Positions 1 to 64,000 of a stretch of 64,000 nt of DNA are shown here, piece after piece; the stretch's first letter is position 1; each line of letters opens with the position of its first letter. The position numbers and the translations under genes are program-made. Source of the stretch: Crossaster papposus (Eukaryota; Echinodermata; Asteroidea; Velatida; Solasteridae); contig JBAIAA010000604.1 of the NCBI GenBank assembly GCA_037893245.1, forward strand, positions 1,364,001 through 1,428,000. Direction: 5' to 3'. The notes under the pieces were generated by a model. It worked only from the letters and a program-made list of their open reading frames with translations. It was not told the DNA's origin and did not search any database.

Positions 1-425
1 TGGGTAACGCGCTCAGCGTGTTGCGAACGCTGGCCTAGCGTTGGTCAACGTTTACCCGCGTGTTGCCGAAATTCCAACACGTTACTCACGCGTTAGCCTA
101 AAACGTTCTGGTGTGACAGGGCCATTACTGTAGTAGCGCGTCGGCTTTTTATACAACTAATCATGTAGTCGTTGCCGTACGCTGGCGCGCGTTGGACCGC
201 GCTACTCACGCGCTGGGCAGTCGTTCATCAATCGTCGAGCGCGTTACTAACGCGTTATTTACGCGCTGGCGAACGCTATGAACCCGTTATCAACGCGTTA
301 TGGACACGCTGAAATCACGGTTCCACTTGACTTTTTCTGTGGAAGTTCAGCGTTTGCCAGCGTATCAACTATTTTTAACGAGCTACTCGAGCGTTGGCCT
401 AAAACGTTCTGGTGTGACAGGGCCA
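1..425. mobile_element. Non-autonomous TIR element, two right ends joined (family 1)
   Basis: Two copies of the same right terminus, ending in TGTGACAGGGCCA, occur at about 85-124 and 390-425. The part from 126 to 425 aligns by eye with 26540-26936. The first terminus therefore looks like one copy that inserted into, or recombined with, another at a CATTA site. The interior is a run of degenerate ACGCGCT/AACGCGTTA units with no coding capacity. The left end lies outside the window. The second terminus interrupts the C-terminal part of a LINE reading frame that continues at 426. Confidence 0.75.
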
Positions 426-1000
426 TTCGTAAACAGTTCTAGATCAACAATAGATCGCAGTGACAGTGGGAGATTGTTCTTAGAGAATGCTCTGTCACCA
501 TATGTCTTTGTTTTTACAATGTTGATTGAGATGTTGGGGGATGATACTATGAGCCAGGTTAACATGTACGGTGCATGTACATCAGTTTTGAGATGTAGGC
601 TTGACACAGACCATGGATAGCTTTGAAGATGGTGAGAATGACTCTAAACTGACGTACGGTGCAATCAGTTTTGAGATGTAGGCTTGACACAGACCATGGA
701 TAGCTTTGAAGATGGTGAGAATGACTTTAAACTGACGTGAGACTGTATGTAACTTAGCAATCGTAGATTGAGGACATGTGTTATTATTATGATCACTCTT
801 ATCTTCTTAGTTCTTGATACCAAACGAGCAGCAGAGTTCTGGATCCTTTGCAGTTTGTCCTTATCTGGAGTTCTCAATAGAAGGCAGATACAACTGTCAA
901 TGCAAGAACTTTAACAAAGGCATGGACTAACACCTCCGTTGAATGACTATTCAGGTACTGGTGCGTACTGCCGATTGTCCTGAGCGCAAAAGAAGAATTC
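426..1000 (-). pseudogene. CR1/L2-like LINE reverse transcriptase, C-terminal remnant
   Basis: Reading the minus strand, 1000-770 encodes a broken version of the region just after the RT domain. The motif KLQRIQNSAARLVSRTKK is visible, preceded in a shifted frame by STEVLVHAFV. At 430-530 the terminal motif TYGDRAFS..LPLSLRSIVDLELF appears. These are typical of the C-terminus of CR1/L2-group polyproteins, where NAARMLTRTRK and YGDRGF..AAPKLWNALP occur, as in the better copy at 52231-54630. Frameshifts, a missing middle and the family 1 MITE at 425 show it is dead. The order and orientation fit one truncated insertion. Confidence 0.65.
566..738. repeat. Tandem duplication, about 85 bp x 2
   Basis: Two nearly identical units begin with GTACGGTGCA at 566 and 654. 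They share the block from CAGTTTTGAGATGTAGG to AAACTGAC with a single C/T difference and a short indel near the start. The duplication lies inside the LINE remnant and separates its recognisable protein blocks. Confidence 0.85.
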
Positions 1001-1194
1001 CTGCAGATAGTGTTTATTATTGCGATGCATAGTGAGGTGACTCTCATGGATAACGCCTTTGTCACGTACGGAGGAAGATGATTTGACCTGACAGTTGCCC
1101 GGGGTGATAGCAGATGACGGAAAGTGTCAACTATAGCCCTGTGTCTTTCGAAAAGAAGGTTGTGAAATGGGAAATGACCTGCTGCGTTTTTTAT

Positions 1195-1275
1195 TTGATT
1201 TTCCTGCTTTAACCTGTCTCCTGACGACGAGCAGAGCATACTGTCTGAAACGTTGAATTCCCTCCGGTGACCGAG
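1195..1275 (+). repeat. Penelope-type terminal fragment with hammerhead-like core
   Basis: The segment contains CTGACGA at 1221-1227 and GAAA at 1247-1250, separated by a sequence that can form an imperfect stem (GCAG with CTGT). ACGTT follows. This layout is the conserved core of minimal hammerhead ribozymes reported in Penelope-like retroelements. Stem I pairing looks weak, so activity is doubtful. The same block recurs at 1558-1600 (+) and 1475-1515 (-). Confidence 0.4.
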
Positions 1276-1373
1276 TCACTGACAGTCGCACACTAGTACC
1301 TGTAGTAACTGCACAAAATCATGCTGTCCTAAATAAAACTATAAACTATTTGTACATGAGCTTTGAAGGTTTG

Positions 1374-1696
1374 CATGGCGAAAAGGCAATAAGATAAGTA
1401 GTGTGCATTAACACCATGTGGTAATTATCTTTAGTGAGATGTGTGGTTCTGAAATAAACCGGAGGGAACTCAACGTTTTGGACAGTATGTTCTGCTCGTC
1501 GCCAGGAGACTGGGCGATTCCAACATTAAGATTCGTTTCACTGTCGGAATCTCTCAGTCTCCTGACAACGAGCAAAGCATACAGTCTGAAACGTTGAACT
1601 CCCTCCAGTTCTTTTTAGAACCACACAACTCACACAAAGATAATTACCACATGGTGCTACCGCAAACAACTTATCTTATTGCCTTTTCACCACGCA
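1374..1696. repeat. Large palindrome of two inverted copies of the 1195-1275 repeat
   Basis: Two arms of about 140 bp face each other around a 30-50 bp centre near 1530. The left arm starts GCATGGCGAAAAGGCAATAA and the right arm is the reverse complement of GCGTGGTGAAAAGGCAATAA. Both carry CACCATGTGGTAATTATCTT and the CTCCTGRCRACGAGC block. The arms differ by about 10-15 percent, so the palindrome is not recent. It is non-coding. Confidence 0.85.
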
Positions 1697-1807
1697 AACC
1701 TAAACGCGAGAGAGTTTAACCGTTATTAGTTGAATCATTATACTTTTGATAGAGACCTGGTCACGTAATGTTCCCCCATCATGCAATCAATAGATGCTAG
1801 GGTCCAA

Positions 1808-2300
1808 CCCCCCCCCCCCCCCCCCCCCCACACACAAATTAGCCTTCTCGGCGGCCGGGCGGCGATTTTTTTTGCCAATTTCGGCGACCGCTCGGCAGCC
1901 TTTGACCTAGCGGCTTAGATTTTTGACATAAATCGCTCGACGGTGACCGCTCGATTAGCCGCCCGGTCACCGAGCGTAATTTGGGCGGCGAGTGAAAAGT
2001 GGGCAGGCGCCGCCAGAATTCTAACTTCGCGCTAAAACATCAGCGGCGACCGAGCGATGCCCTCAAAACCAGCGGTGCCAGGGTGGCCGCCACTCGGTGC
2101 CCGGGCGAGAGTGGCAAAAAAATTGCCACCCGGCCGCCAAGCAGGCTAATTTGGGGGGGGGGGGGGGGGGGGGGGGGGGAGAGGGGTTGTGACCAAAACA
2201 GCCCGCTCGACTTCTCTAAAAATAGTTAGGCGATGTCTTAATTCTAGCGGCGCCCGGGCAGGCTACAAATCGCTCGGTCGCCGCTCTGATTTGTGACCAC
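1808..2300. mobile_element. GC-rich TIR element with self-similar interior and homopolymer ends
   Basis: A C22 tract at 1808-1829 and a G27 tract at 2153-2179 are part of inverted ends. Next to them lie CAAATTAGCC and its reverse complement, then an inverted GGCGGCCGGG block. The interior is built from degenerate GGCGACCGAGCG units, which continue to about 2300. The 2240-2300 tail has the same motif and may be the end of a second copy. The short open frame across the G tract is low-complexity and not a gene. Confidence 0.65.
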
Positions 2301-2561
2301 GGCATTCGGTCTAAAAATTATTTGTAGAAAAGGGTTTCAACTTATCATATTTACATCTTAAAAGGAATACAGGGTATTACCTCCTGGAATCCCCGAAAAT
2401 ATATGGTTTCTTAGTCTTATACATGTCCACAGAAGACGAACACGGCTGGAATCACAAAGTGGCTAGCACTGAACAGCCCGACTTTTTTAAGATGGTTGTG
2501 TAGATGTTTAATAAAATCATACTTGTCAATGCTCTTGGGTGCTTTCAGGACGTGATAACAC

Positions 2562-2940
2562 TTTAAAGGGATCGTATACGTTTGGTAATTACTGCAAAAA
2601 TTATTGGCAATACAAACTTACTTCGTAAGAAGGAAAGCAGCTTTGGATAGTATAATGCATTTTTCGAAACTTTTCACTTCGAAGTACTGCGGTTATGGAA
2701 AAAGATATAACTTTTTATCCGCAACAAATTGAATCTGAGAAGCGTTACTGCTGTGACGTTACTCGAATTGTGTATTCCAATGCAGATTATTCTTCCTGCG
2801 TAGACATAACCGCTCCAGATTTTCGGCAATGTCTCAAAATCGCTACCACCTTTTGAAATGAAATTGTTACAGGTTAGTTTTATGATAGGAATGAAACAAA
2901 CAGTGGGTTCCAATTACCAAACGTCTACGATCCCTTTAAA
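2562..2940. mobile_element. MITE, TIR GGGATCGTATACGTTTGG
   Basis: The left end TTTAAAGGGATCGTATACG is mirrored at the right end as the reverse complement of TTTAAAGGGATCGTAGACG, followed on both sides by TTTGGTAATT. The TTTAAA at each end may include a TTAA target duplication. The interior (375 bp) has no transposase. A minus-strand frame of 79 codons inside it is chance. Confidence 0.85.
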
Positions 2941-4020
2941 CCATAAAAAGTAAATAAAACACGGTGGATGTCATTTCAGGGGTATAGTGTCACATGCAAC
3001 ACAACACTACTGTAACTGTGAAACTACCTGCCGCATCGCTGAATAACCATGAACTCAGTCCAGTGAGTGTAATCGTTACCTGTAGAAATTATTGACCCAT
3101 TTTAGATTCGCAGGGCAGCTGCTATCCTTGATCGCTACCAAGCAATGCTATTTAAACTACGATTTACCTCAGGAGAGAATCCTCCAAAGAATGTGCACCG
3201 TTCGAACGCAATTCTGAACGAGACAAGATGAGGCTCACCTTGTTTGGTTTACTCCGCGTAAAGATTTGTTTAAAAAAAATGAAACTTTCGTGTAAAAATG
3301 TTCCTTGTATGAGAGGTGAAGTTTGGAGTGGATTCTTTGAGAATGGGACAACATGGTAAAACCTCGGTGTCATGAAACGGTCATTTTTCACCCGCTGTGT
3401 TGATACACATTTCCAGCAAATATTTTCCCGCCGCGGCCTTTGTAAACTGCTAGGAGTTTACACGTGCCAAGGGCGAAGTGTAATTACGACAACCTGAGCG
3501 ACGCGTTGGCACCTGTCTCCACAATTTATGAAAAATTAATTAACACAAAGCAAATCAAGCGCAGTCTCTCTCGTCATTCGTCAGCCACAATAATGGAATG
3601 TGTGCTCAAAAAGAAAGGTTCTTAATAATTGCAACCCACGGAGCGACGATAAAGGCTGGCCCGATATTACTCAGCTGGTAGTTCATTATTAACCACCGAG
3701 GTGACGTGATTGTCAACATTGAAGGTACTGGGATGTGTTTTACTGTCTCGTCAAGTATTTGTCAACTTATTGCATCTTCACCGCCCTTCCAGAAATGTGA
3801 TTAATGTATCCAATTAGGAAGAGCCGGGTGGACATTTAGCGTCATCTTCTTTTGATTTCTGAAATATTGTAAGTATGATGTAGTTTCACTTTTCCCCTTT
3901 TTAATTGTATAAAGCTCCACTAATTTCCTCTTTACCTCAAGAAACTTGGTCCCTTTTTCTTGACGTCTTTAAGTCCATTTTAAAAATTCTTTCCTCAACT
4001 TATTCTAAATTTAGGGAATT
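2941..4020. other. Gene-free stretch, nothing recognised
   Basis: AT-rich sequence. A few open frames below 80 codons occur, without family motifs, splice context or codon bias. No repeat element was recognised. Confidence 0.5.
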
Positions 4021-4023
4021 ACA

Positions 4024-4373
4024 GGTAGGATGTATACACCATTTGCAGGGATAAAAAAAAATTACTACCAAATTATTAAAAAAATATCTTACTTATTTAA
4101 AAGTATATATTGATTCTCGGCATCCAGCAAAATTATTGCGCCAGGCATCATGTCATTGTTCCGAAATTATGATTACAAATATCGCGATTGCCATAACATA
4201 ATTATGTCCGACGGTTAAAAACGAACGCCGTTTTTCTTGCTTTGTTCCCTCGGCATCCATGATGGAAATGTCAGTTAAACGATATTTACTATAAAATAAC
4301 CCCCCCCCCCCAAAAAAAAACACCCCAAAACCCTGATAATTCAACAATTACCGATGGTGTATACTACCTTTAA
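4024..4373 (-). mobile_element. MITE of the GGTAGGATACACCAT family
   Basis: The right end reads GGTGTATACTACCT followed by TTAA, and the left end is GGTAGGATGTATACACC. The interior shares the ATTTACTATAAAA and AACGGCG blocks with the copy at 6059-6414, here in reverse orientation. A C10 run and an A9 run sit near the right end. It is non-coding. Confidence 0.8.
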
Positions 4374-5040
4374 ATTGAAAAGCGTACAGGACCAGAACGA
4401 ACCATTCACAGTGCTAATAATAGTTATCTTTTTTTATTCCAACCAACCAGGCTTATGTGGAAAAGCCGAGCCGATAAGATCATATAGTTTAGATATCAAG
4501 ATATTGAAAACATATCCTCAATCAAATGTTAAAGGGGTAGGACTGTCTCCCTTTTTCACAATTTACTTAAATACACGTGTTCTATGTTCGAGGATTTCGA
4601 CAATGCATGATGACTTTGTTATACATGTTCACAAATTATTTGATTGAGCAAACAGATGTATTTGAAACGATAAATCTGGCTCAAATCCGGCTTCGGTCAA
4701 TTTTGTTTAAATCCACTTTAATGTCAATTACACCCGACAGTCGGCTTATCTTTTTGGTTAGTTTAATCGTTTTATACTCAATGCTATAAATCGAATAATA
4801 GTTATAGTTTATAGACAGTGATGATCTGCTGAGACGCAGACATCAAAAGTCAATGACATGTTTTATTGGTTAATTGCATATTAAAGCAGTGCACGTTTCA
4901 TACGGAACCCACGCGAAGAAATAAGTAATTATATTTCGAAAGAAGTAGTTGATAAATATAGATTCTCCCTTGGTAAGTATTTGTGTGTGTATCCTTTTTT
5001 TTAATTTGTTTTCATTTGTATACAACTGTTAAGGTGATTA
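4374..5040. other. Gene-free AT-rich stretch
   Basis: Two overlapping plus-strand frames (70-97 codons) lack any family signature and are not bordered by splice sites that would join them to anything. I see no element here. Confidence 0.45.
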
Positions 5041-5044
5041 CTAT

Positions 5045-5670
5045 TTTTTTAATGGTGATGCACAAGATCCAAGCAATTATATGCCTATTTTTGTTTACTT
5101 AATACTTTCTCTAAAGTTTTAGAGAAATTAATGTATAAAAGAGTTTTTAGAATCTAACAATTTGCTTTCTCCGAAGCAATATAGAAATACTATATGCGCT
5201 ATGCTTGACTTTTATAATAATTTAACTGATGCTATTAATAAAACCCCTCCTGATATTTTGGGGCATCTTTCTTGATTTAGAAATGTTTGTCATGATACTA
5301 CTCCCCTTTGTGACAAGTTTAAAATCCTTAAGTTTGAGGATCTTTACAGTGTTCAAATTGTCATTCAATATTATGATTATTTTCATAAGTTGCTTCCTAA
5401 TTTAAGTAGCCCTACTTTTTTTTTCGTTAAATGAAAATGTCTATTCATACTCTACTAGACAACGAAATTGTATTCATTTAGCTGATTATTGTAGAGTGGG
5501 TGTTGAATCTTCCGATTATTGAAACAATTTACCCAAAGTTGTCAATTCTCTTTCTTGCAATATTGGAAATGTAGATTCCTCAGAAACGGTTTATGTGAAA
5601 CTTACCAAGGAGTTACATATTGGATATATGAAGCTCAATTGTTATTCTTGTCAACAATTGGTGAGGCAAT
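5045..5670 (+). pseudogene. Decayed LINE reverse transcriptase fragment
   Basis: Read with frameshifts, the plus strand gives DPSNYMPI, LSKVLEKLMYKRV, LLSPKQY and DFYNNLTDAIN, which match the N-terminal RT blocks of CR1/jockey-type elements. After an internal deletion it gives FRNVCHDTTPLCDKFKILKF, YDYFHKLLPN and NCIHLADYCRV, typical of the C-terminal tail. The YADD region is missing. Several in-frame stops show a long-dead copy. It is unrelated in detail to the LINE at 52-54 kb. Confidence 0.6.
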
Positions 5671-6050
5671 AATTGGTTTATTGTATTTACAATATTATCA
5701 TCCGATTTTGCTCCTTAATTGCTTTTTTTTCTCAATTTGTATGTATTTCTGTTAAAAATGATAAACAGAACAAAAATATACATGTAATGTATTAATTGAT
5801 GACAGCATTCCTGAGTGCTCCTACTGTAGGGTTTTTGTTTATTGTTCTCTCTTGTTTTTTAATTTAAGAATTTATGAATAGAAATTAATAAACAAATGAA
5901 TAGGGTAGGATTCTGAGCGACTATAGGACATTATATGCAAACATGGTATCAATGAATGGCGTAATATTTAGGGAAAGTCTGTCGGCCACTTTAACTTAAG
6001 CTAAGCCTGTCTAATACGATTATCTGGCATGCTGCACCGTTCGTTATCGC
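5671..6050. other. Gene-free stretch between LINE remnant and MITE
   Basis: AT-rich sequence without recognisable genes. It may hold the 3' tail of the decayed LINE (AATTAATAAACAAATG near 5890). Confidence 0.35.
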
Positions 6051-6054
6051 TATC

Positions 6055-6418
6055 TTAAAGGTAGGATACACCATTGGCAATTGCTTGAACTATCATAAAT
6101 GGGTGGATTTGGGGGGGTTGTGTTTTATAGTAAATATCGTTTAACTGTCCGAAGATTTACAATTATTGATGCTGAGAAAAGCACGAAAAACGGCGTTCGT
6201 TTTTTAACCGGCGCAGGGCAGTTGTTGTTGTGTTGTTCTTGTTTTTTGCCATCGCCGTCTGGCGATCGTAATTTTTTTTTTATAAAATTCAATTTTCGGG
6301 GCAATTACAGGATATCTATGCATACAATCATTATTTACTTTCAAATAAGTAAGACACTTCTTAATAATTCGGTTGTAAAATGTTTGATATCTGCAAAAGG
6401 CGTATCCTATACCTTTAA
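6055..6418 (+). mobile_element. MITE, GGTAGGATACACCAT family, best full copy
   Basis: The element AGGTAGGATACACC...ACCT at 6059-6414 is flanked on both sides by TTAA (6055-6058 and 6415-6418), a four-base target duplication like that of piggyBac-type elements. Other copies or pieces lie at 4024-4373, 7056-7200, 27030-27182, 42274-42504 and 59886-60180. Shared internal landmarks are ATTTTATAGTAAATATCGTT and AACGGCGTTCGTTTT. The apparent 126-codon and 94-codon frames inside it are by-products. Confidence 0.85.
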
Positions 6419-6424
6419 GGCTGC

Positions 6425-7050
6425 TTATGCCTCCAAAAAGGTGACTATTATAGTACATTGCGTACCGTATGAACAGTAAGAAATACAATCCGACTTTATT
6501 ATCAATTCAGGCTCAACTTCACAATACGGACGAATAATATTTTGCAATTCCAAGTCCGCTGTCAAGTTTCTGTCGTGAGTAGTCACTGGTCAATTCGACA
6601 AGTTGTCAAATGAACCACATGATAATTTGATATTTCTACATGCCAAATTATGAGATGCAACCACCGTTGATTAGATTAGGGTTGTGTATGCCTGAAATTT
6701 GAAATGCAGCACATTCAATTATCTTATTTATACCCGGATTCGAATCAATAATTGACGGACATCAGTCAAGGTGTGATTGCGCAGAACACGTCGCTTGTTG
6801 GGATGTTTGGATGGTTGTCGTTGTTTTGGTTGGCTTGTTAGGATTCAAGATATTTCGGAGACAGAGAGGAGCTGTGAGTTTTGGAAGTCTGTATATTACG
6901 AACATCACATCTTACTTTAATCCTCTTCCTCTCTTTAATGATAAAATAAGATGCAGTGTTTCAATTTGCTATCGGTGACCCGACTTGAAGGAATGACGTC
7001 ACACTTGTGAATGACGTCATAACTCCTTCACGCTTCGGTCTACACTGGCT
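6425..7050. other. Gene-free stretch
   Basis: No supported gene. A short imperfect duplication of AATGACGTCA occurs near 6995-7020 (two CRE-like palindromes). With no gene next to it I do not assign a role. Confidence 0.4.
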
Positions 7051-7052
7051 AT

Positions 7053-7200
7053 ATTAAAGGTAGTACACACCATACAAAAACCAAACTACTGAATTAATAA
7101 AATACCTTACTTGACTGTATAAGTGAATAACAGCCTCAAGCATCCATTTTGTTTCAATCTCCAACGATTACCGCCCGGATATAGTTTTTAAAAAATATCA
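7053..7200 (-). repeat. Truncated end of the GGTAGGATACACCAT MITE family
   Basis: TTAAAGGTAGTACACACCAT, then AATTAATAAAATACCTTACT and CAAGCATCCATTTTG, follow the order seen in the 4024 copy. The similarity fades near 7200. Confidence 0.55.
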
Positions 7201-7204
7201 ATTT

Positions 7205-8575
7205 TTAACGCTACCAAATTAAATTTAGTTAGTCCATATTTTATTTGCAATACTGTTACACATCCATAGATTGGTGCAAACCAAATAGTCTGGTTTCCTG
7301 ACCAGATAGTTCCATGGCGTCTATAAATTGCTCTGACAGGGAAGTCGAGGAACCAGACTACACTCTAAAAATACTTGCTGGCCACTTATCTATTTCTTTA
7401 CTCAGTCATGTTTTTTCTCTTTAAACAACTCGTTGGTCGCACCACAAAGTGACGTATCGAGTATAGTTGCCGCATCACGAAGTGACGTATCGTGTGCAAA
7501 AAACATATAGAAGATCCGCGGATCTTCGTGGTACACCCAACGAAGTGTTGACTTTACTGAGTATCCTTCTTATTGTATAATGTTTTCCAATTGCCTTATT
7601 TCTTGTGATTTCTGTTTTTCCAATGTATATATATTACTTTTGCTAATCAATAAAACATTTAAAAAAATCGTACATGCGATTTTTGTGTATGTGTATTTCC
7701 ACCTGTCTGTTGATATTAAACCGTTCACTTTGCAATTCGCCAAAATAAAGAGATATGTGTGTCTTTTGTCATTCCCTTGAAAAGGGTATAATTGTCAGAC
7801 GACGTTCTTGAAAACTCATTCCGTGTAGTGGGTTCTATTCATAACTGTGTTAGATTGTTCTTAAAATCGATATCCGCATTCCATATTACTGCCACGACAC
7901 AAAACACGAACACTGTCATTCTGAGAGTTGTGACGTGCGGAAAGTTAAAGTTCATTGTGGTATTGTGGTAACAAGAATGCGTTCAAGGTCCCGTTGCACA
8001 AGAGTACAATGCCTTCAGTGGCAGCACAAACCCTGCATTTTGTATAATTTGCACAAATCAACGTTGCAGTAGTTGAAATAACAAACAGCGCATAAATGGG
8101 ACATAGATGCCGCTGCTGTGAAAACCTGACTCACATCGCCCTTGACTACTAACTACGCAGCATTCATATCGGTCGACGTACTCGTGCCAACAAGTCGTGG
8201 GAACAGATACGGTTTGGACAGGAACGAAGACGGTCCGTGACCTTTTTCGAAACCATCTGCCTGCTTTGTAGGAACTGAACTCGCCTGTACTTTTAGACAA
8301 GTCGATACGATTTGTTTCTTGCAACCCAGCAGCCTAGCCCTAATTAGACAATCACGCGATCTGCGAAACATGTTGTTTCTCGATCGTTAAGGATACTTCG
8401 GCATTACACAGAGTTTGCCCTCGCAGTTGATAACACGAGGAATATGGTACCTACTTTGGTGTACCTCAAAACGGTAAGATAAGTGTTTGGTCTTAACAGA
8501 ATCGGTAAGCTAATTTAAACAATACGCCAGTTCGATGTTTCGTTCGCGCATGCACCAACTCCCTCGCAATCGGGA
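7205..8575. other. Gene-free stretch with small palindromes
   Basis: Around 7430-7540 two copies of AAGTGACGTATCG and the palindrome GATCCGCGGATC occur. Two overlapping minus-strand frames at 8058-8371 have no family motif. No gene is supported. Confidence 0.4.
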
Positions 8576-8578
8576 TTT

Positions 8579-8615
8579 GTTGGATAAACAAACCTTTCCG
8601 GCCGATAGTAACGCA
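8579..8615 (+). repeat. Repeat copy that is the empty site for the 26032-26936 insertion
   Basis: GGATAAACAAACCTTTCCG followed by GATAGTAACGCA is found here uninterrupted. At 25999-26031 the same sequence runs to GATAGTAA and is then split by a 905-bp element, resuming with TAACGCA at 26937. Only a G/T difference separates the two flanks over about 35 bp. Confidence 0.8.
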
Positions 8616-8619
8616 CGTC

Positions 8620-11600
8620 TTGGACACGCGTTTTTTTTTCCATTTTAGCTTGGATTTCTTCTTATCATTATGTTTTGAATAGTTAAAATCAATATTACAC
8701 CGAACTATCTTTCAGAATCCTGTAAAAAACAATGACGACACTAGAAAGAAAAACAAGATTTTCAGTATAAACGGTAGTCTAAATGTTGTCCGATTTGGAC
8801 TACAGCTTACACGCGCACGTCAAACGTTGTCAAACGAAATACAAACTAGGGTGATACCTGCATAAAAAGAATAAAATAATATATACACAGAAAACGAAAA
8901 CCAGACAAACCAGACGCACTAAATGGACCACAAATATTATGAGATCGAGCACAGAAGCAAAACGAATTTGTAACAACACCGAAACATCTAGACTGGTACC
9001 GTAATGTTCCTTGTTGCCGCGTTGTGCGAAGCGAGATTTGGAATTACTCAGGTGTTACTCTGGGCCGCTATTATGCAGGGATATATGGATAGAACATTTG
9101 GTTAGAAGGAACATGATACAAAGAACTCCCGATTCGATTGAATAGTTTTGATTCCAACTCCATTTTTGTGAACCAAGGTCAGGGGTTACTGGTCTGGGAT
9201 CACTCACTGCGTGCAATAATCCTAATTAGAGCCCCCGACTTTGGCTCAAACAAATTGCGCTGGAATCAAAATTACTGAACCGAAATGGTAGTTCTTGGTA
9301 ACATTTTCCTTCCAACAAAATTTCCTATTAATATATACATGTTAGGTCTCTACATAGTGGAAGTTTGCTTGTTTTTGTTACTTTAGTGTGTGTAAGTTGA
9401 CCTCGAGATGTTCAAGTACGAAAATACACTGCATTGGGGCACCATGTTATCTACAACGTGTCGAGCATCCTATTTTTTTATTTTTTTTATTTTTATCATG
9501 ATTATGCCCATCCGATCAAGGGCAATAAATGGGTAGGCCTATTTTGAGAAAAAAATTAAGCATTATAGTTTCCAATTCAAGTTCAATTGGTCACGCAGAT
9601 AACAGTTGGGTAAATTCAAACACGGGAGTTTGTGACTACAGTAGTCAGTGTTTGGTACCAAGACATCAAATACAAAGTGAGCGTGAACTGGCGAGACTTA
9701 GACATGGTCTATTATTAGGTATGGAGTTATTGATTGCAATATGCTTGGATACACCACTCAAAAACTGCTTCGTGTTGTGAACATCTTATGATGACCTTAA
9801 CATGACCTATAGAGGTAAAATGGTAACATTTCTCGTTTTTCACATTTCCGCTTTACTTGGGAAAAGCTTCATTGAGCAATTCTTGTAAACCCGCCAGTGC
9901 ATTGTCGTTTAAATGGACCATCATTGTTGACTTATTTATGAGAACATTATTTACAGTGAACGGTTGCCTATACCAAATGCGATTGGTTATACAAATCCAT
10001 TTCGAAAACAGCGTGCAACTGTACAGTCGGTATACAAGTTGGCATTTAAAGTACAGTCTGTGTTTTTCTAAGCAGAAATGATTCAATTTGTTGTCCTAAT
10101 CAGATATTCCACCGAGCCCGGAGGGTGGATGTCTTAGCCCCGTAACAATTACCGTGCTATCGAGCCATAGGCGTCAGTGGGCCGCGCCTGTACGTGTCGA
10201 TGCATCTTGGTCAGTACTATAATAGCCAGACATGCCTTGGAAAAAGCCAGAAATAAAAACAGTGGTTTTATCAACGTGCTGTGTTTATACATACACACAC
10301 ACAGTCTTGCTATGCCTAGCCTCTGGCTTGACGATCTCGAATCGGGTGACATTTCATTTGTTTAGTTTGTATTTAGCCAGAGGGTCGGATGCTACGCAAT
10401 CCTCTAATAATAGTTTATTTTGCAGCGAATTGAATTAGTGTAGGATCGCTAGATTTATTAATTCCAATCATGTTATTGTATCTTGATTGTGTACGTGTTA
10501 GAAAATATATATAGGGCCTATATATTTTTTTAACATTTATTTCGACGTTCGCGTGGTGCCGCATACAATCAAGGTTGTTATTATGTAATGTTGTTGTGGA
10601 TGGGGACATTAGTTTATGTCATGTGCTTAGTTAGCCCCTGTTTTTCCTGACGAGTCGGGTGATTTTCACCCCATATCCTAGTGTGTCAAGTTGAATTTCG
10701 GAGATTGTGAGCCTGATGTATTTGTTTTTATAGTAGACGTCAGCGCAGCAGGCTGACTTCTTGTATATAATCTTTAGCATCACACTCCAAGCAAACTATA
10801 AAAAAAGATACTCAATAGAGCGCAGAGCTTCGCCCAAAACAAAAACAAAACACACGGCCTGCGTAAAATGGCCTATAGAGGGCGCTATTTAAGAAACAGT
10901 TCCAACACAACGCCCTATCTGCCAATGTTAATAACAAATAATATTAACAGTGATCCTGATTCCTGATCTGGATCCAGATCAATTTGAAAATGTAAATCAT
11001 CCCAATTTAATGTAATCCTGCTAAACAAACAAACACCCACCCCGACAGATAGACAAACAAATAAACGCTAGTAAAAACATAGCCGCCTTGGCGGAGGTAA
11101 AAATTGATCCACATGTACACCGTGACGTCTTCCAGTGGAGTAAATAGAACCAGTAGAGTGTAACACGATCGAACTTTGGCAAGTCCCGTGAATGTGTGCA
11201 GAGATTAACTGAGTACCCTAGCATGCGTCTGTGGGTTGGAATTCGCTGCTCCGTTCTCCGACGACCCGTTGATGCTGTTGTGGTGTTTTCTATCTATGAG
11301 TTGCGCCAGCAGATTATAAACCAGCGACCCATAGTAGGCATTATACGTGCCCGGAACACCAGTCGAAACACAGAGCTGGGGGAAAAGGGTACGGAGTTAT
11401 CTTCTCTCTGGAAACCCGAGCTAGAAATTAGCATTGCATCTGATTGGCCTCCGGGCTATTTACCCAGACTGTACCCCCACTGACCTGATATTACGTCTCT
11501 CAGAGGAACTGTGCTATATCCGAACATAGCTTATTAGCTGCGGGCTGTTTGGTGTCAACCATTTGCTCATTCCCAACGCTAATCGTATTTATTCGGTAAA

Positions 11601-13435
11601 GCCACGCGAGACTTCACTGCGATTGCCCCCAGTCCTATAACCAAAGACCTGCTGTTCATTTCTCGCGCAGTGGCCGGTTTCTTCGATTTTACGCTGCCGT
11701 GTTTCTAATTTCTCGGCCTTGCTCTTTTTTAGTAGATTGACCCCTTCAGGTCAGGTTAGCCCCAAGGGTTAAGCGACGAGACACCACCGGCGCAGATTAC
11801 GGTACCCGGTCCCGCTTTTGAATCGTCAGCTTCGTGACTTTTCGCTCTTTGTCCACGGATGTTGGAATATAATCATGCTCGGGGACGCGGTGTTAAACGG
11901 GGACGAATATTGATGGATGGACGCAAGTCGTATGGTAGAAATCGAAAGCCAGGGTGCAGGATATAAAAGCGCCAGGTGAACTGCCCTGGATCAAGAAGGT
12001 TTTTTAATTGAAAGATCCGACGGAGCCTGCCCATGCCCTTAGATGACCACCTGCCAATGCCAAGCTGGATTAGCATTCATCAGCTACATCATATAATAGT
12101 TTTTATACATGTATAGGTTTTCTTTAAGGAGTTACATGTACTTTATATGCAGCTTTACAGTAAAACGTATTCAGACGACTTAGGCTACATCATCGTCATC
12201 ATCATCATCATCATCATCTTCATCTTCTTCTTCTTCTTTAAAAACTAATCATACCAACATTTCCACTTCGTAGAATTAGTTACGACAAAAGCTCTTCACA
12301 TCTCCCCTAGAATTGATTGATTTTTATTATCTGGCCTTATTTGTTATTTATGTCAGTATTTATGCAACCGTCAATATTATTCCAATGTTTGCGATTTCAT
12401 TTAATTTGTGTTTTTGTTGTTGCTAAAATTGAAAGGGGAGCTAATTAGTTAACATTCATTTACAGTACAGAAAATGAACTACACGATTTTATTGAAAAAT
12501 GTGGATGGCGTTTGAGGTAAATAGCCGCGGTAGACAATAATTGCCTGAATGTACGTACACAAGTCATAGTGTATTTTACATGTTAATGTCCCCCTGTGAT
12601 ATGTACATGCTGCGTTGTTCACTTTTTGACGAAATCGGAGGCCTGCGTCTAACTAACTGTTCATAACATTTTGGCTGCACGGTCGAAATTGGCGTAACAA
12701 CTCATTAAGGTTTAAACAAAACGTCGAGGTTTAGTGAAACGCATACCGTGGTAGACTTGCGTAAATTCACGACTACTCACGCCAAATACCTATAGTAATT
12801 CAAGTGCAGTTGACCTTTTTTTTCAACGTGCTTTTTATTGCTGACAAATTGCTACACAAGTCCTTACATACACGAATGAATGAAACTCTTGCTATATGCT
12901 GTGATAGTGGATACGAAATATTTCTGTGCTTTTAAAATAGGCGTTTACAGAACCGACAAATTAAATGTATCGTATAGCTTTTTTCATAGGCGATACCAGA
13001 AAAAAACACCTACACCGATGTATCTTTGTCGGTCGATCGGATGCAAGAACCTGGCTATGTAACAAAACACTATAATTTGTAACAGATACAAAAGGTATGG
13101 GATGCAAATCGTTTCTACTCTAACAAGAAAGTGACACGCGATAGACCGGATCAATATATAATTCATACGAATGCAGATGAACTCTATATTTAGATATTTG
13201 AAATGGGCATAAATGCAGTGCAGCGTACATTTTCTGAGAACGCCATGTATAATGTCGCTCAAAAAGACTGTTTTTCATTTGTTCCATTATGCTTCTTTAT
13301 TATAATTATAACCACTAATGTATCGTTACATCTTGCGCCGTAGGGAGACAAGGTGAATCAGGCTAATGCCTCAGGTCCTATAAAGGCAGAAATGTACTGT
13401 CGCAGATAGATCGATTGCTCGTGGTCCAAAAAATG
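8620..13435. other. Gene-poor stretch of 4.8 kb
   Basis: No gene could be supported. Open frames of 60-95 codons (for example 9529-9780 and 11196-11483 on plus) lack known domains and start or splice context. An imperfect inverted repeat at about 9118-9300 (TTTTGATTCC facing GGAATCAAAA) may be a worn MITE. A microsatellite is listed separately. The stretch could hold distant 5' exons of the GPCR, since its coding exon is preceded by an acceptor-like sequence. Confidence 0.4.
12189..12240 (+). repeat. (CAT)n/(CTT)n microsatellite
   Basis: About 50 bp of CATCAT units shade into CTTCTT units. No other structure is seen. Confidence 0.95.
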
Positions 13436-13439
13436 AGAG

Positions 13440-13640
13440 GCCTATACTAACATTTGTTGGGGTTTGGATAAGGTGGAAGTCGAAGGAAAACCTCAGAATT
13501 ATATTTTGGGGAAACCCACGGAACCAGTAAGAAGCTGAAAACACAATCCACATAACTGACCCAGGCGGGATTCGAACCCGGGTCATAGCGGTGGAAGACA
13601 AGGAAATAACCTGACTCAGATGGAACTCCAAACTGAAAAA
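13440..13640 (-). mobile_element. tRNA-type SINE fragment
   Basis: On the minus strand a GGGTTCGAATCCC T-arm (pol III box B consensus) sits at about 13566-13582. It is followed by a CCGTGGGTTTCCC and GGTTTTCCTTCGACTTCCACC type region, a pattern common in marine invertebrate and deuterostome SINEs with a tRNA-like head. No intact box A or acceptor stem is apparent upstream, so it is not a tRNA gene. It ends about 230 bp before the GPCR coding exon. Confidence 0.55.
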
Positions 13641-13884
13641 AGTGCATGGTTTTTGAGATGTTGTCTTGTGTTTGATGCTGTCGTCACTCAACTGTTGGAC
13701 ACCATTCATTGTTTTCTTTACTGTAGGTCACTTCCTGAGAAAAGAGAACAGACAAATTTGCAAACAATTAATACAAAATCTCTAAACCCACTGTTTCTTT
13801 GAAATTTGAAATGTTTGCTAATTTAAAATCCTGTTTCAATGTCACCTTTAATGTATATTGTCTTGTTCATGATCCCCACAATTT

Positions 13885-13915
13885 AACAATTTGTATGTGT
13901 TGTTGTCATCCCAGG
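13885..13915 (+). promoter_or_regulatory. Probable 3' splice site of a 5'-UTR intron before the GPCR start
   Basis: TGTGTTGTTGTCATCCCAG is pyrimidine-rich and ends in CAG nine bases before the chosen ATG. This decides against the upstream in-frame ATG. The upstream non-coding exon was not found. Confidence 0.55.
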
Positions 13916-13923
13916 TGCCAGCG

Positions 13924-15342
13924 ATGAATATCACCAACGTATCAGCCGTGATGACCACAATGACGTCTGGTACCACAATGGCGTCTGGTACCACGACGTC
14001 AGCCGATGGTCTGACGCCCAATGGTACCCCGCACAGCACATTGGCTTTGGTCTTTATCTGCATCAGCGCTTTGCTCAGTCATATCCTGACCATCGGTGGC
14101 AACATCTTGGTCATGCTGTCCTTCAGAGTAGAGAAACGCCTACAGAAGCCTAGCAACTACTTCCTACTTAGTCTTGCCGCAGCTGACCTGATTATTGGCA
14201 TGTTCTCTATGCCCATCTACACGCTGTATCTCATCATGGGTACCTGGCCCTTTGGTACCTTCGTCTGCGACCTGTGGTTGTCCATTGACTACTCCTGCAG
14301 TGAGGTGTCTGTGCTCAACCTCATCATGATCAGCGCCGACAGGTTGTGGTCTGTCCGCTCCCCTGCCAGGTACCGAAACAAAATGAACATGCGACGGGCC
14401 GTCATAATGATCGTTCCTACCTGGATAGTGCCCATACTGTTATACTTCACCTCGGTCATGGGCTGGCCGTATTTTAATATCGGGGAGCCGCGTCCGAGTA
14501 ACCAGTGTTACGTCCCGTTCTTGGTGAACTCTCCGCTCTTCATGGCCCTCTCCACCGTCATGGTGTACTGGGTGCCGCTGTCAATCCTGTTCCTCATGTA
14601 CGCCTACATTTACAGGATCATCCGGAACTTATCGAGAAGGAAGAAAAAGTTCAGCAACCACCGCATGGCCAACGATGAGTCGATCAGGGGTAGGGCGATG
14701 CGTCCGCGGGTATCCCACGACCACCTGTATCCAGAGCGTATCCTAGAGCCCACAATGATGGAGAGTGAAGCTCTCGGGGTTGGTATCACCACGGACGGTA
14801 CCACCACCTCAACCACAGTATCAGCCTTGTCAGCTGAGGCGAATCGGATCAACGAAGTCCAGAGAACAACTCCGCCTCGCAGAGAAATGGAGTCGTACGA
14901 CCGCGACGATCCTAGTGACGAGACATCGTCGTCTGAAAAGCGGAATCAGAACGAACAGCAACAGCCGCTTCGGCACCAGTACCAGCCCAACAGTAACGGA
15001 AAGAAGCGTTCCAGCATCATCACCTTCCGATCTAGTGGTCGTAAGTACGAAGTCAAACGGCGCTCGGTCAAGGGAGAAAGGCAAAGCCGTAGCGAGCGCA
15101 AGGCCACTCGGACACTTACCTTCATCCTTGGAGCTTTCTTTATTACCTGGAGTCCATACTCCACGATGGTGATGATTATGGGCTACTGTCCTGATTGTGT
15201 ACCCATGTCCCTCTACAATTTCAGCTATTACCTTTGCTACATCAACAGCACTATTAATCCCCTATGCTATGCATTTGCCAATGAACTGTTCCGAGCAACC
15301 TTCTATAAGATTCTTACTTGTAAAGCATTCAAAAGAAGATAG
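13924..15342 (+). CDS. Muscarinic-type acetylcholine receptor-like GPCR (class A)
   Basis: A 472-residue seven-helix receptor in one coding exon. Three N-glycosylation sequons (NIT, NVS, NGT) lie in a Ser/Thr-rich N-terminus. TM1 is about 40-66 (GNILVM), TM2 77-100 (NYFLLSLAAADLIIGMFSM), TM3 112-136, TM4 159-180, TM5 203-228, TM6 394-419 and TM7 428-451 (NSTINPLCY). The third loop is long, about 165 residues, as in muscarinic receptors. Amine-contact Asp122 (3.32), Tyr123, Trp409 (6.48), Tyr412 (6.51), Tyr435 (7.39) and Tyr439 (7.43) are present, as are the Cys115/Cys195 bridge partners. Two departures stand out: DRY is DRL (139-141), and the muscarinic Asn 6.52 is Ser413. The start at 13924 was chosen because CATCCCAG just before it looks like an intron acceptor, making 13915-13923 the end of the 5' UTR. 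An upstream in-frame ATG at 13891 would lie in that intron. Alternative identity: another aminergic receptor. Muscarinic-like is favoured. Confidence 0.9.
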   Translation: MNITNVSAVMTTMTSGTTMASGTTTSADGLTPNGTPHSTLALVFICISALLSHILTIGGNILVMLSFRVEKRLQKPSNYFLLSLAAADLIIGMFSMPIYTLYLIMGTWPFGTFVCDLWLSIDYSCSEVSVLNLIMISADRLWSVRSPARYRNKMNMRRAVIMIVPTWIVPILLYFTSVMGWPYFNIGEPRPSNQCYVPFLVNSPLFMALSTVMVYWVPLSILFLMYAYIYRIIRNLSRRKKKFSNHRMANDESIRGRAMRPRVSHDHLYPERILEPTMMESEALGVGITTDGTTTSTTVSALSAEANRINEVQRTTPPRREMESYDRDDPSDETSSSEKRNQNEQQQPLRHQYQPNSNGKKRSSIITFRSSGRKYEVKRRSVKGERQSRSERKATRTLTFILGAFFITWSPYSTMVMIMGYCPDCVPMSLYNFSYYLCYINSTINPLCYAFANELFRATFYKILTCKAFKRR

Positions 15343-17075
15343 GTAGATGTATCCTTTTTTTTGGTTACTTTAGTTTTAAGGTACATGGGAGTGTTTCCTG
15401 CCTATTATGAGAAATATCAAAGTTTTAAATTGTAATTTTTTATTTTTCTAGATTGGTCACAAATACGTGAAATGACGCTAAATGATTGCTTAAATAACAT
15501 ATTCCTTTTATGCTATAGTGATTTTATTTCATTCAAAAGCCAGTGAAATACTTTCGTGCACGTCCTTACACTAGTTGTGGCGGTTAAGCATGTTTCTGTG
15601 GGTTGGACACCTAATATTTCCAAAGGTTGACTTTAAAGATTTAACCTAAAACACTTATCTTGTTATGACTGAGATTTCCATCATTTAATTGAAAACCAGT
15701 ACCACTATGTTCCGTGTTATTTCTAAAACCACAAAATCCTTCCGACGAAAATTTTATATTACTCTCCTTGTACTACTTAATACTTTATTATTAATATTGT
15801 TTTCATTTAAACCCTAACGTCTTCTAATACTACAAAATACTATACTGTAGTATGCAGTAAAACCCGGGTAACATTGGCAAGGTTTTGACATCATGATGCA
15901 TAATTACTTCCAAACAAAAAGCCCTCTATCGGTTTCTTCCTTGCATTACAGGAGGCTACTCTAATCCTTGAATGGAGTGCCAAAGTTACCCGCGATTCGG
16001 GACAACTTTGGCAAGAATCAATATTCTTTTTGGCCAAACAATCACACAAATTTATATCTGTACTTTTAAAGTAAAAGTATAGTCACATTTTGTCAAATGC
16101 CCCTCAATTCCTCAAAAAATGATATATGTGTGTAATGTTGACATTCAATGGGGTAAAGAGATATTGGACCTTACTTGTCCTTTGACCTCTGACCTCTGAT
16201 GTTATTATTTTTTTATAAATGTTTTCACCACATCCTCAAAATAATATTCGAATTGCTTTGGACATTTTAGAAACTATTTTTCCACCCAAAATAACCAAAT
16301 AGCTCCCCGTATAAGAATTGGTGGACTTTTTTACATCAAAAATGTCGACCATGCAAACAAAGTTATCATCCGCGTGCTAATGTTATCCTAGTTTACACTG
16401 GCCTATGCGAATTGTGTAGTATTTTGTAGTGCAGTATACTTTAACTTAAATGAATGCCAAGGGCGTTATGGTTTACATATTTGATTTTACAGTTCAAACA
16501 CCTGACAATATCAATTAATTATGTTGTCAGATCTGGTATATCTTGTTTTTATTCTATTGTGGTGCTAGAAATGACTATTGTTTTGCAATGTTCACAAAAT
16601 GGTTATTCGTACGTGTGTTATATAACCAATCATCTGAAATGTTTTCTTACTTTTCAGTCGGTACACACATTCGTTAAAAGTGTTATTTTTTTCTTCCTAT
16701 TACAATGTATACCATTTTATTAAACATGAACTTGTCTTAATTTATATTTTGTTTAAACCATTTCTACTCCAATTCTAGAACATTGAACGGTTTTTTAACT
16801 GTAATTTCATCGTACCTTCAAGGATATGGAATTACTGAAAATTTGTGTTACAAAATGTAAATGTGTGGTTATGGCTTGGTATTTTCCCTCAAAATAGGTT
16901 AGGAGGTGCTTTCGCCAATTCTAAAATACATCTTATTATTTGTTACCAATATGCCAGGCAGGTGTTTCAATTATCTAAGCGACCACAATTGTTAATACGT
17001 AGTTTTAAAGATGGCTGACAGTTTCGAGAAAACAAATATCAAAATAAAAATGTTGAAAATCACTTATATACCCCA
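15343..17075. other. GPCR 3' region and gene-free sequence
   Basis: Very AT-rich sequence after the receptor stop codon, probably beginning with its 3' UTR. I see no clear early AATAAA; the first good one is near 17042. No other gene or element is supported. Confidence 0.4.
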
Positions 17076-17078
17076 CGT

Positions 17079-17285
17079 GCCCTCTGTTTACATCTATATT
17101 TAAATTGATGTGCCCGGCAGTATGCGCACACATCGTGTTTTACATTTGGTGAAGATGTGACATTGGAGGTCAAATAATTCTAAGGCGATCTGACCTGCGA
17201 CGTAACTCCTCAACAAAATTGTATGCAAAACACGATGAGTGCGCATATCGCCGGGCACATTTGAATATAGATGTAAACAGAGGGA
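17079..17285. mobile_element. Small foldback element, arms about 65 bp
   Basis: CCCTCTGTTTACATCTATAT at the left is mirrored by ATATAGATGTAAACAGAGGG at the right. Inside the arms GTGCCCGGC, TATGCGCAC and CATCGTGTTTT are also mirrored. The loop is about 70 bp. It is non-coding. Confidence 0.85.
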
Positions 17286-17349
17286 ATATCGTCTATACGC
17301 AATCGAGTTTCGTCCACTGGTGCATAAAGGGTTCTTATTCACTACTCAT

Positions 17350-17492
17350 ACCGCGTCCGAATCTATTGTCTATGGCTATTGTCTATGGCTATTGTCTATG
17401 GCTATTGTCTAATGGCTATTTCCCATTACAACTATGCGTGAGCAGGTTGACCATAGCCGTAGCCATAGAAAAGCCCGTTTCGGACGCGGCCT
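17350..17492. mobile_element. Short TIR element with internal 13-bp tandem units
   Basis: CCGCGTCCGAA at 17351 and TTCGGACGCGG at about 17480 are inverted ends. The interior has about four copies of TATTGTCTATGGC and an inverted partner (CCATAGCCGTAGCCATAG). Length is about 140 bp. Confidence 0.8.
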
Positions 17493-17499
17493 ACTAGTT

Positions 17500-18555
17500 T
17501 TGTTACATCTGATTACGACCGATGTAGATTTTGTTAAGCAAACGTCATAACAGTGAATATGGTACCATTCCGTAATTGGATATTACTGTGTCCGAGACAT
17601 CTAGCGCCCTACGGAATAACTGCAGCCAATTGAAACCCGCGTCCCACAAGACGAATATCACGAAATGTGATAAGACCCCTTTCGCTACTCGTTCCGCGGT
17701 CACGTTTCCAATAAAATGAAGGTTTTATATAATAGCAACTGTCTTTATGCAACTTGCAAGGCTTGCATACAAATGACATACAGTGAAAGATGACAGTCAG
17801 CATCGAGCGGCTCGGGCCTAGTCCTGATGGGCGCAGGCGACGCGGAAAGTGACAGCCGTTATCACCGCTCGACGGACTTAATCAAGAGAAATTGACAGGG
17901 CTGAAAGACGTAATTTCGTGTTTTCGCGCGCGTTGTGGATGACAGACTCTTACGACGTGACCGACCTTGCGTCTTAAGTTGTCGTGTTCTGTTCTTTGGT
18001 TTGACCATGGTTTGACGTGTTAATGCAATGACGGTGCCCGTATATAGAAAGGGTCGATACTCTACCAGACCACGTATACATGTCTATAGCTGTGTGTCAC
18101 GCAACAACGTTGCAATGATGAAATAAAAGACTTGTTGTTTGTTTCTTCGTTTATTGGGGTGTTTGTTTGTGTATTTCTTTGATAATGACATGACTTTGCT
18201 GACCTACTGAGACAACTGACTGTATGACTGACTGATTCTTCCAAAAGGTGAATAAATTGTATTTAATCACCTTTCCCGTTCTGAGATGCTATCAGTTCTT
18301 TATTTTAGTGCCGTGTTGTGTTGACGAGACTTGACTGCGTTCATCTCCATTATAATGCTTAGCTTTCCTTGTGATTTGGTTTAGCTTATAAAGAGTTAAA
18401 ACTATATCATTCATTTCTTAATTTGAAAAGACAAAAATGTCGCTCAAACGTTTTATACCGTTTCAGACAATTTATGCCCCATCAAACTACCAAATTAGCT
18501 CTGGAATTATCTGGACGCCGACACGGAAAACCGACACGACGAAAAACGGACAAGA
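17500..18555. other. Gene-free stretch
   Basis: No gene supported. Frames of 60-70 codons have no recognisable features. Confidence 0.4.
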
Positions 18556-18559
18556 ACGA

Positions 18560-19250
18560 CTTTGCTCATGCCAACCGCCTATATCGGGCGCCAGGAAGGT
18601 CTGGTGCGCTTGGAGCTCTGATTTGATAGATTTTGCGTGACCTATGTGAACTGGAAGCCACCAGTTCCGCTGCTCAGCTGCGCTGCGTGCACAGCTGCGT
18701 GCACAGCCTCGACTCCATGAGTGCGTGCGCGTTCCTTCACTAACCCCTGGCCGTGAGGAATGCGTAAACGACGCTGGCTGGCTATTTAGTGCGTACTGCG
18801 CGCGTATTTCGTAAACTGCACGCCCTAAATGTAATGCGTGCGCGTGTTCCTGAACGCACGTCACGTATGAACTTTTTTTCAAGTTTTGAAAGCCTCTTCC
18901 CCCCCCCCTCCACGACGCGACGTCAAAATATCATTTTTGAAAGGATTGATTCTGCAAAATAGCAATTACAAAATGTTACAAAAGATTGCGTCGCGCGTTA
19001 AACGCCCTGTAGCCCTAAGTTAAATGTGCCAATATATAGCACATTTATTCCAGGGGTTAAGATCGCGCAAGGCATGGAGGGAAAAACTGGCGCAGCAAGA
19101 TCGTAGCCATGGTAACGAGTGTTGCTGCGTGCAGTTCAAAAGGTCATGGTACGCTACCCACAGTGCCGTGCGTTTCCTTCACATAAATCGGTGAGACGCG
19201 CATTAGACCTTCCCAGCGCCCAGTGGGTTGGCGGGGCATGAGCGACAAGA
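18560..19250. mobile_element. Foldback element, GCTCATGCC family, long copy
   Basis: GCTCATGCCAACCGCC near 18570 and GGCGGGGCATGAGC near 19230 face each other, each followed inward by GGGCGCYRGGAAGGTCT. A second shorter member is at 24174-24396. The two share GTCATGGTA and TGCCGTGCGTTTCCTT in the interior. The minus-strand 131-codon frame inside is not conserved in the other copy. Confidence 0.6.
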
Positions 19251-19254
19251 ACGA

Positions 19255-20535
19255 CTGGACTGCGACTAACGGATTCAAAACAACAATGTTGACACCACTG
19301 AGATGACTAAAGAAAGCGGAGAGTGAGGGAAACTAGACAAGTCTATTTTTCGGCTTTGCATTTTATTTACCAAGGTATTTGCATCGTCCCAGAAAGTCGA
19401 GCATTATGCAATAAAACATTAATTGTGAAAACAATACGTTTAAGAAATGTTTTTGGACATGTTAATTGTCAAAGGTGATTCTGTTTCAACAGGACCTTAT
19501 TGGTCACTGTGGTTTTGTTTGCATTCAAATACGGGACGTTGAACAATAGAAGACAATATAGCCCCCGATTGACATCGAGATTGAGATTTGTGTACACAAC
19601 ATACGGGGAGGGGGTCTTTCGCAATAGGAAAATGGGGGTAGGGTTGGGGTTCCGGATTGGGGGTGTTTATGCAGTCTTGTGCGCGTTGTTGACTGTAGGG
19701 CCTAAGGTTGGAATGACTCATTAAAAAACAATTCGTGAAACGTCTATTATTATATCTGTCGCAACCATCTTTGATGTAGTGCACTTTCGCAAGAATACGC
19801 ATAAGTGGTCATCTTGCAAAGACATTCGTGGCTCGGGATATGTTGCCGTTGACTTCACAACTTTGTGTAGTTGTTACACTAACTTCGTCTAGCTTCCGAT
19901 ACAAGAGCGCTAGACCTCCAGTTTCATGTTTACCCACTGGCCTGAGTCAGTATACTTCCATGTACCCATGACACTTGTGCACGGCAATGTTTGTCCCCAC
20001 CTTTTGCTCCCATCAATGCTTGGCGAACTTTCTTTTGTTTTCGACCTGCGAAATAAAATAGATGTAGATGTTTCCCGTATTCTCGTGTTATTTATAATGG
20101 TATCTATTATTTCTATAGGCTTGCTCGAGCTTGAGTTAGTCAATAATGATATCTCGTGCTCACGAGCAATGAAGATACACCTGTCTTTAGGTCTTGTTGT
20201 TTTGTACCTTCTACGCAGGTGGAAAGATAATAACTAACAAAAACCCAATTCTGTCGGGCAAATGAAAGTTAGACAAAAACACGTGTATACACGAAGGTCC
20301 ATTTTGATTTTGCATTATTATCAGTTGACGGGAGAAAACGAGGCAGCTAAGCCTGGCGGAGAGTAATGAGATTATTGTTTTCTTCATAACCCTTAATAAG
20401 CTCTGTGCTGTGGTATTGACCCGTTATTGACAGCTAGAGACAGAGACAGGGCGTGGGAGTGGTAATTATTATTTTGTTTGTTTGCTATTGGTCGGCTATA
20501 GAATACTGCCTTGGTATCGATGTTGGTCGAAACTG
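19255..20535. other. Gene-free stretch
   Basis: Frames of 74-103 codons on both strands at 19497-20237 overlap each other and show no known domain. No gene is supported. Confidence 0.4.
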
Positions 20536-20539
20536 AACC

Positions 20540-20757
20540 TGGGCCAATTTCATGGAGCTGCATGAACATACACTCTTGCTCAGTTCAAACTGGTTACCAT
20601 AACAAGACTAGATGCTAGGAAAAAAACTAGATGAATACCAGTCACAGACAATATGCATCACCTAAACATTTGGTTTATAACCCTGTTTTTGTCAAGAAAT
20701 AATTTTTATGCTAAGCAATTTGTTGTGTGCTGAGCAGCTCCATGAAATTGGCCCCTG
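20540..20757. mobile_element. MITE, TIR GGGCCAATTTCATGGAGCTG
   Basis: The left end GGGCCAATTTCATGGAGCTG is mirrored by CAGCTCCATGAAATTGGCCC at the right. The interior is AT-rich and non-coding. A second, more diverged member is at 42030-42272. Confidence 0.85.
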
Positions 20758-20759
20758 GA

Positions 20760-21260
20760 CGAGAAGCAAGGAAAGGAGCTTCAACTTGCCTCTTTGCCCT
20801 CTCATACGAAGGAACATCTTCTTCGTCTGCGTACGTGGGAAAATGAAGATAACAAATCTTAACACTTTAAGGTTGCAGTACTTTAGTTATATTAAACAAC
20901 ATTGACAACATTGTGCGTAAAGCAACGTATACCTATGTAATAGAAACTCCGTTGTAAACTTGGTGGACAGTAATTGTAGTGATGAACTATTAGATATTGT
21001 ACATTTTGTATATAGTTTCAAGACTATACAGCGACTGTAAACTTCGAATAAACCACAGAGATTATAACAATTGTACCAGTGAGCTCCGTTTTTGTCTTTC
21101 GTGATGTTCCAGTAAACCGAATAGTGCCGAATGTGGTTGGTCGGGGCAAGGTCTGGGTTCAATCTGGGCCATAACGGAAGAGAACCTATGTTGAAGTTTG
21201 CAGATATAGTGCTCTGTATATAGAACATCAAGACAAGAATGCCAAATAGACCAAATCATG
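20760..21260. other. Gene-free stretch
   Basis: Overlapping short minus-strand frames without family motifs. Nothing further seen. Confidence 0.4.
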
Positions 21261-21264
21261 CTAG

Positions 21265-21952
21265 GTTCCCACTATCACGGTTCGCGCCACGATTGAAATC
21301 GTGGTCTAAAGGCCCAGTCACACCGGATCGTACGATTTCTGGATCGTGCGATTGGTGAAATTTGGCAGAGATACGACCAATCGCCAATGTTTGCGACGAT
21401 CTCCGCATAGCGGTCGTATGCTGTGATTGCTCTTAGGACTGGTACGTACGATTGGTGGCACGCTTGGTCGTGCGATCACAAGCGATTACAGAAGATTGAT
21501 CGCAAAATCAGTCGTAGGTAATCGTGCGACTAGTCCCAGGTACCCACGATTGATCGTACGAGCAATCGTGTATACCTGCGACCATTCGCACGACCAGTCG
21601 TGTATACCTACAATCAGTTGCACGACTAATCGTCCGACTGTGGGACCCGCGATCATCCATGACTGGTGGTGCGAGCATGCACGACTGGTGGTACGACCAT
21701 GTAAGACCTGTCTGCAACCTCTTACGATTTTGAATCGCAGGTCAGGAGTTTTGAACATGACCATCGACCTTGCTGCGACTGATTTTGCTGTGGCGATGAC
21801 CCACGACCTCTGCGACCAGTCGCACGCTCTTTGTACGATTTGCCCAGGATTGCAACATTTTCGGTCGCCGCTAGGTCGTAACCTGGTCGCAAGCCCGGTG
21901 TGACTGGGCCTTTAATCTTGGAGTAACGGATCGCACGACAGTGGGAACCGAG
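21265..21952. mobile_element. Outer TIR element GGTTCCCACT, split by an insertion
   Basis: GGTTCCCACTATCACG at the left and CGTGCGATCC/AGTGGGAACC at the right form inverted ends. Only about 45 bp on each side belong to this element. The middle is the element at 21310-21912. Together they make a two-level nest. Confidence 0.65.
21310..21912. mobile_element. Self-similar TIR element (family 2), TIR AGGCCCAGTCACACCGG
   Basis: The ends AGGCCCAGTCACACCGG and CCGGTGTGACTGGGCCTT are inverted. TAA (or TA) flanks both sides. The interior repeats degenerate forms of GATCGTACGA and CGACTGGTCGTGCGA throughout. Several open frames up to 158 codons arise because the repeats are stop-poor. None has a protein family signature. 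Confidence 0.8.
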
Positions 21953-21956
21953 CATA

Positions 21957-22986
21957 AAGGCCTGGTCACAACGAACCCACGACGCATTTGTGCCACGACA
22001 CGACAAACAATTTGGGAAAATCGTGGGTCATCGGGGGGTCGTCGCAAGACAGTCCTACGAAATGTTGATCATCGTGGCATCGACTTGCCGTCGTGAGGCA
22101 AAAATGGACATGCACATTTTTTGTTCGACGAATTTGTGTGGTATCTATGTATTGTGGCTGTCGTGAGTCTGTCCTATGCCAGTCTTGCGACAGTCTTGCG
22201 ACCGTCTTGCGACAGTCTTGCGACAGTCTTGCGACAGTCTTGCGACAGTCTTGCAATAAATATAAGACCAGGCCTCATTATATAGTCGGGAGACGGACGC
22301 GCGAGCGTCCCACGCGCATCCAATGAGTGAACCACAACCTGAATAGGTGAAAAACAGCCCCCCCCCCTCCCCCAACAATACCCGACAACTCACGATATTT
22401 CAACGACTGTCGCACCACTGACTTTCGACACACCCACGACATTTCTTTTTTTCTGAGGCGTCCCCATCGCCAAACCATTTATAATGTGTCGTAGCCCTTG
22501 TGACCACTCGAAATAGATTTGGGCATGTTGCAAGATCTAGCCACGACAAATATTGTATGGGTCTACCACGACAACATTTCGTACTATCTGTTGTGACCGG
22601 GGCTTTAGAGAACGGCTTGGTCGTGGCTGGAACGTGGCCCAGTCTTGGCACAATTAGATTAGACTTGGCTTGATCGGGACAAGAACGTGGCACGGTCGGG
22701 TAAGATCGGGGTACAATCGGATGAAATCCTGGTAGTATCTAGGCATAAACTTAGAAAAAACGTGGCACAAACGTGGCACAAACGTATGGGAAACGGTATG
22801 GTCAGGGATATATCGTTGTGCAGTCGGGAAGAATCTTGACAAGAACGAGAAACAACTGCATATTCCAATGTTATCCCGATTGTTTTTGGATTTTTTTCAC
22901 CGATGATTTCCCGATTTTGATGAATTCTAAAATCAGCTTGTCGGGAATAAACGTAGTTGGGTCGGGGTTCAGTGTGATAGGGGCTT
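21957..22986. mobile_element. Self-similar TIR element (family 3), TIR AAGGCCTGGTCACAACG
   Basis: The left end AAGGCCTGGTCACAACGAAC corresponds to the reverse complement of the right end (AAAGCCCCTATCACACTGAAC). TA flanks both sides. The interior consists of degenerate GTCGTGNGTC, TCTTGCGACAG and AACGTGGCACA units. An 11-bp tandem array and a C-rich run are inside. It is non-autonomous. Confidence 0.75.
22181..22255 (+). repeat. 11-bp tandem repeat, about 7 units
   Basis: AGTCTTGCGAC is repeated head to tail with one A/C difference. It has no spacers, so it is not a CRISPR array. It is an expanded version of the motif seen in degenerate form across the surrounding element. Confidence 0.95.
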
Positions 22987-22989
22987 TAG

Positions 22990-24165
22990 GTTGACCTAAT
23001 CTGCACCCAACGCCAGCACGAGGCGATTAACTATAGGGCACTTGTGTCTTGAATAAAGACAAAAAGACAAGTGACTAGAAATGATTTTCTGCAAGTATTC
23101 TTAACATTTATTCATATAGCTTAAACACAGCAAATCAGCGCAAATAGCAAACTATAGGCAAACTACAATTGTGTGCAAAGTTTGTCAATAATGAAAAAAA
23201 ATATGGACTCCGTGCATATACCCCCTCGACGGCAACATAGAGAGTTGGGTTTGTGTTTCCGGACCCCCCCCCCCCCCCCCCCCCCCCCCGTGGCCTTTAT
23301 ATTAACATTTTACACAGGGTTGCCCTTTCTCTTGCAAGAATTTTGGACTGAATAATTTCTAAGCGTACACGCCCCTGAGAAACATTTATATTTTTATTTT
23401 ATCTTAGCATTCCACAAGAAATAAATGCGAAATAATCCGTTGAAAATGGGTAAAATTGAATTTTACTTTACTTTTCGTTCCTATAAGCCTCCTTGTTCGA
23501 TCAAGTTTGTTTTCACATCGCGTATTTGCGTTAGAACGAAAATGAAAAACGACGTGATGATTTACCTACCTATATCCGATGGATTGTACATTTTATTTAG
23601 GCTCATTTGGACCACTACAATTTTGCAGCGGTCATTTTAGAATTACATGTATTTGTAAATGGAAATAAGTCCATTTCAAAAACAATTGTGTACCAAAAGA
23701 CATTTTAGCCTCCAATTTAAGTTAAAGTTTTTACCTAATGACCGCTATACATTTTCGAAAGTGAGAGGTCAAGAATTGGCAAGATATTTCTCTTTCACGT
23801 CATGCAATTTCTCAGTTTCTATTTATTGAGATGCTGGTAACAATTTTACTAAGGCCTTTACCGGGGGTGCTTTTCTTAATAAATCAATGTACAATAATTT
23901 CGAAAACTTCTACTTTTAACATGTTAATTTTCCAAATCTAGGGGTCCGGAAGCGTGCCACCAGAGGTCTTTTACTCAGATTCTATTGAGTCTTTGGTAAC
24001 TAGAAAAGACAATCATTAATGTAGCGCGCCCCCTCTTGTCCAATCACAAAATGGCAACAAGGCTAGCACTATTGCGCAGTATAGTACGGCTCCAAACATT
24101 TGCTTTCTCGAGGGAATACTTTAATATGCACATCAGTACACCGCCTTGAATCTAGAAAAAAAGAG
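22990..24165. other. Gene-free stretch with a C26 homopolymer
   Basis: A run of 26 C occupies 23264-23289. The rest is AT-rich without supported genes; a 71-codon frame at 23425-23640 has no features. Confidence 0.45.
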
Positions 24166-24173
24166 AGGTAATT

Positions 24174-24396
24174 TGCTTGTGCCCACCGCCCATACCAGGC
24201 GCTGGAAAACGCTGATGCGCACTTCACGTAAGGAAACGCACGGCATTCTGGGTATACCATGACAATTCAAATTGCATGCGACGCATCCGAGCCGCGTAAT
24301 TGGTAACCTCCAGTTAACCTAAGACCTATTCAATCAGAGCTCAGCGCATCAGCATTTCCCAGCGCCCAGTATAATGCGTGGTGGGCACGAGCGAAC
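24174..24396. mobile_element. Foldback element, GCTYRTGCCCACC family, short copy
   Basis: GCTTGTGCCCACCGCC at the left and GGTGGGCACGAGC at the right are inverted, with GGCGCTGGAAAACGCTGATG mirrored further inside. It is related to 18560-19250. Confidence 0.8.
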
Positions 24397-24509
24397 TTTG
24401 GTAATCAAAACCCCAAAGCCGAGAGAGGGCGCACTCCTGTTTTAGTGTATCCGATTTATCAGTGCAGGATTTATCTTAACATACTTTTCATATCACGTTC
24501 TATGCGAAC

Positions 24510-24740
24510 AAAGTTTTTACATTAATGGTCGATATTACTGATCAATTTTGATTACACTATTTACTGGTCGGTCTTACATTACCGGTCGATTATTACATTA
24601 CTGGTCATAGCAGCTGTTTTGCGTGTGTAATAAATATCACGACATTTAATGTAAAACAAGATTGACCAGTAATGTAATTACCAAAAACAGACCTGTAATG
24701 TAATAACTATAAGGTCGGTAATGTAATAATCACAGATTTT
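24510..24740. repeat. Self-similar block of ATTACATTACTGGTC units
   Basis: At least eight degenerate copies of TTACATTACYGGTC occur in both orientations around a centre near 24620. The arrangement is inverted overall, as in the larger block at 43560-44330 whose motif (TTACATTATCGGT) is related. Confidence 0.7.
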
Positions 24741-24744
24741 CTAG

Positions 24745-25480
24745 TATTTTGAAACATTTCGAGGCACTTAATTTTGTGCGATTTTTTTGGCGGGCGATTC
24801 TTTTGTCATGCGCCTTTTGGTGTAAATAAGTGACAGTAACTTGAAAAAGGAGGACATTATTTACAATGCAATCATTTCAATACTGAGACGGGTTGTGACA
24901 AATGTGAAATTTGCATTTGTTTTCAGTGCGAGTGTGTAGTGAGATCATGGTTCATTATAAGTTATTATTGAGATGGGTCTATTAAGCAAAATGTTAAACA
25001 CAAAACTCATAATTGTCTGTACGTTAAGCTTGGTAAGCATACTGCGTGCGCATATTACACAAAAGGTTAACACAAACGGTAATAGTTGGTGTTGTCTACT
25101 ATACGTTAAAAAACTACCTCATTAAATTATTGTAAGTCGCAACATATAACAAAACTGTTTCCAATCACCTGTATATTATCCGTCATATTTCTTTTGAAAA
25201 TACGGTAGATGCGCAGCATCGCATCGGAAATGCGTCATCGCCTGAGAGACGGTCGTATTATTACTCCTATTCATACTTCTTTGTTAGTTCTTCCCTTTGA
25301 TCTCCACCCTGGACCCCTTTCTTTGTGGCTTTACCCCTTCTGTTTTTGTTCTTACTCCGCCTTTGATCCTACCCACACTGACCTCACCCTTTAATCCCTC
25401 AGCCTAATCCTCCTTTTGTTGTTTGTTCCATTGAACTCTGTGCTTTTTTCTTTTGTGTTTTTTTAGCGTCCATGATGTGC
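24745..25480. other. Gene-free stretch downstream of the lysozyme
   Basis: No coding sequence is supported. The stretch lies 3' of the lysozyme stop codon (gene on minus) and may hold part of its 3' UTR near the right end. Confidence 0.35.
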
Positions 25481-25489
25481 ATCATGCTG

Positions 25490-25600
25490 AATATTGCCCT
25501 ATATATGTTTGTTTCTTGTAAACAGTCATTCAGTCTCTGAAGAAGATCTTGTTAAGATCGAAATATTAGGCCCTCTTAACTTATTTGATTTGTATTATTA
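25490..25600 (+). repeat. Penelope-type terminal fragment with hammerhead-like core
   Basis: CTGAAGA (25537-25543), a perfect six-pair hairpin GATCTT-GTT-AAGATC, and GAAA (25560-25563) followed by TATT give the full catalytic core order of a hammerhead ribozyme with a tiny stem III (ATAT). Four flanking pairs (GTCT with AGGC, wobble included) could form stem I. The same style of sequence is known from Penelope-like element termini. No Penelope coding sequence is next to it. Confidence 0.45.
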
Positions 25601-25676
25601 TTAACGTTGTTAATTAACGGCTATGATTTAAAGAACTGGGGTGAATGAAAATGGATAATTATTATTTCCGAGTGAT

Positions 25677-25882
25677 CTATTTGTTAGCGAGACAATCTTT
25701 GACCTTGTTCCAGTACCCAATGGTTTTGGGGTTCTTGAAGCCGTTAGGTCCACCGTTGTGGATGCGGGCAAAATCCTCACAGGTAGGATCGTGACCAAGC
25801 CTACCCCTGATGGCGTACCGCTCCATGTACCCCTGAACAGCATCCTCGCTGCAGTTGAAAGTGGCCGTGCATTTCTTCCAAT
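25677..25882 (-). CDS. i-type lysozyme exon 3 and stop
   Basis: It starts after TATACAG and begins with DWKKCTATFNC when joined to exon 2. The hallmark ARIHNGGPNG is at residues 118-127. It ends with LANK and TAG. Confidence 0.92.
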
Positions 25883-28800
25883 CTGTATAGGTTTTATTTT
25901 AATAAAAGGAGTTATACAAATTAACTATGTAGAGTGAATTTCAGACTATGAAATACGGACTCATCGGATTACTGCGCATGCCAAGTGAAGATTTTTGTTT
26001 TGGATAAACAAACCTTTCCGTCCGATAGTAATGGCCTTGTCACACCAGAACGTTTTAGGCCAACGTGTGAGTAACGTGTTGGCATTTTGGCAACACGCTG
26101 GCAAACGCTGACCAACGCTAGGCAAGCGTTATCAACACGCTGAGCGCGTTACTCACACGCTGGGACACGCTGGGACACGCTGAGGCAAAACTTGATTTTT
26201 CAACATACCTACAATTTCCAGCGTTTGCCACGCGTCGAACGCGCTAGCAATCGTTACCAACCCGCTACTCACACGCTGGCGTACGCTGGCGACACGCTGG
26301 TTGGATGGCTAGCGTACACCTAGCGTGCCCCCAACGCGTTGACAACGGGTTGGCAGCGCGCTTGTAGCGTTGGTCAACGTTGGTTAGCGTTTGTCTAACG
26401 ACCCTCTAGTGCGTTCAACGACTTCCTAACGACCAGTTAACACGTTCAGCGTGAGCTAGCGTATTGTTATCGTATTATCCAGTGTGTTGGGGTTTCTGTA
26501 TATTATACAGGGTGCTGCTTATACCTCTTTATCACTTCATTACTGTAGTAGCGCGTCGGCTATTTATACAACAAAACACCTGGTCGTTGCAGTACGCTGG
26601 CATGCGTTGAAACGCGCTACTCACGCGCTGGGCAGTCGTTCCTCAGTCGTCGAGCGCGTTACTAACGCGTTACTCACGCGCTATCGAACGCTGGCAATAC
26701 GTTGTCATATTTTATATATAAATCAGTGATGCGTTCTTCACACGCTGAGCGCGTTCCTCACACGCTACTCACGCGCTGGCATACGCTATAAACCCGTTAT
26801 CAACGCCTTATGGACACGCTGAAATCACGGTTCCACTCGACTTTTTTCTGTGAAAGTTCAGCGTTTGCCAGCGTAACAATTATTGTTTACGCGCGACTTA
26901 CGTGTTGGCCTGAAACGTTCTGGTGTGACAGGGCCATAACGCAAAGTGATTGCGCTATAGATATCTTGTAATTGTTCCAAAGAATGTATACAATTTATAC
27001 AGAAGAAATCGCGAACGCCAGACGACATAAGAACCACTGCCCGACGCCGGTTTTCTTGCTTTTCTTAACATCCCTGATCATAAAACTTTAGTTTAGTTAA
27101 ACGATATTTACTATAAAACACAACCTCCAAAATCCACCCATTCCTGACAATTCTAGCAATAACCCATGGTGTATCCTACCTTTAACGCGAACGACCCCAC
27201 AGTGCATGTCATGATTTTGCAGAACACTTCAGTCCCTTATTGGCGGGAACCGAATAATACGGGTGAGCACTTTATTAATTTAATCTAAAGTCTTAACATT
27301 ATATTGTAATGTACTATATGTTCTGATAACGTATGATTTCCTCGAGCTCTCATTGGACAGACTGTGTTGAACAAGTGACGCATGCGCTTTCTACGTTTGC
27401 ATTACAAATTACGGTGCGCGTCATCATTATGAAAACCAGACTCCTATTTGTATCACAATTTCTACCTCCATCCAGGTCGCCTCCTTTGAGCCTAGCGTCA
27501 TTCCAGTACGCATCTTTGATTTGATAGGGCCCACAGGACAGTGATGTGACATCCCAGTGACAAACAGGGTCAGGCATCTTGCAATGAGACTCCACTATGC
27601 AAATACAATGCATGCAATTTGCCGGTACGGGGCCCGTCGATGCAGATAAAGTAATTTCTGAAAAACAAAAGGCGTCCTCTGAGTTACATTAAAACGCATG
27701 GTCCATTTCACCAAGTTGGAACACTTTAATATAGGTTTCCCGGCAATTTCGGCAAATGAGCATCAAATTTAATTCCCGTGCGTTCAAATTAAAGCGATAT
27801 TGCCTCTCCAGTTTTTACCGTGTTTTAAATTCAGAATTCGGGCATTAAATTTAGGTTTGAGGCGTTCAAATAATTATAGCTTAAGGTGGGTTTTCACGGG
27901 GCACGCGAACGATTCGCCAAAAATGCGAATGCCGAAAAAATGGCAATGTCCAACATTCGGAGATGTCTTCTCCGAATGTGTCGCGACAATGCAGTTTGTG
28001 CGTAGTTCTCACAACGTATGTGCGAATGTCCGTCGTGTGTATCGTTGCCGAACTATGGCCAGTCCACATACACGAAGAACATGCGACTAAAATGCAAAAA
28101 GGAACGAATGTTACACGAATCTCGGGCAACATTCGTGCGAACTTTTCGCGCATATTTCTTGAATAACGTCGTGCGACATTCATGCGACATTCGTACATAT
28201 GTTGCGCGATTATATTACGACCGGCGATCCGATGCTTTCTTGGCGAAGTCACCTGTGTTCAAGAAGTAAGCGAACAGTTCGTAAATAGCTCGAGAAATGA
28301 TCAGGCGAACATGCGCGAGACATTCTCCAAACTGTCGGAATCTGTTTGGGGTTTCGCAAAGATTTTGCGAACATCACGCACGTCGTGTGTAGGTCGTGCG
28401 TAGGTCGCGTGAATAATGACGAAGCTTTTTATAAATTTTCGAGGGCAAATCACGAGCAAATCACGACCAAGGTGGCCGGAAACGTTCGCCAGAAATTTCT
28501 TGATTTTTTTTTGAAATTCCCGCCGAACTAAAAACGATTTCCGCTAACATTGACGGCGCCTCAGAACCCCCGGGTATGTTTGGCGAACTTTTGGAGCCTG
28601 AAATACGAATGTTGGACTTGGCAATTGTTTCTTTATTTGCATCCTTCGCGAATCGTTCGCGTGCCACGTGAAAACCCACCCGTCGCAATCTGCAGATAAT
28701 GCTAACTGTATTCCCATCCAACATTCTACTCCACCGGTACAATCTGCATAAAGATCTTGGCCCGGTTGCACCAACGGTCTTAAGTGCTGTACTAAAGTAA

Positions 28801-31800
28801 CGAAATAAAATGGGTTGCACCATCGATGTCTTACGACATGTACTAAATTCCTTGTCGTACGCATTCTGACTTACGGGTGTTGTAAGACAAGTTTCGTGCA
28901 AGCGAAAGAAATTACTACAACACTGTTGCACCATAACAACTTACGCATTAGTAGGACATGGATTTACGACACGAAATTACGTCTAGTGGGGAGGTGACTT
29001 AAATAGTTAGGATTGCCATACGTGGCAATAAATTATGTTTGGGTTGAAGTATAGTGTCATGTATACTTATTTTTAATGAAAATATTGAAAACAGTACGTC
29101 TGCATGTTTTAATACCATTTGATAGTGAAACAAAACACTATGAAAAGACAATTATTTGTTTATTCACATATAAACATTTGCGAAGGACCATGAAATATCT
29201 AGCATCTTATTAGACGAATTTTCGTACTTCGAAAACACGAAATTCGTGTTAAAAACGATTAGGCAATAAGTTATCAAGAAATCCTTCAGAAAATCAGTAG
29301 CTGAGGGAAAAGAACAACCGGACAGCAATAAAAGACGTTTTTGAAACTCCACGTGAGATTTACTAATTATATTTCGTTCAAATGCTTCAATTGTTTCTAC
29401 TAAACAAATACAACAATTATCATGAGCGATAAATACAAACTAAAAAAAGACTACACAAAAGTAGGGTCGAACAAAGTAAAATTGTTCAATCTACAACACG
29501 GAATTGTTTTAATCGACACGGAACACGCACTAGACGAGTCAAAACGAAATTATAAATGTACACTAGTACAATTGTTCTACATGCTTGTCGTAAGATAAGA
29601 AATTTAGGACAACCCTAAGAAATGTCGTAACTGCGGTTGCACCAAAAAGCTTTTAGGCCTGTCCTAAAATGCATATCTTACGACACGCCGTAGGACATGT
29701 CCTAGTGTATAATTATAACTGTATTGGGACCGACGCAGGTCACAATCCTGAAATATATAGCAACTATACACAGCATGTTTTCAGTCAAATATGTTTTATT
29801 TTTCTTAAAAAGCAATCAAATTTGATTGTCAAATAAAGAGTATGTTCTCTCACTCATTTCGAAAAAAAAATTACCGAAATTGATCCATGCTATCAGAAGT
29901 TATGCATGTGCATGGATTAATATTGGAAGCTGTTGAATTCAAATACAAATGAGATTTTAATAATTGAAATTAAGACTAAAAACCTTATTTGCATTGTCCT
30001 TTGCATTTGCATTGTATTTTCTTTTTTTGCAAGTCAATAAAATGTATCTTATATCCCCGTAAAATATATTTATATATATATTGGAGTGAGCCAAATATTT
30101 TTCATTGTTTTCCTTCAAATTCGGTAACTTTTGTTTGACTCGTCTAGTGCGTGTTCTGTGTCGATTAAAACAATTCCGAGTTGTAGATTGAACAATTTCA
30201 CTTTGTACGCCCCTACTTTCGAACCTGTGATAATTGTTGTATTTTTTTGGTAAAAACAATTGGAGCATTTGAACAAAATCTAAATAGTGAATCCCACGTT
30301 CAGTCCCCAAACGTCTTTTAAAATCGCTGTCTAGTTGTTCTTTTCCTTCAGCTACTGATTTTCGGAAAGATTTTTTGATAACTTATTGCCCAATCGTTTT
30401 GAACACGATTTTCGTGTTTTACGAAAACTCGTCTAATGTGATGCTATTTGGTCCTTCGAAAATGTTTAGTTTTGAATAAAAAATTAAATTTTTTTTTTTA
30501 ATTTTTTTTTACAACCGAATGGTGTTAAAACATGCAGAAGTATTGTTTTAAATTTTTCTATTAACAAATTATAATTGACACTGTACTTCAACCCGAACAT
30601 ATTGCCGCGAATGGCTACCCTAACTATTTAAGTCACCTCCCCATCACTAGACGTAATTTCATCTCGTAAATCCATGTCCTACTAATGCGTAAGTTGTGAT
30701 GGTGCAACAGTTGTGTCGTAATTTCTTTCGGTTGCACGAAAGTTGTCTTACACCACACGTAAGTCATAATGCGTACGGCAAGGAAGTTAGTACATGTCGT
30801 AAGACATCGATGGTGCAACCCATTTTCGTTCGTAACTTTAGTACAGCACTTAAGACCGTTGGTACAACCGGTCCCAGGTCTTTGATATTTCCAAAACGCT
30901 ATAGTTCGGCAGCTGCCCCACGCACCCCATCTGCCGGCATCATAAACTGCTACCTTTGTGGTGGTCATTGTGCTTGCTCAGGGGGGGGGCGGAGAGGGGG
31001 CCCAACAAAGTGCGCCACTAACGTTGAAATGTATCTCATTCATTCTTCCACGCTCGAGAGCTGCACATCTCACACAGTAAATACGTATAGATCGCTCTCG
31101 CGCGGCGTACCATTGGAACACGTACAAATTTGCTCCGTGTATCGCTCTCCGAATTCAGTGATTCATGCAACGTCCGCAAAACCAGAAACACATGCACGAT
31201 CTACACGAATTTGTTTTGGGGCGATGTCATTTTCTGCCATTTTCGTTTGAAAACAACACGATAAAACGCAAGGGGTTCACAGGCAGATTTTTTTAAAAAT
31301 TCAGTATATCACTGCTACATCCTTTTTAAACGTATCCATGGAAAAAAGTGAGTGGGTTCGAAGCACGATTTTTCACAATTTATCGATTATTATTGCCCTT
31401 TTTAGGGGAGGTATTTGTCAACGTCGTTTTAGTATTTGTGCACAATCTCTACGTGCATCAACGGTACGTCAACGCTTAATTTTTTCGACTGCTTTTTTTT
31501 ATTTTCAATACAATTTTTGTCATTGGATGATAAAAATTAAGGTAAATAACAACCTTTCACAACTACAAAAGACAAGATGTTAAGATTGGATGCCAAAAAC
31601 TCTTTATTTTTCGCGTGAGAAAATTGTTCCCCCCTATTTTGAGAATGAACGGTACGTCAGCGTTGCGCAATCACAGTCTCGAAGGGCCCCCCCTCCGCCC
31701 CCCCCCCCTGTGCTTGCTGAATGTTCTCTGGAATTCTTTTTAGGTTTTTAGGAAGGTGGGGGAGAGAGGGGGGGGGGGGGGGGGGGGGGGGGGTCGTGCG

Positions 31801-32384
31801 TTAGGTAACAATAGTCTAGAGAGTGTATAGGTATGAGGGATTAAGGGGGGAGTCCGTCGGTCCCATATCTTTCTGGGTATAACAAATACCGCGACACGGA
31901 GTTTAGTCTACAGGGCAAACATCAAATGACAAAGAACGCCATCCCGGCAATTCTACGGAATATCCGCTTGTTGCCCAGTGTCTAGGCTTGCAACACCTCT
32001 TCCGCCCAGAGGGGTGTGACGTCACACTATTTTGTATTCATACCAAATGAAGCAAATGCTAATATTCTAGAAAATGCTAAAAACCAACAAGTAAACACTT
32101 TTGGCAGTAAATGCTTAAAAATTGGTAGTCAAAGCAAATGCTAGTTTGTATTATTACCGCCAATATTGTAAATTAACCAAATTCTACCCCAATTTTTTTT
32201 TTACTTGAAAACTACAATTCAGCATCAAAAGCATCAAGTACTACGTCATTATTGTGCGTGTCTGTTTTACATATTATACATTTTACTGTGGGCCTAACTC
32301 TCGTAACAATTTGAATGAATTTGGATATATTTTCTTACCTGCTGCGAACAAAGCCATAACTGCAAGGATAGTCCCACGCATCAT
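25677..32384 (-). CDS. Invertebrate-type (i-type) lysozyme, complete, 3 exons
   Basis: A secreted peptidoglycan hydrolase (muramidase) of the destabilase/i-type family, 147 residues, used by invertebrates in antibacterial defence or digestion. The exons 32339-32384, 27466-27657 and 25677-25882 join in frame (phase 1 at both junctions; 444 nt with stop). Residues 1-21 form a signal peptide. The family core follows: CMHCICIVESHC, WDVTSLSCGPYQIKDAYW, then CEDFARIHNGGPNG and YWNKVKDC. Glu38 and Asp51 match the catalytic pair of clam lysozyme. Ten cysteines remain after the signal. Four positions usually Cys are Ala70, Ala94, Ile104 or a neighbour, and Phe128, which suggests loss of two disulfides. 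Intron 1 (4.7 kb) carries large foldback elements and intron 2 a self-similar element. The protein could be a destabilase-like isopeptidase in function, but the sequence favours lysozyme. Confidence 0.92.
26029..26939. mobile_element. Self-similar TIR element (family 1), full copy with TAA duplication
   Basis: The 905-bp element (26032-26936) has inverted ends TGGCCTTGTCACACCAGAAC and its near-perfect mirror (GTTCTGGTGTGACAGGGCCA). TAA lies on each side at 26029-26031 and 26937-26939. The interior is an array of degenerate AACGCGTTACTCACGCGCTGG units in both orientations, without coding. It sits in lysozyme intron 2. The same family makes up 1-425. Confidence 0.9.
27030..27182 (-). repeat. 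Right-end piece of the GGTAGGATACACCAT MITE family
   Basis: It has ATATTTACTATAAAACACAACC, then AATCCACCCATTCCTGA, then ATGGTGTATCCTACC followed by TTTAA. The left half is missing. It is in lysozyme intron 2. Confidence 0.75.
27466..27657 (-). CDS. i-type lysozyme exon 2 (catalytic core)
   Basis: Acceptor TTTTGTTTTTCAG, donor GGAGGTAGAA. It carries both catalytic acids and six of the ten cysteines. The frame also remains open past the donor, but the family match stops exactly there. Confidence 0.92.
27885..28680. mobile_element. Self-similar TIR element, TIR GGTGGGTTTTCACG
   Basis: Inverted ends of about 45 bp: GGTGGGTTTTCACGGGGCAC on the left; on the right, the reverse complement begins GGTGGGTTTTCACGTGGCAC. 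Both continue with GCGAACGATTCGC. The interior repeats CGAACATTCG and TGCGACATTCG variants. Several long frames on both strands come from this stop-poor repeat structure. It lies in lysozyme intron 1. Confidence 0.8.
28757..30877. mobile_element. Giant foldback element, arms about 750 bp
   Basis: The left arm 28757-29550 and right arm 30132-30877 are inverted copies with scattered differences. Landmarks mirrored in order are the CCGGTTGCACCAACGGTC end, GCACCATCGATGTCTTACG, CGCATTAGTAGGACATGG, CACCTCCCC, and TAGACGAGTCAAA near the inner edge. The centre (29551-30131) holds a second, smaller related insert with GGTTGCACCAAAAAGC and TCTTACGACA. No transposase is visible. It sits in lysozyme intron 1. 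Confidence 0.85.
30880..32335. other. Left part of lysozyme intron 1, repeat-rich
   Basis: Contains G9 at about 30981, C runs near 31690, and a G26 run at 31768-31793 inside a dispersed repeat. The long frame at 30696-31250 starts in the foldback arm and is not coding. Confidence 0.45.
31735..31900 (+). repeat. Dispersed repeat with G-tract, copy 1
   Basis: After G26, TCGTGCGTTAGGTAACAATA and GTCTAGAGAGTGTATAGGTA lead to CCCATATCTTTCTGGGTATA. The same order, with its own G32 tract, occurs at 47450-47625. It probably belongs to an unidentified mobile element. Confidence 0.75.
32339..32384 (-). CDS. i-type lysozyme exon 1 (signal peptide)
   Basis: Encodes MMRGTILAVMALFAA plus one base, then a donor GGTAAGAAA. 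Two ATGs stand side by side at 32384 and 32381 and either could start. The phase (G joined to AA, giving Glu16) fits exon 2 exactly. The hydrophobic stretch is what this family needs ahead of its first cysteine cluster. Confidence 0.8.
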
Positions 32385-32389
32385 ACTTG

Positions 32390-34020
32390 TTGGACTTGTC
32401 AGCCCTCCAATGTGTTCAGGAGATTGGGTTATGGTAAACTCAGGCTACTGTTGTAGATGTACCGGTTACAGCTTGCTCTGTTGTACTGCACGACTGAACT
32501 GAATTGAACGAGGAAGTGAGCTATATAATGTCTCGTGATATAGGCCTGATGATGTAAACACTTTGGGTTGACTTCCATTATTCATTAATGTATATGTCAG
32601 AATCTCTGTTGAACTCTTTACTCTGAAACCTGGATAATTATATGTACCAATATGAAACGATAAGATGGGATTTTCCAGTTGGCCCCTGATGAACATGAAA
32701 CCTGAATCGCTTCCTGGTAAAATTGTTGGAAGATAAGGAAGTATACGGTGTTATTGGTTTCGTTTCAGTTGCACAATAAGCAGCATTCGTGCTTTACAAG
32801 GAACTAAAACGAGTCACGGATTTGTCATTTGGGGTTTAGGTTATAGATTGGTCAACAAACAATCCAAATACTTGGATTTGTTCGCATTATAGCGAGGACG
32901 AAAAAAAATACTTAGCATTTTGTTTCTGGTTTTTCCATAAATAAAACTGCCAGTTCAGCTTTACATGCATAACTTTGTACATCAAGTATTTTCTGCACTC
33001 TTTGCAGTTTCCGAATGTGGTAATGGTTTATCCTTGTCAAACAAAACATGAATCATACAAATCAAATTTGTCTTCTTCATACAATTGATGACAAATATTG
33101 TTCCACGTGTAACGGGGACACTCAATTAGGTGTGCTCGTTACGTGTAAAACCATTGTATTTTTTGCCATGATTATCTGCATGCTTACAATAAAAATGGTT
33201 TGAAATTAATTAATTTCCTAAAGTAATTGGTATGATTACATACTAAAAGAAATTCAGATACTTTTAATTGCAATGCAGAGACCAACGAGAGAGGATTGCG
33301 GCTCCTAGAATTTGCCATTTGTAACAATATTGTGATGACGAACACATTTTGGCCATCATTGTCTTTTAAAATGCTTTATATATATAGGTTTTCCCAGACG
33401 ATATCAGGAAATGTGCACATTCATTTGTAAAAGCTGCTTTCAATTTCGCGCTGATTTTAAGAACGACGTATATCCGGGTTTCATTTTTGCCAAAACGAGC
33501 ATTCGGTTTCACTTTGTTTTAATAAATTAATAAATGTGCATAACGTTTAATTTTAACGATTACAAATACAAGATTAGGCCTTCAGTTTAACGCATGCGTG
33601 GCCGATTATTAAGAATTTGCAATCTATTTCGCAGCGAATCGATGTGTCATTGTGTCACGGCCTGAATTAAATATTTTTTTGCATTTGTTAGAATTTAAAT
33701 TTGCATATTTCGCATTTAATATATTGAGCTGTATTGCGCATGCTGTGGGAGGCTTGGTCATGGACCAAATGTCATGTTTTATGGGCGGAGTCTACTGATT
33801 TTTGATTAGGATGTTCTTTGTGAGCTTATGTCTGACGCGGTCTCCCTTGATTGCTTCTGTGTAATTCTTTGCAGCAAAGAATCGCCTTATCTTGAGGTAT
33901 TCCTGCACAATCTTCTGCAGTAGTGAAAGCCACTGGTTCTCAACCCGTCACTGTCGAACATGTGCTCTAATAAATCAGAAAAAAACATCCTGCCGGCATA
34001 CAAACATCTCCAGATAAGAA
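32390..34020. other. Gene-free stretch upstream of the lysozyme
   Basis: The lysozyme promoter should lie just above 32384. I see no TATA box I would trust. The rest is AT-rich with no supported gene. Confidence 0.35.
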
Positions 34021-34023
34021 ATA

Positions 34024-34740
34024 TTAACTAACAAACACAGCATCTTTTCGCAGATAGCCACCTTTTCTAACTCTTCGATGTACATAGCAATCCTTCACTA
34101 GACTTAATGTTAAGTAGTATAGTATTAAGTGTTTCCTCCTCCCCGTGAAAAATCCGCGCATACTTGCAAGTATCGCAAAAGAGCATCGGCATGAGTTTCC
34201 GAGCAACAAAACTTGAAATGTAAGTGACAACATTTTGTAATGAACAGAGTAAGATCTCCCCGCCGATGGCGTAGGGATGGTCGTTCAGATACCAGGTGTT
34301 GTCAATTGAAGACTCTTCATTTAAAGTAGATTCGCCATCTGCTCTTCTTGTTTGGTTGACATCTAGGAGGTCTATAGTGTCAAGAGACATCACACTCCCA
34401 CTTCTTCTTGATCCAGGAGCAACATCACAACGGAAAAGTAACTTCCAATATGTCGCTCTAAACTGCTTGCACGTATATGGTTGTTATTATGAGCCCCGGC
34501 CGCCCTAATAGCATCGAAATACAACTCCAGATAATCCTGGGAAAACTTGTGCGTGAGTAACACTGAGCAAGGGATGTCCTCCGCCATCACTAAGTACGTT
34601 CAGGCCAGTTCATGCTATCGATATCGACCAAAAGACCGACGATGCCCATTTCCCTCCTAGATAGAAACAGTGGGTTAGACATCACTTCTGTCACTTCTTT
34701 CGCTGCCCGTCGATTCCCTGAAACCATCTGTTTGTAGAAC
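34024..34740 (-). pseudogene. P-element/THAP9-like transposase, C-terminal fossil
   Basis: The minus strand encodes, across at least two frameshifts and stops, the C-terminal blocks of P-element-type transposases: SRREMGIVGLLVDIDSMN, LLTHKFSQDYLELYFDAIR followed by GAHNNN, then QFRATYWKLL, then VVTYISSFVARKL with CDTC, and IKSSEGLLCTSKS. The order and spacing fit THAP9-like proteins, where KFSQDHLELFF, GGHNNNP and IxxIAGYVxxKL are hallmarks. The THAP domain and catalytic N-terminal two thirds are absent from this stretch. The remnant is inactive. Confidence 0.7.
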
Positions 34741-34744
34741 ATAA

Positions 34745-35090
34745 GATGAATGCAGTTATTGCGAATATGTAGTCATAATAGGCTAGGCCTACGATTACAA
34801 ATATACAATTCATTCTACCTTTAAAATGTTACCTTATTTTTTACTGTTAGGTCTATATAATATCAATAGGCCTATGCCTACTTGAATAGACTGGAATCAA
34901 TAGGATAATATCTATAGGTCATTGCTGTTTTTAGCCTAATAAGTTTCTTTTCGAATAAGTTTCGTGTACACTTTTTATAGCAAGTTTGCGTTGAATAACG
35001 TTATTGTAACGACTTACTTGTGAAATGATATTCCTTTTTCTCGACTAAATTTTCCATCATACCTTAACAATTGTTCTTCCTTTTTTCAAA
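34745..35090. other. Gene-free stretch
   Basis: AT-rich sequence with several TAGGCCTA-like words; no gene. It might include more of the P-like element but no protein match is visible. Confidence 0.35.
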
Positions 35091-35547
35091 CAACTCCGGT
35101 GCAAAATCCTATTTTTCTTTAAAAATGATGAATTAATGAATTAAAGAAAAAACGTCTGCCACTTTTTAAAAAACGTCATTTTCAATTTTGTTTTAATGTT
35201 ATCAAAATGCTGTCTTTAACCGGCATTGTACAACATTATTAAAATTATCAAAACATTTAAAAATGTTTTGATTATTACTTTTCAAAAATATTATTTAAAT
35301 GGTGTCTTTCTCCGGCACAGTTAGATGTCATTAATTTTAAACATTTGCACAACATTATTAAAATGTTATACACATTTATTTTAAAATTACCATGAAGTTA
35401 AACAAATATAATATTTAAACAATACAGTTTTCGTAACATTGTTTTATGTTATTTTTACAATGTAGTGACTACAACTTTTCAAAATTGTTTTAAAAATGTT
35501 ATGTGTTTGCTGGGTGGAGAAGTTAGCACGCCGGAGAAGTGAGACCG
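35090..35547. repeat. AT-rich self-similar block, ending in a partial MITE terminus
   Basis: Degenerate AACATTATTAAAATGTT units recur from about 35150 to 35490. At 35510-35547, GAGAAGTTAGCACGCCGGAG and AAGTGAGACCG match the terminus of the MITE at 48203-48418. Confidence 0.55.
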
Positions 35548-36177
35548 TTAAGCGCCGGTCACAACCCGCCGTACTTGCAAGTGCGTGCTGTCTACTTGCA
35601 AAAACGAAAATTTGGGGATCCGTACGTGGTGAGTACCACCTCAGTACGGATTTGGGAGCACGCAGACACGCCGTAGCACTTTTAGTGCACGAGGAACTTT
35701 CGCTGCGTTCGGGCTACGGATTCACCCCCAGACGCGCGTGCCCTCTACAGCCAATGAGCACACAACGCACTGACTCCGTGAGTCTTTTAAATTTTTCCCA
35801 CGGTCAGTTGCTCTACGGAAGGCGCACTTGCACGCACTTACAACATGCGAGTGAGCAAGGACAACGTACGTGAGCAGCACGTGTAAGTACGGCCTCCGTA
35901 CGATAACGTGGCAATCGCACGGAGATCGTACGTTGTAAGCACGTACAACTCACTTACCACTTGCGCAACGTACGATGCACGCAACCGCTCACGGCCAGGC
36001 GTGGCGTGCGGGCCACGTACTTACACATTGCGCAACCGTGCGGGTGACGTGCGTTGCGTACTCCCTCCCTGCTCTTGCCACTCCCTCCACACGGTTTCAG
36101 AAAAACGTGGCGGCCGTGGCCTCCCCAAAAAACGTACGGACTAAAAACACGCACGGTGGGTTGTGACCGGCGCTTTA
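35548..36177. mobile_element. Self-similar TIR element (family 7), TIR AGCGCCGGTCACAACCC, TTA duplication
   Basis: The element 35551-36174 has inverted ends AGCGCCGGTCACAACCC and GGGTTGTGACCGGCGCT, flanked on both sides by TTA (35548-35550 and 36175-36177). The interior is made of degenerate GTACGTGCGTACG-type units rich in CG. Frames of 63-125 codons inside it reflect the stop-poor composition. Confidence 0.88.
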
Positions 36178-36185
36178 CGGTCCGT

Positions 36186-36657
36186 CCCATCCTGAGCCAC
36201 GCAGCGCTTTTACGCGCTTTCTAATAGCGCTCAAAGCCCTGCGGACATACGGCAAGATCCGTGGTTATCAAAATTGAGCAAAAAATCATGCGCCCAATCA
36301 GAGCCTCCGTTACAAACAGACCAAGGCCATTTCCCAAACCCTGGCTTTGGTCCGTCTCCGGCTACAGTCTATTGCTAAACTATATGAATGAAGACTAATA
36401 GAAGTGCGCGTTGGTTCGCATGACTTTGGCTGTTTTTAGAACCCCAGTTTGTCTTCGTCTCAGGCTTCATTCATACAGTTTAGCAATAGACTGTACCAAA
36501 GCCAGGGTTTGGGAAATGGCCTTGGTCTGTTTGTAACGGAGGCTCTGATTGGGCGCATGATTTTTTGCGCTAATAACCACGTATCTTGCCGTATGTCCGC
36601 AGGGCTTTGAGCGCTATTAGTAGAAAGTGCGTAAAAGCGCTGCGTGGCTCAGGATGG
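36186..36657. mobile_element. Near-perfect 470-bp palindrome (foldback)
   Basis: Arms of about 200 bp (36186-36393 and 36464-36657) surround a 70-bp loop. The left arm begins CCCATCCTGAGCCACGCAGC; the right arm ends with its exact complement. Mirrored inner marks are CAAAGCCCTGCGGACATACG, GCCCAATCAGAGCCTCCGTT and AGTCTATTGCTAAACT. Only a few mismatches are visible, so it is younger or more homogenised than other palindromes here. Confidence 0.92.
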
Positions 36658-36901
36658 GTCCGTCCCTGCTTACCCCACGTCACAACAATGCGCCGTATTC
36701 CTGGTCGCATGAGGGCGCTGTAAGACGCCATTTTCGAGTTTAATGAAGTAGTTTAGTGACTGTACTTTTATCTAAAAATGAAATATTGGAAACATTTAAT
36801 TTTGGAGCTGTAAGAATATGTAAACTGACTTGAATTATCACTGTTAATTATACCCACAATACCGTGAGCACAGCGCCTTTAACGTTCAAAAATACGGCCC
36901 C

Positions 36902-37244
36902 TTAATACTCTGGTGGATCATAACGTCTGTCAATTTGCTTGAGCATATCGAGAAGAAAATCCGTGGTGGGATCGCGAAGCTTTGCGGACGCCACTTTCGT
37001 CAGGTTGTCGGTTGTCTGGTAGCGCAGGTGGGGGCTCTCACTTAAAATGATATTCATGTGGAGCTGTGCTATCTCGTCGGCGCTCTGAGTCACCGAAGAC
37101 ATGGCAGATCCCATGCGCTTTAGAGTCGTCAGGAGTAAATCTCGCAGTATGGGGTCGAAGTCTTTGGCTTGTTCTTCGAGCGGTGTACCCATGACCTTTT
37201 TGCTAAGCTCTGTCTTGACCGGCCCCGGCTCCACGATGCTCACC
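36902..37244 (-). CDS. SDR exon 5 and stop
   Basis: Acceptor TTTTTTCTAG. It begins with VSIVEPGPVKTEL and ends with RRYDPPEY and TAA. The upstream continuation of the open frame is intronic. Confidence 0.93.
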
Positions 37245-40200
37245 CTAGAAAAAACAATATGCAGTATTTTTGAAAGGTAATCTAAGGCCAAATAAAAAAA
37301 AACATGTTTAGCGTCAGCGCCCGCTTCCTTTTGGGGGCCGCTTCTTTTTTTTTTTTTCTTCTTTTTTTTAAATGATAAATTTGACCATTTTGGTACTTTT
37401 GTTTTAAATATTTTTTTTAAAGATAATAAAGTTTCAAGATCGTATTTTAGACTTTAGCATCACTGTGTACATGCTCTGGAAATATATTTCTTCTAATAGA
37501 AAGGCTAGGGTGTGACGTGTAGTCGTGTACGGTGCATACATGATCGACCCACATGAATTTTGATTTTTAATCGTGGGTGAACCATGTTTTAATTTTAAAT
37601 TGGAAGATAGGGTGTGACATGTTCACTACATGACTCGAATTAAGATGTGTCGGGCGGCCATTTTGGAAAAAAGGGCCTCCTTCCTTTGAAAAAAAAAGGC
37701 ATGACGCTAAACATAATAAACCTTAAAAAACCTAAAGATAATTCCTGAAAAACCACAACATTTTGCAAGAGCCACTATGGTAATAATTGGGTACTCAAAA
37801 ATGAACGAATCACGGCCAAACACGAGACCTAATGAACGAGAGGAACAACTTTAATGCAGCGATTAACGCCCCAGTTATAACAAGATGTGAGCGCCCAAGA
37901 CACGGATACTCACGCGAGGGCACTATAACACAACTGGCGTGGCTACTTCTTTTCTATCTATTTTGATTGTAAATGCACAAACTATATCTACGTAGAGCAT
38001 CCCCAAAATAAATGTTGTAGGGAGACTAGAGCGGCAAAGTAGTCAAAGTCCGTGTTTAAAGGTTATTCTAATATAGGACACAAACAATCGCAAATTAATA
38101 ATTTGAAAATAAAAATGTTGGAAAAAATTGAAGGCCTTCATAGAGGGTGGACTACCCTCTAGCCTTGAGGATTGTCTGCCCCGTGGGCCAAACAAAGCCA
38201 AAACACTGCTAAACCGGATGGCAAGAGAACCAATAGTCTATAACAAAATCGTTGAAGTGTCTTGTTAGGCTGCGCTTTCGCAGTAAATTGCGGTTGGGCT
38301 GGTGCTGGGGGACTCGTTCTCATCAGGGTTCATGTCGGTTTGGGGGTTGCCGGGGGGGGGGGGGGGGGGGGGTTCAGATCAGGGTGACTGTGTGACGTGT
38401 TGCATGGTGTGGAAGTTTCTGTGAAATCGTCTGCAGTCTTAAAAGCTCCGTGGGAATGTGCGGTGGTTTGGGGGTTGTGGTTCAGGGTTTAGAGAGACAT
38501 CTTCGTCTACATTGTCCTCTGGTGGCATGTTGTGACTGTGGGTGTGTTCGTAGTGGGATGGTTTACGTGCTCGGTCCGATACAGATCGCAGTGGAAGCCA
38601 ATGAACTTGCGAATGTTATCCCATGCCCCCGAGGTAACGGTCTCTTGCGCGGTTCTTGTTATACGGTCGGAGCACTGCAGGTAGACTATAGGTCACCACG
38701 CTTTATTTTGTTAAGAGCCAGAGCTTTGGTAAGAGCATTAGTACGAGGCTCCAATGCGAACGTGGTGTCAATATAGCTGATGGGTAGGAGGTTAAGCTCA
38801 ACTCTTGGGTGTGGCGCGTAAGTCATGGGCCCGACGCACAGTATGGCAATCTTTGGGTTCTTTGGTAGATCCGTCACCTGACGTTTTGCAAGGTGGATTG
38901 CATGGTCAGATACTGACAGATACTAATAATGCTTTCTTGTATAATTCTAATTGACTAAATAATAACAAAGCTTTCCGTAGTGTGCTTTAGAGAGCGCATT
39001 GGGCACTATTTCTAGTGTTATCGCCCTGGGGTCGCCATGGTCGCCGGAGCAACGCGGTAGAAACTCGACGGACGCCCTAGGGACACAGTACAGACATGGT
39101 ATAGAGTCGCCGTGGAAACGCAGAAAAATGGATGGGAATTCCACGGCGACTTACTGCGTCCTTACCACGCCTATGGGGTTCTTACCACTACCCCACCACG
39201 TCTATGGCGTCGTTACTGCGATATCGTTCGTTCATGGCGTTTCTATACGGGGTTCCTACTACGACCATGGCATTTCTACCAAGTTTGCACTGCGTCCCTA
39301 GCGCGTTTCTAGCGCGACCATGGTTTTCGTGGACGATCATCCATTAAAATCCGGTGTTTCAGCTTATTATTGTCAGTTTATTTCTCGACGTCAAGACTGT
39401 ATGTTGTACTCATCATCATCATGGCAGTAGATATGAAGGTTGTGGTAGAAACGCCAATAACACCGTGGGGTCGCCGGTGATCGCCGTCCGGACACCGTGG
39501 GGACGCCATGCAAACTCAATAGAAACGCCAAGGACGCGATAAGGTCGTGGTGAGGACGCCGTGGGAACGCCGTGTAATCGCACAGATCGCTGAGCACAGG
39601 ACCCCTATGTGACCGGTGCCCGAAATCTTGTTGTTGTTGTTGAAAATTCAATGGGGTTCTCACGGCGACCATCGGCGTCCTCTATTTCAGGAAGGACGTC
39701 AGTCAGGTGTGACGGGGGATTAAGAAAGGCACCTCGATCAAATGAGTATATTTTCCACCAAGAAGAAGATGTATTAAATAGCTTCCTTACTTGATATTGT
39801 ACCCATCTCTCAACACTGGGGCAATGGACTCGGAGTATCCTTCCATGGCGAACTTGGTTGCAGCGTAGGTAGCAAAAAAAGGAACGCCTAGGAAACAAGA
39901 CAATTAGTTTATTGTAAAACACCAATAACGGCAATAATAACAAAACAAAGAAGAACTCCTTTTGCAGCTATCCATAAAATAACCAACCAAAATACTGTTG
40001 AAAAGCTTACTTGTTGTAAATGATATAAGTTTTCTCCGTCAATTTTGGCAAATAAGCGTCCAGTATAATCACAACGTCATTTGGTTTCTAATTCGCGGCT
40101 CCGGAGGATTTTTTTTTAAGTCCGAAATCTAACAGTGTATCACATTCGGATATATCGTTTTGGGAAACAAATCGCAGCCCAAAATGCAAATAATTCAAAG

Positions 40201-43200
40201 TCTGTACAATAACTAAAGTGGGTCATTTTTGTCTCGATCGGTGCATTATTCAAAAGATTATTATATACTTTATAAAATGGTACAAAAACCCTTAGAACTC
40301 TTAAGTCGCGCAGGAATCGGATCTAAAATAGTGTTACGTGTTGATGGCGTCACCCAATGTTCACCGCATGACATTGCAGTTTTCAGTGGGGTCACGGTCA
40401 CCATTCGACGCTCGTTTACGTGCAAAATACTGACATACGATCGGTTTTTGATCAAAAGACAGTAAAATGTGCAGTTTCAGCCCTGTCAATAAATTTGGAA
40501 GGTGGCACGTCAGAGACTGAGAAAGATATACTGTGCAGGGCTTTTTTCGGGAGTCACAGAGTCGAAAAATGACACTCGCTTTTCCCCACAATGCACTGCG
40601 GTAAACAGTGAGTACATGCTACGTCAGTCATAATAGGATCGTTCACAAATTTGGACAGATTTGCAAATTGAAACTGACCTATGAATGTTGCGACGAAACT
40701 TGTAATGCACCGGAACATTGTGATGACGTATATGATCGCAATATTCGTCTATACGGTAAGCCGATTTAACATTTTATTTCTTACGCGACGATATATTTGT
40801 AGGTTTTTAGAGATAAATTAGATGTATCTAAATAATTAAAGATATCTCTGAATAATTAGAGGTATCTCTAAAGAATTAAACGTAATCTAATTTATTTAGA
40901 GATAATCATTTTAGAAATATCTTTAAATAACTTAAATCGGCTCGCCATAGACGAATCTTGTGAGCTACGTCATCGCATCACAAAGTTTTGGTGAATTACA
41001 AGTTTCATTGCAACATCGATACCAAAATCTGCCCATCAAGTATATACACGTAGAGCCTGAAAGTTGACCCCTGGTGGCGCGCTTCCGTGCCCGTCGAATA
41101 GAAAAATAAGATTGTAAAATTCCAAGTTTTTAAAATTATTGTTGGTACATTGATTTCTTAAGAAAATAACCCTTTGACGTGAATGAGAAATATCGTGCCA
41201 ACATTTCTCACTTCCGAAAATCTAAAATACATGCATTTGGATTCGTGGAAGAGCACTCATTCAAATAAAAAAAAAAAATATGAAATAATTTTGTGACGTT
41301 CAATTCGTACACAAATTCAACTTAACTTAATAATGCCTTTTGGCACACACATTTAAAAACACACATTTAAGTTTTCATTAACTAACAAATCTAGAATAGC
41401 TGTTGATAAGAATTATACGCGATGTGAAAACAAACGTGGGGAACGAAAATACGGATGTGAATATCGTGAGTAAAATACATTTTTACCCATATCCAACTGT
41501 TTTTTTCCCCATGTTTTCTCTCGTGCATTGCCGAGATAACATTTTTACATGAATGTTTCTCGGGAGAGCATACGCTTAGAAACCATTCAGTCAAAAATCA
41601 TAGCAAGAAAAATGGCAACCCTTTGTAAAATGCTCATAGAAGGGTCACGGATGGGTCACGGAAGCTCAAAGACAAAATGGCACACTTTCAGGCTCTATTG
41701 CTGCATGCACGTTTACCTCGGACGCCGGCCATACTGGACACGTTAACGATCCTGCCCGACATCTGCTGCTTCATGGCTGGTAACACGGCATTGGTTGTTC
41801 TTACTGTTCCCCAGTAGTTGGTGTCCATCATAGCTTGGCACCATTCCACCGACTTCTGGTCGATACCATCTATGGCCATGTAGCCAGCATTGTTCACTGA
41901 ATTAAAAATGAACCATTTAAAAAGGTACATCAGACCATTTTGTTAGTTGCCGGTATATGCATTTCTATCGTTTGATGCAAACTTAGTCTTCAAAATCTAA
42001 AGACACGGTCGTTGGCAACTAACCGGGGGCCAATTAAATGAAGCTTCCAAGCACAAATATGTACTGGGCATGATAATCAGTCCTTGGCAAAAACAGGGTT
42101 ACAAACCAATTCTTCAGGTGATTTATATTACTTGGGACTGGCATTTTCATCTAGTTTTTGCTTAGCATGAAAAGCACGTGGAGTTTTTGCTGGTAACCTG
42201 TTCTCACTGAGCAAGACTTAAATATGCTCAGCAAAATTGTGTGCTTGGCAACTCTATGAAATTGGCCCCAATTCTGTATTTTTTCTGAGATATTATAAGA
42301 TCTCGATTTCAACCGGCGTCGGGCAGTTGTTCTTATGTTGTTCTTGTTTTTTTTTAAATCAATTGTTTGGAGCAATTACAAAATATCTAGCACAATCACT
42401 TTGCTGGATGTTTACAATCATTATTTACTTTTAAATAGGTAAGTTATTTCTTAATAATTCGGTAGTAGATTTTTCGTTATCTGCAAATGGTGTATATCCT
42501 ACCTTTAAGGATTGATGAAGTAGTAAAGAAAAAGACCTTATTATAAAATCATGAAAATGAATGAAACTACTGCAAACTGTTTTCTGACAGGAATGACCTG
42601 AAATAATTATACTTAATGAGATTTAATTGTATTCCCTCTGCAAGACGGACTCTTATTTCAATAATTCTTATTTCCGTGTGAAGTGTGAAGTTAAAAACGA
42701 GGAAACAAGGAGCTGATCCGAGGAAAGGTTGCATGCTTGCAACATTGTCTTTGGAATATTCGTCATTACAGGTCAAATTCGTCTAAGCTGTTGCCGAAAG
42801 GCAGCATTCAAAAATATAATTCGACTTATGTAACTTTCAAGTTGTAAAGTTAGTCTGGTGTGTGATTGAGCCAAGCACACATTAGAAGGACCTAAATTGG
42901 TTTGGTAAAAGCGTGTGAATTGTTTGTATCGGACGAAATAGAATGTTGGAGTTAGTGAATTTGAATGAAACATGTTTTAAAATAGCCTGAACAATCTATA
43001 TGAAGTTGTTTCTGTTGTTTCTATTTCGGCGATTTTTCGACACATTTTTGACACAAAAAAGCTTCCATAGGTCTAGGGCGTCCAATTGGCAAAATCTAAT
43101 AGTAATACACCTATAATCTCAAAGTGTTATTAGGATGTCAGTTTTAACCTAAATTCAGTTTAAGTACTGGTATTCCCACCAAAACAACCGAACATCGATC

Positions 43201-45511
43201 TCTTGGGCAAGATTCCATAAATATCATACCCAGATCGTTGGCGATTGGTTATACCTTTATTGTCTGCCGAAACAAGTGCTTGCTTACCGAGAACGTCAAT
43301 TCTCCCGTTGTCTCGCAGAATCTCGTCTACCACCGATTTGATCGTCGGTTCTTTGGTCACGTCAAGTTCCCGGATGAAGAGTGTCTTGTTGAGGATGTCG
43401 CCCGCTTCCTTTTCTAGGTTGGATTTTGACTTCATGTTCCTCATTGTCGCGTAAACCTTTCAGGGGAAAGCAGAATGAATGAAACCTTGGAATTGGTGTG
43501 ATGAACATTCTGTACATGATTACAACTAAAAACAACGAAAAAAAGTGAATAATGATCCAACATACTGGGGTGTTACAATTACTGACAATGCATAGTAACC
43601 ATCGAATAATATATTACCAAACAATACTGTCATACAAATTGACCAATACTATATCACTAACCAATAAAGTAACAACAAATCACTGATCTATACGTAACTT
43701 CAAGTTCTACACTATCGGTCAATTTCTGTTACATTATCAGTTAGGCCCGATATACTACATTATAACACCTCACTCACAGATTCTGTGTCTTGATTGGCCG
43801 AGAGCGCGTCACGTGTCACTTGCTATTTTTACTATTTTTTACTTGCGCTCTAAAAAGACACGAGTCACTTGCTATTTTTACTATTTTTTACTTGCGCTCT
43901 AAAAAGACTATACCACGCAGCCTCGTTCTGAAAAAGTACTATGCGCATAGCAACACACGTACTATGCGCATAGCAACGAAAGCGTGACTGAAACCCAGAC
44001 GTGTGTTTCGGTGTATTGCGTAAACATTGCTCTATCACCCTCGCACCCGTTCATCAAGGCAACGTATGACCGAGAGACGTATAATTCGGAGAATTGTTGT
44101 CATTACTATACTTTCAGGAAGCTTAAATTATGCAGAATCTGTGAGTGAGGTGTTATACTATACCACTCAAAGCAGTCAATATTTGTACACTATCGGTGGA
44201 CTTGTTAAAACAAGTCAACCGATAGTGTAGTATACATTTTACTACACTACCAGTCATTGTTTTGTTACATTATCGGTTTAGTGATAGAGTATCAGTCAAT
44301 TTGTGTGACATTATCGGTTGGTGATACCCGTTGGTTTAATGCATGAAACATCATGGGCTAACTCACGACCGCTCGCTTGTTGCGAGCCCAACAAACCACG
44401 ACTGCTGTAGGTCTGACGAGCTACTGGAGTGTCAAACATTAAAGACACTATTTTAATAGCAACCAAAACGACATTGACGCTTTGGTTAGTGCACAGTGTT
44501 AGGGTTAATGCTACGGTAGCCCCATTAGTGTGGCCCCGCTGGGGCTATGTTTAGGGTTGTCATTTTGGTTGCTCTCTTTAAGTGCTTTCCTTTATATTTT
44601 GTCAACTCGTAATGGCATCACAGGCCTATGAAGTGCCCTGAACAAATCATACCCACCGATGTGGTACATTTTTGTTAAAAAGTATCGCAGCCCGGGTACC
44701 GATAACCAGTAAATGACCAACTCCTCCCAGTAATTTGGTTCTCAAAGTGCCCAATCCTTTCGGGTGCCGGTGCTGTCAGCGGCACAACTATATAGGTTAA
44801 ACTTCTAGGGGGTACAAAGTAGCACCAATAGTTCAAGGGGCACCAAAGGCAACTGATTATATCGTGGGTGCAATTCCAGTTTCTAAATGGGGAGGTGCAC
44901 GCCCTCCTGTAGTTACACAACTGGCCGGTGCATGTCATCGCCAGTCTAACCCTTCATGAAACTCAAAGCCCCAGCTATAATGCAAGTACACTAGAATTTC
45001 AAAAGCGAACTAATTGTCCAAAAGTACTAATAGTGGGGCAGATATAGGGGGAATATTTGGGGGAATTGTGCCTTTGGTGATGCAACTTACAATCATAAAA
45101 TTTGGCACCCAGTCCGTGTGTTCTGAAGAAAAAAATGAAAACAAATACAGCTATACCAATAACAAGCAATGGCAGCAATTAACAAACAAAATAAAATTGC
45201 TTGTTATTCTACCTACATGTACATGTTTTCTTCAAAGGACACATCTGCAATGGCCCTATATCCACATATCTTTCCCATGCATGAGATACTATGTGTGCCA
45301 TTCTCTATGATTGTATCGTCAAAGGCACAATCCCATCACCTGTTTGCTCTACTATATAGAAGCGCAATTTAAAGAACAAATGTAGCATTTTGTAGCAGTA
45401 TTATAGTATACCTACCTTGAATCTGTTAAGCTCGTCTTTGGCTAGCACGAGTGCCGTAGCATAGCCAATCCCCGTTGAACACCCAGTAATTAGCACAGTC
45501 TGCAGCGCCAT
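36902..45511 (-). CDS. Short-chain dehydrogenase/reductase, HSD17B1/RDH8-like, complete, 5 exons
   Basis: A classical SDR of 294 residues that should oxidise or reduce a steroid or retinoid alcohol/ketone with NAD(P)(H). The exons 45416-45511, 43288-43456, 41717-41896, 39791-39887 and 36902-37244 join in frame (885 nt with stop). The Rossmann glycine motif TGCSTGIG is at 9-16, KVYATMR (the HSD17B1 signature) at 32-38, LDVT at 63-66, NNAG at 90-93, and the active-site tetrad is Asn115, Ser143, Tyr156, Lys160. These are each one residue off human HSD17B1 numbering. EPGPVKTEL follows the catalytic exon, as in RDH8 and HSD17B1. The substrate cannot be told from sequence. Introns of 1.5-2.6 kb hold MITEs. 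No membrane segment is evident. Confidence 0.93.
37250..38980. other. SDR intron 4, right part, gene-free
   Basis: Contains a T13 run near 37350, a G21 tract at 38352-38372, and frames at 38450-38877 on both strands without a family I recognise. The minus-strand frame near 38686-38877 (APHPRVELNLL) looks protein-like but was not identified; it could be a transposon remnant. Confidence 0.4.
38985..39715. repeat. Self-similar block of GACGCCGTGG units
   Basis: Degenerate GGACGCCGTGGAAACGCC and TCGCCATGGTCGCC units fill this stretch in both orientations. The right edge reads CAGGTGTGACGGGG, resembling the GTCACAMC termini of the other elements; a matching left end was not found. It lies in SDR intron 4. 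Confidence 0.6.
39791..39887 (-). CDS. SDR exon 4
   Basis: Acceptor TTGTTTCCTAG, donor TCAAGTAAGG. Contains the YAATK catalytic pair and FAMEGYSESIAPVL. Phase 1 in, phase 2 out. Confidence 0.93.
40657..41040. mobile_element. TIR element with self-similar AT-rich interior
   Basis: The outer arms are inverted: GAAACTTGTAATGCACC near 40697 faces GGTGAATTACAAGTTTC near 40991, and CAATATTCGTCTATACGG faces GCCATAGACGAATCTTG. The interior (40800-40930) repeats TTTAGAGATA/AATTA units. It is in SDR intron 3. Confidence 0.8.
41045..41710. other. SDR intron 3, right part
   Basis: AT-rich intron sequence. No element or gene recognised. Confidence 0.4.
41717..41896 (-). CDS. SDR exon 3
   Basis: Acceptor TTTTTAATTCAG, donor CGAGGTAAAC. 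Contains NNAG, Asn115 in TNYWG, and the catalytic serine in RIVNVSSMAG. Confidence 0.93.
42030..42272. mobile_element. MITE, GGGCCAATT family, second copy
   Basis: GGGGGCCAATTAAATGAAGC and CTATGAAATTGGCCCC are inverted ends; the interior shares GGTAACC and AAACAGGGTT(A)-type words with 20540-20757 but is diverged. It lies in SDR intron 2. Confidence 0.7.
42274..42504 (+). mobile_element. GGTAGGATACACCAT family MITE, left-truncated
   Basis: It starts directly after the previous MITE and shares GGGCAGTTGTTCTT, TTGGAGCAATTACAAAATATC and ATTATTTACTTTTAAATAGG with the 6059-6414 copy. It ends TATATCCTACCT followed by TTAAGG. Confidence 0.75.
42510..43280. other. SDR intron 2, remaining part
   Basis: Open frames of 66-69 codons on minus have no motif. 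No gene or element was recognised. Confidence 0.4.
43288..43456 (-). CDS. SDR exon 2
   Basis: Acceptor CCCCTGAAAG, donor CTCGGTAAGC. Residues 33-88 plus one base; it starts VYATMRNMKSK and ends GRIDVL. The split Val89 codon (G/TG) joins exon 3. Confidence 0.92.
43560..44330. mobile_element. Outer self-similar element, split by a MITE
   Basis: The left part (43560-43760) and right part (44157-44330) are inverted relative to each other (CAAATTGACCAATACTATAT facing CAGTCAATTTGTGTGACATT). Both are built of TTACATTATCGGT-like units. The MITE at 43761-44156 sits between them. SDR intron 1. Confidence 0.65.
43761..44156. mobile_element. MITE with 25-bp perfect TIRs and internal tandem duplications
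   Basis: TATAACACCTCACTCACAGA (first 20 of 25 bases) is perfectly mirrored at the other end. Inside, a unit of about 50 bp containing CACTTGCTATTTTTACTATT is repeated twice (43812-43909), and ACTATGCGCATAGCAAC is repeated twice (about 43935-43978). Confidence 0.88.
44335..45405. other. SDR intron 1, right part
   Basis: An inverted pair (AGCAACCAAAACGACA near 44460 and TGTCATTTTGGTTGCT near 44560) marks a small 140-bp element. At 45170-45310 a dispersed repeat with CTTGTTATTCTACCTACATG also appears at 61250-61760. Confidence 0.5.
45416..45511 (-). CDS. SDR exon 1
   Basis: Encodes residues 1-32, from ATG through the dinucleotide-binding TGCSTGIG to RFK. The donor AAGGTAGG gives a phase 0 junction. 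The ATG context is ACAAAGATGG (A at -3 region, G at +4). Confidence 0.92.
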
Positions 45512-45519
45512 CTTTGTGG

Positions 45520-46490
45520 CAAGATTCTTTTTTTGTTAGCCTTGTCCTTTTCTTTACAAAAGTGACGAAATCGCGGCTTTTGATGCAAAGCTCGACTGTT
45601 TCGAGTTGCTTCTATACTCGACTAGCAGGATAGTTGTATAGGCCTTCAAAATTGCACTGCACTATTAAGAGCATGCAATATATTTGTTAAGCTTGGTTGG
45701 ACCTTATCGATCAGCTGTTGCGGTGGGATGAAAGAAATACACAAGGGGATCAGCATGTCAGAATTCAAAATGTTAATTATTAACTCAACAAATTGTACTT
45801 TAGTCAGATATTTATTTATTTTTGTTTGGGGGGTGGGGGGGGGGGGGGGGGGGGGGAGGTTGGCAGTCAGTAAACTCCGTATAGGCGATGTAAATCAATT
45901 GTAACCAGCGGGCAGGCAACGTTTGCTTCTGTCATAAACTGAAGAAAGTTCGGCCAACTCAATCTAAATTGCTTCCGTGAAATAGCAGATTAAAGAAATA
46001 TGCTTTCGACTCTATTTTGAGGAAAGGTTGGCCGACCCCTGCCAAAATGATCAAGCGATATTTTGCCATGCATGCTTTGCATGAAAGAGCCGTTTTGTGT
46101 GGAGAATAACAATAAATTGGGGCCACTTTTTTTTCTTCAGCCCAGGTACCCATGTTTACGGCAAGCATAGTCTTTGCCAAAGGCGACTGTATTTGATATT
46201 TGATTGTGCACGTCGCGTATTCTGTTTATCAATGCCCGAGGCTTTCCCAACTTTTAATCCTTCTTCCACATGATCAAACTGCATACAATCTCTTTGGTAT
46301 TATACAGGTTCAAGACAGGATCCCTGATAATTAAATTTGTCGGCTAACATTTTACCGATCACGGCAAAGAAATCATTCAAAATATCGAGACCACTATCAA
46401 CGAGACCACTATCGGTACTTATTTCAATAACCGATTTCTTAGTCTTGTTGGGGAGAACAGATTTTGTAATTTTCCACAATTATTTACCCT
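45520..46490. other. Between SDR 5' end and Penelope-like fragment
   Basis: The SDR promoter is expected just above 45511. A G22 tract lies at 45835-45856. No other gene is supported. Confidence 0.4.
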
Positions 46491-46499
46491 CATGTTTGT

Positions 46500-47010
46500 T
46501 TTCTTGAATCATGCTAGTATAAAAGTCTCTTTTACTAGTCCGAGCAATATTCGTTTCATTTCTGAGATTACGATAAGTTGCTCAATCATCCACATAATTA
46601 GTTCTTTGGTGATATGGTGGAGATCCTGAGAGAGATATTTCTTGTTGCAGACGTTGTATGCCCTACAGACGAGGGACTGGTTGCTAGAAGTGTTGATCTT
46701 GGGGTGATGGAAGGAACTGCTGTGGAGGTATCTGTCGGTGTGATTTGGTTTGCGGTAGACGCTGCGAGCGAGACCCCTGTCCTGCTTTCTGGACACCTCA
46801 TGTCAAGAAATGACATGCTGCCATCTCATTCTTGTTCCATATAGATGCAGAAGACGTTAATGTGTTCCAAAAAGAGCCAGATGTTATTCTGCCAGATGAC
46901 AAAGGTGTCGTCGACATACCGGAGTCAAACACGAGTTTGTGGTCTGCCGAGGCGATGGCGGTCTGCTCAAACTCTCCCATGATGATTATGTCGGCCAGAA
47001 CCGTTCATAC
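46500..47010 (-). pseudogene. Penelope-like retroelement, reverse transcriptase C-terminal fragment
   Basis: Across three minus-strand frames I read, in order, RYVDDTFVIW (the catalytic YVDD box), WLFLEHINVF, a broken FLDM, SRKQDRGLARSVYRKPNHTD, RYLHSSSFHHP and YLSQDLHHITKELI. This is the diagnostic order of Penelope-like elements: RYVDD, FLD, VYRKPTHTDRYL, then SxHHP. Frameshifts and a stop after MEQE show decay. The GIY-YIG endonuclease was not found downstream. Confidence 0.75.
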
Positions 47011-47014
47011 GCAC

Positions 47015-47450
47015 ATCTACAAATTAACAGCGTACTAGTCATGTGCACACACATGCTATGCCTAACATAATATAATATCATGCAGGCGTTAATTTTGTAA
47101 CCATCACTACAAAATAACAACATCCTGTTGTATCTTGTCGTCCAGGCATTTCTCGGTATCTGGGACAGTAAATGGCAATCACAAGAGGTTGATAAAAATG
47201 TTACCTTTTTAAAGACTACAAGCTCATATGTGGCATGCCCTATCGTTCTAACAAACGTCTGGTGTTTATGTTGTCTATTGTATCTTGGTTCCCTGCGATA
47301 CTCTCGTTCTGGGGATATGACGTTTGCATAATTACTTCATTGCACTCTTTAGAGTTTGAATTTAACTGAGAACATAATGAAGCAAGAAATGGGACGGAGA
47401 GAACCCCCCCCCCCCCCCCATCTGATCCCATTTGGTGGTCATCGGGCTTG
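47015..47450. other. Gene-free stretch with a C16 tract
   Basis: No gene supported. C16 lies at 47404-47419. A minus-strand frame across the homopolymers (47240-47683) is low-complexity. Confidence 0.45.
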
Positions 47451-47494
47451 CGAAATGTTCTTGTTAGGCTTTTAGGGGTGGTGGTGGGTGGGGT

Positions 47495-47527
<33 letters not shown>

Positions 47528-47625
47528 CGTTAGGTAACAATAGTCTAAGGAGTGTGTAGATATAAGGGACCAAGAGGGAGGGGGAGGGTCGCTCGATCCC
47601 ATATCTTGCTGGGTATAACTAAGAA
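47450..47625 (+). repeat. Dispersed repeat with G-tract, copy 2
   Basis: A G32 run (47495-47526) is followed by TCGTTAGGTAACAATAGTCT and CCCATATCTTGCTGGGTATA, matching 31735-31900 on the same strand. Confidence 0.75.
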
Positions 47626-47629
47626 TCAA

Positions 47630-48200
47630 GGCTTTGAAATACCTGGCTCCGTGTTGTAGAACAAGAACAGCAGGACGATGCACACAAAATGTCGGGTTTT
47701 TTCACTTTATTTTATATCAAAAAAAAATTGTGAATGAAACTGGAAGTATTGTGTCATTCATGATACAAATTTACATTTTGACGAAATGTTCACCCTCTCA
47801 ATGTCGAGCGCTACACCGCGTGTTGGTCTACGTTTTTACCTAACTTTAGAAAATGTTTTCCTAATTTAGTAATACGTTCTTAAATAATTTAGGTCAACTG
47901 GCTGCTTGTTTACTTATTTACACATTTTTTGAAATTTTACGTATCTGCGAGGTCCTTTTTTTCCGGTCAGTTTTATTTGACATAATTCATTTTACCTAAT
48001 TATTGTGTACATGTCTTTGTGAGGGTATGAACCGATCTGCCGGTTGGTTGATAGGTGTCAGCTGGCCCTGTTTATTTAGGGTTATCCACTGATCTCTAGC
48101 CTATACAATGCATGATCATTCAGAGCATGCACAATCGAATCGGAGTCACACCTTGTAATATTGGTTGTGCAAGTTCAAAGTTGATCGTTTTTCGAGCTGG
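47630..48200. other. Gene-free stretch 3' of COX16
   Basis: No gene seen. Part may be COX16 3' flank. Confidence 0.35.
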
Positions 48201-48202
48201 GC

Positions 48203-48418
48203 CGGTGTAACAATCTCACCATGGTCTCGCTTATCCGGTGTGCTAACTTCTCCGGTAGGACAAATTCGCTATAACATGCGGCAGATAACGAGCACGTTGA
48301 ACAGGCACGTACCGGTACATGTACTTGTGCTGATGTATCCGCCGCATGCGTGTTGGAGTGATTTTTCCCCGCCGGAGAAGTTAGCACATCGAAGAAGTGA
48401 GACCGTTACACCGGCGGG
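48203..48418. mobile_element. MITE with TIR CCGGTGTAAC
   Basis: CCGGTGTAACAATCTCACCA...GTGTGCTAACTTCTCCGG at the left is mirrored by CCGGAGAAGTTAGCAC...GTTACACCGG at the right. About 215 bp. A terminus of the same family abuts the element at 35548. Confidence 0.8.
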
Positions 48419-48756
48419 TCTTTGGAAAACATTTATCACAAGTTTGCAAATACACAATACAGTGTAAGCTGATAAGCGGTTTGCCAAAGAACCCCCAAAA
48501 CAAGCCTCCTCATTGGTCAAAATCTAGAGGTCGAGAGGCGGTTTGGTGCATAAATAATTACCAGATCTGCCCAGATATTATAGACGCTTGTGCAACAAGA
48601 ACCTCGTTTAAATATTGAGCAAGAACAGTTCCTTGCTCTATAATTCAAACAACTCTCAGCAAGAACGTCCAAAGGATAAACCAGAACGACACAGTCTTCA
48701 AGTCTGCATCCTAATTTCCTGCAGATTCCACGATGGTCTCGTTGTTTTGACCACTG

Positions 48757-48897
48757 TTATAATTGTTTGGAGCCAGCTCTTTTTCTGGACATTTTCTCGG
48801 CATTCTCACGCTGCATCGCCTGAAATTCCTTGGAATTCTCCCAGGGGCGTGGGCCGCGGATGTTGTGCCAGGTGTCAATGTCGTCATTTTGCAATTT
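48757..48897 (-). CDS. COX16: COX16 exon 4 and stop
   Basis: Acceptor TTGTTGTTTCAG. Encodes KLQNDDIDTWHNIRGPRPWE and a basic tail ending KQL, TAA. The (AAC)n run just upstream on the plus strand is the pyrimidine tract. Confidence 0.93.
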   Translation of the reverse strand, partial: KLQNDDIDTWHNIRGPRPWENSKEFQAMQRENAEKMSRKRAGSKQL

Positions 48898-51800
48898 CTG
48901 AAACAACAACAACAACTTCATCATCATCATTACTGCAGTGTAGGATCAAACTTATGATTGGATTAATAATTACTACTACTTCTAGTAATACATCTAACAA
49001 AATTTACAAATTTGCATCGCTGAGTAAGTAGCAACAATGCATTTGTATGTATTCATGTGGACATTAACCTCAAATTCTCCTTCAATTGTGATCTTGTCTT
49101 TCTTTTTGTACTCGTTCAGTTTCGCATCAGTTTCTGGGTTGACCTAAAAATAAAAGATAAAAAGCCCATTATTATAATTATGAAAGGGAAAAAAAGAAAA
49201 AAAGAGAGAGACCATTATCAATGTAGTGACTATGTACACGTACATCGTTTATTGTTAAAGAATCCTACAACTTACAGTTTTTCTTTTGTCAATGATTTCA
49301 TAACGCAGCGTGCGAAATTCCTTCAGTCCAAATGATCCACCAACAACAATTACCTACAAAAAATCAAAACGTTGTATCATCATTATCCGGTCTCTTCGAC
49401 ACCTTGTCAACTCGACACCTTGCCAACTAGACACACACCAACTCAGCACCTGCACAAAAACCAAGTTGACGCCTGACCAAGTCGACACCGTCGATAAAGT
49501 GACACTATTGAGAAACATCTGTGGCATTTAATTGCGTCAAAGAATTTTGTCCGATTTAATTTTATATCTACCTGACAACGTTAGTTTTTGTAAAGGAAAC
49601 GCAAACACTTATATTTAGTTTTTTCTAAAAAAAATCTAAACAAGAATTCTCAAAAAAATTGTTACGTTTTGAGACGGAGAAACGCTTACAATTAACGTTA
49701 ACGATGTTTGCAATCCGTTCAAACCGTTCTACCACTGCAGAGCACAGATTGTATATAGTAGATGCCCATAATTAGGCCCATAATTAGGAAATAAATTTAG
49801 TTAACTTTTAGCAAATATTTAACCTGCGACTCTCGTCCGGCCGTACCGTTGTGCCGCCTTACGGCCCCGTAAAAGAATTGCCCAAGTTATAGGACTAGTA
49901 TTAGTATTTGGACGCTTTGCTGGCCAAACTAGGTCTCTAGGTTTGATTAACAACAGTAACAGGCATGACAGGTGTGTTTTAATGTTTTTTTATATGTTTT
50001 ACTTTGGGTTAAAATCATTCAGTAGGGCCTAATGAGAGTCCCACATTTTGAGACTAGTTAAATGAGGGCGAAGACGACAAAACACAAAACAAATTAATGG
50101 TGATCACTGTGACGCACGTCGCACAATAAATATGGTGAACACGGTAGACACCACGGACACCAACTGCAAATATATATTTTTTTTCGAAGTGGCTATCGGT
50201 AGTTGAAGATCTGAATCCCTGACGTGCTCGACCTCACATTAACAAAACTCGACCTATTTGATAGTCGGATTCCAAGAGTGAGGTCCAGAGTAATGTATGA
50301 CTAGGTAAGTCGGGGAATCAAATTGCCAACTGCCGTAACGATAGTCACTGTAATTTTTGTTTACGACTAGAATCCGTTAAAAACATTAAAGCGATATTCT
50401 AGTTAAGAGAAGTATTGATACTGGATAAAAGAAAATACTTTTACAATTTTAATAGGAATTTTAATACTACAATTTTAATAGGAATGTGCAGGGAGTTAGT
50501 TCTCGCGGGAATGTAAAATATATATCTACATGTACTTTCGCCTAGTTTACAATTGTTCACGAAATAACAAAACATTCGACCAATTAATAGTGGACCTAGC
50601 ACTGATCCTTGGGGAAATCCGGAGTCGAGAGAATCCCAGTTGGAACTTGTCCCATTTACCTCACAACTCGCTGTCTCCATAAGGTGAAGAAATAAATTAT
50701 CCACTTCAATAGTTGGCCACGGATTCCATACTGTGAAGCTTGGCTTTAAAGCGTTCATGTGGGACAGTATCAAACGCTTTAGAAAAATCGAAGACAGCTA
50801 TATCAACCTGTTGACCAGCATCAACTGCTTCTGCCCAATCATTCACTGCCAAGACGAGCCGAGTAGTACATGAAGGATGTTTCCGGAAAACCGTGTTGCC
50901 TCGGAGTAAGAATGTTATGTTTCTCTAAATGTCTACTGATATGCGAATAAATGATGTGCTCTAAAAGCTAACAACAAATGGACGTTATGCCTCCATCACA
51001 CCAAACTAGTTCTCAATACGTTCTTGAAAATGTTGCCAAACGGGCTCAAACTGTGTGCGAACGGAGTGGACGTCGTAGCAATTGTTTACGGTCTTTTACG
51101 AACTTCATGAACGGGCTCAGACGGGAAGGGTACTCCAGAACTTCGAGCCTACTCAACATTTTCGGGCGGCCATCCCGTTCTGCAATTAGATGGAGTGACA
51201 ACGTACTTAAAACGAGATGGGCGTACTACAAATGGAATTGCCGTATTTCGATCCTACTAGGGACGGGGCTTCGGGATCTTCGGGTACTACTAGTAGTACT
51301 GGCTTCTTTCCCACGGCCCGTTTTCCTGTATCCACTACTCTTTGGATGCATGATGCTCGTAAATGTCGATGTCGAAAATCTTCGAAGTGTTGATCTGCAC
51401 AGGTTGAAGCGGCAAACGCGAATGATGACTGTCAAAAACGCGCTGGGTGTTTATAGCCGTCGGGCCAGGACGCGATTATACAATTGCGTTCAGAACGCTC
51501 TCGGGACGGGGCGAGAACGAGGTGAATTTTCTGGGAACGAAGTGGTCGAGTTAAGAAATAGTTAGGTTAGGCCGTATTAGGAACAAGGTAGAACAAGTTT
51601 AGAACGGGTTTAAACTGACTACGGACGGGCTTGAACTGCTTGGAACGTTATCCGCAAGAGGTGGACGGGCAATTTTATCCGATCTGAACTGGATACCAAC
51701 GAACTGCGGACGGGTTAAAGACGAGATATTGAGGATTGTTTCTGAACGAAGTAGCATCCTATTTATGACATTATTTGGCCAAAGTTAATAATATAATAAT

Positions 51801-54800
51801 ATAAATAATATAAAGCATTTATAATGCGCCATCTATCTAGAGAAAACCTATTCCGAGGCGCAACATAAAACACAAACATGACAAAGGAAAAATAATGAAC
51901 CAAAATAAAATGCAACAATAAATAAAACATAAAGGCAATTCAAGATCAATAATGTGACCCTACAAGATCAAAGAGGATATCACAGTACCAACACACACTG
52001 CCCAGCTGCACATGGCAAACAAGCAAAGAGAGGAGAAGACCAGAATTAGCAGTTACAACAACTTAACAGCAATAACTGATTCCTGCCCGACCAAAATTAA
52101 AAAAAAAATGGCCGAACATACATGTATTAAGGTATGTGTCAGCAATGCGATACCAGAAATCACATTAAAGACATCAAGTAAAAGCTCAAAATGAGTACAT
52201 AAATCACAATAAAATGTTTTGCAAAAACAATCAAATATTATAAGCAGTTTCAAATAAATGAGTTTTTAACAACTTTTTGAAAACATTGATGGAACTACAA
52301 CTGCGAAGTTCGAATGGCAAGGCATTCCAAAGCTTGGGAGCAGCTGCATAAAATCCACGATCACCATACGACGAAACAGTTCTAGGGACAGTCAGAAGAA
52401 TTTTGTCAGCAGATCTCAAAGTGCGTTTTGGAATATATGGAGAAAGAAGTTCATTAATATACACTGGTGCCATAGCATTAAGTGATTTCCAAGTGAGCAA
52501 AAGTAGCTTAAATTGAATTCTTTGACGAATTGGTAACCAGTGTAGTTGTTTCAAAATTGGCGAAATATGATCAAATTTACGAGTGCGGGTTAACATGCGT
52601 GCTGCAGCATTTTGAGCACGTTGGAGCTTTGCCAGTAGTTGTTCATTTATACCATATAATAGAGAATTTCCATTGTCCAATCTCGATATTACCAAAGCAT
52701 GGACTAAAGTAGCTGCTGTATCGTCATCCAAAACTTTACGAATTTGATTAATGTTCCTGATTTGGAAATATGTAGCTTTGCAGACACGTTTGATGTGATC
52801 CTCCATAGATAGCGTGTTGTCAAAAATAATTCCCAAATTACGAGCACTTGGCGAAGCACGAATGGGTGATGACACTATTTGAATAGAGTTGTTTGTGGCT
52901 CTGGATTGAAGGTATTTTGATGTGACTATGATGAGCTCAGTTTTGTCGTCATTTAATTTCAGTTTATTAGAAGTCATCCAAGATTTTATGTCCACAATAC
53001 ATGATTCCATGCGTTTGCGAGTAGCTAGTTCATCTTCGTTGTCATACAAATCAAATGGTAAATACAGTTGCGTGTCATCCGCATACATGTGCACCAGTAA
53101 ACCATGTTTACGAGCAATATTTGCAATGGGAGCTGAGTAAATAGTGAAAAATTGAGGGCCCAGAACAGAGCCTTGTGGGACACCGAAGAGAAACGGGAGG
53201 ATTGAAGATAAACATCCATTTATGTTGACTGCTTGAGATCTATCACTCAAATACGATCTTATCCATTCAAGGGCGCTACCTTTGACACCAATAGATGAAA
53301 GACGTGATAGAAGGACACCGTGGTCTATGGTATCAAAGGCAGCCGACAAGTCCAGTAGCACCAGAAACACACCACGTTTGTTATCCATAGCATGGAGAAT
53401 ATCATTTTGCACCCGTAGCAAAGCTGTCTCAGTCCCATGGTTTTTCCTGTAGGCAGATTGGAATGGTTCGTAGAGATTATTTTCAGAAAGATGATCTGAT
53501 AACCTAGTCGATACTACTTTTTCGATGATTTTTGAGACAAAAGCCACATTTGAAACAGGACGGTAGTTCTTTAGGTTTTCTGAGTCCAATGATGGTTTCT
53601 TAAGAAGAGGTGTAACGAGAGCTGTTTTGAAGCATGATGGGAAAGTGGCCGAGTTCAGCGAGAGATTGACGATCCTTGTGATTACTGGAACAAGTAGACT
53701 AAGATGTTTCTTTAAGAGCCAAGTAGGGATTGGATCAGTATCGCAGGATTTTGGTGGAGATGCATCGATTATTTTGCGAATTTCAACTTCAGTTGCAGGA
53801 AGTAAAACTTCAAGATTGGCAATCGATTTATCATCATCCGTCTGGGGGAAAATTGTGTCATTACTTATGCCAACATCAGCAGAAGTATCGAGTTCCTTGC
53901 GTATTTTGCAGATTTTGGAAATGAAGAACTTATTAAATTTCTCTGCCAGTTCTGCTTTAGAATTGTGAGAGGGAAGTTTAGATTTCCCTTTTTGATGAAG
54001 TAGTTGTTCCACAATCTTAAAAAGTTCTTTCTGGTCTGTACATGTTGATATTTTGTCTCTATAATAAGAAGCTTTGGCATCATTGATCATATTATAAACT
54101 CGTTGACGTTGAGCTTTGAACAGTTCACGATCTATTTCCAACCTGGTTTTCCGCCATTTTCTTTCAAGTCTTTTTCTCAGCTTCTTTGCCTCATCGATTT
54201 CAGGAGAGTACCATGGATTGGAAGGTCGAATTGTGATGCTGCGGGATTTTAAGGGGGCATGCTTGTCCAAAATGCTCGTAAGTGAAGAATTATACTGATC
54301 AACAATATAATCTAAATCTGATGAGGGATCACAATTCAAAAGTGATTGTTCTAGATCAGTAGAGAATTCTGCATGGTCGATTGTTTTCAGCTTTCTATAA
54401 GAAACTTGCTGTTTCATAGGTGGAGGCTTGTCAAGGTTCAACTTGCAGTGAATTGCAGCGTGATCCGTTAACAAACAGTCAACTTTCACAGATTCAACGA
54501 GGTTATCAGAAGCACGTGCAATTATTAAATCTAAAACATGGCCACTAATGTGAGTTGGTGAGGTGACAAACTGTTCAAGATTAGAGACATAAATTATTTC
54601 TTTCAAGTGGTTTGTATCAGGATCAGTCAAAGATTCATAGTGGAAGTTAAAATCTCCAACAATTAGAGGTTACATTTTGATGCAGATAACAAACTAAGGT
54701 AGTCAGCGAATTCTTGAAGAAATACTTTGGGTGTAGTGCGATTTTTCTTACTATATGGTGGTCTATAAATCACAACTAGTTTGATGGGAGAACATGTTCC

Positions 54801-56382
54801 TGGGAAAGTCAAGTCACAGCATAGACTTTCAAAAGATGAAGCGTCATGAGCCGTAGTAGCACCTCTAATGATTGATGACTTGTGTATAATAGATACACCG
54901 CCACCAGGCCTATCAGGGCGGAGTATGTGGTACATATCATAAAGTTACACGTTCTACACCCTGCACAGCCTGTTTTACGATTTTTAAGGACGGAGCAGGA
55001 CGTTTTGAGAACTACTTTGGTGTGATGGAAGCATTAATGACACCGGTCTGTAGTTTGGTGGACTTGTTTTATCCCCCTTTTTGTGAAGTGCCACTATGTT
55101 TGATGACACCTAGTCACCTGGAAGTTCACCAGTTTCTAGCGATTGCTGAAAAAGTCTGGATAAAACTGGGGCAACCTCTTCAGCAGATTCCATTAGGACT
55201 TTAGGTTTTATATTATCCGGGCCACTAGATTTGTTGGTCTTTGTTTCCTTCAGAAGTTAACTCCCACTGGTGATATTTATCTTCAACTACTGGTAACTGA
55301 GTAGGATAAACTAAATTGTTGTAGGGATCTTCCTTTGTGAAGACTGATTTAAATTGGTCTGTTAGAACCTGAGCCTTATTAGCTTCATCTGTAAGGCAGT
55401 ACACACCATTTGTTTTAAAGTTAGAACACCTTGGTTATCATGACGCTTGCTCCTGGTGTATATTCAGAAGACCCTGGGGTTCCCTTCTAAGTTGTCCACC
55501 ATTTTATTGACAAATTTCTGTTGTTCGTTTTCAATTCCTGTTTTACCAATTCTCTGGCAGTTCTGAATTTTCCCCACATGTCAGGGCTCGCTGTTCCTAA
55601 TCTTATTGTTGAATCAGTTCTCTAAATCAGCCTTCGAATGCAAATTGGAGGGGGGGGGGGGGGGGGGGGGCTAGGGGGCCTATAGGGGGCTTTAGCTGAA
55701 CCTTCGTCTACCCCCCCCCCCCCCTCTACCACCACCATAACAAAAACAAGTGCTACATGTAGTATCAAAAGTAATTAGAAGGTGACTTCGCATGCAAATT
55801 GTCTATCCCCCCCCCCCCCCCTTCACAAAAACGGCTCTATAACAAAGTATACATGTACATGTATAGTTTGTTTGTTTCTATTTTGACAATACGAATATTT
55901 TAGTTACAGAAAAAAACAAACCCAGTGTACATGTATACAGAATTACGTATGAACCAAAAAATGCAAAACACATTACAGGCTAAACCCACAATGTTCCATT
56001 TTAGTCCGAACGAAGATGAGCAGATAATTATAAGCCTTAAAGGCCTATACGTTCGCGTTAATCAATTAAGACCCAAGATTACGTTATAACGTAGCGCCAT
56101 ATCCGTATTTATAATAATGTTTAGCCCTCGTAAATCGTATGTAGTCCCCCGTACAACAATGAATGCCGTATGCTGCGCTCGCAACATACATTGTACGCAA
56201 CCAGTGGGGCCATGCCTACTACTATAAAGTATGGATTTTGCAACCGAACGTCATGTCCTGATCCTAACGTTAGCAACTATTGCTAATGTTATTATGGCAA
56301 CACTTACCAACATTGGAAGTCCAAATTTCAAGAATCGACTTTTTTTAATCGAATCCACAATTTTTAACAAGGGCGCCGCCAT
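48757..56382 (-). CDS. COX16: COX16, cytochrome c oxidase assembly factor, complete, 4 exons
   Basis: COX16 is an inner-membrane mitochondrial protein needed for cytochrome c oxidase (complex IV) assembly, acting in copper delivery to COX2 in vertebrates. The gene encodes 122 residues (human 106). The exons 56308-56382, 49276-49353, 49069-49143 and 48757-48897 all join at phase 0. Residues 16-40 form the single membrane segment (KFGLPMLVIVVGGSFGLKEF), followed by RTLRYE, a charged helix with DKITIEGEFEKLQ, and the family hallmark WHNIRGPRPWE. The C-terminal tail is lysine/arginine-rich. Intron 1 is 6.95 kb because of nested transposons; the other introns are short (132 and 171 bp). The start codon is 102 bp from that of MRPS5 on the other strand. 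Confidence 0.95.
49069..49143 (-). CDS. COX16: COX16 exon 3
   Basis: Acceptor TTTTTAG, donor GAGGTTAATG. Encodes VNPETDAKLNEYKKKDKITI and EGEFE. Confidence 0.9.
49276..49353 (-). CDS. COX16: COX16 exon 2
   Basis: Acceptor TTTTGTAG, donor ACTGTAAGT. Encodes the rest of the membrane helix (VIVVGGSFGLKEF) and RTLRYEIIDKRKT. Confidence 0.93.
49397..49505 (+). repeat. Degenerate 16-bp tandem repeat (CGACACCTTGCCAACT)
   Basis: About six units diverging from CGACACCTTGYCAACT lie just upstream of COX16 exon 2. Isolated similar units occur at 56852-56890 and 60262-60300, so this is a local dispersed motif. Confidence 0.75.
49510..50465. other. COX16 intron 1, part without recognised elements
   Basis: AT-rich intron sequence; nothing supported. 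Confidence 0.4.
50470..50984 (-). pseudogene. Older LINE, second half of the interrupted copy
   Basis: With frameshifts the minus strand reads ICC(stop)LLEHIIYSHISRHLEKHNILT, then RQHGF, a broken F(D)FSKAFDTVP-like block, HERFKAKLH, and SGFPQGSVLGPLLIG. These are RT blocks that directly follow the NYRPVSL block encoded at 55037-55080. The two halves belong to one element split by the 50988-55033 insertion. Confidence 0.7.
52231..54630 (-). CDS. LINE ORF2: endonuclease C-terminus, reverse transcriptase, C-terminal domain
   Basis: A 799-residue open frame. The first ~80 residues complete an APE-type endonuclease (THISGHVLDLIIAR, LLTDHAAIHCKL). A linker with LRKRLERKWRKTR follows. RT blocks: LLKKPSLD, NYRPVSNVAFVSKIIEKVV, AYRKNHGTETALLRV, LLDLSAAFDTIDH, GVPQGSVLGP, and catalytic MYADD near residue 515. 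The C-terminal part has NAAARMLTRTRKFDHI and PKLWNALPFELR. No stop interrupts it, so the copy is fairly young. The upstream part at 54663-54935 is one frameshift away. Confidence 0.92.
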   Translation of the reverse strand: MTDPDTNHLKEIIYVSNLEQFVTSPTHISGHVLDLIIARASDNLVESVKVDCLLTDHAAIHCKLNLDKPPPMKQQVSYRKLKTIDHAEFSTDLEQSLLNCDPSSDLDYIVDQYNSSLTSILDKHAPLKSRSITIRPSNPWYSPEIDEAKKLRKRLERKWRKTRLEIDRELFKAQRQRVYNMINDAKASYYRDKISTCTDQKELFKIVEQLLHQKGKSKLPSHNSKAELAEKFNKFFISKICKIRKELDTSADVGISNDTIFPQTDDDKSIANLEVLLPATEVEIRKIIDASPPKSCDTDPIPTWLLKKHLSLLVPVITRIVNLSLNSATFPSCFKTALVTPLLKKPSLDSENLKNYRPVSNVAFVSKIIEKVVSTRLSDHLSENNLYEPFQSAYRKNHGTETALLRVQNDILHAMDNKRGVFLVLLDLSAAFDTIDHGVLLSRLSSIGVKGSALEWIRSYLSDRSQAVNINGCLSSILPFLFGVPQGSVLGPQFFTIYSAPIANIARKHGLLVHMYADDTQLYLPFDLYDNEDELATRKRMESCIVDIKSWMTSNKLKLNDDKTELIIVTSKYLQSRATNNSIQIVSSPIRASPSARNLGIIFDNTLSMEDHIKRVCKATYFQIRNINQIRKVLDDDTAATLVHALVISRLDNGNSLLYGINEQLLAKLQRAQNAAARMLTRTRKFDHISPILKQLHWLPIRQRIQFKLLLLTWKSLNAMAPVYINELLSPYIPKRTLRSADKILLTVPRTVSSYGDRGFYAAAPKLWNALPFELRSCSSINVFKKLLKTHLFETAYNI
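54663..54935 (-). pseudogene. LINE endonuclease domain fragment, one frameshift before ORF2
   Basis: Encodes RPDRPGGGVSIIHKSSI, FESLCCDL and KLVVIYRPPYS, typical of the APE endonuclease. The frame stops at ASKCNL; a one-base shift near 54668 brings in IVGDFNFH and leads into the 799-residue frame. The N-terminal third of the domain is missing by 5' truncation. Confidence 0.85.
55037..55635 (-). pseudogene. Older LINE, first half of the interrupted copy
   Basis: The minus strand reads TNGVYCLTDEANKAQVLTDQ, FKSVFTKEDPYNNLV, SSGPDNIKPKVLMESAEEVA, LFQQSLETGELPGD, then HKKGDKTSPPNYRPVSL, with scattered stops. This is the RT N-terminal region of a CR1-like element different from the younger LINE. 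It ends at the TTA target site. Confidence 0.75.
55640..56300. other. COX16 intron 1, promoter-proximal part with homopolymers
   Basis: Contains G21 (55650-55670), C14 (55711-55724) and C15 (55807-55821). GCAAATTG words precede two of them, suggesting a small repeat. No gene. Confidence 0.5.
56308..56382 (-). CDS. COX16: COX16 exon 1
   Basis: Encodes MAAPLLKIVDSIKKSR and FLKFGLPML, then the donor TTGGTAAGTG. The start lies in CAAGATGGCGGC, a good context that also matches the YY1 site consensus. Confidence 0.92.
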
Positions 56383-56484
56383 CTTGAAAAGGCTCGTCTG
56401 GTACCTCGAACGCACACGTGTGACGACATTAGTCTTACTATTTGCGCCAGTCTAGTGTGGACATGAGCGTTCGAGTGAAGAAAC
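56383..56484. promoter_or_regulatory. Probable bidirectional promoter of COX16 and MRPS5
   Basis: Only 102 bp separate the two start codons. The gap contains the palindrome CACACGTGTG with an E-box CACGTG at 56415-56420. The COX16 start codon is embedded in CAAGATGGCGGC, matching the YY1 element common at starts of housekeeping and mitochondrial genes. An out-of-frame ATG at 56463 opens a 32-codon frame overlapping the MRPS5 start; the MRPS5 ATG has the better context (AAC ATG G). Confidence 0.7.
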
Positions 56485-56557
56485 ATGGCGACGTATGGCG
56501 GCGCTGGCAGCAAGTTTCTGTTCAGACTTTGCATGAATTTTACTCAGACTCAGCAGA
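56485..56557 (+). CDS. MRPS5: MRPS5 exon 1
   Basis: ATG at 56485 through CAGCAGA, then donor GTAAGTATCC; 24 codons plus one base. Chosen over the ATG at 56463 because only this frame joins exon 60395 in phase. Confidence 0.8.
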
Positions 56558-59500
56558 GTAAGTATCCTTGTGGCACAATGTTTAACTTTCTATAAATCTT
56601 GGGATAAGAATCTTTTCTAAATCTTCATTGGATGATGAGGTAATCGTGGCTGTGTAGATAGAGTCAGAGACATATCGCGAACAGCAAAATATCACAAGAG
56701 GGCGCTGCTGCCCAAAGCATTTTAGGTAAAATCACGGGGCAAAGACGTGGTCGCCGGCCAGCTGGCCACAGCGCTATGCCTTATTTTCTACCCATGATGC
56801 ATTTCGGTTTGGATTACCGATAAACCTTATGTGGGCGATTTAAAAATTGTCACTTCGACAACTAGCCAACTCGACACCCACCAACTCAAAACCTCCGAAA
56901 ACGGGCTTATTGAGGGCGCCCTCAATTGTCACGCGATTTGTTTTGAATTCAGTCTTGACGCAAAGCTCGAAAAGACCCGTGAAATTTCGAGGACATTGCA
57001 AGCATAGCTCAAATAAGGCCATTTAAAATTAATAAATAGGTTTACATCACTAAGATTTCAAAAAATTGGTGTGGAGGGGAATTTATATTTTGTATTTTAT
57101 ATTTAACCCTGAGAATGACTGAAACCGCAAAGCGCTTTTCCCGCCAAAATACATCGTCAATCACTCGGACAGTTAATAAGTTATACATGTGAATATTAAA
57201 TTGAAATAAATTGGAATTGAATTGTATACGTAGCGATCATTCATGGTTTATTAAATAGTATCAATACAGTGTGGCTTGAACACATTGGAATGATAGTCAT
57301 AGTGGAAGGAATAGGGACTACATCTAACATCGTTAGCCACCTGTCCAGCGTGCAGCGACTTGCCCTGTTGACTGACGATCTTTGCAGAGCGCGCTATTGC
57401 ATGCCGTCGGCCACGTGATGCGACTTTTTTGAAGGCGGGTTTTAAAGAAGCGATCACGTACGTCTCCCTACAAGCACTGCATGGCGCGCGCAGTTGTTAT
57501 CGACGATCCTAGACCATCAATTGCATGCACAGAAGTAGAAAAAAACAGTTTTAGAAAAAATATAAAATATAAAAAAATAAAGGGAAGGAGCAAAAAATCG
57601 GGACGGACGGTGATGTAAACCTATTTATTAATTTTAAATGGCCTTATTAAGGCAGCTTGATAAAACACACTCACAGCTTTATGATTGAAGTAATGAAATT
57701 TATGTTTTACCCGTGACATATTGTTTACGTTGCCGCACGATTTCGACAAGTCAAACAAAAATTGTTTAAATGACTGGCGTAGGTGATTCAACAACGATAT
57801 GGTGAAAGGACACAAATATATGCTAACAGTCGTCATAAACGCTGTTAAAAATTTTGTGCAGCTATGCCAAGTTTCGTGAATGGGTCCGTAAGCAAATGGC
57901 GCAGCTAGGCAACTTTTTTGTTGTTGCGAAAGCCTTGTGCAATTTTTGAAAATGACGCAAGATACGCACTTTTTGATGCATTCAGCTGTCAACACCGGTA
58001 CATACAAAACATGTAAACGACCACAGTACTGAGAGCTACTCTCATTGAACAAAGCCACAGATTGAATCTGCTGCATTGGGTGGCCAGAGACTCTGAAGCA
58101 GTTTGGTCTTGACATTTTTGACCTGATAGATTTTACTGCACAGTTGGACGGGGTTGTCACTTTGACAAATGGTGCATCGTGCTGCGTCAGCAGGGTTTCT
58201 CCAGCCAAAATACCCCAGTTAGTAGTAAGCAATATTTACATTTTGTGTTTTTAATATCGAGAGTGTCTTTTCTTTCGAAACTACTCTGCAGGGCTTTCAG
58301 TTCTGAGATGTCATCTTCATCCTACACTTCCAATGTCCTCAGTTGGTATCCACACCTGTGCTTGGTCATCACACACACTGCTACCAGTAGCTACGGTTAT
58401 TGTTGCACCCAGGAGGCACACTAGCTGGTTCAATACATGTAAGTAATAAGGGTGTGCATTGATGGGTAGTTTGGGAAACGGGTACCCGATTACAACAAAA
58501 AACCATGAGTACCCAGATATCCGTTATCCGTTAACCAGTTCGCGCTAGGATTATTTTGACATCACCAAGCCGAGGCGCGAGATTATTTGTAACGAGGTTC
58601 AGGTTGATGATAACAGAAAGCACACTCACGCATTCCCAGCCTTGCTCGCTGCTGACAGACATTCCCGGCCTTGCTCCTGACGTGTTTATGCATCATCCGT
58701 TTTGAATCTGGGAAAACAATTGCGTGTACACAAACACATGTACATGTATGTATGTCCTCCGGCGCGAACTGCATGGTTAACAAAATTTGAGTGGTTTTTC
58801 AGTCCCAGATTCATGTCTTTACAACATTTTTGCACTGATTGACTTTCATTGAGATGATATGAAGGAAAAAACTGTCGGGTTGCAACATTCTTTCCGAGTT
58901 TTTTTCAAAATTTTGCACATGAGACTTGAGAGTAAAGCCACTATGGGCCTTTTCGAAACCGTTGCTTCGTCTTTGGCTTTGGCTTCGCCTCCGAATTCCG
59001 AAATACTGAGAAGCAAATAGAAATAGAAGAAAATTGAAATAGTCTAACTTTTGGGTTCACATAAATCGAGTGAATGTTTCTGAAGTACAACAGGCGTCAG
59101 AATGTGGCTGGAGATCTTGCAGTTGGGAGTCAAAAATCGCCTTAAGCCAAAGACGAAGACGAAGCCAGGGATTCGAAAAGGCCCATAGTTTCATTTTGAA
59201 GACTCAAACTAGACTTGTGCATGTCCGTCTGTTTGACAAGACAGATCTATTCACTGGTCTGATACTGGTACACAGTGTACCACATACATAATTCTTTAGA
59301 CACGGTTGGCTGACTCAGCAAGGTATTTTGGACTGGTTGTTTCATGTGCCAGTCTAATTTCTTGTGTTGCATGTTTTTAATACCTTAACCCTAACCCCCT
59401 AGGCTCTCGCACTAGGAAGCATACCAAACTTAACAAACTTCAACAGCTCACACATGTTCAGTAATTTTTGGTACACTGTACTGAACCTAACAGTACTAAA

Positions 59501-62500
59501 CCTGCCAAACTCCAACAGTTGAAGTTTAATTGACTTGGAACAGTGATAACTGGCCAGTGGTATTATGTGTTTTAGTGGGGACACACATACAAGGTGTAAG
59601 TGTACATACACTTACAGTTGACCAGGAACTGTGCCGTGACAATGTGGGTCACTCACGTATAAATGCCTGTGCATTCTCAAAATTTCTAACATTTTGACAA
59701 GTCTCATGCCTTTCTGTCCTGAACCTCACAGAATTCAACAGGGTCTCCCTGGGCCTTTAGTACTGAGTCAAACAAAGTCTAACAACAAGTTGTTACGGTT
59801 TGGTACCAAACCTGCCAAAACCTAGCGAAAGCTGCAGTTGGAGTTTGGGGTAGTTAGGGTTAAACTAGGTACGGTACATGTACATGTAGGATACACTATT
59901 GGTGAAGCAATTGCTTGAATTATTAGGAATGGGTGGATATGGGAGGTTGTATTTTATAGTAAATATCATTTAACTGACCTGTCTCAGGCTGTCTGAAGTT
60001 TTACAATCATAGATGCTGCGAAAAGAAAGCAAGAAAAACGGCGTTCGTTTTCAATTTGCGTCAGGCAGTTGTTCTTTTTTTGTTTTTTTTGCGAAATTTA
60101 TTTAATTTCTTAATTTTTGTTTTTAATTCAATTTTTCGGAACAATTACAGGAAATTGTAGGATACACCATTGGTAATTGCTTGAATTGAGTATAGGAGTA
60201 GGACAAATGATTTGTCTTGGCTGTGTACAAGTATGTGGGAGATTGTTATGTCGGTCACTTCGACACCTACATGTAGCCATCTCGACACCGACCAAATGTC
60301 CCCATAACGTCATGTACTATAAGAATGTTTGTACCGGTGATATTTTGCGATATAAACAGTCTGGACACCGTGTTGTTTTTATTAAACCTTGCAGTAACGG
60401 CAGACCAACTATGGAAGGGCATGGTAGCAACCACAGGTAAAGCTCAGACCAAGGCTCGAGGAAAGCGACCAGCAAAGAGAATCAAGAAAGATCTCAATAG
60501 AGGACAGTTTATTGGAGAAGGTAAAAAATAATGCCATTTATAATGCATTTATAACATGACTTTTTTACAGACAAATTTAGAATTTAACCTTAAAGCCATG
60601 TTCGTGTACTGTACTTTAGGCAGGCAGACTGGTGCAAAATATGATAGAATTGTGCACTTGATGATAAAAGCATGAAATGTTGCATTCCATGAGAACAATA
60701 TTTGGCTATAGGGCCATCACAGATTCATTCTTTAACCCTAACCCCCTAGGCTCTCGCACTAGGAAGCATACCAAACCTAACAAACTTCAACAGCTCACAC
60801 CTGGTTCAGTAATTTTTGGTACACTGTACTGAACCTAACAGTACTAAACCTAACAGTACTAAACCTGCCAAACTCCAATAGTTGAAGTTTTTTTGACTTG
60901 GTACAGTGATAACTAGCCAGTGGTATTATGTGTTTTAGTGGGAACACACATACAAGGTGTAAGATACACTTACAGTTGACCAGGAACTGTGCCGTGACCA
61001 TGTGGGTCACTCACGTATAAATGCCTGTGCATTCTCAAAATTTCTAACATTTTGACAAGTCTCATGCCTTTCTGTCCTGAACCTCACAGAATTCAACAGG
61101 GTCTCCCTGGGCCTTTGGTACTGAGTCAAACAAAGTCTAACAACAAGTTGTTACGGTTTGGTACCAAACCTGCCAAAACCTAGCGAAAGCTGCAGTTGGA
61201 GTTTGATGGGTTTGGGGTAGTTAGGGTTAAACAAAATATTCATACATGTAGGTAGAATAACAAGTAATGGCAGCCCTAACTGCTTTTTCTAGAAAGTATC
61301 CTGAATCCGTTACAATCCACCAAGTTTGGTTTGCAAAAACTGCTGGTGTCCTGAGTCCATCAGACTCCACCAGTATGCATACTGGAGATATCCTGAGTCC
61401 ATCAATAATCCACCAGCAAAAGTTGATGGACTCTGGCGGATTCAGGATACCATGGTGGTATACAACAAATTGCAGTGTGTTTCTCCATAGAGTCCATCAC
61501 AGTCCATCACCTAAATTTCTGAATCCTGAATCCATCAAACTCCTGCAGTAACGCTAGGCTTAAAATCCTCAATCCATCACACTCCTCCAGTTTGTTCGAT
61601 ATGGAGATATCCTGAATCTGCTCAAATCCTCCAAAACAGGAAATGGATTTTGATGGACTCAGGGTGGATAGGGTTAAAAAGAAAAGAAAATTGCTCGCTA
61701 TTCTACCTATAATTTTCAAAGGACAAATCTATGATGGCCCTATAGCCAAATATTTTTTTCTAATGACATACTTTCTTGACTGTGTGCGAAATTGCATGCT
61801 CTTATCATTTTGATTAAACAATATTTACACCAATCTGCCTACTTGCAAGAAAGTCATGCATTACCATCGCTCCCTGACCTGTATAGTACACATGAAATGT
61901 ACATGTGTACGAGTTTGAACGTTGAGAAAATGCACTTTTTTAAGAACACAAAACATAGGGATCTACTGCGGGAAAAGGCAACACGAATTGCAGATCTCGT
62001 TACGCCCCGAAACCCCTTAAAATTTCATCTTTTGGTTTGTTGACTTATCTCATTTCAAACATCTAGTTGAAAGGAAACCAACGTAATGTCTTACTCTTAC
62101 CGTTCCCCAGAAGAAAAAAAAGAAACGCCGGTTGTTTACATCGGATGCATCGGATGCATACCTTTTTCCTGTCGTTTGTTATCATGTTCATACAATTTAC
62201 GATACAAGTTGTGTGTGTCACATGATTTACACATACAACCAATGCACAAATGTGGTTTCTTACACGTCCGCAAAAGGCAAACACTTTACGACTGGAATCA
62301 CAAGTTTTGGGGTCGCAAAAGTGCACCCCGAAACCTGTTCTACACAAGAATAACACAAAAACGCTTTTTAATGGATGGTTGTGTAAATGTTTATACTCTA
62401 CTTTTAAATGATCTTTCCGATTAACATCTTTTTGTTCAAAACGCGTCTTGTATAAAGCCAATTCGGCGCTTCCAGGACAGCTTCCAGGCAATAGCTTTCA

Positions 62501-62980
62501 GGACATAGCTTCCAGGACATAGCTTCCAGGACATAGCTTCCAGGACATAGCTTCCAGGACATAGCTTCCAGGACATAGCTTCCAGGACATAGCTTCCAGG
62601 ACATTATCAATGTCACTCCACATTCTCAGTGAACTTTCGAGGGACACTTCTGGACTCCTCCTATAACCTGGTGCATTTGGAAGGTTCTCAATGTTTGGAT
62701 GTTTACAATTGGTATTTATATTGCTTTGCGACGTTTTCCATTTTATTAACAGGAAAGGCCAACATAGCCTGGCCTGGCTTGAATGCGCCCATCCTAAAGG
62801 ACAGAACCGTCCAGACTATGTATGTCAAGGAGCCTGATCCAGAGAGAGAGGAAAAACTACTGCAGATCAGATCTCAATGGGACAAGAAGAAGAAATGGTT
62901 AATACCCCCTGAGCAGAGAGGCTGGACCTCCAAGAGCTGGGGAGGACGTCGGCTGGGCCCACCGGACCCCATCCCAGGAG
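56485..62980 (+). CDS. MRPS5: MRPS5 (mitochondrial ribosomal protein uS5m), 5' part, continues beyond window
   Basis: Component of the mitochondrial ribosome small subunit, at the mRNA entrance, homologous to bacterial S5. The recognised exons are 56485-56557, 60395-60520 and 62753-62980, with phase 1 junctions. The N-terminus [19 protein letters not shown] suits a mitochondrial targeting peptide. Exon at 60395 gives [15 protein letters not shown], then [20 protein letters not shown]; the 62753 exon gives [11 protein letters not shown], a charged [19 protein letters not shown] helix and [16 protein letters not shown]. All match the region before the S5 RNA-binding domain in human MRPS5. The S5 domain itself is not in the window. 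A further small exon at 58292-58345 is possible. Introns are rich in young repeats. Confidence 0.93.
57013..57651. mobile_element. MITE with 38-bp TIRs, AAGGCCATTTAAAATTAAT
   Basis: AAGGCCATTTAAAATTAATA at 57018 is mirrored by TATTAATTTTAAATGGCCTT at about 57625-57645; the identity extends inward through AATAGGTTTACATCAC. The interior is AT-rich. It lies in MRPS5 intron 1. The 203-codon minus-strand frame at 57621-58232 ends inside its right TIR. Confidence 0.85.
57655..59385. other. MRPS5 intron 1, middle part
   Basis: A 203-codon minus-strand frame (57621-58232) has no recognised domain and runs into a MITE end. Around 58940-59190 an inverted pair, CCTTTTCGAAACC facing TTCGAAAAGGCCCATAG with GGCTTCGTCTTCG-like inner parts, marks another small foldback. 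The candidate exon at 58292 is listed separately. Confidence 0.45.
58292..58345 (+). CDS. Possible additional MRPS5 exon
   Basis: It is bordered by TCGAAACTACTCTGCAG and GGTATCC, is 54 nt long, and keeps phase 1. Joined in, it would add 18 residues ([15 protein letters not shown] in the middle) at the place where human MRPS5 is longer. Evidence is only phase and splice-site fit. Confidence 0.3.
59386..59860. mobile_element. Element with TTAACCCTAACCCC ends, copy 1
   Basis: TTAACCCTAACCCCCTAGGC at the left and GGGGTAGTTAGGGTTAAAC at the right are inverted ends. The interior repeats CTGAACCTAACAG, AACTTCAACAG and CCTGCCAAA units. A second copy about 95 percent identical is at 60733-61232. Confidence 0.85.
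59886..60180 (+). mobile_element. GGTAGGATACACCAT family MITE pair, truncated
   Basis: TAGGATACACTATTGG starts a copy that fades in a T-rich region near 60080. After CGGAACAATTACAGGAAATT a second start, TAGGATACACCATTGGTAAT, appears at about 60158. They look like two overlapping insertions in MRPS5 intron 1. Confidence 0.7.
60395..60520 (+). CDS. MRPS5: MRPS5 exon with TADQLWKG
   Basis: Acceptor AAACCTTGCAG, donor GAAGGTAAAA. Strong match to the family block that precedes GRGKR...KDLNRGQ in vertebrates. Confidence 0.93.
60733..61232. mobile_element. Element with TTAACCCTAACCCC ends, copy 2
   Basis: Same orientation as copy 1, with an extra 15-bp unit (AACCTAACAGTACTA twice) and a short GATGGGTTTG insertion near the right end. 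The two copies bracket the 60395 exon. Confidence 0.85.
61270..61680. repeat. Self-similar block of TCCTGAATCCATCA units
   Basis: At least twelve degenerate units related to TCCTGAATCCATCAAACTCC (and its complement) fill the stretch. The right edge GGGTGGATAGGGTTAAAAAG resembles the ends of the neighbouring TTAACCC elements. Confidence 0.75.
61690..62460. other. MRPS5 intron, gene-free part
   Basis: Begins with a dispersed repeat shared with 45170-45310 (CTATTCTACCT then GATGGCCCTATA). Overlapping frames on both strands at 62063-62491 have no family match; a short inverted pair (TGCATCGGATGCA) is present. Confidence 0.4.
62468..62604 (+). repeat. 14-bp tandem repeat CTTCCAGGACATAG
   Basis: Six perfect units and a partial one run from 62509 to 62604; three worn units precede them. 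It has no spacers. It lies about 150 bp upstream of the MRPS5 exon at 62753. Confidence 0.97.
62753..62980 (+). CDS. MRPS5: MRPS5 exon with WPGLNAP and GPPDP
   Basis: Acceptor TTTTATTAACAG, donor GGAGGTAGGG. Split Gly codon at each side (phase 1). Confidence 0.93.
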
Positions 62981-62984
62981 GTAG

Positions 62985-64000
62985 GGTGTTGGGAGTTTTG
63001 GGGGCAACAGTTGAAATGAAATGGTCCAATATACACTAGGCCATACTTTTCAACTTTGTTATCGTGTTATTGTGAACACGAAGGCACTATGAACCATTTA
63101 GACATGTTCTTAGTTCCAAAAAGAGGCGTAACTTCAGTAAATAGGCCTAACAAAAGTTTAGAAAATACAGTTTTGAGAAAAGGGCACATATTGCCTACAA
63201 ACTCTGGTTATCTTAATTAATTTTTTTAACTGATTTATAACGTTTTTTATAAATTCACTGTAAATTTTCATCCAGCTCACAATCATGCCAGCAAAAAGTG
63301 ATGAATGTGGTGCGGTATGAAATGCCCTCCCAATGACTGGGTACAGTGTGCAGGATTCACTCACCCCAGGGTTTTTACCAAAAAACACACTTCCGAGCTG
63401 TAATGTGGAAGGGGGGGGGGGGAGTTTGTTTGTTTGTTTGTTTGCTTGTTTGGTTTATTTCCATCCGTACATTAAACTAACAACATAACAACAATTATAA
63501 TATGTTAACAAATAATGTACAAATGGGGGTAACATCCAGAGGAGGTATGACCCTCCTGTAGTGGAGTACCCAGACTGCTATTGGTTCATTGTATTAACTT
63601 TTCAAAATAATAATACAAGATAATATAATATCCCTTGGTCATCAATGAATAAAAAAATATATTGTTCTTTTTTAAAGATAAATGAGTTATTAATTGTAAC
63701 TCAAAGTAAGTCAAATGAGCTGTCATGGTTAGTCTAATAAGCAGGCTAAAGTAACTACTTGTACTATTAATAAGTGAATGCAGTTACAATCAGAGACCAT
63801 GAAGGAAAAAAGGATGCTGCAGTTGTCTCAAGCCATGTCACAAAAAATGGAAGGCTCATTTTCTTGGTTAAACTGGCGACTTGGAATTCAAACTGAATAG
63901 TAAAAACAAATGTTTTAAATCCCACCACTAGATCATTTGCAAAGTAAAATCAATTGTTTTTTTCTATAATTATTTTGGGAAAACAGAGACGTTTGAGGGT
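62985..64000. other. MRPS5 intron running to the window edge
   Basis: No further MRPS5 exon recognised. A G12 tract (about 63410-63421) and (GTTT)n lie before TTTATTTCCATCCGTACATT, which may be the tail of a LINE on the minus strand. Confidence 0.45.

Follow-up and report, generated by a model that had tools for sequence, protein, structure and literature searches.

Subterminal Motif Arrays of PIF/Harbinger Elements as the Probable Source of Self-Similar MITE Interiors in Crossaster papposus

Elements and Motif Blocks in the Window

The window analyzed here is a 64,000-nucleotide stretch of the genome of the sea star Crossaster papposus (contig JBAIAA010000604.1, positions 1,364,001 to 1,428,000). 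It contains motif-rich blocks that a first-pass annotation had regarded as one class of about seventeen non-autonomous elements with inverted ends and with interiors built from degenerate copies of a short family-private motif. The elements and blocks are as follows.

1..425, minus strand: family A (A1), left end (inverted) of an element of the autonomous A type, cut off at the window start and carrying two TIR copies at a distance of 301 bp
1808..2190, no strand: P, unclassified, with poly-C/G inverted ends and the motif CTCGGCGGCC (inverted arm I11, motif recurrence)
21310..21911, plus strand: family B MITE, motif TACGATTGGT, consisting of the joined ends of autonomous B, about 605 bp
21957..22613, plus strand: C1, an element of family C with the TIR AAGSCCYGGTCACAAC and a tandem run of 11-bp units at 22180-22254
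22601..22990, plus strand: C2, a second segment of the C type with helical phase and the right end AAAGCCCCTATCACAC (reverse complement)
24510..24740, no strand: Tz, TTATTACATT motif block, unclassified (motif recurrence)
26032..26936, plus strand: family A MITE (A2), TAA on both sides, helically phased
27885..28680, plus strand: family H, TIR GGTGGGTTTTCACG, motif GCGACATTCG (inverted ends, motif recurrence, local 11-bp spacing)
28757..30877, no strand: G, long-palindrome (foldback-like) element with nested inverted arms I1, I3, I4, I7, I12, and I15
35150..35490, no strand: X35, AT-rich motif block, unclassified (weak against the order-2 null, 29/200)
35551..36174, plus strand: family D, TIR AGCGCCGGTCACAAC, TTA on both sides, genome pattern matches
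38985..39715, plus strand: family E, with helical phase and only the right end present (ATCCCCCGTCACACC, reverse complement)
40657..41040, no strand: X40, palindromic block, unclassified (20-bp repeats)
43560..44330, no strand: K, TACATTATCA motif block, unclassified, with a 49-bp tandem pair
50988..55033, plus strand: family F, TIR TGCYTCCATCACACC, TTA at 50985-50987 and 55034-55036
59386..59860, plus strand: N1, CCCTAAC ends beside TTAA
60733..61232, plus strand: N2, CCCTAAC ends beside TTAA
61274..61677, plus strand: M, CCCTAACTGC...GGATAGGG then TTAA, motif GAATCCATCA in 13 copies

Ends of the RTCACAMC type beside TAA or TTA are common to families A, B, C, D, E, and F. C1, in which the 11-bp unit is repeated 6.8 times, is flanked by TAA/TTA, and a Tc1-type TA target site, though not favored, may still apply to family C. 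The TTAA target site and CCYT ends of piggyBac-like elements have possible counterparts in N1 and N2 (CCCTA beside TTAA on both sides) and in M, with TTAA on the right only. N1 and N2 are 96.7% identical and carry a 15-bp unit once or twice, and the best 40 scored of 1913 first-look candidates for M are near full-length copies at 95 to 100%, the window copy included. Regarding foldback traits, G has nested long arms and A to F combine short TIRs with motifs in mixed orientation. The limits and inverted ends assigned by the first-pass annotation needed correction at three blocks: 38985-39715 has a right end only, 1-425 is truncated, and 50988-51780 covers the left portion of a family F element of 4 kb, which has inverted arms at 50987-51024 and 54997-55034 and a reverse transcriptase frame inside. 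Furthermore, 28757-30877, previously listed as a motif-array element, proved to be a long palindrome with nested arms.

Self-Similarity and Privacy of the Motifs

The 17 annotated intervals were tested as 18 segments, with 21957-22986 split into 21957-22613 and 22601-22990, 1808-2300 shortened to 1830-2160, and 30 bp removed at both ends of every segment. Repeated 7-mers, direct and inverted, exceeded dinucleotide shuffles in 18/18 segments (ratio of observed to shuffled, 2.0 to 15.8), with 0/200 shuffles reaching the observed value, and the self-similarity of the interiors is thereby confirmed. Under an order-2 Markov null, the 7-mer value was reached by 0/200 in 11 of the 18 segments and by one in B, and six segments are weaker (A1, P, X35, D, F, and N1; 6 to 29 of 200). 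The median 7-mer ratio is 1.17 in 184 non-element 500-bp tiles versus 2.95 in 22 element tiles; a high ratio is also observed in a few background tiles, e.g., 17001-17500, 36251-36750, and 62251-63000. When up to 2 mismatches are allowed, a 10-mer recurs more often than in any shuffle in 17/18 segments (20 shuffles per segment, 6 for G; A1 taken as 126-425), including 21 copies versus a shuffle maximum of 9 in A2 and 12 versus 6 in C1, and its recurrence in N1 does not exceed the shuffles (6 versus 6).

The claim that each motif is private to its family largely stands, since motif density is 11 to 39 per kb in the motif's own segment versus a mean of 0.5 to 3.2 over the other 17. The exceptions are the sister copies A1/A2 and N1/N2, cross-matches of 8 to 18 per kb among AT-rich blocks (Tz, K, and G in X35; K in Tz), the C1 motif found in B, and the H motif found in C1. 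The motif was also said usually to begin next to the TIR. This holds loosely: in A2, B, C1, D, F, and H, the distance between the element start and the first copy is 9 to 84 bp, which carries little information because the motifs occur all along the elements.

Autonomous Partners of Families A and B

Autonomous partners with the same TIRs, for which the first-pass annotation had proposed a search, were found for families A and B in the same genome, and both are PIF/Harbinger elements. Autonomous B (locus L102) carries a PF13359 (DDE_Tnp_4) transposase (E 3e-29), both TIRs of family B, and the target site TTA/TTA. A second frame is similar by tblastn to the Myb-like proteins of other families and has no Pfam match. 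In the window query 21309-21913, positions 1-324 correspond to L102:73-404 (92%) and positions 307-605 to L102:4231-4530 (95%), such that B is, by alignment, a plain internal-deletion derivative composed of the two ends of a 4.46-kb autonomous element joined over an 18-bp common stretch. In a search that scored the best 40 of 651 first-look candidates, 42 of the 51 matches listed cover positions 1-604/605 at 94 to 100%. The window copy reads TAA/TTA; a Tc1-type TA target site is not favored, since autonomous B shows TTA/TTA.

Autonomous A is represented by L101 and L104 (PF13359 at E 1e-29 and 7e-32, respectively); its left end carries the A TIRs, the right TIR was not seen in the stretch examined, and a stretch of L101 is similar by tblastn to Myb-like proteins of other families. 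The blocks of A2 match L101:460-932, 4361-4619, and 336-151, showing its assembly from left and right subterminal parts of autonomous A, and A2 contains a 95-bp internal duplication. Window positions 1-424, where TIRs stand at 116 and 417, match L104:1661-1248 at 91%. The layout of 1-425 is not a private nested insertion, since it recurs in the autonomous A left end, and same-strand TIR pairs 301 bp apart are present on C3, C5, C7, C19, C32, and C35 among the first 100 listed places. TWA is the target site of PIF/Harbinger elements; both ends were read at the match in 14 of 28 family A loci, of which 9 show identical TWA triplets, 4 show TAA/TTA, and 1 shows neither, and among the remaining loci 12 have a single end or none, the other 2 being complex.

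The repeated motif is also the subterminal motif in A and B, as had been predicted, and fills the subterminal regions of the autonomous elements with the same TIRs: the A2 motif occurs at 20.8 and 17.9 per kb in the autonomous ends versus 0.8 in its own autonomous coding stretch, and the B motif at 27.0 and 18.6 versus 0.0. Because the arrays lie beside the genes in the autonomous elements, A and B owe their interiors to inherited subterminal arrays; growth inside non-autonomous elements, as previously suggested, is not supported for them. The first-pass annotation had set descent from unrelated autonomous elements with ordinary interiors against its own reading; this applies in part, the coding interior being ordinary, whereas the partners are related and their ends are array-built.

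No match of C, D, E, F, or H was found to the nine autonomous loci compared. By extension from A and B, families C, D, E, and F are presumably PIF/Harbinger MITEs as well.

Arrays in Other Autonomous Loci

Motif arrays adjoin the genes in 9/9 loci inspected, representing eight transposase families. They occur on both gene sides in six loci (L061, L101, L102, L103, L105, and L106); in L104 and L108 they are clear on one side, and in L107 they are weak. Some raised tiles in L103, L105, and L108 are coding or simple repeats. The arrays extend some 300 to 800 bp between the TIR and the genes and comprise a motif of about 10 bp in both orientations. Five other PF13359 clusters from the first transposase search were rejected as partners, with no clear RTCACAMC-type end in the flanks examined. 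Among one representative of each (1.5-kb flanks), an array was found in L034, one raised tile each in L044 and L057, and no array in L029 and L055.

The autonomous element R (L061:199-4854, 4656 bp) has the perfect TIR AGGGTCCGTCACACC and both genes, encoding a DDE_Tnp_4 protein (E 9e-16) and a MADF protein (PF10545, E 4e-7). Its target site is TTA, since the empty Q copies L062-L065 join with a 3-bp overlap (4/4). Repeated 7-mer pairs number 94 in the first 300 bp (null 10) and 40 in the last 300 bp (null 8.7), and 1 to 22 in tiles between the two ends. Among the matches listed for a piece of the R transposase, 27/150 are at 99 to 100%. The second protein of U matches PF10545 just under the cut-off (E 4.6e-4), no Myb-like match was obtained by tblastn in L104, L106, and L108, and a PDB search with the R Myb-like protein gave no match. 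Between families, transposases are 46 to 67% identical versus 22 to 35% for Myb-like tblastn matches.

Helical Phase of the Arrays

The autocorrelation pooled over nine segments, two of them from family A, peaks at multiples of 10.5 bp, with a power of 13.6 at this period versus a background maximum of 3.3 at 10.5 and 4.9 at any period (300 resamples). At lags 60-120 the pooled value is 6.1 versus a block-permuted maximum of 3.1. Individually, A2 (10.4), C2 (8.6), and E (7.2) are phased at 0/300 block permutations each, as are the autonomous A 5' and U 5' ends (power of U, 20.4), and in family A all copies tested, 13 from 28 loci, are positive (3.1 to 10.4). In 20 sampled ends, which represent only three families, the phase is 9.2 inside and 0.7 outside the element, and 4.1 and -0.2 with one representative per family. 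Long-range phase is not significant by block permutation in B, D, F, and H (H, 86/300) and is weak in S and T; no 10.5-bp phase was found in P, Tz, G, K, X35, X40, M, N1, and N2 (at most 2.8, in N2), and X35 has a power of 4.6 at 11.0. The A/T steps are phased in A1, C1, C2, and E (3.1 to 8.0), and the phase is accordingly not confined to CG steps. Two non-element stretches of the window also score (3951-4350, 5.6; 16751-17150, 5.0), and the R coding control has a mild signal (7/300).

The best period is 10.25 to 10.8 in phased arrays, and the pooled best is 10.55 to 10.65 in lag bands up to 120 and 10.74 over lags 8-200; because best periods vary, part of the arrays may simply be repeats of 10 or 11 bp. 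Palindromic centers showed no 10.5-bp phase in B, C1, D, and E, and whole turns were not clear among indel lengths between family A copies, where many pairs are misaligned.

Interpretation and Rival Explanations

These results point, with a probability of about 0.75, to the RTCACAMC-ended elements being animal PIF/Harbinger MITEs whose array ends are putative binding sites of a Myb/MADF-like protein. In this mechanism, loss of the coding middle fuses the two arrays into a MITE, in B with breakpoints between similar array stretches. The second Harbinger protein, the Myb/SANT (MADF)-like factor, would probably bind the arrays, and many sites would provide affinity and specificity. The spacing of about 10.5 bp would place the sites on one helix face, suited to cooperative binding; the phase may be needed for this and may be under selection. 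The privacy of the motifs would follow from the divergence of the Myb-like protein, which is much faster than that of the transposase.

Alternatively, slippage or repair within non-autonomous elements might have expanded the arrays as degenerate minisatellites that play no part in binding. Tandem runs within elements (11 bp x 6.8, 22 bp x 2.4, and 32 bp x 2.5), the gain or loss of a 15-bp unit that sets N1 apart from N2, and the 95-bp duplication within A2 agree with such growth, which is retained for families with no known autonomous partner. However, the arrays are already present in autonomous elements, B is a simple deletion derivative, and motif orientations are mixed; furthermore, a fixed 11-bp satellite should peak at 33, 44, and 55, whereas the pooled values without the tandem-bearing C1 are 4.6 at 31, 0.4 at 33, 4.2 at 42, -0.6 at 44, 2.6 at 52, and -0.9 at 55. 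We consider this origin unlikely. A similarly low probability is assigned to the phase being a nucleosome-positioning or DNA-curvature signal instead of a protein-specific site array. Its period equals the helical repeat, pooled SS (10.2) and WW (7.2) steps are also phased, with WW in A1, C1, C2, and E, two non-element stretches score 5 or more, and GC effects on mPing transposition were tied to nucleosomes by the authors in the part of their article consulted (PMC9921582). By contrast, the unit that repeats is a 10-mer largely private to its family, A2 has a WW power of 0.4 versus 16.9 for CG, the signal disappears beyond 120 bp, and other self-similar blocks reach at most 2.8 at 10.5 (N2), with X35 at 4.6 at 11.0.

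A single new structural class of shared origin, uniting all 17 blocks, can hardly be upheld. All blocks are self-similar with largely private motifs, but ends and target sites differ, with at least two end types (RTCACAMC beside TWA and CCCTA beside TTAA, the latter in N and M), and G is a long palindrome; the differing ends rule out a single class. Nor do A and B lack a standard name, as had been supposed, since they are PIF/Harbinger-derived MITEs in the ordinary sense.

Returning to the binding-site reading, a more tentative extension, which we hold somewhat less probable than not, is that the Myb-like protein assembles cooperatively as a spool along one DNA face of phased arrays of tens of sites, joining the ends, and that family-specific codes diversify with this protein and keep families orthogonal in one genome, with MITEs as almost pure array. 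On the binding-site reading itself, self-similar MITE interiors would be a readable record of a DNA-binding code, with motif, spacing, and orientation testable per family against its own protein, and a genome with many parallel PIF/Harbinger families, several of which have near-identical copies, would make the co-evolution of a fast-changing Myb-like protein and its sites measurable. Since the deletion leaves the arrays of both ends, MITEs may keep the sites needed for mobilization.

Comparison with Known Systems

The likeness to PIF/Harbinger elements comprises the TWA site, a DDE transposase with, in R, a Myb/SANT-MADF protein, and deletion-derived MITEs. In the portions of the literature consulted, the PIF/Harbinger target site is given as 3 bp (PMC9710019), the Myb-like protein of zebrafish Harbinger3_DR is described as recognizing a 9-bp subterminal motif (PMC9710019; see also PMC2836001), and mPing of the rice Ping/mPing system as a deletion-derivative MITE (PMC9921582). 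Compared with Harbinger3_DR and Ping/mPing, the subterminal motif here forms many-copy arrays, some 300 to 800 bp long, that are largely private per family and in several families helically phased. Literature searches for a named equivalent, in the text portions available, returned no description of multiplied, private, helically phased PIF/Harbinger subterminal arrays.

Related architectures occur elsewhere. Subterminal repeats are exemplified in CACTA elements by the En/Spm TnpA sites. The CACTA "complex arrays of subterminal repeats" (PMC4423477, in part) are alike, although superfamily, ends, and target site differ. Galileo and other P-superfamily foldbacks of Drosophila have long internally repetitive ends with several THAP-transposase sites proposed to give specificity; however, they belong to another superfamily, the repeats lie in long TIRs, and the part of the article consulted describes three sites and no helical phase (PMC3688188). 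As far as the consulted text goes, the non-autonomous Tetris foldback of Drosophila virilis has internal tandem repeats proposed to derive from duplicated end sequence, in 220-bp units versus 10-bp motifs in both orientations here (PMC4079207). In hAT Hermes, according to the portion consulted, additional DNA-binding domains recognize short motifs at fixed positions, but the sites are concentrated near the tip, and the authors found putative sites beyond the first 50 bp unneeded, though other internal sequence mattered (PMC10368747). For the short interrupted repeat cassettes (SIRC) of Arabidopsis, the part consulted proposes a MITE-interior origin of short repeats, which differ in being direct only, with no autonomous partner shown (PMC10342631). 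From similarly partial texts, coral CMITEs, with conserved interiors and piggyBac-like (PMC2872659), and Merlin elements with internal tandem repeats, of another superfamily (PMC8101967), were rejected as equivalents.

Ends and Classification of the Elements

The first-pass annotation had united about seventeen non-autonomous elements of the window into one class with self-similar interiors. The self-similarity is real, but distinct kinds were lumped together, as their differing ends and the palindromic structure of block G indicate. When aligned, the ends of families A to F agree in a terminal pattern leading into RTCACAMC beside TAA or TTA (a single end is visible in family E), and the blocks are sorted as follows.

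Blocks of the window sorted by their ends
1-425 (A1) and 26032-26936 (A2), family A
21310-21911, family B
21957-22613 (C1) and 22601-22990 (C2), family C
35551-36174, family D
38985-39715, family E
50988-55033, family F
27885-28680 (H), ends GGTGGGTTTTCACG
28757-30877 (G), long palindrome
59386-59860 (N1), 60733-61232 (N2), and 61274-61677 (M), CCCTA ends with TTAA
1808-2190 (P), 24510-24740 (Tz), 43560-44330 (K), 35150-35490 (X35), and 40657-41040 (X40), unclassified blocks

Instead of an identical triplet at each end, B (21307-21914), C1, and 4 of the 14 family A copies in which both ends were read (L011, L012, L027, and L028 among the loci elsewhere in the genome) have TAA at the left and TTA at the right; the reverse order was found in none of the 14. 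The site resembling that of B in locus L034 reads TTA.

The family F element contains a reverse transcriptase-like frame (52231-54630, minus strand, 799 aa), judged from its translation to be presumably a LINE-type enzyme, and a retroelement has apparently inserted within this Harbinger-like element. A long intronless frame (13891-15342, 483 aa) is taken, likewise from its translation, to encode a muscarinic-receptor-like GPCR; because of these two frames, the window looks like animal DNA. Family D is adjoined by a nested near-perfect palindrome (36179-36665; arms of 74, 48, and 48 bp, 90 to 100%), and its left flank resembles a second hairpin repeat (48223-48404). A 14-bp tandem array of 9.9 copies (62468-62604) is linked to no element, and long G or C homopolymers, some 20 to 30 bases in length or longer, are numerous (2153-2179, 23264-23289, 31768-31793, 38352, 45828, 47475-47526, and 55656).

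Self-Similarity of the Interiors

The seventeen intervals were analyzed as 18 segments. Repeated 7-mers exceeded shuffles of the same dinucleotide content in all 18 (0 of 200 shuffles reached the value in each), which bears out the claimed self-similarity, and a 10-mer (two mismatches, both strands) exceeded every shuffle in 17. Six segments (A1, P, X35, D, F, and N1) were weaker when an order-2 Markov null was used, with the value reached in 6 to 29 of 200. The motifs are largely family-private; some cross-hits occur, most of them connecting AT-rich blocks with one another or linking B, C1, and H.

Autonomous Partners and Origin of the MITEs

Families A and B, the best-studied members, are PIF/Harbinger MITEs, and their interiors are inherited subterminal arrays. 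In the 1.02-Gb assembly, the 29-base end of family A occurs 3279 times forward and 3326 times in reverse (up to two mismatches; reversed control, 0), AAGSSCCGGTCACAMC 173 and 162 times (control, 0), and TTAAGSNCCNGTCACACC 192 and 174 times (control, 0); places are known for the first 100 matches of each pattern. For family B, 40 of 651 first-look candidates were scored, and 42 of 51 matches listed run the length of the 605-base query (94 to 100%).

The element in locus L102 has a transposase between two family B TIRs and is flanked by TTA left and right. The 605 bp of family B correspond to L102:73-404 (92%) joined to L102:4231-4530 (95%), and 18 bp (B positions 307-324) match both sides of the deletion, which therefore ran between similar stretches within arrays. 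L101 and L104 carry the family A left end and a transposase, an open 444-codon frame in L104; no right TIR was found in the parts of these loci examined. A2 consists of three autonomous A blocks: the left subterminal (72% to L101, 75% to L104), the right subterminal (90%), and the inverted left terminus (88%). Since B and A2 were assembled from autonomous parts, growth by motif copying, proposed earlier for all interiors, is not needed for A or B, which derive from the ends of autonomous elements; unit duplications do occur in elements.

Furthermore, a 4656-bp element with perfect TIRs, R, sits within an element of family Q in L061. In all four Q copies without R (L062-L065), the halves join at a 3-bp TTA overlap, the empty site. 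R codes for a MADF protein and for a DDE_Tnp_4 transposase, the latter split into at least two pieces. Among 150 matches listed of 960 candidates, a protein search with one transposase piece gave 27 at 99 to 100% identity, including R, as well as several related groups. L103 (family U) and L105-L108 represent five more transposase families. One transposase match lies within an open frame of a reported 12957 aa (G000:C1288:90670-91176), and three stand in tandem, 2770 bp apart, in G000:C964:182907-189001; these are possibly tandemly amplified Harbinger elements.

In R, 7-mer self-similarity pairs number 94 vs. 10 in the first 300 bp and 40 vs. 8.7 in the last 300 bp; intervening tiles have 1 to 22 vs. 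about 5 to 8. Arrays flank the genes on both sides in L061, L101, L102, L103, L105, and L106; L104 and L108 have a clear array on a single side, and that of L107 is weak. Transposase tiles are mostly near background, and other raised tiles of L103, L104, L105, and L108 are in part coding or simple repeats. Five other PF13359 clusters were sampled through one representative apiece and its 1.5-kb flanks. An array is present in L034 (ratios 6.4 and 5.3), L057 and L044 each have a single raised tile (11.5 and 3.8), and L029 and L055 lack an array within these flanks. The array at L034:280-400, of CGACAGTGGGAACC-type repeats, adjoins the transposase, and similar sequence surrounds B in the window (about 21280-21309 and 21912-21950).

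Helical Phasing of the Arrays

The autocorrelation combines nine segments of the window (A1, A2, B, C1, C2, D, E, F, and H; A1 and A2 are a single family). Peaks at 11, 20-22, 31-33, 42, 52, 62-64, 72-75, 84, 95, and 105 lie near multiples of 10.5, the value at lag 33 being due to C1; the signal is absent past lag 120. Power at 10.5 is 13.6 (13.1 without C1); in 300 resamples of nine out of 71 background tiles, it never exceeds 3.3 for that period or 4.9 for any period at all. Shuffling blocks of 22 to 42 bp removes the phase (lags 26-60, 8.1 vs. a maximum of 4.0; lags 60-120, 6.1 vs. 3.1). Scanned 400 bp at a time, the window has its top scores mostly inside elements; 3951-4350 (5.6) and 16751-17150 (5.0), outside the listed elements, also score. 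A phase of 10.5 holds for the palindromic centers of A1, A2, C2, F, and H (best for H, 11.5) and not for those of B, C1, D, and E.

Individual families were tested by 300 block permutations in 22 rows, given as raw counts uncorrected for the number of rows. None reached the value for A2, C2, E, autonomous A 5′, and autonomous U 5′ (power 20.4); counts were 3 for Q, 5 for R 5′, 7 for A 3′, 8 for R 3′, 12 for C1, 14 for autonomous B 3′, 23 for T, and 28 for S, the last two being further families. Phase did not reach significance for B (49), F (67), H (86), autonomous B 5′ (100), and D (117), and coding controls gave 7, 21, 42, and 56. Phase is kept in all 13 family A copies tested, chosen from 28 loci (3.1 to 10.4). 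Across 20 sampled ends of S, B, and T, it is 9.2 inside and 0.7 outside (4.1 and −0.2 with one representative each); this signal stems from T and S, and none from B.

Proposed Role and Comparison With Known Systems

Between families, transposases are 46 to 67% identical and Myb-like matches 22 to 35% over 50 to 254 residues (tblastn); tblastn gave no Myb-like match in L104, L106, and L108. By eye, the closest cross-family motifs are those of A and R, whose transposases are also the closest (67%), in a single comparison. The simplest reading of these sequences is that the motif arrays are predicted sites for the Myb-like protein, and the phase suggests that such proteins would bind cooperatively along one face of the helix. 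A precedent comes from zebrafish, where a 9-bp subterminal motif is read by the Myb-like protein of Harbinger3_DR (PMC9710019; compare PMC2836001). Both the size of these arrays and their helical phasing appear novel: no account of them turned up in narrow queries of the open-licence literature on mechanism and repeat structure.
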